Part shown: one piece after another, positions 1 through 64,000 of the stretch
Numbering within the stretch: the first letter of the stretch is position 1
Layout: each line of letters starts with the position of its first letter
NCBI GenBank assembly: GCA_037974665.1
Contig: CM075778.1
Coordinates: forward strand, 7,367,001 to 7,431,000
Length of the DNA: 64,000 nucleotides
From: Ehretia macrophylla
Lineage: Eukaryota; Streptophyta; Magnoliopsida; Boraginales; Ehretiaceae
Reading direction: 5' to 3'
Made by a program: the position numbers and the translations under genes
The notes under the pieces: generated by a model
Seen by the model: the letters and a program-made list of their open reading frames with translations, nothing else
Databases searched by the model: none
Told to the model about the DNA's origin: nothing

Positions 1-3000
1 GACAGCACAACTGGCTTGCATGTTGAGTATGACCAAAGGCCAGATGTTTTCAGGTGTAACACATTACTATATATAAGTCAATTTGGAGTCTTTTTTTCTT
101 TCTCCCTCTGTTACAATTCCATCTATAATTATTTGTCCTCGCTCAATATTATGATTAACATTTGCTGCATCAGGGGAACTGTCCGTTATGCGAGTGTTCA
201 TGCGCACCTGGGCAGGACTGGTAGCCGTAGAGATGATTTAGAGTCTCTTGCTTACACACTCATTTTTCTCCTCCGTGGTCGTCTTCCCTGGCAAGGTTAC
301 CAGGTAGTGTTTCTTTTTCCATGAAGAAACAATTTGTTTTGATCTCTTCTGTCTTATCATTAATGTATTATCATTACGCTATCATGTTTGCAGTACTCTG
401 CATTGCTCTTGACATGATTGTTTTGCTTTTAGGGTGAGAACAAAGGCTTTCTTGTTTGCAAGAAGAAGATGGCAACATCACCAGAATCTCTATGTTGTTT
501 CTGCCCGCAACCTTTCAAATTGTTTGTGGAACATGTTGTGAACTTGAAATTTGATGAGGAACCTAATTATGCCAAATACATCTCCCTTTTTGATGGGATA
601 GTTGGACCAAACCCAGATGTCAGACCAATTAACACTGATGGTGCACAGAAGGTGCATGTGATGTTCTCTGATATTATTGTGCCGCTAAGCATTTCTTTAT
701 TTACGTACATTTTCTGGTTATCAGATGTAGTCTGGTTGTGTCCCTAACTCTCAAGTATGATATATGTAGCTTATCTATCAGGTTGGTCATAAAAGAGGCC
801 GACTGACTTTTGAAGATGAGGAGGATGAACAACCCAAGAAGAAGGTTCGCATGGGTATGCCTGCCACACAGTGGATTAGTGTGTACAATGCTCGTCGACC
901 TATGAAGCAACGGTATACTTCTTCCTCGTCTACTATTACTTGATGCCCCAATCAAGTGAAAATAAACTTGATCGTCTTTATTCATTTTCATTTTGATGTT
1001 ACATCCTCTTGTATTTCCTCTTTACTCTTCTTTACCAGTAGTATATTACTGTGCAGTTTGTTTCTTTCTGTCTTACTTTTTGAAAATATAATGTGTTGAA
1101 GATAAAAAATGATTTCTTCCATGTCACTGAAGGTATCACTATAATGTGGCGGATGCTAGACTTTCTCAGCATATTGACAAAGGCAATGAAGATGGGCTGT
1201 ATATCAGCTGTGTAGCATCTTGTCAGAATCTATGGGCACTAATCATGGATGCAGGCACTGGCTTCAGTTTGCAAGTTTATGAGCTATCACCTTTCTTCCT
1301 TCACAAGGTTCACACTTATGTCAACTATTTAACCCTCGTATACATTTGTTATTTTTATAAAAATCTTTTGAAGTTTTCATATTCACGCCCTTTTCTTGTT
1401 CTAATTTGAGTGAAACTCGTTTAATTTGCGGGTGCTTTAAGGAATGGATAATGGAGCAATGGGAAAAGAATTATTACATAAGTGCAGTGGCTGGATCTAC
1501 TAATGGGAGTTCATTGGTGGTAATGTCAAAAGGTCAGTCTAGTTTGGCTGCTCTGACCTCTTTGCTTTATTTGATTGTTCTTTTGCTTGACGTTAATTGA
1601 TACCCTACAGGCACACAGTATTTACAGCAGTCTTATAAAGTCAGTGATTCTTTTCCCTTCAAGTGGATTAACAAAAAATGGAGGGAGGGTTTCTATGTTA
1701 CGTCAATGGCCACCTCCGGAAGTAGATGGGCAGTTGTTATGTCTCGTGGAGCAGGATTTTCAGACCAGGTTCTCTTGCCATATGAATGATGCTTAATGAA
1801 ACTTAACTGATGATACCATATATTGTAGAGCCTGAGTTACTTAAAAATTCTGGTTCAGGTTGTGGAACTAGATTTTCTCTATCCAAGTGAAGGTATCCAC
1901 CGGCGGTGGGATAGTGGATATCGTATAACTGCTACAGCAGCAACTTGGGACCAGGCTGCTTTAGTCCTGAGTGTGCCTAGAAGAAAGCCTGCAGATGAAA
2001 CACAAGAGACCCTTCGGACTTCGGCCTTTCCTAGTACACATGTGAAGGTAGACTAATCATATCATTGTGTTTATTTAAGGGTAAAAAGCAGCAGTAGTCC
2101 CCATTGTTTACTCAAAAGTCAATTTAATCCCCATTGTTTCAAAATGCTCAAAAAGGTCCCCAATGTTTGTAAACATGCTCATTGTGGTCCCTACCGTTAA
2201 AATTTTGGTTAGTTTTAACAGATGTAAATAGTATTTCAAGGGTAAATTTGAAAAATCACAAAAAACACAAAATTTCACACAAAAATACCAAAAAACACAC
2301 ACTAACACACCTACAAACACACGCACTCACCAAAAAACACACACTAACACACCCACAAACACACACACTCACAAAAACACCAAAAAATACACTAATACAC
2401 ACACATTAACACACCCACAAACACACACTAACATCAAAAAACACACACTAACACCAAAAAATACACACTAATACACACTCATAAACACACACTAACACCA
2501 AAACACACACTAATACACAAGGAGGGGGGTGGGGGGGCGCTGTTCGCGCGCGGGGGGGGGGGGGGGGGGGGCGCTGTCGCGCGCAGGGGGGGGTGGGGGG
2601 GGGCGCTGTCGCGCGCAGGGGGGGGGGTGGGGGGAGGCGCTGTCGCGGCAGGGGGGGTGGGAGGCGCTGTTGCGCGCAGGGGGGGGGGGGTGGGTGGGGC
2701 GCTGTCGCGCGCAGGGGGGGGGGGTGGGGGGGCGCTGTCGCGCCAGGGGGGGGTGGGGGGAGGCACTGTGCCGCAGGGGAGTGGGTGGTGGGTGGTGGTG
2801 GTGCTTGGTGGTGCTTGGTGGTGCTTGGTGGTGGTGGGTTGAGGGTTTGAAAGAGGAAGAAGAAGATAGGGATATTTTGGGTATTTTATTTTTAAGTAAG
2901 GGTAGTTTAGTTATTTTATAAATTTTCTGTTAAAATTTTAACGGTAGGGACCACAATGAGCATGTTTACAAACATTGGGGACCTTTTTGAGCATTTTAAA

Positions 3001-3199
3001 ACAATGGGGATTAAATTGACTTTTGAGTAAACAATGGGGACTACTGCTGCATTTTTCCCTTTATTTAACCACAAAGATATTTACTTTTTCTTCTTTCATG
3101 TAATTCGATGTAGTTTAAAAGTTAACTTTTTCCTTGCAGGAGAAATGGGCGAAAAATCTGTATATTGCATCTGTATGTTACGGGCGTACAGTTTCGTAG
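1..3199 (+). CDS. MUT9-like / casein kinase 1-like protein kinase, 3' part (5' end outside window)
   Basis: Nine exons in a single consistent frame: 1-53, 174-303, 433-651, 782-912, 1133-1307, 1442-1532, 1611-1768, 1859-2047 and 3140-3199 (TAG). All introns are GT-AG; together they give 401 C-terminal residues. The visible part begins in the kinase C-lobe ([32 protein letters not shown], as in CK1-like kinases). It continues through an acidic/basic nuclear-type stretch ([13 protein letters not shown]) into a long C-terminal region of repeated Trp/Gly units ([35 protein letters not shown]). That two-part layout is typical of plant MUT9-like kinases (MLK/PPK), nuclear Ser/Thr kinases linked to histone H3 phosphorylation and light/clock complexes. 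The ATP-binding lobe and start codon are upstream of the window. The last intron (2048-3139) has been enlarged by a Mutator-like element. The assignment to the MLK group is firm; which paralogue is unknown. Confidence 0.9.
2079..3059. mobile_element. Non-autonomous Mutator-like element with AC-rich and G-rich core
   Basis: This 981 bp insertion lies in the last intron of the kinase gene. It is flanked by a perfect 9 bp TSD, TTTATTTAA, at 2070-2078 and 3060-3068. The TIRs are about 128 bp (2079-2206 and 2932-3059) and nearly identical, starting GGGTAAAAAGCAGCAG and GGGAAAAATGCAGCAG. Each TIR contains several short subrepeats with a 'GTCCCCA-TTGTTT' core. The interior has an AC-rich half (about 2279-2520) followed by a G-rich minisatellite (about 2521-2775) in which long G runs alternate with GCGCTGTCGCGC. 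There is no transposase ORF; the proline- and glycine-rich reading frames across the minisatellite are compositional artefacts. A 9 bp TSD with long TIRs is the Mutator signature. Confidence 0.93.
2521..2775 (+). repeat. G-rich minisatellite (potential G-quadruplex array)
   Basis: About seven imperfect units of roughly 30-40 bp, each a run of 7-18 G residues followed by GCGCTGT(T/C)GCGCGCA or a variant. It is preceded by about 240 bp of CACACA/ACACTAAC-type repeats. The G-rich strand is the coding strand of the surrounding kinase gene, so the runs would be present in the pre-mRNA. Confidence 0.9.
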
Positions 3200-3879
3200 A
3201 TCCTGACAATCTGAAAGGTCAGCTGTTCTTATTGATATATCTTGTGGGACGTACAGACCTTGGATTGCTGAAGAGGAATCCAGGCTGGAGAAAATTTTGA
3301 TTGGCACGAGCTTTAGTTAGTCGTAGTCCTGAAGCTAAGTAGCGCTTCGTGTTGTCTGTTGTGTGGATATCTGTCTTTCGCGTCTGTAGTCATTTCTAAG
3401 CCAGGAATATGGGTCTTCACTTATGTCAGATTTGTATAGTTCTCTTACAATAAGTGGTTAGGATCAAGGCGGGGTGGGTATTCATATGTTGAATCCCCTT
3501 GTTTACATATCCTGGCTTGGCATCAGATCAGAATCTGGATTATTTGCATCTAGGTTTTTATCCATTATCTTGCTTTATCTATATGTTTTGGTTTTCCTGA
3601 TGCCAATTATGTTGGTTTTATCTTGATCAAGAACACAAGTTGAGAAAAATCTACCATCCGACACTGTCAGATGATCAGGCTCTCAGTGCCATTGGATGAG
3701 AGACTCTCCCTAGTAGTTGCGCTACTGATGCTGCTACAAACCAACACGACGCTCTTTTCATACCCAAGCAAGCAAACCTTCAACCACCAAACAGCCAAGC
3801 CATTCCAGTGTATCAAACACTGCCTGAACGAATTTGGAGCACGAAACATAATCCCTTTCCTGAGGATATAGTCTCCTTA
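3200..3879. other. 3' flank of kinase gene with an unidentified coding-like fragment
   Basis: 3200 to about 3600 is the probable 3'UTR and terminator region of the kinase gene; I see no strong poly(A) signal. From about 3614 to 3887 one + strand frame reads as plausible protein (including IYHPTLSDDQALSAIG and IPVYQTLPERIW) with one in-frame TGA near 3697. I do not recognise the family. It may be a degraded gene fragment that the adjacent MITE (3880-4194) interrupted, or chance. Confidence 0.4.
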
Positions 3880-4194
3880 GGGTATTTCCAATGGTGGGAA
3901 CTATTTACAAAAATTTACTATTTTTGACTATTTTAGAGACCCGGGTCTCTAAATTTAGAGTCAAAATAGATGGGTTTTACCACTTTTATCAACTTTTTGG
4001 CCAAAATAGAGATCCAATCACTTTTTGGGTCTCTAAATTTAAAGCAAAAAAAATAAATTGGGTCTCTATTTTGATTAAAATCTCTAAAATTGTGTGGATT
4101 TCATGCATTTTAACTTTAAATTTAGAGACCGAATCTCTAAAAATTACTAAAAATGGTAAGTTTTTGTAAATAGTATCTTCCATTAAAAATACCC
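3880..4194. mobile_element. PIF/Harbinger (Tourist-like) MITE
   Basis: This 315 bp element has TIRs starting GGGTATTTCCAATGGTGG and GGGTATTTTTAATGGAAG, flanked by TTA at 3877-3879 and 4195-4197. The inverted similarity extends about 90 bp inward (CTATTTACAAAAA..., then GTCTCTAAATTTA). A 3 bp TTA duplication and a GGG...TCCAATGG end are typical of PIF/Harbinger MITEs. No coding capacity. Confidence 0.8.
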
Positions 4195-4800
4195 TTAGTG
4201 AATCAAATTTGAATGAGACAAAGCTAGCAAGTGGCGGGGCAAATGTACTTTTTATTTTTTAACCCCTACCTTCACTTGTCTCCACCTTCATGAAATTTGA
4301 ACCTTAATTTTCCAATTGAGCCTCCATTCCCATGAGATTAAATTCTAATCTCTCAACCGTTAAAGAAAATAACTCACTAATAGATTATTCTTAAATCTCA
4401 CGGGGTAGATGTACTTGTATTTAGTGAGGGTTGCCTCCACTTATCCCAATTTATTTTTAGATATGTAGATATTTTTTTCAAGTATCAATCAATCTTCACC
4501 CGGTGAAAAAACAAAAACAAAAAGGAAAAAATTGTATGTGAATGTTAAATTGTATATTATAACTCCTACCGAACAAAAGTTCTAAATCTGCCTTTAACCA
4601 ACGGTTGGATTGTAGAGGCTAACCACATACCTTGTCATCTGAAAACAACTTGCATCGAATAGCTAAAATTGAATGAAGCAAACTTTAGAAAAGCTTAGTG
4701 AAATTCAACTTCAGATAATCAAAGTTGAAGTTTGGTTCCATTAAGGTTACAGTTCCATTTAGTTCTATAATACTATCTCACAAGATTCACCCTTTGAGGT
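4195..4800. other. Intergenic, 3' flank of the SHH gene
   Basis: AT-rich sequence with no convincing ORF, RNA gene or delimited repeat. It probably includes the 3'UTR of the minus-strand SHH gene. Confidence 0.5.
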
Positions 4801-7800
4801 TCACTTAACAATCTGGAAACCTATTATGTTGGCCTGCAACATAATCTGTTGAGCTGCACTTTGTCCTGCGATCAGAAGGCGCATGATTTTACGCGTAAAT
4901 GAAGAAACGTAAATGCACTACAGAGGGACTTGAAAGTTCGATATTTTGTGTGTTCACCTCGACATAATCATGGTCGTAACGAACCACAAAGATGCATCTG
5001 CAACCCATAATATCATGTAATCTTCTTTCGATATCCACAATGTGGGCATCGCAATAAAGAGCGTGATCATTGCATTCCTGGAAGTAAACGAGAAGGCCAT
5101 AATTAACAGGAAAGGAAAACCATGAATTGACTCGAGCATAGTCATACCCGCTCTAGCTTTATCAGAGGAGGAGAAATGAAAGCATACCCTGTAGCATAGA
5201 ACAAGATCCCCAACATCGACCCTTTGACATTCTGAATCTTCTAAAGGTATTGAACGTTTGCGTACCGCCCTTTTCACATTTACCCACTCATCTTCCTCAT
5301 TACCGAAGCCAGCAAATCTTACACGAACCTCCTGCCATATTGATAACAAAAGGGCTATCATCCATTACTTTCAAGCAGATGCTAGCTTTTATAATACCTT
5401 ACTGCCGAGCTGGTTTTAATATGTACACCTATGCTATCAATATGATTATAATATTTCAGTGTATTTCTAGTAAATTAAGCTTATGCTCAAAAATGTTGTT
5501 AACAGAATTCCTAAAAGCAAATCAAGATGAAGATACGAGATCCAGATCCAGAACCAAAACCCGACCAAAGGGAGTGGGCATCAAGGTACTAAACTAATTG
5601 ACCAGTCTCCTGCCTAGAGATAATCACATGGGCCACAGGTTTTCCAGACAAAGGGATGTCCCATGACAACCAGAGGTGCATAGGATAAAATGGATTCCAA
5701 AGTAGAATCTTTACGTGAAAGCCAGCGATGCTAGGAGGAGACAATATGGCAGGTGTAGCCCATTGTAGTTCCTTCCTCAAAGTTTCTGTTTATCCAGGCA
5801 AACAAGGGATAACTATCTCGGCCATGAAGGAGAAACCATCAAACAAGAAAAAGTATAATAACTTGATTCCTTCTGCCGTTTTACCAAAAAGGGAAAAAGA
5901 GAAGGTAAAAACAAAAAGCGGAGAAGGAATCAAGCCTGAAGCACTCAGAAGCTAACATTGGTGGATAAGTAGAAGCGCCTGTCTAGCCTAAACTTGATAT
6001 AGATAAAGAGAGCTAGATTTTACGGTAACAAAGTACGTGATGTATTGATTTTGTTTGACATCCAAAATGTATCAATTAAAAGAGAGAGGAAAAAAAAAAC
6101 AGAACACTTTGAAGTAAAATTCAGAACAAAAGAATGCAATTGACTGACAAAATTTGACTACACAAGCAACACAGACTTTTTGAATCAATTGTCTTTTGCA
6201 CGGTGATCGTGTTATATAGTGCATAACTGCATTAATGGGAAAAAGTCGTATTTGCTTATCAACAAAAGAACACAAAATGCATCTGAAGATCTATCAGAAA
6301 CAATACGCTGAAAATTCGTTACAAGCTTATCATAAAAATGAGGGAGCTAGACTGTATGGGCAAGAGGGCTAAAAGAAGAGTGAGAAACCAAAGAAATTGA
6401 AGAAAAGAGGAGAACCTTACAAGTTCACCAGTAAAAGCAACTCTGTAGTTGAGAAATGAAGCAACATCGAACCTAGAAAGGTCAGACAAGAAGCCACGGT
6501 GTTAGATTGAATTAGAATAGTATGATATATTTCGTAACCAAAAAGGAACGATTAATCTCCTGGCTTCCAGCACAGTCAGTAGGACATGTCTTGCTTCTTT
6601 GAAGAAACACTCTAAATGCAAGCAAGGGCAGACTGCATGTCTCATGATGTTGCTTTTTCAGCCCTCTGGATAAACAGAAACCAAAAGGTAGAGTACGCTC
6701 ATTTCGATTAGCTTACCATGCAAAATCCTTTGATGATCTAGCTTCAAACATTAATTCCGTAAGCTCTGCAACACTTTCTTCTGCAGAGGTGTCAACTTTG
6801 TGAAGATTATCATGATTTTAAACACTATAATTAGAGACCACCAGCCATCTATAACATGCTATCATACTTATGTGACATGTTAGTCTTGCTGATATCCCAT
6901 GTTTACATGACAGAAGAGTATCAACAATGCTTGCAACATTAGTATTTGTCTTAAGTACATGCAAAAGTGGCTTTTTCCATAACAAACCATCTCGATTTAT
7001 AGACTACTCAGAAGGGAAGTAATCAGAGTCGTTAGAGAAAAAGTGAAGACGTTAAAACAGAGGCAGACAATGGTTAGATAAGTAAAAAGAATCGTGATAT
7101 ACACAAGGAAAAGATTTGTCAGAGAGCAGCAGATAAGCAACAGTTATAATGATGTTGAACTCTGCAGGGAACTCCAGGACACGATGGACCTAGAGGGTGT
7201 TCGGCTTAGCTTAAAAAGAAGAGCTCATAAGCTCTAGAAATCATAAACTCAAGAAAAAGAAGATTAAAAAAAAAGGTGAAAACAGAAATGGAAACCATGA
7301 GGGTAGTTGTGTCGACTGTCAGCTATACTAGCTTAAACTCAAGATCTAATAAGCTCAACAAAGACAAGTAGAGGATGTGGAACTTCTAAAATAAAATCTT
7401 TTTGAGCTTATAACTGTTTCGCCAAACACCCATGATGAGATTATAGCTCACCGAAGGGAAAAAGAAAAAGTAAGCTTTCTTAATCAGGACTCTGCTAGTA
7501 TATTGTGTCCATGTAGCAAACTCTCCTTTCACCAAGATTAATGTGACAAGATGGTCACCTCTGGACTTTTGGGAGCTTTCCAGTGTAATGTATGTGGCTC
7601 TTTTACGTGAAGGAACTCTTGTTTTTCCAAACAATACTGGTGAAGTGATTCCAAATGGGTTTCCCATCGCTGTAGAATGAGCAACAAGTTCTTTAGAGAT
7701 TGCAGGTGAGGCAATAGACTTAGCTGCCACTTGTTTCTGTCTATCTTGGAACCAACCATGCACCTACATCATAGTAAGATCAGACAAACTTCAAAGCTTA

Positions 7801-9385
7801 TTGACCAACTACTTAGCACCACCACCGCCGCCCATCCCAAACCAAAAAAAAAAAAAAAGAAAGAAAGAAAAATAGAAAGAAAAGGAAAGGTACACCAAGA
7901 AGTAGAAATAAGAATAAAGAGAAAAAGAAAAGATAAAAATTTGAAAAGAGATAGGAAGAGGCACCTGTTCTCCATTTATGGAAGACTTTCCAGACCGATG
8001 AAGAGAGGAACTGCAGAAAAAGCACACAGAATACAGAATATAAAAACTCTGGCTTATATCGTTTCTGTCTACAGAAATTTGACCGGGAAAAGAATAGATT
8101 ACAGGCCAAATGATTTCCAATTTTTTTTGGGTCAAATCCATTCTACTGCAATAAGATACACCTACCTAAACTTGGTCGCAAGCTCTCGACAGCACTCCAT
8201 ACTAAATGAGGTTTCTCCCATTTTCCTGAATGATCTCTCCATGTCCAGGATCTGTTAAAAAAAGAGAGAATATCTCAGCGTTATATTACAGCAAAGATGA
8301 AAATATATGAAAATTTACCAAACATTTGGTTAGAGTTATACTTGTATTTGCTTTTGATGTTTCAAGAAAATTTTGGATCAAGAAACTAAATGCACAAATC
8401 TTATGTTCTTCTGTTCTGCTTACTAATGGAAAAAGATCTTTCCACAGAAGAAATGATATGCTTTGTCTTTCAATTAGATAACATACTATTTGTCTTTGAT
8501 GCCATCTACAATCCTTCAGCTTACATAGAATGAAACAATAAACAATAACTAATTAACATTTCGAGTGCTATTTACCAGCCTAACAAGCTCACAAAAGAAT
8601 TAGTCCTTCTACGACCCTTCCCTCAGACGTAAACAGGAGCTGTGCACCACACTGCCTTTTTATACTTCTAAGAATCTAACTTTTCTTTCATTATCTCCTC
8701 ACATACTTTTCTTCAACAAGCATATCCTTCCTTCACCATGTACTTTTACTCGAAATAGTCCGAGTAAAACATCCTGCTAACTACTCTCTGCAAGTCTAGT
8801 CTACAAGCCAGCAGACGAACCGTATGCCATTTTGCAGAAGAACCAAGACCGGTCCAATAACAACTGAGGGAACTACATTTTTTTCTATAAAACTTGTCTA
8901 CAAAGCAGAGAAATGTATACATTTTGCAGAAGAAACAAGGTTGATCATATAACAGCTGAGCTAAAACATAGTTATAAACTAATGCTTCATCTAAAACGTT
9001 AACACCTTTTCTTGTTTTAAATCAACAACACTTAGATTTCATATCATTGATCACACTCATACCACATAACCCACAAAGGAAAATAAATAAATAAATAAAT
9101 AAAACCTTGAAGAGAAGCAAAAGCATGTACTACCAATACACAAGATGGTTAATGGACAAAAAATTAATGTAAAGATTGAATCTTTGAAGAAAAATAGATA
9201 AAGGGTCAAGAAGAAATAGTAGAAATATTTGGAGATAATTAAAAAAATAATTAAATAGATAAATTTTATTACTCTTTTCTCATTTTTTTTTTTTTTCTGG
9301 GTTTTGAGGACAGAAAGATTACCTCAGCTAGTGTGAATTCAGGGAGATCATCTTTCACTAGAAATGACTCAAACTCTTTATCCAT
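4801..9385 (-). CDS. SHH: SAWADEE homeodomain homologue (SHH1/SHH2-type) chromatin reader
   Basis: Minus-strand exons in transcription order: 9385-9323 (ATG), 8251-8166, 8010-7965, 7763-7559, 6780-6717, 6472-6421, 5331-5188, 5077-4958, then an uncertain last exon. The phases join correctly and give about 260 residues before the C-terminus. Residues about 15-80 form a divergent homeodomain ending in [11 protein letters not shown]. Residues about 130-260 form a SAWADEE domain: [20 protein letters not shown], then [17 protein letters not shown], then [14 protein letters not shown] and [18 protein letters not shown] proteins bind H3K9me with unmodified H3K4 through this tandem Tudor-like domain and recruit RNA polymerase IV for siRNA-directed DNA methylation. 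The terminus is ambiguous: read-through stops at 4889-4891, whereas an acceptor near 4909 would extend to a TGA at 4801-4803. SHH1 versus SHH2 is not decided. Confidence 0.9.
7195..7431. mobile_element. Probable old hAT-like MITE in SHH intron 4
   Basis: The ends are inverted and similar: GGGTGTTCGGCTTAGC at the left, and GGGTGTTTGGCGAAAC as the reverse complement of the right. Both continue into copies of 'AGCTTATAA/AGCTCATAA'. I could not find a clean TSD, so the superfamily call rests on the GGGTGTTTGGC terminus only. Confidence 0.4.
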
Positions 9386-10446
9386 TTTAGTGTCTTTCTC
9401 TTTCTCTTCACACACACTCACACACACACACAGTGAGACTGAGGTTTTTGAGCTTCTTGCAGTAGTTTTTCCTATTAAAGAAAGGTTCCTAGGGAAGGTG
9501 GTTTTGATTCTGTATGTTGATATGCATGCTATGAGTGGTGGAATTGCTTACTAAGATGTTGCCACGTCAAAAGCTTTCTTGATTGGCCTAATTAAGGAAA
9601 CGATAAATTATGCATATAATTTTTATTATTTATAAATTTCTTTAAGTTAGTCCTTAATATTTTAAAAAATTATATTTATCTTTAATATTTATAAAAGTAA
9701 TTCAAAATAATCTCTATTATTCAACACTAGTCAACTTAATTCATATTATTTTTAAAAAAAATCAATTTAATCCTCCAAATAGAATCATATGTAGGGACTA
9801 AATTAATTTTTTTTAAAATAATAAAGACTAAATTAAATTTTTTTAAAAATAATAATGATCAAATTGATTAATTTTAAATAATAAGAATTATGTTGAATCA
9901 CTTTATAAATATTAGAAACTAATATAAATCTTTTGAAATATTAAAAATGACATTAAAAAAATATATAAACTATAGAAACTAAATGTGAAATTTACCTTTA
10001 CAGAAATCACAATGATAATCTTGATTAGGCCTATTGAAACTTATAAAAAGATGACCTTCAATATAAATGAATAATATACTCAATATTATACAATTGACTC
10101 TACCTTATAAAACTTTGTTTTAATATAGTAATAGGTGTACAACAAACTTATGTGGAACGCAAAAAATAACTAATATACTAATTTTTTTATATAAAAAACA
10201 TGAAACCAATTTTAAATATAGGAAAAAAAAAACTAGGCTATAATCCGCAATAAATCTATTAGTTAGAAGGTCCCAATCATCAACGGTGAATTATCTTCTT
10301 GTAGACCCTCAAGAATAAATTTTTGGTTGTGCAAAGCAAAGAGAATGATGACTTCGGGTTGCACCAAGTCTCAATTGAAGTCGATTGGAATCTTGGGTTA
10401 GTAATTGGTGGTGGAGTACAGAATCTTCATTTTTATTTTAAGTTTA
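9386..10446. other. SHH promoter side plus a degenerate inverted-repeat element
   Basis: Immediately upstream of the minus-strand SHH start is a (CA)n tract near 9408-9433. About 9601-9995 has inverted similarity between its two ends: 'TAATATTT..AGTCCTTAATATTT' motifs on the left against 'GGTAAATTTCACATTTAGTTTCTATA' type sequence on the reverse complement of the right. This suggests a decayed Mutator-like TIR element without a recognisable TSD. Nothing coding is seen. Confidence 0.4.
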
Positions 10447-10803
10447 AGGTAAATAATTTATTTACTCTTGTATTTTTATTATTTATTCTAATTTAATCTT
10501 TATGTTTTACATTATACTTTTTCAGTCTTGTATCTTTACTATTTGTCTCAATTTAATCTTTATCTTTCAAACTATACCCTTTTAATCTTGTATATTTACT
10601 ATTTGTCTCAACTTAATCTTTATCTTTCAAAATATAACTTTTTAGTCACATGCTTATTTTATTAGATTTTTGAATGGAAAAATAGTGGAGGATTAACGCG
10701 GACCACAATTACAAAAATATTAGACTAAAATGATATATTTTGAAAAATAAGAACTAAGTTGGGACAAATGGTAAAGATAAGAAACTAAATAAGTAATTTA
10801 CCC
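10447..10803. mobile_element. Short Mutator-like MITE
   Basis: 357 bp, between TTAAGTTTA (10438-10446) and TTAAATTTA (10804-10812), a 9 bp TSD with one mismatch. The ends are AGGTAAATAATTTATTTAC and, as the reverse complement of the right, GGGTAAATTACTTATTTAG. The left half is a visible tandem array of about 60 bp units (CTTGTATnTTTACTATTTGTCTCAA.. then TTAATCTTTATCTTTCAAA). No ORF. Confidence 0.75.
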
Positions 10804-11064
10804 TTAAATTTATGCTCCAAGTAATCAACGGCTAGACAATTATGATAAAAGGACATAGTTAAAATCACTTATTAGAGAAGAAAAGGGAAATTTGTTATCT
10901 CAAAAAATAGGTATAGCAAAGATAAATTTTAACACTCATTTCTAATTCAACTTTAAAAAAAAAAAGAAGGAAGGTTAGTTAATGATACATACATTTCATT
11001 TCAAAAAAGAAATTACAAAAAAAGCAAATATGTATGCCTATCATATAGATCTTGTAGCACCCCT

Positions 11065-13974
11065 TCATTTTTGCCAAACATACATCCAAAGATTGTAAAC
11101 AAGTGCCAATAATATAACAATCAAGACTTGTTGGACAAGAGAAATGTTGTTCTCTCTCAACGTTCCCTCGCAGGTCTTGATGTCTGCAGGAGCATAGAGC
11201 AACGCCATTGATATGCAGTCCTCATCTGCCCCTTTGAACACTGGCCTCCCTATCACATGCTTGTATTGTCCTGCGCTCCATGCCTGTCAAAGATTGAAAA
11301 AGAAAAAAAGAAAACATTATCATTGTTATTAAAGACGTTATAAACTAAATACATATCTTGTAATATCTTAGGTCACCTGTTAATACATTGAGTCTAATCA
11401 ATTGACTCAAATTGTTTAAACATGTGTTAACAACTGTAGTAATAAAGGAAAATTTGCATAAATGGTCCCTATTATTTTCTTAAATTGATTTTTTTTGGAA
11501 AACAATAGGTATTAAATTAGATAATTTGAACAATATAGACTAAATTGGCTAATATTGAATAATATGGACGAATTTAAAATTTTGAAAAAATAATATGGAT
11601 TATTTGTGCAATTTTACCTAGTAATAAACTCAAATCATTATAAACTGAACACATATCTCATACAGAATGGATATGAGACGGATTGTCACATATCTTATAG
11701 ACAGAACGGGGACATGATGTTACAATCTCCCCCTTAAATACGCTAGGACAAAGTTAATCAAGATGCAACTACTAATTTGTCAACAAATTGAGTCTAATCA
11801 ATGACTCAAAATGTTTAAATCCATAGTGATAACATTAGATAATTTAAGTCATGATAAACTAAATATACATCTTATATAAAAAACTAACGTGAAACAGGAT
11901 GTTACAAAAATTAATCTCCTTCTTGTTAATAAGTTAGTATTATAGTACTACTAATAATAGAATAATATGAGATCTCAGCTAGACTCTTCTTCACTGGAGA
12001 AAAGAAAAGAGAACAGAACTCATCAGTGAAAAAGTACAATATAACTATTTCAACATTGGAGACCCTAACCATCATTAAAGTATCACCTAATCTATTGAGT
12101 AGCATTTCTAACTCCATCAAGTTGTCTACAAAAGCCATAATGATGATACATGCCTCATTTTTCCTTTAAGCATATTATACCTTGGGCTATAAAAGTTTGA
12201 ATAATTAGCCTTTTGAAGCATGCAAGATCTCATTATGGACCAAACTAGTTAAAACAGCAATGCTTCAACCTCGAGGCAAATCTAAGATGTTTTGTCAATG
12301 AAAATTAATAAGTTTTAAATACCAAAACTAGTGGAAGTTAACTAATTTTACAGAATCAACGTAATGTATATTATCTTTAGAAGTCAATAGAGACTACCGT
12401 CTCACGATGTAAATTGTGAATTCTTTGATGCCTCAACTTCTTCAAAATAAAATAAAAAAAAAAAAAAAATCCAATCATGGATACGTTTGTTACCTTTAAT
12501 TGATCTCCAATGGTGACTATGAGAGCATCTTTATCAGATTGGAAAGAAGCCCAACCTTTCTTGGAGTAAACATGGAACTCCTCACTTCCAATGCATATAT
12601 GCATACACAATGCATGAGAGAATTCGGATCCTCTTATCAGCATTCTTATAATGTCATGTCTCAATGAGTTTGCAGCTCCCTGGTCGCCATGGACACTCTG
12701 CGAATGCTTCTTGAGGAGACACAGAGGACCAACATACTTTGGCTGATCCTCTAACATTGCACCATTTTGATCATGAGCTTTTCTTGATGAATTGTGTCGC
12801 AAGAATTTCAGAATTTTTTCAGCCACCATCTCAACGTCGGATGAAAGCTTTTCCAGCTTCTCTCTGCAGTATGAGTGTGTGAGGCATCAAAATTTTTGAG
12901 CAAAAATGAATACGAAATATCAGAATTCATTAAGTATCATCACACAACAAAAATGATGTATATGACCAGGAATTCACGTTAGGTAGGACCATAAATTTTA
13001 TGATGCAGCAGTACACTCGAACACTTGCTCTAGGTCAATCAAATATTAAATAATATTTGTAATGAGAAAGCATAGAATTTAAACTTGAAATCTTTGACTG
13101 CAACAAGTTATATATTACCCGCAACAAGTTATATATTACCCGACCACTCTAACAATCCTTTGGTGGCTCATGGAGCATGTTATGCATATTTTCTCATGTT
13201 TTATTAGTAACTTTTACAACAATGATTCAAGAGTTTACACACTAGGCAGGTTTAATTAGGAAATCTAAATAGCAATACCATTCAAATTAACCATGTAAAT
13301 GTCTTCAATCAAGTTTATCAATCAAAAGAATACTCTTAACTGATCGAGCATTGCTATATATAATTCTTACTATGTAAAAGAGTATGAAAGGATTACGTAA
13401 AATATTATTTTACCGGTGTTAGTAATTACCTGAAATTTGAATATCCGAGTGGCCAAATTCCCTCCATATCCAACACCAATCTTTCATCCCTACACCATAC
13501 AAACTCTTCACTCATTTCTTGGTCATCATCTTCCCCATGGCCCTCCTCAAAACCGTACACCCTGTCCGCCGACCTCGTCACCACCTTCCTCTTCTCTGGC
13601 GGTATCCTAAAAATCCCAGTGCCGGCAGCCAAAACAGATTCGATAAGATCACGTGAAACTCCATGGTTGATCACCTGAAAGCAGCCAATTTGAGCAACCG
13701 ATTCAAGAACCTTCAAGATTGACTCCTTCTCAAGTGAAGCCAACGAATGTAAATCAAGTTTCGGAGGATTTTCGATGGATTTTTGCCGTGGAAAAACCCT
13801 GTCAGGAAGAATCAGGTCCGGGACTTTGAGAGAATTTTCAAGAAACTCAGTTAAAACTTCATCATTTGTGACAGATGATCGTCGGCTAGAGCCCACCGGA
13901 GATGGCGGTGGTGCACGAAAATCGATGATGGTGTTGTCTCGCATTAATGGTTCAGGCGTGATTGCCATCTTCAT
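11065..13974 (-). CDS. 2-oxoglutarate/Fe(II) dioxygenase-like protein, probably catalytically inactive, with hydrophobic C-terminal tail
   Basis: Three minus-strand exons, 13974-13430 (ATG), 12863-12494 and 11283-11065 (TGA), with GT-AG introns and correct phases, encode 377 residues. Residues about 70-140 are a typical DIOX_N region (PPKLDLHSL, IGCFQVINHGVSRDLIESV, FRIPPEKR). The C-terminal part keeps the jelly-roll framework (ALIVTIGDQLKAWSAGQYK, ISMALLYAP). However, the HxD motif is not recognisable, the distal metal His in the usual KSVxHRV context is replaced (YKHVIGRPV), and the Arg of RxS appears as Cys (DCISM). Canonical family members need all of these to bind Fe(II) and 2OG. The last about 20 residues (VLIVILLALVYNLWMYVW) form a potential tail anchor. 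Intron 2 contains a short Mutator-like MITE. The gene model is solid; inactivity is inferred from motif loss and could reflect a divergent clade. Confidence 0.8.
11447..11618. mobile_element. 172 bp Mutator-like MITE in intron 2 of the dioxygenase-like gene
   Basis: A perfect 10 bp TSD, TAGTAATAAA, lies at 11437-11446 and 11619-11628. The ends are GGAAAATTTGCATAAATGGTCC and, as the reverse complement of the right, GGTAAAATTGCACAAATAATCC. The interior repeats 'GTCCCTATTATTTT'-like motifs in inverted orientation. No coding capacity. Confidence 0.85.
13100..13141. repeat. 21 bp tandem duplication in dioxygenase-like intron 1
   Basis: Two exact adjacent copies of a 21 bp unit beginning GCAACAAGTTATATATTA (13100-13120 and 13121-13141). 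Confidence 0.85.
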
Positions 13975-14756
13975 TTCTTGCTAAAAAAATCTAATTCACA
14001 CACACTTGTTGCTTAATGTGTGTAGTGTGTGTATTTGAGTAGTATATAGCTAGTACATGTTTTTATTTGTTGCACTGGCTATAAAGTGGAAAAATTGAAG
14101 AGAGAAGGAAGCAGTAATGATGAGAATGTTTGGAGGATGACCTACATAAGAGAATCAGCATGTTATTTCAACTTTTTTTTTTTTTTTTTTTTTTTTTCTG
14201 GGTTGCTTTTTTAAATCTTTGCTTTACAGGTCTTCATCACCACGGGCTTGTTCACAGTCCTAAAGTGGCGGCAATCATGCATGATGGGTCACTTGATTTT
14301 ATTATCTTTTTTCTTTATTGCTTTCTCTTTTTTTTTTTTCTTTTTTTTCCGAAACAGGAACCCTTGTAGGAAGTTTTTCTGTTTTACACGAGAGGGTTAA
14401 ACTTCGAAATATATAAATTTATTTGAACAATACATGGTTCAAGTTAGGTTTTGTTAGTCGAATATAAAATTTATCAAGACGACTGTAAAAAAATAATTTT
14501 TTAATTGATTTAGATTGGTAACAATAACAAGTCTTCTATACACGCCTCAAATGCTCAATATACACTAGACTAACGGAAGGGGTTTTCTTTCTTGCTCTAT
14601 TTTTATGGATATAACAAAAGTCTTTTCCTAGCATATTGTTTCCAGGTCTGGCTTTATATTAAACGGGTGAAAATGCATCCAATGGTTTCTGTAATAGATC
14701 TAGTTGCCTTTGGTTTGTTCAATGGCAGTATTACATGCATGGGAATAAGATCTCAC
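13975..14756. other. 5' flank of the dioxygenase-like gene
   Basis: Upstream of the minus-strand ATG there is a CACACA tract in the 5' leader and a TATA-like CTATATAC on the minus strand near 14042-14049. Long poly(T) runs (about 14172-14198 and 14330-14350) follow. I see no coding sequence. Confidence 0.45.
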
Positions 14757-15273
14757 TAAGTTGGCAATTGATATGTTGAAATAGGTTGAAAATGTTGTTG
14801 TTGTTATTGTTTATTATAATTATTTATATTTGTTAATAATATTATATTTTATTTGAATGACCAAAGTGTTCTTTCAAAACATAACATGTATATAACAATA
14901 AAATTAAAGGATAATTCTTATTATCTTTTATCATTATTCCTTTTTATCATTATTATTTATCAGTGATGATATTCTTATTTATTTATATTATTATTTGTTA
15001 TCAATGATATTATTATTTATATAATTTAAAAATATTATTTATTATTTATAAATTACCATAATACCCTTTCAAAACATAACATGTATATAATAACAAAAGA
15101 ACAATAATTATTATTATTATTATTTATTAATATTAATATTATTATCATTAGTATTATTAATAATAATATCATTTACTAACGATAATATTATTATTCTTTA
15201 TTAATATGATTATTATTTGTCAAACGACTAAAATGTCCATTCAAAATATAAAAGTGTTTTATTATTACTATTA

Positions 15274-15312
<39 letters not shown>

Positions 15313-15605
15313 TATTGTTGTTGTTGTTATTATCATTATTATTATTAAATTTTTAAATAATAACATGTATATAATTACAAAAGACAATTCTGTCTTTTTA
15401 TAAAAGTTATTTAATTCCAATACTAGTTTAGTATTCTGACTACCAAAAATGCGTTTGGAATCAATACATTCATTTTTATATTCATTTATATAGCATATCA
15501 AATACGACATACTTTTACCTAAATTCAGTCTATTTTCAAATATATTTCATTCATTAACTCATTCCACTCCTATTCAAATTCATTGAATAAACCAATTGCC
15601 ACCTT
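14757..15605. mobile_element. AT-rich element with GGCAATTG inverted ends and (ATT)n core
   Basis: The left end reads AAGTTGGCAATTGATATGTTG. The reverse complement of the right end reads AAGGTGGCAATTGGTTTATTC. The interior repeats a unit containing TTTCAAAACATAACATGTATATAA (about 14872, 15067 and, more diverged, 15237 and 15350), separated by long (ATT)n tracts. A related copy, interrupted by a copia element, is at 54643-60757. No TSD is obvious and no ORF is present, so the superfamily is undetermined. Confidence 0.55.
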
Positions 15606-16008
15606 ATAGTTTTATTCAATTTGGATCTGATCGATAAGTTGCCAACTATATAGTGGACTAATGATAAGGTTTCAAACTTATAATTGGGCCTTTGGTGATG
15701 TAGAGGAGTCCATAAAAGCTGCTGGAATGTCCACTGACCCAATGATTGAAGATCACTATATTCAAAGTGATCCAGACTTCATTAATTGGACTTATTGATG
15801 TAGTCTTGGTTGGTTTCGCAGTCTTCTTTGCATTCATGTACACCTCAAGGGGGCTAGTAAATGTCTACAAGAGATTATGTCAATTTTATTTAGCAAAAAA
15901 AAGAGATGATGTCAATTTTGGTTTTGTTCTCGTGTTCTTAGTTTGGCCCGGTTTGTGGGCTTCATTTTTCACTCACGAGGAGGATGGAGGTGTAGTCTGC
16001 CAAACTAG
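15606..16008. other. Intergenic, one copy of a short dispersed repeat
   Basis: About 15656-15708 (ACTAATGATAAGGTTTCAAA...) is similar to about 16300-16350 (GCTAATCATAAGGTTCTAAA...), giving a ~50 bp direct repeat 640 bp apart on either side of a SINE. No gene is seen; short ORFs here look random. Confidence 0.45.
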
Positions 16009-16019
16009 AGAGATGAAAC

Positions 16020-16142
16020 TACGCCACTAGAGTTTTTGTCTATTGGTATGTAACTCGTTATATATGTGAGAGGTTGCGAGTTTGAATCTTGCTGGTTATA
16101 TTATACGGCTTTAGACCTTCTCTAAATCCAAAAAATAAAAAA
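16020..16142 (+). mobile_element. SINE (short, tRNA-type promoter)
   Basis: 123 bp between perfect 11 bp TSDs, AGAGATGAAAC, at 16009-16019 and 16143-16153. It contains a B-box-like GCGAGTTTGAATCTTG about 65 bp from the start and ends in CCAAAAAATAAAAAA. TSD, internal Pol III box and A-rich tail together identify a SINE. Confidence 0.8.
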
Positions 16143-16153
16143 AGAGATGAAAC

Positions 16154-17485
16154 GGCCATGGGCCTTTTCTGGGAGAAGTCTCCGACGCTCAAATCGGTTT
16201 GGATAAGAGTGACGAGCTCGAAGAAGTCCCTTTAGGTGACTAGTAGAGAGCCTCAAGTTCTGGTTGGCAACCAAGAAAATCCGTTTCTACTGTGTAACGG
16301 GCTAATCATAAGGTTCTAAACTTCTAATTGGGCATTTCGTGAAATAGAGGATATTTGTGGGGTGAGTCTCACATTGGATCGGATCTACACACCCACTGTT
16401 CGGTCCAAAGATTAGGCTGACCTGACTGAAAAGTTTCAATTTTCTTTTAAAATCTCTCACAATAGTAACTAAAATTATTTGCTAACAACAATGAGGGCGT
16501 TACTGTGTTATCACTTTCCTAACTACAAATTTTCTAGATTAAGATTTTACGTTATTAAGAAAATTAATGGTATTTGATACAGGTAATAAACCTGGACTCA
16601 AGAATAGGCAAGGCCAGTTGACATTTTAGCACAAGCAACCGTTTTCAAATGAACTGAAGTAAGATCCAGGCAAGGCTATGTACTAAACGATCCCTCGAGA
16701 TTACCAGGGGTAAGTGTGATAGAGCAGAATAACAAGCTGTCTGACGACTCGAGCTCCTGCAGAATACTCCTTAGGACCTCCGTAAAATGCGAAGAGATTT
16801 TATGAGTGAGGACTGTAATATGTTGAGTTTTTTTTCTTGTATTCAAATCGGACTTCAGGAAAATGTCTAAACGTCGTAAATTTCGAGAGACCTTTTTCAA
16901 CAATAGTATAAATTTCTTATTCTATAACACAAAAATGGTTACTAATTCTAGATATTCTCACTATTTTTAAATTATTCCATCCCAGTTTTATTACGATCAC
17001 CAATTTAATCGTCAAAATTTAACTTCTGAAATTAAATTCGCACCGTTCATTTTGCAAGTGATTAGTTCGGATTGTTGACCGAGGCCTATATTCACGCTTT
17101 TACCTTTATCAATGTCAAAATAATGATATAGTTTCATAGCTTATAGAGGTCTAATAAATATTGTTGTGGGAAAAATGTTTGTATATGACAAATGGTCATT
17201 TAATCGATAAAATTAAAAATAAATCTTATAAATATAAAATTTATATGTTTGTGAGAAAGATCAAATGAGCTAACATTAACTTCTTTTGTTACGGAGCCTA
17301 GCACGTTGGCCAACAAAGCGTGTGGGAGGCACTAGGCAGTCGGTGAAAATGGGCCACCTCAATAGCTTTTTTATTCACCAGAGGTAGCGAGTCGACGCGG
17401 TTATCTTTAATCACTCATATGCTATGCTCCAGGTCAATAATAATCAATATCAAAACAATCAATGCATTTATTCAGCCAATAAAAC
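16154..17485. other. Intergenic, no gene seen
   Basis: AT-rich with scattered low-copy-looking sequence. Apart from the short direct repeat near 16300-16350, I see no delimited element, RNA gene or credible ORF. Confidence 0.5.
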
Positions 17486-17500
17486 CTCATAGTTAGGAAG

Positions 17501-17693
17501 AGCGTTAACAAATCTTGTGACTGGATTATTAAATTTAAAAGTAAAAATTTCTTGTTTGTAAATTGGGTTTCGAATATCTCTAATCCTTTATTGAACTTGA
17601 TTGTATCAGACCTTTACCCAATTGATACTTGTATTTTGTTTTCTTAGTAATGAAACCCATTTGACAAAAAAAAAATAATAATAAAAATAAAAA
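17501..17693 (+). mobile_element. SINE
   Basis: 193 bp between 15 bp TSDs, CTCATAGTTAGGAAG (17486-17500) and CTCATAGCTAGGAAG (17694-17708), with one mismatch. It has a B-box-like GGGTTTCGAATATCTC near 17567. The 3' end is AGTAATGAAACCCATTTGAC followed by an A-rich tail. Confidence 0.85.
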
Positions 17694-17708
17694 CTCATAG
17701 CTAGGAAG

Positions 17709-18691
17709 CAACTTGGTATTTGAACATTGAATTAAGAGATTAAGCCGTAAAAGAAAGATTGTTCTTCAAAACGATTCAATTGCATTAGAATATTTTCTAA
17801 TGTAATCGGGTTGTTGATATCAATACACGCCCAATACATCCCAATACATTGAGAATTTGGAATGTTTTGAAAACGTCCAAATTCTTGGACGTTTCCAAGA
17901 ATTTTCCGTAAAAGAAAGGTTGGTTGAGTCAAGTGGACTTCATTTTGTGTCACACCAACAATAATACCTCCCCCAGTTGAGGATTGCTTTTGGCCATGGG
18001 ATTATTTATAGGGGATAAAGCTATTTTGTCTACTAGCGGTTTGATTTAGTGGTATAATTATCGTTTTAAATGTCAAAAATTTTGAAAATGAGTTTCATGT
18101 GTAAAATTTTAAGTGATATAAAATGATTTAAACATCTCTTAAAAAAAAAAAAAAGAAGTTATTTTGCCCCACGAATTCTTAGCTAAATTTTCAAATTCTC
18201 CATCAATTTTTAAATTTATCTAAATTCTTCCATGAATATTGAGAAAATAAGAGTTTTGTTAAATTTTGAAGATATATTTGTCTTTTTATATTTAAAGATT
18301 AATAAAATAAAATTGTTGAATAGGATTCAGTCAGAAACTCGTAGAGTAAAAAAACTTTTAACAATTATTTACATATGCTTTTTAACCGTCTTAAGATTTA
18401 GAAATGCAGTTTTAAAAATCATGAATATAATAAACTCACTAGACATTTGGCAACTTGCAATGGCACATCAATTGGTTTCGTAAAACATTTTTTGGTTGTT
18501 CAACATAAGAAATGGTTGGAGAAACTAAAGTGTGTTAACCAGCAAAGACTATGTCTTATGCAAATTGTTGTGATTTTGGTGATTATTTAATTTGATTTCA
18601 TAAGTCTGAATTCAAACCAAAAAGTCGTCAAGTGGTTCAACTGTGAGACATGCAAGGTTTAAGAAATGTATTATAATTCCTTTCCTTGCAT
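17709..18691. other. Intergenic, no gene seen
   Basis: AT-rich. The 83-codon ORF near 18232 has no recognisable motif and a composition like its surroundings. Confidence 0.45.
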
Positions 18692-18707
18692 AAATTCACC
18701 TTTGCTA

Positions 18708-18935
18708 TTTATTTTTATTTTTTTGGAATGACGTGAGAATTCAACTAGCGGAATCCGATCACTGAATTATTAGGCAGAACTAGATCATTAACTAATAAAC
18801 TCAGGGTGCAGCGGTGCGCACCCACATATGTATGAAATTAGTCAAGGGCGAAACTCTAAAATAGTAGAGAGTGTCGAACCCGCAACTTTGCATAAATGAT
18901 TTCATCCTACTACTGTTAGACAATACTCGTGGGGC
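18708..18935 (-). mobile_element. SINE, minus orientation
   Basis: 228 bp flanked by perfect 16 bp TSDs, AAATTCACCTTTGCTA, at 18692-18707 and 18936-18951. On the minus strand it starts with an A-box-like TCTAACAGTAGTAGGATG, followed by a B box GCGGGTTCGACACTC, and ends in CTCACGTCATTCCAAAAAAA plus an A/T-rich tail. It is related to the copy at 52243-52469. Confidence 0.92.
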
Positions 18936-18951
18936 AAATTCACCTTTGCTA

Positions 18952-19677
18952 ACGGCATTTAACCTAGTGGCTTATTTTGTTTTCTCAGATTTATAATTGA
19001 CAAAAGGTTTCCATATCAAGTCTCTTTTGCGATTTCCTTGTAGGTTTGAGGAAGGCTTTTCAAAACTTGGACTTACTAATTTATGGAATCATATCCGTTA
19101 CGGGCTTTACAATGATACGTATCTCTAATTGGTGGTATAATTATAAAAAATCACTATATTATTTAAAAATTGAAACTATTAGAGATGATTTACTTTACTG
19201 GTTTATGGTCTCCATATGATTTGAACCTTGAACATGAAAGCTAAGGGCAAAATTTTGACCCAAAACCTTCTCGCACTGGCTCTTATAATATGATAAAATC
19301 ACAACTTCATTTAAAAATTTAAATTGTTAAAAAAAAAGTTTACTTAATTATCGCTTCTTTCCTTTCTAGCCTGCCTTTAAAATTTTCCTTTATCATCTAG
19401 GCTTGACACCCTCTTCATACTATCATGAGATTCTTGCCATACAATTCCTAATTCTAGAAATATCAAATTCTTTAATAATTAATATCAAACCTAACTTATT
19501 CGGCTTCAGCATAACATAATATTTTTGTTTCAATTTTTTCTGTTTTTGGTCGAAAATCTTTTGTTATAGTTTTGCTAAAACAATGTGACCTACTTTCAGC
19601 TACCTTCGCAAATCGCAATCTAGCAACACAAGCCATGCCCAACTACCACTTTTGAGTTTCTTCTCGGGCACATATTT
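18952..19677. other. Intergenic, no gene seen
   Basis: AT-rich with A/T homopolymer tracts; no delimited element or credible ORF. Confidence 0.45.
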
Positions 19678-19691
19678 TTGGTATGTAGTTT

Positions 19692-19814
19692 ATTTATTTA
19701 TATTTTTATTTAAAAAAATGGTTAAAACCGTATAATAAAATTAATAAGGCTCGAACTTATAATTTTTTGTATAATAATAAATAAATTTATCACTTAATTT
19801 AAAACTCTAATAGC
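19692..19814 (-). mobile_element. SINE, minus orientation
   Basis: 123 bp between 14 bp TSDs, TTGGTATGTAGTTT (19678-19691) and TTGGTAGGTAGTTT (19815-19828), with one mismatch. On the minus strand it carries a B-box-like AAGTTCGAGCCTTA and ends in an A-rich tail (AAATAAAAATATAAATAAAT). Confidence 0.78.
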
Positions 19815-19828
19815 TTGGTAGGTAGTTT

Positions 19829-22205
19829 TCAAGCATGTGTTACTGTCCGTCAATTACTTTTCTTGGACGTTTGGACCCATGCAATAAAGATGGATGAGAG
19901 GATGACAACGTTTTCGTCTTTAGTGGCCACAAGAAAAATGTAAGAACTGATGAATTCTATGATGGATGTGATGTTGATGATGTTCCGAACAGTTGGCTAC
20001 TTACGTGGTTGCATGACTGCCAATTGTAGACAATTCTCCCGAAATGAATTTCTTCGTAACGCTATTATATTATTAAATAATTATAATAAAATAATGTGAA
20101 TAATTTATAACAGTTAAAACTGCTCAAAATATTATTACGTTGTGAGATGATCCTCAACTCCCTTCTCCCCACCCCTTTTTTATGATAGAAACATTACTGA
20201 AAAATCTTTTATACTCACATTAGAGTCTAAACTCCGAAACTTATAATTTTAATTGAAAGACATATAATGTAATTTAGTTAGTCACAAGATTTATCAAAAC
20301 TAATACGAATAAATCTCTTACCATATTCTAAGCGCTTTCCCGTTAAGCAGACAACATGGGATTATTGTAGAAAACTTCATTAAAGTCGAACGACCCCTTT
20401 GACTATGTTAATGATTTAATGTGGCCGAAATGTCTTTATTACTTAGAGAAAGGGCTTCCATCTAAATAATTTTGTAGTCTATTATATATAATGATCAATA
20501 AATTTCGTGACATAGGCTCTTCGCCTACCACTTTTGAATATTTAAAAATAAAAAAATTGTTCCACGGTTTTGACAAATTCTAACTTCTCACCAACAATTA
20601 CTATATGAATGTAACTTTTGTAATATATATAGTTATTTGGGCAAATACAATGATTATATATTTTCATGTTATGTTACACATGATTATTTGATTACTAATT
20701 TTCCATATTTTTTTCAAAACATATCTTTGTCTAAACATAGATAATTATTGTCCATGTTTCATATGATTGTTTGATTACTCAATTGTTCTTATCATTTCTA
20801 TTGGAAATGTGCAATTAATAATTTATGTTTTTCTTTAGTAAGTATGAAATTATCAAAATACTATTTAGCAATATTGATGCCATAATCTATTCAATTCGAT
20901 ACAATATTTTATTTTGTATGAAGATATTTGCGTTCTTTCTTTTTCCTTTTCCTTTTTTTTTTTTCCTGGTCAATAGGCTCTTCTAGTTGGCGTGACGTTT
21001 TTAAGACTATAAAATACAATTGGAATCTATATATAGTTTGAAATCATATTAACTCAAATTGCTTTCACTTTTGACAAATAAAATCATAATTTTTTAACAT
21101 TTCACAGAAGTTGACATAAGTAGTTTTTGACAAAATATAATTTTCATTTTTTTAAATTTTAATATATATTTATACTTTTAAAAATGAAAAATAAAATAAA
21201 AGATTTTTTTTATAAAAATTTTGATGACTAATTTGACAATTACAATCCAAAATCACTTTTACCCTATAAGGACAAACACCAAGTTTTAACTATCTTATAA
21301 TCACATTCTCGAAAATTACTTTTTTTTAAATCATATTTTACAAAAATAGGAGCAAAACAAAAACCTAATCAACATGTGGTGAATAGCCCTAGGCTTCTCC
21401 TGTTAATACTAGAGAAATTCATCGATCAATCAAAAATAATTAGAATGGATCCCCATCTTTTTCCTCTCTTCGATTATTTTCACCAAAAAGAAACAAAACC
21501 TATAAGAAATATACCATGGACCATTCACCATTGTATTGTTGTTAGAGAAGTCATGAGATCCATAACGATGAAGACAAATGTGGAAGCATTTTTCAAGAAA
21601 AAAAGGACAGACCACACATGTTTGTGTGAGGGTCCTAGCATCCAAGACTTTCTTTCCCGTCTTCATCAACGAGTGAATTTACACGTAACGTTACGTTATG
21701 ATAATATTATATAAGTTATGATGTGATTTAATGATTATAAATTATTTATATAATTATATTAATATAATAAAGATTAATTTATTGTTAAATTTTATTTATA
21801 ATATTACGACGGGATTCTATTGTGATTATGAAATGGGTGAGATGTCAATTTTCACAGAAAGTTCCTCAGGCGCTGAAACACGACCTTGTCAGCATTGTCA
21901 ACTCTCCCACGTTTACCACCCTCCTCAACTAATTATCACAGCCACCACCTAACTAAGGCTGCTACTAAGCACATTGCGTACCCCAAAAGACCACAGCCAC
22001 AAGTATCAATAGCTCATGCCCTACAAGACACAATGTGTCTTTTGATTGGAGTGTCATAATATTACGAAAAAAGATTAATAGATGTAAAGTAATAATATAA
22101 TTTTTTGATATTTATATTTAATAATTTAAATTATTTTACAATTATTTATCTTTTTCGTAGCATTATGACATGGTCGAGATTCCTCCTACATGGTCATTAC
22201 TGCCT
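19829..22205. other. Intergenic, no gene seen
   Basis: Strongly AT-rich. ORFs near 21376-21714 have no recognisable domain. No TSD-delimited element was found by eye. Confidence 0.45.
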
Positions 22206-22994
22206 AATTAAGTCCTCATTGCATTTTGATCAAAGACACCAGATAATAGAGCTCGGGAATAAATTTAGAATTAGATTTTGTATACTAAAAACTGTATTCT
22301 TATATTAGAGGTATGGATCTAGATTTTTTTTATTAAATATACAAGTTGACAAATACACGAATAATATTTTTTTAAGGGCAAGGAGTTAATTAATTTTTTC
22401 AACTAAAATTACCCATAATTTTAACTTTTTTACGGGATTTTGTGAGGTTAATAGGGGTTGCTATCCTTGTTAATAATCACTGTATTTGTCGGTACTTACT
22501 GCAATTTGATTAAAGACTCCAAATAATAGAGCTTGGGAAAATTTAGAATTAGATTCTGCAAACTGAAAAGCTATATTCTGCAAATTGAAAATTATTCTTA
22601 TATTACTGTAATTTGATTAAGACACCAAACCATGGAACTTGGGGGATAAATTTTGTTAAAATTAGATTGTGCAAACTGAAAATTGTATTTTTATATTACT
22701 TAGGGGGCGTTTAGTTCGCAGAATGTTACAAGATTCTTGGAAATGTGAAGTTTGGAATATGACATTGAGTTAAACCAAACATAATAAAATAATATTCCTA
22801 TGAACTTGACAAAATATTCTCAAGAATATTTTTAACAAACCAAACACTTTTAATCACATTTTTGGAAATAAAAAATCTATCCGTGAACCAAACACCCCCT
22901 TAATCCGATTAAAGACACCAAATCATAGAACTTTCAACTTTGGTGTAAGATCCAAATTAAAATATGCAAACTGACTATTGTACTCTTATATTAG
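22206..22994. repeat. Four degenerate ~100 bp direct repeats
   Basis: Copies lie near 22206-22308, 22497-22606, 22608-22699 and 22900-22994. Each contains a diverged 'TTTGATTAAAGACACCAAAT', then 'TTTAGAATTAGATTNTGCAAACTGAAAA', then 'TATTCTTATATTA'. Copies 3 and 4 are separated by the MITE at 22703-22899. Copies 1 and 2 are separated by about 190 bp of unrelated sequence. Confidence 0.75.
22703..22899. mobile_element. Tourist/PIF-Harbinger-like MITE
   Basis: 197 bp with TTA on both sides (22700-22702 and 22900-22902). The TIRs are GGGGGCGTTTAGTTCGC and, as the reverse complement of the right, GGGGGTGTTTGGTTCAC. It sits inside the ~100 bp repeat array. Confidence 0.78.
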
Positions 22995-23547
22995 TTTAAT
23001 TTTTCTAGATAGTAATACCCAAAAGTCTCATTAAACAAAGAAAAAAAAAACAACGCGCATAAATGAAATATTGTTATATTTCAACTAGAATAACTTTTTT
23101 GAAAATGAATTTTATGAGTCAAGATACATAAGTCTATGAGTAAATTAACAAGAAAATATTGAATTTGATAATTACACTATTGGGAGTAAAGCCATCATTT
23201 TAGAAAGACAAAAAGGGAAAACAAAAATAAAACTCATAATAATTCTATATATACTACTTTTTTTATTTATTTAAAGAATAACTAAATTGTACAATAAAAA
23301 ATAAAAAATATTACTATAATAATTATTCTCGTAATTTTTTACATTACCATATCAAAAACCTATTAATAATTCTATAAACACTACCTACCTGTGTAATATT
23401 ACTTATTTTTTATCGTCTATTAGATAAATGTTACTTTACCTATTTTTAGAAACAAATAAGTCCATTTTACAAGTCACCTCAATCTTTATCTTTGTCAAGC
23501 AAATCTTGGAAGCCACAACAAACTAGTTTTTGCCAGCCAAGTTCTCA

Positions 23548-23555
23548 TATAAAAA
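23548..23555 (+). promoter_or_regulatory. Candidate TATA box of the NADP-malic enzyme gene
   Basis: TATAAAAA lies about 235 bp upstream of the ATG. It is followed by a leader with a long CT-rich tract (about 23661-23715). The position suggests transcription starts near 23580. 22995-23547 holds no other feature that I can see. Confidence 0.5.
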
Positions 23556-23789
23556 TGGCCTCATAAATAGCAAACCAACCCTCGAGGACAAGTAGGAAAG
23601 AGAAGGAAAAAGAGGGAGAGTTGGGAGAGATACATGCATACATAAAAGGACACCCTAAAACACTCTCTTTTCTTTTCTTTTCTTCTCTCTTTCCTTCCTT
23701 TCTCTCTTTTCTTTTTTTCCTTTATTATTTTTATCTTCATTTCAAGCAACAGAAGTGCAAGATTCTGTCTTTCTTCAACTTGTATCACC

Positions 23790-30056
<6,267 letters not shown>

Positions 30057-31658
30057 AGCAGTTGATGTTTTTTTTCAGCCATAGCTTAGTGATATATCCA
30101 TGCTTCTCCCCCCTAATTTTTGTTTTCTTTCCCTCATTCACGCTCTCCAATACCCTCTCCTTGCGCGCGTTGGTGCCGGTCCTCCCTCTCCCCTTTAGGT
30201 TTGCAAAATGTTGTTGTGTCATGGAATATCTTAACACGAAATGAACCACATTCTCTAATATCATGTCTGCTTCTAGGAAATAGTCCATTCTATAATATTT
30301 CAAGCAGAAGAAAGCTGTGGTAAATGCATTCTTCCAAGCAATTATCAGTGTGTTATATATTACCCCCTCGTCCAACCGCACGGGTTCGGCGGCGGGCCAT
30401 TTTTAAGAGTTTCAAGAGGAGGTTTAAACACTGTTAAGGCACAATAATATAGATTTTAGAATTATTAATTACATGCTGTTTTTATAAAAAAATTCGGAAT
30501 TCATTTGTAAATTCAATTTTTTCTATTTGGAAGTAGCTTTTTAAAAAATTAGAAATCTATAATTTGTAAATTCTAGATTTAATCAAATTTTACCTAAATT
30601 CTTGTTTCAAAGGTAGAATTTGCAATTCTAAATCACATATTGATTGTTCATCTTTTCAGGTAAACTTAATATATTCAGCTATTTAAAATCATAATTATTT
30701 ATTCGTATTATCTATTTATTAATACTAATTAATTAATTTTAATTTTAAAATTGATTAGTACTATTGATGGAATACATAATCGTGTTAAAATTTCAAAATT
30801 AGAGTTTCAAGATATTGGGACAAATAAGAAATACTTACAATAAATATATATATAAATTATAAAATTGATTTAATACTATTTTACGGTTTTAAATAAGATA
30901 ATTTATTTATAAATATAAATTTTCATAAAAATTATTTATAAATCAAATGAATTACAAATTTTCAAACAGTTTGCGACAAGTATCTTTGGAACTCTTTTAA
31001 GTCCATGGGATGACAATAATAAAATCTTGGAAACAAGATCTGTTTTTCACTTGTAGTCGATCATTCTCTATTCGGATCCTTATTTTATCATCTCCTATTT
31101 ATAGGAGGAATAGTTTTAACCATCTACTTGTATTTTTGTCTAAAATATTCATCATTAATCTTAACCATCATTTAAAAACTCTAATTTTTTTTCTTTTTCT
31201 CTTTCCTCTCTACCTGTCATCTCTTTTTTTCTCACACGATTGAACTTAAAAAAATTCATAAATAGTGTAGATTTATACAAAATTCATATCTAATTTTGCT
31301 AAGAATAATGCTTCATGTCAATCTCACTCGCATGATAAAAAAAATATAAAAAATCTCACTCGAATGATATTTTATCATTTTTTTGTATAGTAAGAATTTA
31401 CGTATTATATATATATATATATTTTTATATGATAAGTATTCTTTATTATATAGAGAAGTAAAGCATCAAAAAAAATATACATATAACAACGCTATTTTTG
31501 TTAATAATTCGTACATGCATACTCAGAACAATAATGGTAAACACTAGGACGATAGAAGAATTGAAGGCTAGATTGTGTGCGTGTGGAAAGAGAGAGCGAC
31601 ATTCTCTTGCAAGAGCTTTAGTGGATAGTCAAGTTTGAAAATTCACTATTTCGTTGAA
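30057..31658. other. 3' flank of NADP-ME and AT-rich intergenic DNA
   Basis: The 3'UTR is probably within the first 300 bp. Around 30475-30650 the sequence is related, in reverse complement, to about 51735-51880 (AATTCATTTGTAAATTCAATT..., then AGAATTTGCAATT), so an undefined dispersed repeat is present. No other gene is seen. Confidence 0.45.
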
Positions 31659-32405
31659 TTGTTTAAAGGGTTATACCCCGTAGGTCGCTTATTTTTATTG
31701 GTTTTATTTATTTGGTTATTTATTTTCAAAACGATCATATGGTAGTATTTTATGTTTTATTTTTGTGCCACCGTTAGTGCTTCTGTCAAGAAACTAACAA
31801 TTTTAGCATGTGAGAATCACGTGATTAGTAATTTTGCAAATATAGAAGGGCAAATTTATCAGCACAAAAAATTTACTCTTTACACTCACTCACCCTTCGA
31901 TTTCATCTCCATTTTTCAACCAATTATAATCCCTAACCCCCAAATCCCCAATTCACAAATCTGTAACCATGAACCCTGCCCCTAAATCCTCAATTCCAAA
32001 TCCCTAATCCAAATATGCAACAATCCACACCATTTAAGCTCAAAGTCGAGCCAACCTTAGCTCAAAACCACTCCATTTGCATCATTTTAGCTCAAAGCTG
32101 TGCCAATCCTACTTCTATTTCGCCATTTGAGCTCAAGGTTTAATACATTTCTCGCGATCTCGCCATTTTAGCTGACTTTTTTTTTCATTTTTTTTTTCAG
32201 TTTATTATATTGGCTCTTGTAGAAAACCGCAACAAGATTGGCGATTTTAGCTCAAAGCCAACGATTTGCAATAGAAGCATTGTGTTATTGTGGAATTAGA
32301 GATTTGGGTAAGGATTAGTGTTAGTGATTTAAGGGAATTGAGAATTTTGGGTAAGGGTTAGACTTAGTAATTTGAGGGAATTAGGGATTTGGGTTATGGG
32401 TGTAT

Positions 32406-32927
32406 GTTGGTCAGGGAAGCCAATGATCACCCTATGGATTCATTATCGAGGAGAGCAGTATTGTGCTTGACAGCTTAGCCTGCCGATGCATGGTGTATGC
32501 ACTGCGAAGCCCCTCAAGCCCACTCGCAGTACATATAAACGCGGGGTTCTGCGTTGCCATAATAAGAAAATAAAGTTGCGCCTCGGCTAACAACTTAACC
32601 TTTTAGCTTAGTAGTAAGCGCTTGATCTTGAAAATTGGTATCAAAGCGAGGTTGCTGGTTCGAATCCCTTGGGTGTCGCTGGGGGGGAGATTGTTGACCA
32701 AGGAAGCCAGCGATCACCCTATGAATTCGCTATCACGGGGAGCGGTATCGGTGCTTGACATCCCAGCCTGTAGATGGATAGTGTATGCACTGTGAAGCCC
32801 CTCAGACACACCTACAACACGTATAAACGCGGGGTTCTGCGCTACCATAATAAGGAAATAAAGTTGCGTCTCTACTAACAGCTTAAACTTTTAGCCTAGT
32901 GGTAAGCGTTTGATCCTGAAAACTAGG
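32406..32927 (+). repeat. Tandem 287 bp tRNA-related repeat, second copy truncated
   Basis: Copy 1 is 32406-32692. Copy 2 is 32693-32927 and ends where the palindrome begins. Each starts GTTG(G/A)(T/C)CA.GGAAGCC and contains 'CGCGGGGTTCTGCG' and an A-box-like TTAGCCTAGTGGTAAGCG. Copy 1 also carries a B box GGTTCGAATCCC about 50 bp downstream. A tRNA-derived SINE dimer or a small retroelement is possible; I see no clean TSD. Confidence 0.65.
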
Positions 32928-35596
32928 ATTCTCTCAATCTTAATCTAGAGCCTCATAAGTGTATATAATACAAAGAGTTGATATTACAATGAAGCACAAT
33001 ATAACTCCTCAACAAGTTGGATAATGCAATTTAAATCTCTTTTGAATGCTCATAGGATTTGCACATTGTAAGCTCAAGCTTGATGCATTTTGATGTTTTG
33101 GATCAACAATATAAGTTTAGCATCAATGGAAAATGTGTAGAAGAGGTCTATTATGAAATGGGTGTGATTTGGTATAAATAGGCAAACCTTCAACATTAAA
33201 AAAATGGCAGTTTTTTCAAATCAAAGCGATCCGGACGAGGCATCCGGTTGAGGGGCTCATCTGGATGTCTTATCCGGATGCATTCTGCCATTGATCTGGA
33301 TGAGGCAGCCTCCTTATGATGAACAGTGCCAAATTTTTAGTTTTTGTAAAATTTCACCCGAAATCCAATTTTCGAAAGTAAGACATTTAAACATCCCAAG
33401 TACACTTCTTCAAAAGATTTTTCAACCTTTTAAACATCCCAAAATATTTTCTAAACCTTTGTGGAAAGCTTAAAACCGATTTTTACAATCCAAGAGTTTC
33501 AAATCAATTTTCACCCGAAAATAAATCTTTTGAAGATAAAAACATTTGAACCTTTCAAGAACAATTCTTCAAAAGATATTTTGACCTCAAAGAACTCTTG
33601 AGAAAAGATTTAAATAATATTTTAAGAGATTACCAAGAGCTTAAGCCACAAAAGTGCAAATCCAAGACAAACGACAATATTCAAGCCGCTACCCCTTATG
33701 TCGTTATTTCTCCACCTTATGTCACCACTTCACCTTTATACCTTCAAGTCTTGATATTCAAGATCTTCATTTCTTTAATTCTTCAAGACTTCATTGGTGT
33801 ATCTTGTGGTGAGCTTGATCATTCCATTCTTCAATGACCGATAAGATTCGTTTTTTCTCAATCTTGCGTTTTTTCTTTTTGAGCCTCGCTTTTCTCTTAT
33901 TGCAAGATTCTCTTCTACCAAGCATTCAAGCATATTTGGCTCATGTGAATACACGGTGTTTGATAAAAGGCCAATGTGAGCATAACAATTGAATTCTATA
34001 ATTTTTAAAGTAGTGATATGTCTTTGTAAGCCTAATTCGCCCTCCTCCCTCCCCCCACTCTTAGGTTCATTTGGGACAACAAGTGGTATTAAAGCTGAGG
34101 ACTCTATGTATAGTATAACAACTAGTAGAGAAAAGGTCATAGCAAATACTACTATCTGCTCTTTGAAATGCTATATCAATTGATCATTACAAATATTATA
34201 CTTCATTGATTTTGATGATACTATGCTTAAAAAGATAAAAAAAGAATATGTGTGAATTTTTAAATCATTTCAAGCATAATTCACACTTTTTTTTTTAATC
34301 ATTTCAAGCATAGTATCATCAAAATCAATGAAGTTTAATATTTGTAATGATCAATTGATATAGCATTTCAAAGAGTAGATAATAATATTTGCCATGACCT
34401 TTTCTCTACTAGTTGTTGCACTATACATAGAGTCTTCGGCTCTGATACCACTTGTTGTCCCAAATGAGCCTAAGAAAGGGGTGGATTAGGCTTACTTAGC
34501 CAAATTACTACTTTAAAAATTATAGAATTCAATTGCTATGCTCACATTGGCCTTTTATCAAACACCCTGTATTCACATGAGCCAAATATGCTTGAATGCT
34601 TGGTGGAAGAGAAACTTGCAAAAAGAGAAAAGTGAGACTCAAAAAGAAGAAATGCAAGATCGAGAAGAAACAAATCTTATCGGCCATTGAAGAATGGAAT
34701 GATCAAACTCACCACAAGATACACTAATGAAGTATTGAATAATTAAAGAAATGAAGATCTTGAAGATCAAGACTTGAAGGCATAAAGATGAAGTGGTAAC
34801 GTAAGGCGGAGAAGTGGCGACATAAGGGGTAGCGGCTTGAATATTGTTGTTTGCCTTGGATTTGCACTTGTATGGCTTAAGCTCTTGGTAATATCTTAAA
34901 ATATTCTTTAAATCTTTTCTCAAGAGCTCTTTGAGGTCAAAATATCTTTTGAAGAACTGTTCTTGAAAGGTTCAAATGTTTTTATCTTCAAAAGATTGAT
35001 TTTTGGGTGGAAATTAGTTTAAAACTCTTGGATTATAAAAATCGATTTTAATTTTTCCCCAAGAGTTTAGAAAATATTTTGGGATGTTTAAAAGATTGAA
35101 AAATATTTTGAAGAAGTGTACTTGGGGTGTCTAAATGTCTTACCTTCGAAAAATTAGATTCGGGTGAAATTTTGCAAAAATTAAAAATTTGGCACTGTTC
35201 ATCAGGCGGAGGCTGCCTTATCCGAATCAATGGCAGAATGCATGCGGATGAGACATCCAGATGATCCCCTCGACCGGATGCCTTGTCCGGATCGCGCTAA
35301 TTTGAAAAAACTAGTCATTTTTTTAACGTTGGAGGTTTACCTATTTATACCAAATCACACCCATTTCATAACAGACCTCTTCCATACATTTTCCATTGAT
35401 GCTAAGCTTATATTGTTAATCCAAAACATCAAAATGCGTCAAGCTTGAGCTTACATTGTGCAAATCCTATGAGCATTCAAAAAAGCTTTAAATTGTATTA
35501 TCCAACTCATTGAGGAGTTATGTTGTGCTTCATTGTAATAACAATTTTTTTGTATTATATACACTCATGGGGCTCTAGATTAGGATTGAGAGAATA
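32928..35596. repeat. ~2.7 kb near-palindrome made of inverted LTR-like arms
   Basis: The left arm (32928 to about 34262) and right arm (about 34266-35596) are reverse complements with scattered substitutions. For example, ATTCTCTCAATCTTAATCTAG at the left outer edge matches the complement of the right outer edge. On the minus strand of the right arm, TGGTATCAGAGCC (34437-34449) matches the consensus primer-binding site for initiator tRNA-Met. The left arm has the diverged equivalent TGGTATTAAAGCTG (34083-34096). Each arm therefore resembles LTR plus primer-binding site plus a short internal stretch, joined head to head. No pol-like ORF is present. Confidence 0.7.
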
Positions 35597-36833
35597 CTTG
35601 TAAAGAGTTGAGTGTGAGAAAATCCTTTGTGCACTAAAGGGGTAGAGGCTGTAGGTTTGAGGTCTTACTTATATTTGAAAAGACCTTGGTTAACTCTTGT
35701 AGATTTAAGAGTGGGATTGTACGTTGGTTTGTGCTTCACCAACATTTGAAGAAGCATGCAACCTCTAGTGGAGTTTGTGAAAATCTTAAGGGGAGGAAGA
35801 CCTTAGGTAGTAGACTATGTCTTCGTGAGTTTGAACCACTTAAAAATACCGTGTTTGATTTCTCTCACTCTACTCTATTTACTTTACTTCTTGTGCATTA
35901 TAACTTGCTAGATTATATTTTGTTTATATGTGAATTTATTGAGTATAATATATCTTTACAATATAATCCGCACAAGCCAAAACACTCAAATACAATTTGG
36001 CTTCACAAGATATACATTTAATGCACAAAGCCAACGAGTGTGTGATTAGACATATAAACATATCAACACAAACACACTCGATAAATCAAATTGATTATAC
36101 TTGCATTCTTCATTAGATCAATACAATTGTTTTTACTTTGCAAGTCATTCATTCAATTTCAATATTTGGCTCAACTTAATATGCACATTTTAATCTCATG
36201 AGCCTTAAGTGTGACTTTAATCGAAGAAATATATAGATGCAATCACACTTAATAAATCCATTATCATCTTCTTCCTTTATACTTGCATCATCACTTAATC
36301 AATGCCATTATCTTCTCCATGCAAGTTATCCTAACAATCAATATTTGACTCAAATAAATGGTATACAATTTATCCATATGAGTCACAAGTGTGAATTTAA
36401 CAATATAAATTTATTGGATCAACCACACTTGACATAACCAAATAACCATATTTGTTATCATCAAAATCATGCATTAAACCTAAGGCCAACAATGTAAGAA
36501 TAGAATCGTGACTTTTGCTAAAGAATACAATAACTTATTTGTGATGACAAATTTGCCCTTTAAAATACCAATCACATGATTCTCACATGCTAATATAGTT
36601 AGTTTAAACGTCTAATGTATGTGATTTTTATACATTGATAATTTTTCCCTCCAAAAAGGCTATCACGTGTATTGCACATGCCAAAAACGTTAGAAATATG
36701 ACGGAAGGATCAACGCTAGCACAAAAGATAAAGATAAGGGATCAACCTATAATCATTTTAAAAATAAGGGACCAAATAGACAAAACTAGAAAATATAAGA
36801 TACCTATGGGGTGAGTATAAACCCTTGTTTAAA

Positions 36834-38503
36834 TTATAACGGAGAAATAATTCCCTCAATACCAAATAGGAGGCCAGTGAAAATAACATATTTAAAATTT
36901 AGAGTTAGACATTTTTATATAAAGAATAAATTAGTAGCTACTGAATAGAAAGTTGCATACCTGCTATAGAAGGAAGCAGATTGTTTCGAATTTATTGGAT
37001 TCTTTCGATAATACATGTTTAGTTGAAGGGATATATATACAATTATCCATTGCGTAAAGCCCACGATAATGACAAACAAAGAAAGTATACAAGAAGAACA
37101 ATTCACGATTTTGGTAGCATCTTGTCCTAATGCTTGATTGAGGCCAAGAGAACCGGGTTTGCACCAAGAGAACCGGGTTTTCCAAATTATTGTATAGTCA
37201 TCTCATAATATAACCCTCACTAAAGAAAATTTAGGATTTGCTCCTACAGGCTACTCGACAAAGGAGCAAAGTAGCAAACTGAGAATTTCTACATTTTATG
37301 AAGTTCTACTCTTTAATATATCGTGAGTCAACTACTAAATATACTTTAATCTGGCGGCTGAAGCTGCGGTTGTGAGATAGCGGGTGGGCCCCACATACCC
37401 CATATTAGTGTTGCACATAGGGATTGCAATAAGGTGACTTTGAGGTGAGGGGACTTATCCCTACGCCCTGTCTCGTCACCTAAAAGTTACCCTAATACTT
37501 GCATCGCCCTCGTGTTCGATACCTTCATCCCCTGCCTTAGCCCCGTCCTGGATCCCCGTGGAGAATAGAGATTACCCGCAGATTTTTTATTATTCTTTTA
37601 AATTTTACGATATTAAATTTAATTTAACCACACTTCAAAATATAAATTTAATTTGAACCACGTAACTCTAAAACATAAATTAAAAATTATAATAATGATA
37701 AATACAAATATACGTCTGAAATAAAGGTTAATTGTTATTTACATATTGAGTCTTATGCTTCTAGTTACATTGTATAAGTAATATTAGTAACTAATTAAGT
37801 CTTAAGTATTTAAAATAAATTCCCACTAAAATCAAGTTGTATGAGAAATATATGTAAAAAAAGAATACTTCTTTGTGTTATTAGAAACACATTGATAACT
37901 TTTTTTTATTTTTTATTATCGCACGTCCACATATGATAGTAATTACAAATCTTTAAAATATAACCCTTAATTATGTTGTTTGAAACTATTTTGAAGAATA
38001 ACTAGGAACAACTAACAAAACTCTTAAATCCATTATGACTAATAGTGAACTGGAGGTATTTATGTAAAATGATTGCAAATCTCAATTAATGACATGTAGT
38101 TTATTGATTAAAAGAATAATTATAAAATCCTTTTGAGTAATCTAATTTTCTTCTCCATTTTAATAGTACATTATCTAATGTCATTTTTCTATACTTTTAT
38201 ATTTATAATTATAATTTCAATACATATGTAAAACTAAATATATAAAAATCACTATACAAATATGTGGAGCGGGTTAAGTAGGATAAGAAATGCGCAAGTG
38301 CGGAAATTAAAAGTTAATCCCTATCCCTTGCCCCATTCCCCATTTTCCACCCTAATTTCGCCCCTTTGGGACAGGTACCCACAAAATCCACCCTTATTAT
38401 GTTCCCTAGGCTCGCATAGTCTAGTCATCACTACTTAAATGTCAGTCAATAATTCTACCGTATTTGTGAAAAACTACAAAAACATTAGCTCTATATATCC
38501 ATG
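36834..38503. other. Intergenic
   Basis: 37144-37180 has two copies of CCAAGAGAACCGGGTTT with a 20 bp period. 37370 to about 38400 starts and ends with CCCC/GGGG-rich stretches (such as CCCCGTCCTGGATCCCCGTGG and CCCCATTCCCCATTTTCC) around an AT-rich middle. This may be an old transposon but I found no TSD. No gene is seen. Confidence 0.4.
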
Positions 38504-38506
38504 TTA

Positions 38507-39137
38507 AGCCCTCTTCAATAGTTCCTCTATATTTAAGAAAGTTGTTCGTGCTAAACAACTCCAACAACTCCCCTATCGGATTCTTGATTTTTTAAAGGAT
38601 CTTTGAACTCAAATTCAAGTCCCCCAAATTTGGAAGAGTTGATGAATCCCCTATACATGTTTTAGCAATAGGCTTATATATATAGTGTAAATTATGATTA
38701 AGTAATTGTAATTTAGTGCTATTTTTTTTTTAAAATTACACTTAGGGTCTTAAATAGAATATCATCATGAAAGATGAACACATAAAAATAAACAAAATAA
38801 AATTATTGGAGAAGTTTTAAATTAAAAAATAAAAAAAAAACTGATATAAAATAAAAAAAAATAGTAGAAGAAATTAAAAATGGAATATCATCATGAACAA
38901 CAAAAAAATATAAATAAAAAATATTAAAATAATTGATTTAATTAAAGTAAGAAGAGATATTGGAATAAAACAAAATTATGGAATCTTTGAAATAGGAAAA
39001 TTGTTGAAATAAAAGTGAAATATAAGATTTTTCTAAAATAAGGAATTGACTAAAAGTAGGGAAGTTGATGTTGTAGAACTAAAATAGGAGATTCTTAAAT
39101 GTAGGGAAAAAAAATAAAGCAATTGTTGGAGTTGGCC
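38507..39137. mobile_element. Probable PIF/Harbinger-like MITE downstream of the MYB gene
   Basis: 631 bp with TTA at 38504-38506 and 39138-39140. The ends are AGCCCTCTTCAATAGTTCC and, as the reverse complement of the right, GGCCAACTCCAACAATTGC. The next ~80 bp show weaker inverted similarity. The interior is A-rich. Confidence 0.55.
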
Positions 39138-39376
39138 TTAATCATACCTGCACTTTCTAAACATTGATATTATTAAGAACTCTATTTGTATACAATTAGA
39201 AAGAATTTCAACATCCAGTTTACTTAACCTATGACCTAAATTTAAGAAGCTAAATGTATTACATGAAAAAGACCAACTGATATAGAAGGTAATTGCACAA
39301 AAAATTGGCAGAGAAAGAGGAGAAGGGAGGGGTTATAGGAGAAAGAGACCTTAAATAGAAGTTACTTTTGTTCCAC

Positions 39377-42300
39377 TTAAACTGCCTGAATCGGATTGCT
39401 TTCACCCTTTGTGATTTCTGAGCTCTTCACTGGAGTGCTTGCATGAAATGCTGATTGCCTCGATGGCTCGCCCGTTAACTTCAGGGAGAGTGGCGATGGC
39501 TCTACATGACCGGTTGCAGCGTCACCTAGACTGAGTTGGGACATCCCTACTAATTCATCTACATTGACAGGTTCCTTGGCAAAAACGGGAATAGGCTTTA
39601 AGATCTGATGCTGAGAAGTCTCTGCTCCTTTATCTTCATTAACGCCCGGTGCATTTGGTGGCCATAAGGAAAATGGAAGGGGTATATGAGTTGGCATTAA
39701 TGCCGGAAAACCTGGAGGGACTTCAGGTGAAGGTGTGACAATTTCTTTAGCTTCTTCGGCAGCTTCACTAGGAGTGATGTCCATGGATTCAAAATCCGGC
39801 TTCAGAGAAAGGTCTAAAGAAATCAGCTTATTCAGATTATTGCCATCTGATGCTTGTGAAGATGACTGACCAGTTTGTTCTTTATAACTTTCGACAATCT
39901 GAGGAGGGAGCATAAAAGGTTCTTCTGGGAGTGGCAGTGGATCTGCTGCCTGGTAAACACCACGGTAGTAAAATGAAACATCTCAAGGAAGAAAAATTAA
40001 TAAATCAGAAGAAGAGACTGGTGTTCTCATAACCATGAACTAATGCTAAGAAAAAGACACAATGAAGAGCAGCAATCAAACTCTCCCAACATCAAATGCA
40101 ACGTAAATAGACAGGGTTGTGCCATCTATAAAATGCTGTGTTACGTGATTTAGTTGGCAAGTAGTATATTGAAGACAGAGTAGGCAAAGCGAAATTTAAT
40201 CCTACTCTATAAGCATGTCTACTTTCAGTGAGCATATGTATACCATTGTCCTCTCCATAAAAAGCATGCACCTAATAGATCAAGTTTATTACAGAGAAAC
40301 GAGACAAACCATATCAGAAACCATATCAAAGAGGCTGGATCGTCTTTTTCTCCTAGTAGCATTACTCTGCCGGATAAAATACTTTTGCGCGTGGCTTGCC
40401 ACTTGGGTGGGAGTCCTTGATGTGACAAAGTTCTTTGATATACCACGCCAGTCTCCCTTCCCCAGCTTCTGGAGACCAAGAAGGAATAGCCGATGCTCTT
40501 CTTCAGTCCATGGAACACCTGCAAACAAAACAATTTTGAGAAAATTAAATAGATAGTGAGAACAGGTAGGCTTCTGAAATTCCTGAACTTGACCCCTATA
40601 ACGTATAACTATGCATAGGACCCCTTAATTTAGTTAGCTTGGTCCCCCAAGAGCTCCAAGGCTGGCTTGACAACCAGTCTCCACATGGAAAACCGAAGTG
40701 GCCCGAGTTTGTGGGAATAATCTCACAATCTTCAAAAGTATTGCTCAACCAGATGGAACACTACATGTTCAATTAGAAAAAGGTAAAAAGTTAGCCAAGA
40801 GCACCTAACAGCATCTAGATTTATGCCCTCAGAAACAGTGAGGCAATCTCCAATAATATTAATGCATTGTCAATATTAGTAATATTAAATGCTAATACCA
40901 TCAATCTTCACCACTGCACCATACTACTAACAGTGACCATCACTGAACTCAACATCTAATATCATTGTAAGTTTCTTGATTTGTCCACTGCTGCATTAGC
41001 AGGCAGGAAGCAACTGTCCTTAAATCAGTACGATCTCCACTACAATCAGAGAAATGGGATCAACTAATGACAGACCTGGTGCAGCATGGCCCGCCCGCGA
41101 GGGGGTGGGCGGGTTGTTGGGGTTTAGAGGTGGGAAGAAACTGGGAAAGGCCAGAGAAAGAATTCTATATCCAAACTCCAATGATTTTTCTTTCTCAAAA
41201 AAGGAATCTTCAAATCATCACCTATTTACATAAGTCCATGTTACAAAATCACCAAATCATGCACTCATTTCTGTCAATGATTTACCAAAAGAAAAGAAAA
41301 GTATTTTATTGGTAAATTTTGCAGCATTTAAAAAGAGAGCATGAAAATGCAGTGGAGACAACATTAATAACAACCTCATCTAATACTTTAGTACTCACAG
41401 CCTCTAGCCTTTGAGTGCCATAGGAAAATCAGACCATATAAATACAAAAACCAAAGGTACATTAACATAACCGTGGCAAATTTTGTTTGTTGGAAAGAAA
41501 GGAAATAATTTATGCATTTATTGGATACCTCTTGTCATATGGTTTAAGAAACAAAATAACAATTCTATAACCAACTGAGACCGTTTAGGCCTTCCCTCAA
41601 AACCCGGAACCTCATGATGCGACTTAGAATACACATTACTTCTAGTACATGTCAAACTCAATACAATTTACTAAATACTTCATGGGGTGTATTTAATACG
41701 TAATCATTGGCCGTTTCGAGCTGTAACAACCTTGGTGACCTCAAGGCAATATCACAAGATCTAGAGAGGTCAAAAAACAGATACGGCCTATGTTTACCTT
41801 TTAAGCTCACGTTCCAAAGAAAAGAGAAAACTAAAACGACAAAACCCGTTATTAAGAAAACACCACCGGCTTGTCGCTATTAGCTTTATTTAACAGAAAC
41901 AAGACACGAATCGATTACAATCACAATGAAGAACAAAAGTACATCTACATGACACAAGCATACAACCGAGCGAAAACAAGAATTCATTTTCCACCCAAAT
42001 ATACAGCAGCCAATTAGATAGAACCAATATTAGCAAAGCTAGTTGTGCCTTCTACAAATAATGATAAGATATTTTAAAAAAAGACTTTGTGAACCCCAAA
42101 ATAAATGACCATAAATGCAACATCTCCAATTTAAAAAAATAAAAGAAAACATAGAAAGTACCATTAAATTATCTCCACAACAAATTATCACAAACACAAT
42201 CCACCCACTTAAAAAATTATTGGAAAAAAAGAAGAAGAAAAAACACCCATCATTACACAATTCTTGATCTTATCTTTTCCCCTTCCAAGTTTCTTAATGT

Positions 42301-43055
42301 GGATTTCAACGTAATGAAATGGATGATAACATACTCAAACATAAAAATCTACGAATCACGCGTAGATTACCAAATTAAAAAAGAAAACAAAGGCACTAAA
42401 TTAAAATCTTGAAACCTCATTCAAATCAAACATCATTACTACACGAATTAACAACTAAACATTAAAGTCAGATTTTACATTAACTCACAGCAGCCTGATT
42501 CATGAAACTCCTGCCATGCAAGACTCCGGGTAAGGGTCGGACACAATTTGGGTCTATTGTAGGTCGTGTTTCCAAGTATTAGTTTTAACTTACAATTATT
42601 AAAAATTACACCTTTCTTCTAAATCCTAAATCAAATTAATTAATTAATTAAAAACATTTATACTAAAAAGCAGCGAAAAATTCAATCTTTGCTTCAATTT
42701 AAGCAAAAATCAATGAGAAAAAAAAAAAATCACCTTTCTTTCTTTCGACTCGGCGATTAGTAGAGCAAGATGCATGCGTAGGATCGTCGGAGAGGTATCC
42801 ATCAGGAAAATGAGCCTGGTCGGACGCCGGCGAGCCCGACACCGGCGACGACGTCGATGCATGGTGCTGTAAAGACGATAGGTTCCCCATGCTAGCACTC
42901 TTCTTCATGATCGAACCATCCGTCAACCTCACTCCAAACAGCTTCACACCACCGCCACCACTCCATCCTCCTCCTCCGCCGCCTCCGCCGTTCCTGGTCG
43001 GACACGTCCGCGAGTTGTGCCCGTTGTTACTGCAATGAGAACACCGCCGAGTCAT
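39377..43055 (-). CDS. KUA1: KUA1/MYBH-type R1-MYB (SHAQKYF) transcriptional repressor
   Basis: Three minus-strand exons, 43055-42734 (ATG), 40518-40310 and 39949-39377 (stop), with correct phases, give 367 residues, close to Arabidopsis KUA1. ATG 43055 yields the canonical [18 protein letters not shown] zinc knuckle (CX2CX4HX4C); the frame upstream of it opens only with GTG. R/[11 protein letters not shown] motif [10 protein letters not shown] is at about residue 38. Residues about 109-170 form the single MYB repeat with [20 protein letters not shown] and VASHAQKYF. The third exon has the EAR-type [11 protein letters not shown] and a Pro-rich tail. KUA1/MYBH represses peroxidase genes to promote leaf cell expansion and acts in senescence and hypocotyl growth; that role is transferred by homology. 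Intron 1 is 2.2 kb. Two Mutator-like elements begin about 420 bp upstream of the ATG. Confidence 0.95.
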
Positions 43056-43181
43056 CTCCGCCACTTCACTCTCTCAAATTCACACAATTATTCTTTTAAA
43101 AAAAATCAATTTGCATATACATACAGTATATATAATACATGTATATTATTGGTTGATGTGTGTGTATATATATAGAGAGAG

Positions 43182-43189
43182 AATTTATA
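43182..43189 (-). promoter_or_regulatory. Candidate TATA box of the MYB gene
   Basis: TATAAATT on the minus strand, about 130 bp upstream of the ATG, is followed by a CT-repeat leader. A second TATATATA run lies closer, at about 43165-43174, so the true box is uncertain. The rest of 43056-43462 is ordinary promoter-type sequence. Confidence 0.4.
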
Positions 43190-43472
43190 GGTGAGAGAGA
43201 TTTATTAGATTTAATTTATTACAAAATTGAGGACTAGATTTTGAGGTTAATTACGAAGCGGTCAGTGGTCGGTTGAGTGAAATGACACAATTGGCCTTGT
43301 GTGGATAATAATTTGCTTACGTGGCGTGTTGTTAGACATTTGGGCTTTTGCTTTTTGGGGTTAATTCTGACATTTGGGTTTGGTCTCGAATGGTTCGGTT
43401 CACTTGGACATGTATTTTGGTCCCGTGCTTTTCGGATTTGTTTACCTCCTAATATGTTTTTACATATTTGTT

Positions 43473-44529
43473 GTCAAATTGAACAAATAGTCTCTATTAT
43501 TTACAAATTTTAGATAAATAGTCTTTATTATTTCAAAAGTTTAATAGTTAGTTCTTATTATTTACTAAAGTCACACTTTTAATTTCTATTATTTCAAAAG
43601 TCACACAATTAATCTCTATTATTTATAAAAGTCTCACCATTAGTGCTTACTGTCAATTGACTATCAAAAAATTAACAGAAAAAAATAATTGTTTGTGTTA
43701 AATGACCTTATTACTCTTGATTTAATTAGAAAATTACATAAGTACCCTTATTGTTTAATTAGTTTTTTTTTTCTACTCTTCTTCTCCGTAACCTTCTACT
43801 ACCAAACACACGCCACCACCACCTAACCACCGCCACCCCTATTGTTTAATTCTTTTTTTTTCTGCTCTTCTTCTCCGTCAACTTTCCACCCCCTAACACA
43901 TCCCACCATTACCTAACCACCGCCACCCCCTACTCACTTCTCTACCACCAACATCAATCACACATTGCACACACACAAACACACGCGCACACACGCACAC
44001 ATGTACACACACACAAACACACAAACATACTGCGCATATACACGACGGGTGGGGGTGGGGGTGGGGATGGGTTGGCGGTGACGGGTGGGAATGGGAATGG
44101 GAATAGGGGTGGGAATCACGGGTGGGGTTGGGAATGAGGGTAGGGATGGGAATGGGGATGGGGGTAATAGGGGTTGGGGTGAGGGGTGCCTAGTGGGCTA
44201 GGGGTAGGTGGCGCGGGTGGGGCTGGGGGGTGGGGGAAGAGATGGAAAAAAAATTAAAAAATAATATATTATCCAAAAAAAAATATTTTTTTTTTATAAA
44301 AAAGACTATTATACTCTTGAAATGTATTAAATTTTTAACGGTCAGTTAACATTAAGGACTATATGAAACACTTTTTAAACAATAGGGACTAATGGTAAGA
44401 CTTTTGAAAATAATGATGATCAATGGTGGGACTTTTACAAACAATGATGACTAACCACGTAACTTCTAAAATAATAGGACTATTTGTTTAAAACTTATAA
44501 ATAATAGGGACTATTTGACCAATTTGCCC
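43473..44529. mobile_element. Non-autonomous Mutator-like element with AC-rich and G-rich core, upstream of KUA1
   Basis: 1057 bp between perfect 10 bp TSDs, CATATTTGTT, at 43463-43472 and 44530-44539. Left end is GTCAAATTGAACAAATAGTC; right end as reverse complement is GGGCAAATTGGTCAAATAGTC. Each TIR is a tandem array of five or six ~31 bp units around 'AGTCTCTATTATTTACAAAA'. The interior has an ACACAC-rich half (about 43960-44040) and a GGGTGGG/GGGAATGG-rich half (about 44041-44235). No ORF. It lies about 420 bp upstream of the KUA1 start. Confidence 0.9.
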
Positions 44530-45629
44530 CATATTTGTTATTCAATCACTTTAAAAATCTAATACTAGATTCACATTCATACTATAATATTGCAAAGGAT
44601 ATTTTTAATTATTTGGGAAGGAATGGAAAATCATAAACTTTCATCACGTTTTAAATTTAGAAATTGTCATTCTGTAATTTTAGAACTTCAAATTCGTAAA
44701 AGAGACTATCATAAGTTAATTCACATTCATAATATTATATTGGGTAAATGACTTATTAGGTCCCTTATCTTTTTCGCTATTATCTAGTTAGTCCTTCATC
44801 TTTCAAACGACCATATGTCAGTCCTTCATCTTTCCAACTTATGTCACCGTTAGTCCTTCCGTCAAAAAACTAACGGTTTAGTCACATGCACGACACATGA
44901 CCATTTTTTGCAAGGGCATTATCCTCTTTTGAGGGCAAATTTGTCTTTTTGCAAGCTATTGACTACATAATACTAAAATCCCCAATTCTATTATCAAACC
45001 TGATAACCTTAACATTGCTCCAAAAACTTCAACTTATCGCTGCAACTCTTCTTCTCACTGCAAAATCGATAAAGAGGCTGCAACTCTATATGCCGGCGAA
45101 ATCGTCTTCTTGCTGCATATCTTCTTCTCAGTGCAAAATCGCGATGGTAACAAGTAAGTGGCTGCAACTTTACTTCGTTAACATTGGTTGCAAAAACTTC
45201 AACTTTTCTTCAATTTTAAGGCACTAGCAAATGAAATTAATGAAAAATGCATAGACTTAGGGTTTCAATTTGGCTGCAAATGAATTAAAAATTGGGTTTC
45301 AATGACCTAGGGTTTCGGCAATCTAATTGGCAGTGTATAATAGCTTAGGTTTTCGTCAGTTTCAATCATATCAATAAGGTAACTTCTATGAATTAAAAGT
45401 GCTATATTACTTTATATGTAAGCATGTAGTGTTTCGGTAGTGAGTGTTATTTGACTAAAAAAAACATTTGTCCACCACTAGTCCAACAGAGAGTTGTGTA
45501 TTTTTCATTTTAATGAACAACATGAGAACAAATGCATCTCTTTATCAAAGAGATATACCCATTTAATGTGGTTGTTAATTATTTGTTTGAAATATTTTTT
45601 GGGTTTCGAATTTTTATTGTTGTGTATAT

Positions 45630-47404
45630 ATGTTGTATGTTTTTGTAGATATTTTTTGGTTGAAGGTTCATTTTGGCGGTGATTTTAAGGATGTTAGTGG
45701 AACTAAGTTGTATGTCGGAGGTAACATTAAATTTGTTGATTCACGTAACTACGATAATATGTCATTGATTGTATTGGATAGTATTGCTAAGGAATTGGGA
45801 TATGAGAGTCATTCAGGATTTTGTTATAGGAAACCTGGTATGAATTTAGACAATGGCTTGCAGTTGTTGATGACAGAGAAAGATGTGTTGGATATGAAGG
45901 CACTAGCAACTTCAATTGATGAAAAATGCATAGACTTGTTTGTAATTGGGGATCATAATGTATTATAGTTGACATTACCCAGTCAAGTTGAGTCATATGT
46001 TGGTGGAAATGTTAATGCTGGAGATGTTGTTGGTTGTTTGAAGGAACCTAATGAACCATACCTTAGTTTTGTACCCTTGGGTTGTCCGGATAACCCTACA
46101 ACAAGTACACAAAGTACACGAAGTAAACGGAGCAAATCAAAAGTTAAGAGAATTGGACCAATGAGGGATAAAGGCAAAAGAAAGGTGAGTGCGGTTGATG
46201 AGATTGTTAACAGTGATGGACATGACAGTGATGCATCTGACAATGATAGTAGTGGGCCTAGTTTTCATGATAGTGATAATGACTTAAATGACGATGACGA
46301 TGACAAGTTGTTTGATGAAAATATAGATCCTGAAGTTGAATGGGCTGGTGTTTTCAAACTGTATGAAAAACTGGAAGATTCAGTTCCAGTTGAACATTCT
46401 GGTAATATACCACTGGAGGAAGGTTCTTCTGAGGACTTAAGTGATGATAGCTTACATAGTTGTCATTCAGATGGTGATGTTGATGCATATGGGAAAAGGT
46501 GTGAGAGGTTTGAAAGATTTAGAAGACAAGTGGATATGGAAGATCCTCAATTTGTATTAGGTATGATATTCACAAATGTCGACGAGCTTCGACTTGCTAT
46601 CAAGGCACATAGAGTGAAACATCGCAAGAGTGTGAAGTTCGTGAAAAATGACAAGACTAGAGTTCGGGCTAAGTGTGATGGAAGGTCATGCGAGTGGTTC
46701 ATAAATGCAATATATGTGAAAGAGAGTGACACCTTTCAAATAAGAAGCTTAAACAATGTTCACAATTGTGGTACTGATTTCGATCACAAGCATTTGACTT
46801 ATAAAGAGTTGGGTGCGCGATACTTGGATCATTTAAGAATGACTACGCATTGGGATGCAAGTGATTTTCAAACTAAGGTGCACAATGATTTCCAAGTAAA
46901 TGTGTCAAGGCGGACTGTTTATAGGACATTTGATTATGTTATAATCAAGTTCAATCAACTGACATTAGTGGTGATATTAACTCTACTAATACTAGCAGTG
47001 TGCAGGTGAATGTCACTAGTAGAGAGGTTCGAGTGGTAGCAAAATCCAGCCAAGTCAATGTGACATCAATATGCAGCGATATGGGGATCACAGTAGGGAC
47101 AAACAACAAGGTCAATGTCACTACTAATAATACTGATGTGCATATAGATGCTGATAGTAGTCAAGTAAATGTGGATGCATTGAATACAGATAGTAGAAGT
47201 GTTGTGACTAATCCTCACATGCCAAGAAAAGTAAGGTGTAGCGTATGCTTGAAACAAGGCCATGATGTAAGAAAGTGTCCTTCAAAGGTTGCAGATAGTG
47301 TAAGGAAGAGGAAAGCAAGTACCTTTGGACTTCCCGAGTCCACCTCTACACATTCAAAGTCCAAAGAAAATGTATTAACACTATCCTTCAAATTCTACTT
47401 TTGA
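45630..47404 (+). pseudogene. MuDR-type transposase relic lacking the catalytic core
   Basis: The frame from about 45630 runs to a TAG at 45966-45968 and resumes in the same frame from 45969 to 47009. It encodes an N-terminal PB1-like region, an acidic Asp/Ser-rich linker (HDSDNDLNDDDDDK) and the plant MuDR DNA-binding region (GMIFTNVDELRLAIKAH, CDGRSCEWFINA, VSRRTVYR). The DDE transposase and SWIM domains expected next are absent. After about 46935 the reading leaves the family and shifts to a frame at 47000-47404 that ends in a CCHC knuckle (CSVCLKQGHDVRKC), as at MURA C-termini. The product cannot be an active transposase. The start lies upstream and may be spliced, so 5' bounds are approximate. 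Confidence 0.8.
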
Positions 47405-47525
47405 CACTTACATTGTTTTTTTGTAGGTTATTGAAGCACCCAAAAAACCACCATTTATACTAGCGGGAACGGGTTTGCATGTCAAGGCACCATTACCAAA
47501 TACTTGTGAGAAATCGGTGAAGATT

Positions 47526-47709
47526 GGATCATCTATGATCAAGCCAAGTGCAAGTACATGGAAAAAGGAATACATGTGTGAGCCTCAAGTCCTTGCTTGC
47601 TGAAAGTTCTAGTACATGGATCATCTATGATCAAGCCAAGTGCAAGTACATGGAAAAGGGAATACATGTGTGAGCCTCAAGTCCTTGCTTGCTGAAAGTT
47701 CTAGTGGTA
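47526..47709 (+). repeat. 92 bp tandem duplication inside the MULE
   Basis: Two near-identical copies (first from 47526, second from 47618) of a unit beginning GGATCATCTATGATCAAGCC and ending near GAAAGTTCTAGT. Confidence 0.88.
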
Positions 47710-48514
47710 CTAACAAACCTGCTACAACTTCAACTCAGACCAAAAAAACAAAAAACCGGCAAAGGACCAAGTTCGGACTCCATTGACAAGAAGAATGGAT
47801 GAATATAAGTTATGTTTAGGTGTATTGACAAACAATTTATGTGTGTCTTAATTTACTTTGTGTTGTAGTACTTTGGCTATGTGAATTGGCTTGTGTTGTA
47901 CTACTTTGTGTTCTAGTACTTTGTCTATGTGATGGCTTTTATTTTGGTTGCCGAACAATTTACATTTTGAGTTTGTGATAAAAATGACTATGTACTTTAT
48001 ATTAATCTAATCCTTTTGATTTGGATTATGATTCTTGCTTTTGGTATATAAGTTTGTGTTTGCCATAACAGGTTGTTTAACTATTGAATAAGCATAGGAC
48101 CATTTTTGCAGATTTTTAAATGTGAAGTGGAATCTTTAACAGGTTGTTTAACCATTGAATGTGAACATGACTATTTTTAAGACAAAACATTATAGATTGG
48201 AGGATCAAGCCAAGCATAGATGTAATACTCTTTAGCATACATATTGAATACACATTACATAATAAAGCACCAAAATGCATGTTATAATTCACAAAATTTG
48301 ATGATTTTTTCGACTCAACAACTGCATTGGTGCACACAGATTAAGCTACTATTATACAACAACACATCTAAACCTACTAAATAAACCTACTCTTCATCAA
48401 CATTAATCAACATCTACACCTACTAAATAACATCTTTATCAGCATTGCAATGAAACAAACGCACAAGATCAGCCACCAGAAGCACTTCTTCAATCTCTTT
48501 CTCTCAACTTCATG

Positions 48515-48742
48515 CTATTCATGCAATTCTTGCAATTCGGCATCTTTCCTATTCATCGCCCTTAGCAATCCAGGAATAATTTGTTTACTCCTTTCACAAA
48601 TTGGAGGATCAACCCAATCAAAATAACCACAACCTTTACCATCAAGGTAACCTTCGCAACGTACAAACCTTCTCTTAGGATTGAAGTCAGTCCAAGAGGT
48701 GATGACATTGCCTTGTTTTCCGCAATAACACTGATATGCCAT
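48515..48742 (-). CDS. GRF-type zinc-finger ORF carried by the MULE
   Basis: A single open frame of 75 residues from ATG 48742 to a stop at 48515. It carries a GRF zinc-finger pattern: CYCGKQGNVITSW, NPKRRFVRCEG, then GKGCGYFDWVDPP, followed by a short helical tail (RKDAELQELHE). GRF fingers bind single-stranded nucleic acid, and small GRF proteins are often found near plant MULEs. It is intact, on the opposite strand to the transposase relic. A separate role in transposition is inferred only. Sequence upstream of the ATG stays open to 48862, so a longer start is not excluded. Confidence 0.75.
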   Translation of the reverse strand: MAYQCYCGKQGNVITSWTDFNPKRRFVRCEGYLDGKGCGYFDWVDPPICERSKQIIPGLLRAMNRKDAELQELHE

Positions 48743-49565
48743 GGTGACTAGCTTGGAGACACGACCAATGTGTGTGAAACTAACATATAGATCAGTATGG
48801 TATATACATTGAAATGAATAAATAATCAACTTAATATCAAAATAACTTAGTGTGGTCCACATTATGCTTGTAGAGAATACTATTCATGCGGCAAGTTGTA
48901 TTTTGCATATGGCAATAGTTGTACAACACCTTGGTGACGACGGGAATGGCGAATCAACGGGAATGGCGAATCAACGGGAATGCAACAACAACAAACGACC
49001 AAATGTGGAGAAGAAGGAGTTGGGGATTTAGGGATTTGGGGGATTTGGGTTTTAGGGATTTAGAAATTTGGTTTTAGGGATTTGGATTTCAAATCGGGTT
49101 CATGCTAATATAGAAGGGAAATATGCTGATTACCCCCAAAAGACGATAATGCCTTTGCAAAAATTGGTCATGTGTCGTGTATGTAACTAAACCGTTAGTT
49201 TTTTTACGGAAGGACTGACGGTGACACAAGTTGGAAAGATAAAGGACTGACATATGGTTGTTTGAAAGATGAAGGACTAACTAGACAATAGCGAAAAAGA
49301 TAAGGAACTTAATAGGTCATTTACCCTATTATATTTGAATATTATGTTGTGAGCAATGTGAACAAGAAAGGATGCAACCATGCCCCGTGTGAAAGTTTGA
49401 ACTTTTTTTAAAAAAAAATATTCATGTCTTTTTGGGTTTTTTTTTCTGTCATTATGTATTTTAAATAAAAAAAATTAGGTAGTCCTCATTAATATATATA
49501 TATATCTTCAAATAATTATAAAATTATATATAATAACAAAAAGAATCTTAAATTTGTCTCTAAAT

Positions 49566-49746
49566 TTTTTTTTATGACGTAAAAATTTAGTTGGTGAAAC
49601 TTAATTATCATTTGGTAAACCCACATATATAGTAGTACGTTTCAATACTTGTATCAGTTCAATCAAGAGTTTAATCTTATTAATTACACTGTAGAGATCT
49701 CTGAGTGTAATGGGTTATAAACCCGGTGCTTCATAGATTTAGAGGT
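49566..49746 (-). mobile_element. SINE, minus orientation, probably 5'-truncated
   Basis: 181 bp between 16 bp TSDs, AAATTTGTCTCTAAAT (49550-49565) and AAATTTGTCTCCAAAT (49747-49762), with one mismatch. On the minus strand it ends in TTTTTACGTCATAAAAAAAA, the same 3' motif as the SINEs at 18708 and 52243. The Pol III boxes are weak, which suggests a truncated head. Confidence 0.8.
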
Positions 49747-49762
49747 AAATTTGTCTCCAAAT

Positions 49763-52229
49763 GTTAACTAACACGAATTAGACTTTCATAAAATCATCGA
49801 CTATCTATCTATACCATATGAGGCCCACACGCTATCTGTGAACCCTGATAACATGAATGGTAGAATTTTCCGAACTCATAAGCTCTATCATCCATAAAGT
49901 ACACAATTATGTTCTAGCCTAAAAAAAAAAAAAAAACAAAGTAGACACATGTGCAAGTGCTTAATTTCACGTGTACAATGTTGCGAGTGACTAATATTTC
50001 CAATCTCATACGGTGTGTACAATTATGCTACTATGTAATTCTCCGGGTTCCGGCAAAAAAAAAAAAATGTAATTTTTCGGGTTTAGATTTTCTACTTTAT
50101 TTTTATTTTTACCTGTTAGATGGGATATATTATAAGTCATGAGATTTAATTTTTTTAAATTTCAGTCATCCATCTTAAATTTCATTAATGAAAAAGGTAA
50201 CTAAAATTAATTTGAAATGAATATATGAGATTTTAAAAATCAAATATGATAGTTCATAATACAATTGATTTAGTAGATGAGAGAATAAGTAAAGAGTTGA
50301 TCAAATTTTGTAATTCCACCAGTTGTCTAGGCTCTTTTCTCGTAACGCTTTTGTTTTCTATTTTTCATTAAAAAAGTTAAATATTAGACTCCTAGCTGGA
50401 GCTACATCTATTTGTGTATTTTGAGAATATTTTTAAGTTGTAAATTCAATTTAGTTCCAAGTGAAAAATCTTTTTTTATATATAGGTGATACATGATTTA
50501 ATTTTAACTTTTACTGAATAAAAATTTTAAATCTATCTCTAAATCTAGACTCGCACCATGTTTTGTATTGAGTATAAATGTCTTTGAGCTGGTTTTATTT
50601 TTTGGGTCAAAGAATTTGAGCTGTTTGAGATAAGACATTAATGTAGAGATGAGGGGAACAATTATTGGAGAGACCACAAAATATTCGTAAGTCTATAAAG
50701 TTGTACAACTCGTGCATTTAAATCATGCTTATAAGGAGACTAGGCTTGATTTAATTTCCCAAAAAGAACATATTTATCCCAACAAATAACTAGATATAGC
50801 TAGGCTTATCCACTGGAAATTGATTCACAAACAAAGTAAAATTGGTATCAAGTCATTGTCCTTGGTCATCGTCATTCAACTTGCACGTGATAATTATGCA
50901 AGCTCCCATTGAACATGGGTAAGAGGTCAATATATGTGTCGGTTAGTTTGCAAACTGAGCGCTTAAACAACTATTGAAGACCCACGAATTGTTGTAGTTT
51001 TCAACCTAATACTGTCTTTAATTAAAAGAGATAGAAATGGTGAGTCTCACTTTCGATGAATTTTTTAATTTTGATTTCAACAACCATTACAAAAAAATAG
51101 GAAAAAGAAAACACAATAGACTAAGTTGAAAATAAAGCAAACGGACTAAGCCCAAAAGGCAAGCCCAAGTCCAAATTTATAAGCCTTAATTGAGAAGACA
51201 AAAATTAATTATCCTGTATAACATTTTAAGTGGTATAAATATTTTAAAACTCTCTAAAAAATAAAAAATAAAACCAATTATCTCAAAGTGGAGCTTTTCG
51301 TTGGCAAAGTCAACAAAAAGGATGAAACTCCACACCATCAACCTTCAGAAGCCAAAACCACAATAGCCAACCACCAATCCAAGCAACAGAAGGCCACACA
51401 GTCACCACCTAAAAGTTCCCTTATGGTGCATGAGAATATATAAGAATATTCTAGCGATTGTAGGAATATGAAAAAGATACCATGCGAGGCCATGCGTGAT
51501 TGAAAGTACTTGTGGTGTGAAATATATTTAATAAATGAATTTTGTGATAATTTATATTTGTGAAAATGAATTCTCTTGTATAAAATTCTATTATTTGTAA
51601 TTATAAGAAGTAATTGTAAAAGGAATGAGAACGAAAGAGGAGGAGAGTGGAAGGGTTAGAACAATGATAGTGAAAAAGAAAAGAAATCATAAAGAGTAAT
51701 TTTGCCTTTAGAAATGAACAACCAATTTGGTGGATTTCAATTTACAAATTCTACATTTTGAGCAAGAATTTAAATAAAATTCATGATTTACAAATTTTTA
51801 ATTTCTTAATTTTTTAAGAAAATGATTTTAAATACAAGTAATTAAATTTGTAAATGAATTTCGTAAAATCTTATAAAACTTTATTTGTTCGTACAGTATG
51901 TTAAGTAATGAAAGTGGGTGAAGACTAGCCAAAAATCTTAAACCATAGGTGGACGAATATTAAGCTGGCATAGCATTCGAAAGGGAAAATTTAAAAAATT
52001 CAAATTAGCAATATTTTAGTTATCATTACTTTGAGTGCCTCATTACGTAAAATCATTCTCATGTTGGAATAAAAAACGACGCAGGAGGAGCCACGGCCAT
52101 TGGAGATGGGCCTTATTCACTTTGTGTGGGTCTGCTAGAGGTTACAGAATAGCAAACTTAATTGTTTTTTTTTTTTTTTTTTTAATTTAAAGCAGATCTT
52201 GTCAAATCCTTGAATCATATCGTGGCACC
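49763..52229. other. Intergenic, no gene seen
   Basis: AT-rich with homopolymer runs. 51530-51900 contains sequence related to 30475-30650 in opposite orientation. No credible ORF or delimited element. Confidence 0.45.
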
Positions 52230-52242
52230 AAACAAAATTCTT

Positions 52243-52469
52243 TATTTTTTTAAATTTTTTTATGACGTAAGAATCAGCTGTCGAAATTTGATTATCAGAT
52301 TATTCAGAGAAATCCGACCATTAACTAGTAAATATTCGAGTGCAGTGTGTGCTCCTACACATGCATCAAGTTAATCAATGATGAAATTACAGAACAGTGA
52401 GAAGTCTCAAATTTATGACTTTACAGGAGTAATTTCACCCCACTACTGCTAGATTATGCCCTTAGATTT
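52243..52469 (-). mobile_element. SINE, minus orientation
   Basis: 227 bp between 13 bp TSDs, AAACAAAATTCTT (52230-52242) and AAACAAAATACTT (52470-52482), with one mismatch. On the minus strand it starts ATCTAGCAGTAGTGGGGTG (A-box-like), passes through a decayed B box, and ends in TTCTTACGTCATAAAAAAA. It is the same family as 18708-18935. Confidence 0.88.
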
Positions 52470-52849
52470 AAACAAAATACTTTAGTACTTTTTATATGAT
52501 TTACGTTTAGTGATGATCAGTGTCCTCTCAAACTATATAAGATGTCATTCAAAATCTAGCTTTAGCATCATTAATGATTTGATTTTGTTATTAAATTATG
52601 AGATCAAGGATGGATGAGTCTACATTTTCGTTCTTTTTTGACGAGTCTACTGTGTATTCAACAAGATTTTGCTAACTAGCAAAAAAAAAAAAAATATTTT
52701 GCTATGCATGCCTAAAATGGCTATTTATTTCAACTACTAATTGTCTTTTCTTTTTTTTTTTAAATTCTTCTTTTGGGGTATTACAAGTTTACAACACAGG
52801 CTTAAAACAAGAAGATTAAAGTACCTGGGCCAAGCCCAAAACATTACAC

Positions 52850-53048
52850 GAGGGCCTTCAACTTGATGTACATAGGGGCTTTTTTAAACAGCTTGTTGAA
52901 TTTGATTCCAAAATAATTATTGAGATGTCAAGGAATGCTACTCAATCCCATATTATTCTTAAACTTTGGATAGATCGATGCAATAAGTTACTGAGGGATC
53001 ACTCCAGATTCCAAGCAATGCACGTTTTTAGAAAAGTGAACTGTTGAG
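52850..53048 (+). pseudogene. RNase H-like fragment of a LINE (non-LTR retrotransposon)
   Basis: One + strand frame reads EGLQLDVHRGFFKQLVEFDS, then LKLWIDRCNKLLRDHSRFQ and MHVFRKVN before a stop. This matches the order of the plant LINE-associated RNase H domain (GLxLA..G...v.vEsDs.., ..I..c..Ll......h..Re.N). Only about 65 codons remain. No poly(A) tail or TSD was identified. Confidence 0.6.
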
Positions 53049-54642
53049 TTAATTGATTGGCCTTGGGTTTAAGCTACAAATAGATATTAGGAAGTTAACA
53101 ATCTACCACAACCTTTACTTCTTTTGAAAAAAAAATAAAAGGAGAGAGGATTCCCTTGTTTAGTTATTATAAAACCCGACTTTTACCCTATTGTAATTAC
53201 AATAAAAAACAAACCAAAATCAGCTACCAGGATTGGTTATCACGGACAAAAATCGAAAACAGAAAATCATAGTATGGAGGCAAGAGATATGTTTCACATG
53301 GAGCTCCATTTTTATTCTTTGAAATTTATATAGATTTAGCCCCTATGTGAAGGATCTTCCTGTATCAAGCGAAAACTGATTCAATGGATAACTAAATCAA
53401 TCAAACCAAATCAAATATCGTCTTATCCCATTAAGCCCAAGTACATAAACAAAGATGATCTTACTTAATTTTTATTGAGAGGTGTTTGCACTATAAGTTG
53501 TACATATATAAAATTTCATTTTAGTGTTAACGTCCAACTTATTATTGTTCTTCGAACAGAAAAAAAAAAACTTATTAATTTTCTTTGCTAGGTTACGTTA
53601 ACACATTTTAGTAACTACTCAGTTTAAATTATTTTACTTTCAGTATATCACTCCATGATATATTTTATCAATACAAACTAAATTATCCAAAAAGCGATAT
53701 GAAATAAGGAGATTATTTGCTTGCTTATATTGTGTATAAATTAGCCTTCTTAATGGGCAAGATCAAATGAAACATACCATGAAGATTTTGACAATTTTGG
53801 TGGCTGCGTCTGCCTTTTGGGTTTGCCTACGTCCAATATCAGAAATTCCACCGAGGTATACTTGGTTGGTGGGCTTCTTTCGGTTGCTTTTATTTCTTAT
53901 TAAATATGTATTCAAGTCTCACTTCCACCAATTTAAAAATATTAAAATTTTTAATGTGTAAGACTAAAAAACTATTTTATTTGCACGTGCAAGGACATGT
54001 TAAAAATAATAAATAAATATAGTAAACTCTTTTTTAACAATTTGAACTTATAAATAAAGTGAATATGAGAAGATTTAAGATTTTTGTTCAATAAAAACTA
54101 GACATGTACCAATGTTGGCATGGCTAAAAGGAAATCGGCAAGGTGTTAATCGACTTGAGAGTGGCAGAAATTATGAGATATGATGCTCCATATTGTAATT
54201 GTTTTTTATTTTATTTTAATATACATGTGTGGAGTTCTAAAAACATGTTTTTTTTTTTTTTAATGTTTTTTGGTGTACTTGGAAGAAATTTACAATCTTG
54301 TTAATTACATGGCTAAGACAAAAATGGTTTTATGTTCTTTATATAGGATGTTTTGAAGGACAAAAAACTTCAATATCATGATGAATGTCAATGCCTATGG
54401 TTTATATTGTCTATTCGTTGTTCTCTATGTTTGAGTATTACGAATCGGGGTGGGTGTAAAATATTCATATGGATAAAATGATTTGAGCCACTTATACTTG
54501 TAATAAAACCCGACATTTCACCTCTTTTCTTCAATGCTAAATAGACGACCTTGATTTGACAAATTAAAATAAAATGATCGAACCGTTTCTTTTGAATCTT
54601 GGTCAATATAGAACATTCATGTTAATAAAATAATTCGAACAA
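53049..54642. other. Intergenic, no gene seen
   Basis: AT-rich. The 64-codon ORF near 53767 has a hydrophobic stretch but no recognisable family. Confidence 0.45.
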
Positions 54643-54990
54643 TTTGGCGATTGATATATTTGAAAATAATGGAATGAATTAAGAAATGAAATGTGACTGA
54701 TAATAGAATAGAATTGGTGATGGAATGGACTTGGTAAACAATATTGATAAGGAAGGTTTCTCAACAAGGAAAAAGAAATCGTGTGATGGTCAGTATCACA
54801 CAAAAGATCAGGAGCAGACATGGCAAAATATATTAAGCAAGGAAGCAAATAATCAGAAGCAGACATAGCACATATTTGCTGTACAATACACGGGATACTA
54901 ATTATCCTTTTTCATGTATATAAATATGTATTATACAATCAGTCATACATTATAAATAACAATAACTTTTCCAGATCCATAGAGTTTTCA

Positions 54991-55004
54991 TGGTATCCAG
55001 AGCC
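54991..55004 (+). other. Copia primer-binding site
   Basis: TGGTATCCAGAGCC directly after the 5' LTR. It matches the tRNA-Met(i) consensus TGGTATCAGAGC apart from one inserted C. Confidence 0.8.
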
Positions 55005-56483
55005 AGTAAACTAAAATTCTTGTTCTTCTTGTTCTTACCAAACAGTTTTTTTCATTTTTCGTCTCTCACAAAGCTGAAAATAGGAGAGCCCTCATCTGTT
55101 GCAAAGCCAAAAATAGAAGAACCTAAGCTTACAATCCAGTCTTTCCACCAATGTACCAGTTTGGTGTCAATCAAACTAAGCTCCAATAATTATCTCATGT
55201 GGCGTTCACAAATTCTTCATCTTGCTCGAAGTCTTGGAGTTTTCCATCATCTCGAAAAAGATGGTGGAAAACCAGAAGCTTTTTGGAAGATAAGAGTGTG
55301 AATCCAGCCTATGTTTTGTGGGTAACCAATGATGGATTACTTATCTAATGGCTTCTTGGTACAATTAAAGAAGAAGCTCAGCCATCTATTGCAACTGCCT
55401 ATCTTCTCTGGAATTTGTTGGAAGAACAACTACTCCCAACAACTATTGAGAAAGAAGGTATGCTAAAAAATATGCTTATGACTATCAAGAAAGGGTCACG
55501 TTCCTTAGAAGAATATGTTAAGGAATTTAAATCGATCTGTGATAATCTCGCCGCGATAAAGAAGCCAGTCTCTGATCTTGACAAGGTGTTCCAATTTGCT
55601 CGGGGTCTAGGACCAAAATATGAGAACTTTGAGCTAACTATGATGACGAAACCGCTATATCCCACCTTTAACTAGTTTGTTCTTGCTCTCCAAGGACATG
55701 AACAAACTCTTGCTACCCAAAATGAGGAATAAAGAATCTATATCAAACACGCTCAGGCCTACTTCAGCCAATGAGGTCGTGGGCGTGGAGGTAGAGGAGG
55801 TCGTGGCAATTTCAACTCCAAGGGAAGAGGTTTCACTCCAGCAGGTCGCTATAACACTAGGAAAAATGCCAACAACAACTTGGCTTCCTCTCCAAACAAT
55901 CCTACAAAAGAAGGAAAAGAAACTACAAAACATCAAGTGTTTGAGAAAAATGATGGTAGCTTGTCAAATTTGTGGTAAAATGAATCATATTGCTCTTGAC
56001 TGTTGGTACAGGTTTGCCTATTCACATCAATCGGAGGATTTTCCACAAGCATTGGCAGCTCTTACTTTGAATAAAGAAGATCCTTCCTTTTATGTGGATT
56101 CAGGTGCAACTGCGCATATGACTAATAACGCAGGTATATTATCTCGTCTAAAACCTTATAGAGGAGATTATGTCATTTATGTCGGAAATGGAAATTCGTT
56201 GCCTATTACACATGTTGGAGATGCTCATGTTGGGAAATTGGACTTAAAGGACGTTCTTGTAGTTCCTCAATTGAAAAAGAATTTAATGTTAGTCAGCAAG
56301 TTTACTTCAAATAATTCTTGTATTGTTGAATTTACATCCTCTGATTTTGTTGTTAAGGACCAACAACAGAAAGTAGTGGTGAAGGGGCATAAAAGAAGAC
56401 AACTCTATGCGCTAGAACTGGGATTCCAAGAAACGTTAACAACAATAAAGAGTAGCGGCTCATCCTCATTGTGGCATGAATGA
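55005..56483 (+). pseudogene. Copia gag, zinc knuckle and protease (frame-disrupted)
   Basis: The gag N-terminal region is open only to 55301. It resumes in another frame (55415-55675; a UBN2-like gag segment with SLEEYVKEFKSICDNLAAIK) and shifts back from 55677. The nucleocapsid CCHC knuckle CQICGKMNHIALDC and the aspartic protease motif DSGATAHM follow. The frame stops at 56481-56483 (TGA) just after a degenerate integrase-leader motif (LWHE). Multiple breaks mean no functional polyprotein is encoded. Confidence 0.9.
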
Positions 56484-59212
56484 CTTGGACTTCCAAGTTC
56501 ACAGATCTTATCTTTGTTGAAAGGAAGAAAAGTTATTGATGTCACTAATTGGAAAACTACACTATCCATTTGCAGTAGTTGTCAATCGGGGAAAAGTTGT
56601 AAGCTACCGTTTAATTTGAATAAAATAATCTCTGATTCGCCTCTTGAAAAAGTGCATTGTGACCTTTGGGGGCCTTCCCCAGTTGCCTCAAATCAAGCTT
56701 TTAGATTTTATGTTATTTTCATTGATGATTTTTCACAATTCACCTGGTTATACCCTTTGAAGAGAAAGTCAGATTTTTATTCTTGTTTCATCAAGTTTCA
56801 AAGGCTGGTAGAAAATCAAATTGATAGGAAAATTAAGATATTCCAATGTGATGAAGGTGGAGAATTCAATTCTTGTGACTTTCTTAATCATGTTGAAAAC
56901 TGTGGGATTCAGTTACAGATTTCTTGTCCTGGTACGCCCGAACAAAATGGAGTTGCTGAGCGGAAACATCGTCGTATTGTTGAAACAGGTCTCACCATGA
57001 TATTTCATGCAAATTTACCTTTTTCCTTGTGGACTGAATCATTTCTTGCAGCTACTTACCTAATCAACAGGATGCCTTCCTCGGTCTTGCGGAACAACAC
57101 TCCTTATTCAAAATTGTACCAAAAGGAACCGGATTATAATGGCTTGCGAGTGTTCGGATGTTTATGTTTTCCTTCGCTTCGGCATCAAGGAGGCAACAAG
57201 TTCGCCAAGAAAACTTATCCATGTGTCTTTGTTGGATATAGCCCAGTTCATAAAGGCTATCGGTGCTTAGACCCCCAAACCAAACGAGTTTATATATCTA
57301 GGCATGTGGTCTTTGATGAGGGGAAGTTTCCTTTCAAGCCAAACCCACCAGAGCTACCAGCAAGTTTTCTGGAGCTTATGGAGTTTCTATTCTTAGATGA
57401 GTGGATTGGGGTGTCCAAGGAGACCGCTTCTTCAACAAAAAATTCAGATGTCAACCTAGTTTACCACAGTCTATTTTACACACTGATTCTTGTTGTGATG
57501 CAGATCTAGGCGTTTTACACCAGCCTCAGAATGATTATGACCAGCCATCACATAAACATGTTGAGCCTCAAATCAATGACTCTCCGCTTGCTGCTCATGA
57601 CACTCTATCCTCAATTGATGTAGCTCCTACATCTCAGAATGTAGAACACTCGACTGCTTCATCTACTAATGTCCCATCCAGCGACCTTGTGCCTTCAAAT
57701 GACACATCAATCGTCATCAACGAGACTGAAGAAGAAGCTATAATTACACATGACCAATTTAATAGTAACGATGTCGCCTCATCTTATCCTTAATGAGATA
57801 GAAGACCTCTGCTTACTTAAATGATTATGTTTGCAATCTTGCTCAACATGAAATTCCCGTTGAGCCTTGGACCCTTCATTTGGCTCTCAAAGATCCTCAT
57901 TGGATAGATGCCATGAATGAGGAACTTTAAGCTCTTCAGACCAATAACAAGTGGTCTTTGGTACCTCGTCCATCTAATGCAAATGTGGTGGCTTAAAATA
58001 GGTCTATCGCATAAAACAGTCTGAAGACGGATCCATCAACCGTTTTAAACCTCGCCTTGTTACTTGTGGTTTCACTCAAGTTTCTGGTATTGACTATGAA
58101 AAGACTTATAGTCCCGTAATACAACATACCACTATTCGCTTAGTCATTGTGCTCTCTACATATCTCAATTGGTGTATGCGGCAACTTGACTTGAAAAATG
58201 CCTTTTTGCATGGCACTCTCAAGGAAACGGTGTATATGGAACAACCCCTAGGTTTTGCTAATCCTTACAAGCCAGATCATGTGTGCCTCCTTCACAAATC
58301 TCTTTATGGTCTTAAACAGGCTCCTCGTGCATGGTTCAATCGGCTTTCTCAATTTTTGCTTCACCTCGGGTTTTATTGCAGTAAGGCAGATTTTTCTCTA
58401 TTTATTTATCGTCAAAGTTCTACTACTGTGTTGCTTCTCATTTACGTTGATGATATCTTAGTAACGGGCAATAATGTTCTATTTGTCACCATTCTCATTC
58501 AACAATTGGGTTCTGAGTTTGCTATTAAAGACCTTGGAGCCTTGTACTATTTTTTGTGTATTGAAATCAAACCATTTCATGGAGGAGTATTTTTCTCACA
58601 GGCAAAATATATCGAAGATTTGCTCTCCCGAACGGGAATGATAGAAAGCACCCTCAATGTAACTCCAATGGCTCTCAAGGACAAGCCGCATGCTTCAGAT
58701 AATACACCAGTGGATGCTACCTACTATCAAAGTGTTGTAGGTGCTCTTCAATACTTGACATTTACTTGGCCCGATATCATTCATGCTATGAGCCGGGTCT
58801 GTCAATTTTTCAATAATCCTACAATGTCACATCTCAAAGCTGTTAAACGGATCCTTCGTTATCTCAAGGGAACACAAGATTATGGTCTGTGCTTTATGTC
58901 CAAGAGTCCTTTATCTCTTTATGGCTTTTCTGATGCTGACTGGGCAGGTTGTCCATTGACACGAAGGAGTACCACTGGTTTCTACGTATTTCTCGGAGCC
59001 AATTGTATCTCATGGTGTTCAAAAAAACAGCCCACAGTTGCTCGCTTTAGTTCCGAAGCTAAATATCGCTCTATGGCTTCCACAACTGCTGAGCTGACTT
59101 GGCTCACTTTCTTACTTTGCGACATTGGGGTTCCTTTGCTCAAGCCTCCTCAACTATTTTGTGATAATTTCAGTGCTTTGCACATGTCTGTTAATCCCTT
59201 ATTTCATGCTTG
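56484..59212 (+). pseudogene. Copia integrase, reverse transcriptase and RNase H (frame-disrupted)
   Basis: The integrase core (CDLWGPSP, DEGGEFNSC, NGVAERKHR) is open at 56514-57509. A linker continues in a different frame to 57793. The 5' part of the reverse transcriptase (57794-58148) has several stops and frame changes. From 58149 the RT is open with QLDLKNAFLHG, YGLKQAPRAW and the catalytic YVDD (LIYVDDILVTG). RNase H follows with DADWAGCPLTRRSTTG, stopping at 59211-59213 before the normal C-terminus (TKHIEIDYHF continues after the stop). Confidence 0.93.
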
Positions 59213-60237
59213 AACCAAGCATATTGAAATAGATTATCATTTCGTTCATGAAAAGGTCACTATGGGTACACTATTACTCGGTATGTCCCGTCCTCTTTCC
59301 AGCTTGTTGATTTCTTCACCAAGTTTTTGCCATGAGCATCCTTCATCTTTCTACGGAACAAGTTGGGACTTCATTCACATTCCGCCTTGAACTTGAGGGG
59401 GCATGATAAGGAAGGTTTCTTAACAAGGAAAAAGAAATCGTGTAATGGTTAGTATCACACAAAAGATCAGGAGCAGACATGGCAAAAGATATTAAGCAAG
59501 GAAACAAATAATCAGGAGCAGACATAGCACATATTTGCTGTACAAATTGATAATTGCTGATCCACCATCACCGTTGCTGATCCACAATCAAAGGACTGAA
59601 TATGTGCTAATTTAGTGTAGTTTGTTTCAATACACGAGATACTGAGTATCCCTTTTCATGTATATAAATATGTATTATATAATCAGTCATACATTATCAA
59701 TAACAATAGCTTTTCTAGATCCATAGAGTTTTCAAGTATATCATGCTTGATATGTTACAGAAATTTAGATTGAAATTGATATATTAATTTCAAATCCATG
59801 TTTGGTAGTCAATATAATAGGGTCGTATAAGAAATGACAATATTACCCTTTTGTTAATATATACATGTTATTATCTTAATAATAATAGTAATAATAATAG
59901 TAATAGTAATCATATATAATATAATAATAATAATAATAATAAATAAATAAATAAATAAATAAATCATATTAATATTGAATAATAATAACAATAGCAATAT
60001 AATAATAATAAAATTTTTAGTTTGTTGTTATATATTTTTATGTTTTGAAAGTGGATTTTGGTTATTTTGCAAATACTAATAATATTAATGAAGAGTAATT
60101 ATTATTGTTAACCTTTTGGTATTATATACATCTTATGTTTTGAAATGATCTTTTATCATTATAACAATATTATTATTATTATTACTAATAGTATTCATAA
60201 ATAGTATAAGAATAGTAATAATAATAACAATAACATT

Positions 60238-60273
<36 letters not shown>

Positions 60274-60548
60274 AATAATAATAATAATAATAATAATAGT
60301 AATGATTGACTTTTGTTATTAATTATATATATTATATTTTGAAAGTGCGTTTTGATCATTTGATAAATGAGTTCATTTTCAAGAACATGAGAATGAGCTA
60401 ATTTCATGCGTTTTATCTAAAATGACTATTCCCAAATTAGTGGTGAGTGCATTACCTAGGGAATGCGATTCCAAGTTCATTACTTCATAGTAAGTATAAG
60501 AATTGCAATAGAATAGGGAATGCCATTCAATTATCAATCCATTGCAAC

Positions 60549-60733
60549 CAGTGGCGGAGCCACTCTTGGATGTATGGGAGTTGCAGCCCTCACTAAACTC
60601 AAATTTTATATCAAATGTGTGTATTTTTAGGTTAAAAAATTAGTTCAGCCCCCACTGAAAAAATTATCCATATATGAGTGTTTAATTGTGTGATTTTAGC
60701 CCCCATTGGAGATAAATCCTGACTCCGCCCCTG
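60549..60733. mobile_element. hAT MITE
   Basis: 185 bp with ends CAGTGGCGGAGCCA and TGACTCCGCCCCTG (inverted CAG.GGCGGAG). The 8 bp TSD is ATTGCAAC (60541-60548) / ATTTCAAC (60734-60741), one mismatch. Both the CAGNGGCGGAGCC terminus and the 8 bp duplication fit the hAT superfamily. Confidence 0.85.
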
Positions 60734-60757
60734 ATTTCAACATATCAATTGCCACCT

Positions 60758-60822
60758 TATTTGTAATAAAAAGGACATTTCATGTCATTTTTCCAATCAT
60801 ATTTCTTAATTCTAACAGAATG

Positions 60823-60874
<52 letters not shown>

Positions 60875-61077
60875 AATAATTTCATTTTCTCCATTTGCGG
60901 GCATTGGAATTGTCTTAGCTCTTGAACTTTTAACGGTTAATTTGCAATGCATGATAGCACCCGAACTTGTTGCATCATTACGTTCATAGCATTATAATTC
61001 AGAATATCAGGGACGTCATCATGATGTAATATTTATTAGAAGAAGCATATATGTATAGTTTCACCTTTTCTCCATTA
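60758..61077. other. Intergenic with (AT)n microsatellite
   Basis: 60835-60872 is an uninterrupted AT dinucleotide run. No gene is seen. Confidence 0.8.
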
Positions 61078-61086
61078 TTGGATCAA

Positions 61087-61937
61087 GGGTGAGGTACACA
61101 AGACCCTCTTATACTTTTATTAAAGTGCACATGACCCCCTTGTGCTTTTAAAAGTACACAGGACCCTCTTGTGCTTTTTTAAACGTAGCATGGTTACCCC
61201 TTCTCCACTTTTCCGTCAACTTTGTTAACAAAAAATAGTAAAAGACATAAATACCTCTATTTTTTTCTTTTTTCTCTTTTTTCCTTTACCCTTTTACTTA
61301 TTTATCTATCTATCTATTTATATATGTATATATGTATGTATTTGTATATACACACACATAGCTACTCTTTCCTTCAAAGAGGCCCTGGGTACGTTCCTAT
61401 GCTGTTCATTGAAGTTCATGTATAGGTAATAGGTCCTGTGTATAACTTGTGGAACCTTTCTGATTTCGTTTTGTTCTTTAATATAAAATTCTACCTTGCG
61501 GCATTACATGTCGTACCAGCCCATTGATTTACGCGAGTGTGCTATGGCATTGCTTAGTCTTTCTTGCGATTGCCATAATTATATGATCAGTGATTAAAAA
61601 AATAAAAAATAAAAAAAAGAACGCAGGAGATCGATATCCAAGTCAATTTGAAGATATTTATTTGTTTGGGGAGGGAGGGGGTGTAATTGTTTTTTGTGAA
61701 AAAGGTATTTTAGTAAATGAATAAATATATTTTATTATAAAAACTGATAAAAGAATAATTCCAGATGCAAAATGGGCGTGTGTCATACATTTACAGTTAA
61801 AACTAACGGTTTTCTTGACTGAATAACTAACCATGATGTGTTTTGAAAATTACAAGGGGGTTCTGTGCACTTTTAAAAGCACAGGGGGGGCCTTTGCACC
61901 TTAACAAAAACATAATGGGTCTTTGTGCACTTTAACC
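61087..61937. mobile_element. Non-autonomous Mutator-like element
   Basis: 851 bp between perfect 9 bp TSDs, TTGGATCAA (61078-61086 and 61938-61946). The ends are GGGTGAGGTACACAAGACCC and, as the reverse complement of the right, GGTTAAAGTGCACAAAGACCC. The TIRs carry three ~33 bp subrepeats (AGTGCACATGACCCCCTTGTGCTTTTAAA). The interior has TATC/TATG simple repeats; no transposase is seen. Confidence 0.9.
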
Positions 61938-61946
61938 TTGGATCAA

Positions 61947-63058
61947 TAATTATCTCTTGCTTTTCTTGAAAGGCTGATAAATTAATTCCCATTCCAAAAT
62001 TTTCAGCTTTGGTTCTTAGATTCTTGTTTCATCTCTTCTTTTTCTTCTTTTTTTTTTTTTTTTCTTGGCAGCAGAGTCACATATCCTTGTGTAAGAAAGT
62101 TCTCTGCAATGTACCTAGTAAGAGATTTAACTTGCAAACGCTCGAACATTTAGATATTTTTAGATGATGACACGTATTATTATTAATGGTATCTACTCAT
62201 TTTTTAAAAGTCTCATAACTGTCTTCTGAGCATTTTTAGAAAGGTCCCACCTCGTAAGACAGTCGTCGATATTAAGCAAAATAGGATTCATGCAGGGATG
62301 AGAAGAATTGATACTGCGAAGAATATATCTGATAAGGGCTAGACGAAAGCAACCTTAAAGCTAACTTTGCTATGATTGCATCAATGCTCAAACATTTTTA
62401 TTATTCTTTTAGCACATTCTTGATCATGAAAGCTGAAAAGGGATATTTTTTCGAGCAAGTCCATCATCATGCTAGTTGTTGATATGGTAAATCTATAAAT
62501 TCACTGTTGAGACAATTGTCAACCTGATAGCTCTCAAATCCCAAAAATTGAATCTGCTGAGCATTGCAGAACATTGATGATTGAGAGCAAATTTATGCTC
62601 CTTAATTAGTAGAAGATTCAAATTTTTTCATGGAGATGCTGTTATCTCCTCTAAGATGTTACTTCTTGGTTGTAATACAGTGAGAAATTTATGCTTATAG
62701 TAACTCACCACTTGACATGGAGACACCTCTCAATGAGAAAAGATACCATACTTTTGTTAAAATAAAATAAGAAGTAAATTAATCCAGCCTCATGAAATTC
62801 ATTACCACATTTTTTTTATCTGTTGGAACATTTAAAATTTTTGTAAAAAGGTTAAACACCGTAGCAAATTCTCTACTACATCAGTTTCTTTTGTAAAGAA
62901 TAAGTTTAAACTGTTGTAATTAAACTATAATTTTAAAACTATTGCAAAAAGTAATCTCATAAGCAATTATCAAGAAAATTAAGTAATATTTTTTTCTTAA
63001 CTGTATTGCAATTAAATAAAGTAATTGCAAAAAGTTTTAGTTTAATTACAACGGTTAA
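61947..63058. other. Intergenic, no gene seen
   Basis: AT-rich. No ORF, RNA gene or delimited element identified. Confidence 0.45.
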
Positions 63059-63067
63059 AAAAATCAA

Positions 63068-63532
63068 GGGTGAAGTGCATCAGACCCCCTTGTATTTTAG
63101 CGAAAGTGCACAACACCCCCCTATAGTTTAAAAACCCTCTGAGTTAGTCTTTGTAGTTTTTCAAAAGTGCACAACACCCCCCTACTGTTAAAAAATTCAT
63201 TAAATTTAACGAAGAGTGTACTTCACACGCGTTAAGTGAGATTTTTTTTAAAATTTTTAACAAATTTATTCATTAAATAATTATATGAATTGACCAAATT
63301 ACATTTTTTTTTGACCTAAACAAATGAGGAAATGGCAAAAGAGAGAAATGAAAAAAAAATGAGGGTATTTATGTCTTTTTTACAAAATCCGTTAAATATG
63401 ACGGATTTTATAACTGTAGGGGGGTGTTGTGTACTTTTAAAAAACATAGGGACTAGTACATGGAGTTTTTGAACTATAAGGGGGTGTTGTGTACTTTCGC
63501 TAAAGTATAAGGAGGTCTGGTACACTTCACCC
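63068..63532. mobile_element. Non-autonomous Mutator-like element, related to the 61087 copy
   Basis: 465 bp. The 9 bp TSD is AAAAATCAA (63059-63067) / AAAAATTAA (63533-63541), one mismatch. The ends are GGGTGAAGTGCATCAGACC and, as the reverse complement of the right, GGGTGAAGTGTACCAGACC. Subrepeats are of the type AAAGTGCACAACACCCCCCTA. No coding capacity. Confidence 0.88.
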
Positions 63533-63541
63533 AAAAATTAA

Positions 63542-64000
63542 TGTAATAAGACATCTATTGCAATGATTTATTTATTTTATTTTTTAATTGGAGTATTGCA
63601 GAAGAGCTAAAATATTTTAATGAAATTCTGACTATGTGTGGGGTTTGGGAAAGAGTTAGACTTACTCTAGGGCATATTTTACGCAAACTTAGGTTATATT
63701 TTTGCAGCAACTGGTTTCCAAGGCTCAGACTCGTGACATCAAGTTAAATGACAATAACTTTACTATTACATCAATGCCCTGATCTTCAGAAAATGTGATG
63801 TAAGTACTTCAGGAAAATGATTTGATTCTTTGATGTTGTCTAAAACTTGTTAATGTCAAATTTATGAGGAGTCATTTTACTATAAGGGTTGTCTCATGGA
63901 CTAGACAGAACAAATAAAATGGTGCCATATATCTAACCAAGAAAACAAGAGTCTTACAGAAAGAAGCTCGTAGCAAATTAAGAATATTAAAATGTAAGTA
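63542..64000. other. Intergenic, no gene seen
   Basis: AT-rich to the window edge; nothing recognised. Confidence 0.45.

Follow-up and report, generated by a model that had tools for sequence, protein, structure and literature searches.

The long terminal inverted repeats (TIRs) of nine Mutator-like elements (MULEs; E1 to E9, from several families) in the 64-kb stretch of Ehretia macrophylla DNA analysed here, hereafter the window, are built of oriented arrays of modules with a repeat unit of ~30 bp and a higher-order unit of 60 bp. On balance, these arrays are probably the working part of the long TIRs that plant MULEs have derived from one ancestral end, and would offer an oligomeric transposase several binding sites in phase.

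Elements, limits and target-site duplications

The occurrence of shared tandem-array ends on Mutator-like elements in this DNA, reported by an earlier reading made without database searches (the sequence-only reading), is confirmed, and the arrays are more regular than that reading described (Table 1). Target-site duplications (TSDs) of 9-10 bp are present at all eight of the elements it noted, six being exact and two having one mismatch, and the start coordinate that it gave for each of the eight is exactly the one that gives the best duplication. E9 was absent from that reading, and its limits are uncertain because its best duplication candidate has two mismatches. Across their outermost 125 bp, the left and right ends have an identity of 0.72-0.98 in all eight elements measured (E8 is too short), as befits long TIRs, and membership of the MULE superfamily rests on the duplications, the TIRs and the DNA-binding domain described below. 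The families had been called unlike in overall sequence yet alike in design; the recurrence stands, but they are not wholly unlike, as their ends are alike in register and BLAST links E3 with E5, E2 with E5 and E9, E4 and E8 with E9, and E6 with E7, in each case by way of their ends. The BLAST link between E1 and E4 runs through interior low-complexity DNA, not through the ends.

Table 1. Positions in the window of the nine MULEs, their terminal arrays and the E5 open frame (gaps in bp).
Feature	Position	Strand	Description
E1	2079..3059	.	non-autonomous MULE, 981 bp; TSD TTTATTTAA, exact, 9 bp; ends 98% alike
E1 left array	2096..2202	+	4 modules, gaps 30, 29, 31; CCGTTA in fourth
E1 right array	2936..3042	-	4 modules, gaps 30, 29, 31
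E2	10447..10803	.	small MULE; TSD TTAAGTTTA/TTAAATTTA, 1 mismatch, 9 bp; CCGTYA-like block not found
E2 left array	10464..10631	+	6 modules, gaps 31, 29, 31, 29, 31; higher-order repeat 60 bp
E2 right array	10677..10786	-	3 modules in examined arm, gaps 31, 29; fourth from chain scan
E3	31668..36824	.	5.2 kb MULE; TSD TTGTTTAAA, exact, 9 bp; contains 2.7 kb hairpin
E3 left array	31683..31760	+	3 modules, gaps 31, 30; then CCGTTA and CTGTCA
E3 right array	36727..36804	-	3 modules, gaps 31, 30; then CCGTCA
E4	43473..44529	.	MULE; TSD CATATTTGTT, exact, 10 bp
E4 left array	43489..43627	+	5 modules, gaps 31, 30, 31, 30; then CTGTCA
E4 right array	44344..44512	-	6 modules, gaps 31, 29, 31, 31, 30; then CCGTTA
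E5	44742..49326	.	4.6 kb MULE; TSD TATTATATT, exact, 9 bp
E5 left array	44759..44836	+	3 modules, gaps 31, 30; then CCGTTA, CCGTCA, inverted TAACGG
E5 right array	49232..49309	-	3 modules, gaps 31, 30
E5 open frame	45969..47009	+	MuDR-type DNA-binding domain PF03108 (DBD_Tnp_Mut), E 2.3e-14, residues 194-258
E6	61087..61937	.	MULE; TSD TTGGATCAA, exact, 9 bp
E6 left array	61103..61179	+	3 modules, gaps 31, 29; core of ACCCYCTT type
E6 right array	61845..61921	-	3 modules, gaps 31, 29
E7	63068..63532	.	MULE; TSD AAAAATCAA/AAAAATTAA, 1 mismatch, 9 bp
E7 left array	63084..63192	+	4 modules, gaps 31, 31, 30
E7 right array	63409..63516	-	4 modules, gaps 31, 31, 29
E8	11447..11618	.	172 bp MULE; TSD TAGTAATAAA, exact, 10 bp; left end with one module only
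E8 right array	11497..11601	-	3-4 modules
E9	~9601..9997	.	older foldback-type MULE relic; best TSD candidate TTAAGGAAA/TTACAGAAA, 2 mismatches
E9 left array	9618..9754	+	5 modules
E9 right array	9813..9980	-	6 modules, gaps 31, 29, 31, 29, 31

Pitch and layout of the ends

The ends begin with a G-rich tip (GGGTAAA-like), followed after ~17 bp by modules of fixed orientation whose core approximates AGTCCCTAATATTT. With inner arm limits and seed motif set by hand, 72 sites were picked, of which three that broke a chain were dropped (right end of E3, left ends of E4 and E6; gaps of 36, 24 and 51 bp, treated as chain ends), leaving 69 modules, chained two to six per end apart from the single module of the left end of E8. 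The distance from tip to first module is 15-18 bp when the tips coded in the script are used, which in E2, E3, E4 and E9 differ by 1-2 bp from the tips that the best duplication gives, and 16-17 bp at 16 of the 18 ends when tips are set by the duplications, the two ends of E3 then giving 15 and 20 bp. Tandem units of 25-40 bp had been claimed for these TIRs: the tandem arrays are there, but the size range is too broad, all 51 chained gaps being 28-32 bp. Polarity is likewise fixed, with 31 forward matches versus 1 reverse for motifs learned without the group under test.

The best self-match falls at a lag of 28-31 or 59-62 bp at 16 of the 18 ends (the exceptions are the left ends of E3, at 53, and E8, at 22), and the summed repeat score is higher than in 290 or more of 300 dinucleotide shuffles at 14 ends, missing this level at the right ends of E2, E3 and E9 and the left end of E8. 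The pooled lag statistic of the nine elements is 2.07, versus a maximum of 0.43 in 500 sets of real non-element segments, none of which reaches the observed value, and the periodicity still lies above 1000 of 1000 controls when only one arm per group is used. Compared with 100 control sets, the spectrum has peaks at 30 bp, with z 7.7, and at 10.0 bp, with z 14.9; in E3 and E5 the 10 bp signal is weak. In E2 the repeat step is 60 bp, the best lag of 60 scoring 168 (24.9 in shuffles) and TRF giving a period of 60.

Alternating module classes and the inner block

Gaps alternate between 31 bp and 29-30 bp in eight of the nine elements, E7 having the opposite parity; odd gaps average 30.8 bp and even gaps 29.5 bp, a difference that was equalled or surpassed in 73 of 20000 sign flips. 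The modules themselves fall into two classes, A and B: a TT-AAA tail is found in 23 of 29 even-numbered modules versus 7 of 40 odd-numbered ones (in none of 18 first modules and in 14 of 17 second modules), with opposite parity in E8, and the CAAAA that had been assigned to the unit pattern as a whole is indeed present in the form of CAAAA-like tails, but by these counts mainly in even-numbered modules. The A/B alternation is supported by gap lengths and by the tail motif, both of which were spotted by eye ahead of testing, and not by shifted alignment between elements, where no alternation of sequence was seen, a 60 bp shift being better than a 30 bp shift in only 16 of 36 pairs.

The CCGT(T/C)A block that the sequence-only reading placed near several ends takes the general form C[CT]GT[CTA]A and closes 12 of the 18 ends, namely all 12 of E1 and E3-E7 and none of the six of E2, E8 and E9. 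The CCGTYA-like block usually lies on the inner side of the array, often opposite an inverted TAACRG; in either orientation, 13 of the 31 CCGTYA sites of the window lie within 190 bp of element ends, which amounts to 5.1% of the window (binomial 1.4e-9).

Specificity of the core motif

All 17 chains of at least three units lie at element ends, recovering 17 of the 18 ends, and no array of at least three units above the cut-off was found outside the elements in the 64-kb window, both results being for a motif trained on those ends. Unsupervised motif discovery gave a weak motif, and a seeded core learned from the same ends was used instead. Of four groups held out in turn, the core motif recovered three and failed for E6/E7; the groups were drawn up by intuition and later by BLAST, and groups 2 and 3 are not fully independent because E2 matches E9 as well. 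A motif trained without E6/E7 detects none of their four ends and also leaves the left ends of E3 and E8 below background, and in an unsupervised leave-out test E5, E6 and E7 are not significant and E3 and E9 narrowly miss significance.

A two-module pattern has no matches in viral contigs and six in bacterial and archaeal genomes, all six of which were scored; these are read as chance catches in 257 billion bases. Among the scored matches, L002 holds a three-unit chain scoring 32.9 and L006 a chain scoring 25.6, and the array score by itself lacks specificity beyond the 64-kb window. A candidate scoring 79.2 with ten units (L004), above every element end, is actually a 27 bp bacterial minisatellite.

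Coding capacity of E5

The E5 open frame encodes the MuDR-type DNA-binding domain listed in Table 1. No DDE catalytic domain was detected in 20 scanned of the 22 E5 frames of at least 60 aa, and E5 has the look of a defective copy, the missing DDE domain thus bearing on autonomy. The six E3 frames scanned contain no transposase domain, and no intact transposase was found in the window among the E5 and E3 frames. No relatives of the E5 protein were confirmed in viral contigs, and the sole solved-structure match to its binding domain, to titin (E 0.18), is weak and irrelevant.

Probable shared descent and a possible transposase platform

When the elements are aligned with one another, register 0 is best in 22 of 36 pairs and all 36 are in phase. 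Because the elements align best in register, one ancestral terminal repeat is favoured over convergence or gene conversion, and shared descent explains the recurrence of the design. Descent might also be all there is to explain: the ancestral terminal repeat could have been duplicated internally once by slippage and then merely inherited, further slippage adding AB pairs, with the repeats lacking any function of their own. Such a neutral by-product, which we consider rather unlikely, itself predicts the in-register alignment, and the 60 bp steps of E2 and the variable number of modules among ends fit slippage. It also agrees with the absence of any signal that spacing is more constrained than sequence, since units differ in length in 5 of the 22 left-right pairs compared, whose sequence mismatch is 18%, and in 144 of the 299 pairs compared between elements, whose mismatch is 33%. 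Against it, the core is kept between groups (mismatch 0.464, versus 0.618, sd 0.011, in 40 shuffles with re-picked sites) and linkers lie near shuffle level (0.671 versus 0.709 in 40 shuffles; both comparisons cover the 17 multi-module ends, leaving out the left end of E8), while left-right decay within elements is even (core 68/398, linker 91/462, p 0.33, E8 left out); and E6/E7 retain polarity, pitch and tip distance, yet little core similarity.

The reading that we prefer, a multi-site binding array, is supported indirectly by the fixed pitch, the fixed polarity, the kept core with varying linkers and the confinement to element ends, and from such features of the DNA we infer binding, an oligomer, pairing of the ends and a promoter role. 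Most likely, each module would bind one transposase protomer through an N-terminal MuDR-type DNA-binding domain, the 30 bp pitch (~three helical turns) and the 10.0 bp harmonic bringing all protomers to the same side of the helix; the oligomer would grip each end, then pair both ends and cut next to the G-rich tip. The inner edge of the array would be marked by the CCGTYA block, which may serve a promoter within the terminal repeat. Counting against this reading are the held-out failures, the deviant parities of E7 and E8, the lack of sequence alternation between elements, the weak 10 bp signal of E3 and E5, and the spacing, for which no constraint beyond that on sequence is seen. The number of modules also differs among ends, sometimes between those of one element (6 and 3 in E2; 1 and 3-4 in E8), and is thus not strictly required. 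It is possible, if doubtful, that several plant MULE lineages have in common, at both ends, an ancient dimeric ruler of 60 bp (A 31 bp, B 29-30 bp) recording the geometry of an oligomeric transposase, its protomers alternating between A and B on one helix face, with arrays growing in AB steps and closed by an inner CCGTYA palindrome; if true, this ruler would give MULE ends a shared assembly code that persists as geometry even where the letters have drifted, as in E6/E7.

Few plant transposons are as active as MULEs, which also capture genes of their hosts. The reason for the wide variation in MULE TIR length has been called unclear (PMC6446971); if a fixed-pitch array of transposase sites sets that length, the question of long TIRs becomes directly testable. 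Array geometry could also flag MULEs that are old or non-autonomous and have drifted in sequence (17 of 18 ends here, the motif having been trained on these ends).

It is unlikely that the modules instead form a regulatory or anti-silencing platform, bound by a host factor or by a VANC-like element-coded protein rather than by transposase, with the CCGTYA block acting as a MYB or cell-cycle promoter site, although CCGTTR may resemble a MYB site. VANDAL elements, which also belong to the MULE superfamily, have short same-orientation motifs in tandem arrays that are bound by element-coded VANC proteins (PMC5735166, PMC10398659), and the MuDR terminal repeat contains promoters and cell-cycle enhancer motifs (cited in PMC3310237). 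However, VANDAL elements lack the long inverted repeats that are present here, and their arrays are situated in noncoding regions and introns of elements with degenerate TIRs (PMC5735166, PMC10398659); the published VANC21 and VANC6 motifs have 6 and 4 occurrences in the window, none in the arms; and the modules at either end fall within the inverted repeat, even in elements where no gene was found. Gene conversion or concerted evolution, among units or between both ends, which the sequence-only reading had offered as a way for the design to spread, is very improbable, for although conversion between ends is compatible with data from a single copy and with the likeness of the E1 ends, the same-register left-right score exceeds every one- or two-module shift in all eight elements tested (E8 is too short) and position-specific module classes persist.

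Comparison with known systems

Repeat arrays within MULE ends are already published, for Muta1 of mosquito and Tm1 of nematodes. The belief that such ends had not been described as a shared feature therefore fails for the mosquito Aedes aegypti, where tandem-repeat ends are reported for 10 of the 12 MULE families with long TIRs (PMC5225508), and survives for 30 bp alternating arrays common to plant MULEs, of which no report was found in a literature search that left aside key older foldback papers.

Muta1 and Muta5 of A. aegypti resemble the present elements in being MULEs with 8-9 bp duplications and TIRs of 145-151 bp that consist of a terminal motif and tandem repeats, and derivatives that varied in their number of repeats were mobile in yeast (PMC5225508). 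The ends of the active element Muta1 carry nine repeats of 12 bp at a pitch of 15-16 bp, and the Muta1 transposase mobilised five natural derivatives of differing TIR length (PMC5225508). Unlike the arrays here, the Muta repeats measure 9-15 bp rather than 30 bp, the binding domain is of FLYWCH type in 13 of 14 families, and alternation is not described in the text consulted (PMC5225508). The Tm1 Mutator/Foldback elements of root-knot nematodes likewise have 9 bp duplications and a composite TIR made mainly of variable-number tandem repeats, but these are 13-15 bp long and the terminal motifs are asymmetric (PMC3169594). The ends in the window thus share with the foldback-type composite TIR of Muta1 and Tm1 a terminal motif plus variable-number tandem repeats, and not the repeat size of 9-15 bp.

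Among plant elements, the tandem-TIR MULEs of Ferguson and Jiang (61 tomato elements; 10 of 59 TIR families) also have duplicated end sequence, for which improved recognition by the transposase was proposed, and short repetitive motifs were noted in many TIRs (PMC3310237). Their duplicated unit, however, is the whole TIR, of at least 100 bp, rather than 30 bp modules common to families (PMC3310237), and the ends here have no such second TIR copy. Maize MuDR/Mu elements have long TIRs with a transposase site and promoter, 9 bp duplications and a MuDR-type binding domain, but what is described as bound by their transposase, MURA, is a single conserved motif of ~32 bp rather than a multi-module array (cited in PMC3310237). 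MuTAnT of Medicago differs in targeting TA microsatellites, and the text consulted gives no pitch for its modules; together with FARE of Arabidopsis (as cited there), it shares 9 bp duplications and long modular foldback TIRs, in elements of a few hundred bp that are comparable to E2, E8 and E9 (PMC4486113).

Mutator-like elements in the window

The DNA of the window is plant-like, and contains a cluster of Mutator-like elements (MULEs) together with Copia-type retrotransposon frames and a fragment of a dioxygenase gene. The sequence-only reading had listed eight insertions (E1 to E8), all eight of which are flanked by target duplications of 9-10 bp (6 exact, 2 with one mismatch); E9 is added here. 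Elements are grouped at 9601-11618 (E9, E2, E8), at 43473-49326 (E4 and E5, only 212 bp apart) and at 61087-63532 (E6, E7), with E1 and E3 standing outside these three clusters. All array statistics refer to the nine elements and 18 ends (left, L, or right, R, terminal inverted repeats, TIRs) of this one window.

Mutator-like elements and other annotated features
Feature	Position	Strand	Remarks
E1	start 2079		
E2	start 10447		
E3	start 31668		
E4	start 43473		
E5	start 44742		
E6	start 61087		
E7	start 63068		
E8	start 11447		
E9	about 9601-9997		hairpin-like; best duplication has 2 mismatches; absent from the sequence-only reading
GRF-type zinc ribbon frame in E5	48518-48883	minus	weak, 21.9 bits, below the Pfam cut-off of 25.9
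Copia-type retrotransposon frames	55647-59213		Pol_BBD, rve (integrase), RVT_2 and related domains, in separate open frames

Periodic, modular structure of the element ends

The TIRs had been described as tandem arrays, and their periodicity is real: 16 of 18 ends match themselves best at a lag of 28-31 or 59-62, and the summed self-match score of 14 of 18 single ends exceeds at least 290 of 300 shuffles. When the nine elements are pooled, lags 29-31 and 59-61 rise above the level of 300 shuffles. The lag value is reached by none of 500 sets of real sequence cut at comparable lengths from outside the elements, nor by any of 1000 control sets when one end is taken per relatedness group (E1; E2/E3/E5; E4/E8/E9; E6/E7) or when E6 and E7 are taken alone (0/1000). 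Spectral analysis against 100 control sets shows peaks at 30 bp (z 7.7) and at 10.0 bp (z 14.9).

A seeded 17-column motif converged on AgTCccTaaTaTTTatA, with 72 sites across the 18 ends; removal of three chain-breaking sites leaves 69 modules, each a core plus linker, and 51 gaps of 31 bp (26), 30 bp (10), 29 bp (13), 28 bp (1) and 32 bp (1). Counting from the tip, odd-numbered gaps average 30.8 bp versus 29.5 bp for even-numbered gaps (73 of 20000 sign flips are as large), a pattern found in eight of nine elements and reversed in E7. The core is followed by a TT-AAA tail in 23 of 29 even (B) modules versus 7 of 40 odd (A) modules, these modules being non-independent and the pattern having been noticed before testing; its direction agrees in every element except E8 (8/9). 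The first core lies 16-17 bp from the tip, as set by the duplications, at 16 of 18 ends. The CCGT(T/C)A-type inner block noted previously holds for E1 and E3-E7, where C[CT]GT[CTA]A occurs at 12/12 ends, 103-188 bp from the tip (strict CCGTYA at 10 of the 12), and fails for E2, E8 and E9 (0/6 ends). Element ends, 5.1% of the window, contain 13 of its 31 CCGTYA sites in either orientation (binomial 1.4e-9).

Specificity and novelty of the arrays

A chain scan of both strands of the window finds 17 arrays of at least three units that pass the cut-off, each of them at an element end and none elsewhere; it recovers 17 of 18 ends (E8L is missed), a recall that is circular because the motif was trained on the same ends, so that only the absence of arrays elsewhere is informative. 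Chain scores at element ends are 23.4 to 76.1, versus a maximum of 17.2 in six shuffled windows. When each relatedness group is held out, the ends above the best background chain number 2/2 for E1, 5/6 for E2/E3/E5 (two barely), 5/6 for E4/E8/E9 and 0/4 for E6/E7, indicating that E6 and E7 have the common geometry and closing block with little of the core motif. Similar array scores are also produced by unrelated bacterial minisatellites. Among stretches caught by a two-module pattern search of bacterial and archaeal genomes, L002:3850-3970 and L004:86-323 are unrelated bacterial tandem repeats with a GTCCYTNATNTTT-like word that score as arrays, the latter with 27 bp units.

Tandem repeats in animal MULE ends (PMC5225508, PMC3169594), and modular foldback ends (PMC4486113) and whole-TIR duplication (PMC3310237) in plants, are already described. 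Searches of open-licence papers turned up no description of an alternating 30 bp array common to plant MULE families; annotators may be familiar with it informally.

Descent and constraint

Alignments of ends between elements have a mean z of 4.0 in register 0, 1.9 and 1.6 after shifts of 30 bp and 60 bp, and -0.07 off phase, a pattern consistent with descent from a single ancestral multi-module end. The best register is in phase in 36/36 element pairs and is register 0 in 22, which stays ahead when tips and inner block are trimmed (2.5 vs 1.1 and 1.5; 27/36 pairs). The 60 bp shift beats the 30 bp shift in only 16 of 36 pairs, the A and B classes being invisible in this cruder test. There is no sign of gene conversion between units: the left-right match in register is better than that with any neighbouring module in 8/8 elements.

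Left-right differences within elements mostly postdate insertion and are evenly distributed (core 68/398, linker 91/462, p 0.33). Between groups, core mismatch is 0.464 versus 0.618 (sd 0.011) in shuffles with re-picked sites, and the linker is near the shuffle level (0.671 vs 0.709). We read the combination of a core kept between groups and even decay within elements as an indication that the core was important during the elements' mobile phase. Comparison of spacing with sequence does not show spacing to be the more constrained.

Possible function and transposase remnant

We propose, by analogy, that the array would be a landing platform for the transposase, whose protomers would line one face of the DNA, three helical turns apart, holding each end, and that the G-rich tip would be the place of cutting. 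In Muta1, an active mosquito MULE, each end contains nine repeats of 12 bp separated by spacers of 3-4 bp, and natural derivatives of variable TIR length are mobilised by Muta1 transposase in yeast (PMC5225508), which implies that repeat number is not critical; the unequal module counts at the two ends of E2 (6 and 3) and E8 (1 and 3-4) agree with this.

One E5 frame encodes a DNA-binding domain of the MuDR type (PF03108, E 2.3e-14), with a stop codon ahead of it in the same frame. Of the 22 E5 frames of at least 60 aa, 20 were scanned and none contains a catalytic domain. The GRF-type frame lies opposite the MuDR-like frame, a layout reminiscent of MuDR, which has two convergent genes. The MuDR-type domain is kin to the WRKY-GCM1 zinc fingers, which a WRKY review ties to MULEs, with TTGAC(C/T) as the WRKY site (PMC4387944). 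The module core shows TC following A or G in most columns; its frequent GTC, the complement of the GAC in that site, is only a hint, and E6/E7 carry ACC at this place. E5 also contains an apparently recent tandem duplication of 92 bp (47525-47705, 98% matches).

Element interiors

E3 holds a near-perfect 2.7 kb hairpin (32922-35601) with arms of about 1.3 kb, ~90% complementary, the innermost arms separated by 29 bases; none of six E3 frames scanned has a transposase domain. By analogy, the hairpin could be a source of double-stranded RNA, as is the maize Mu killer locus. In the interiors of both E1 (2251-2837) and E4 (43744-44240), the repeats are A/C-rich on the left side and G-rich on the right side; parts of the two interiors are linked by BLAST similarity, and E1 contains a 34 bp G-rich minisatellite (2524-2792).
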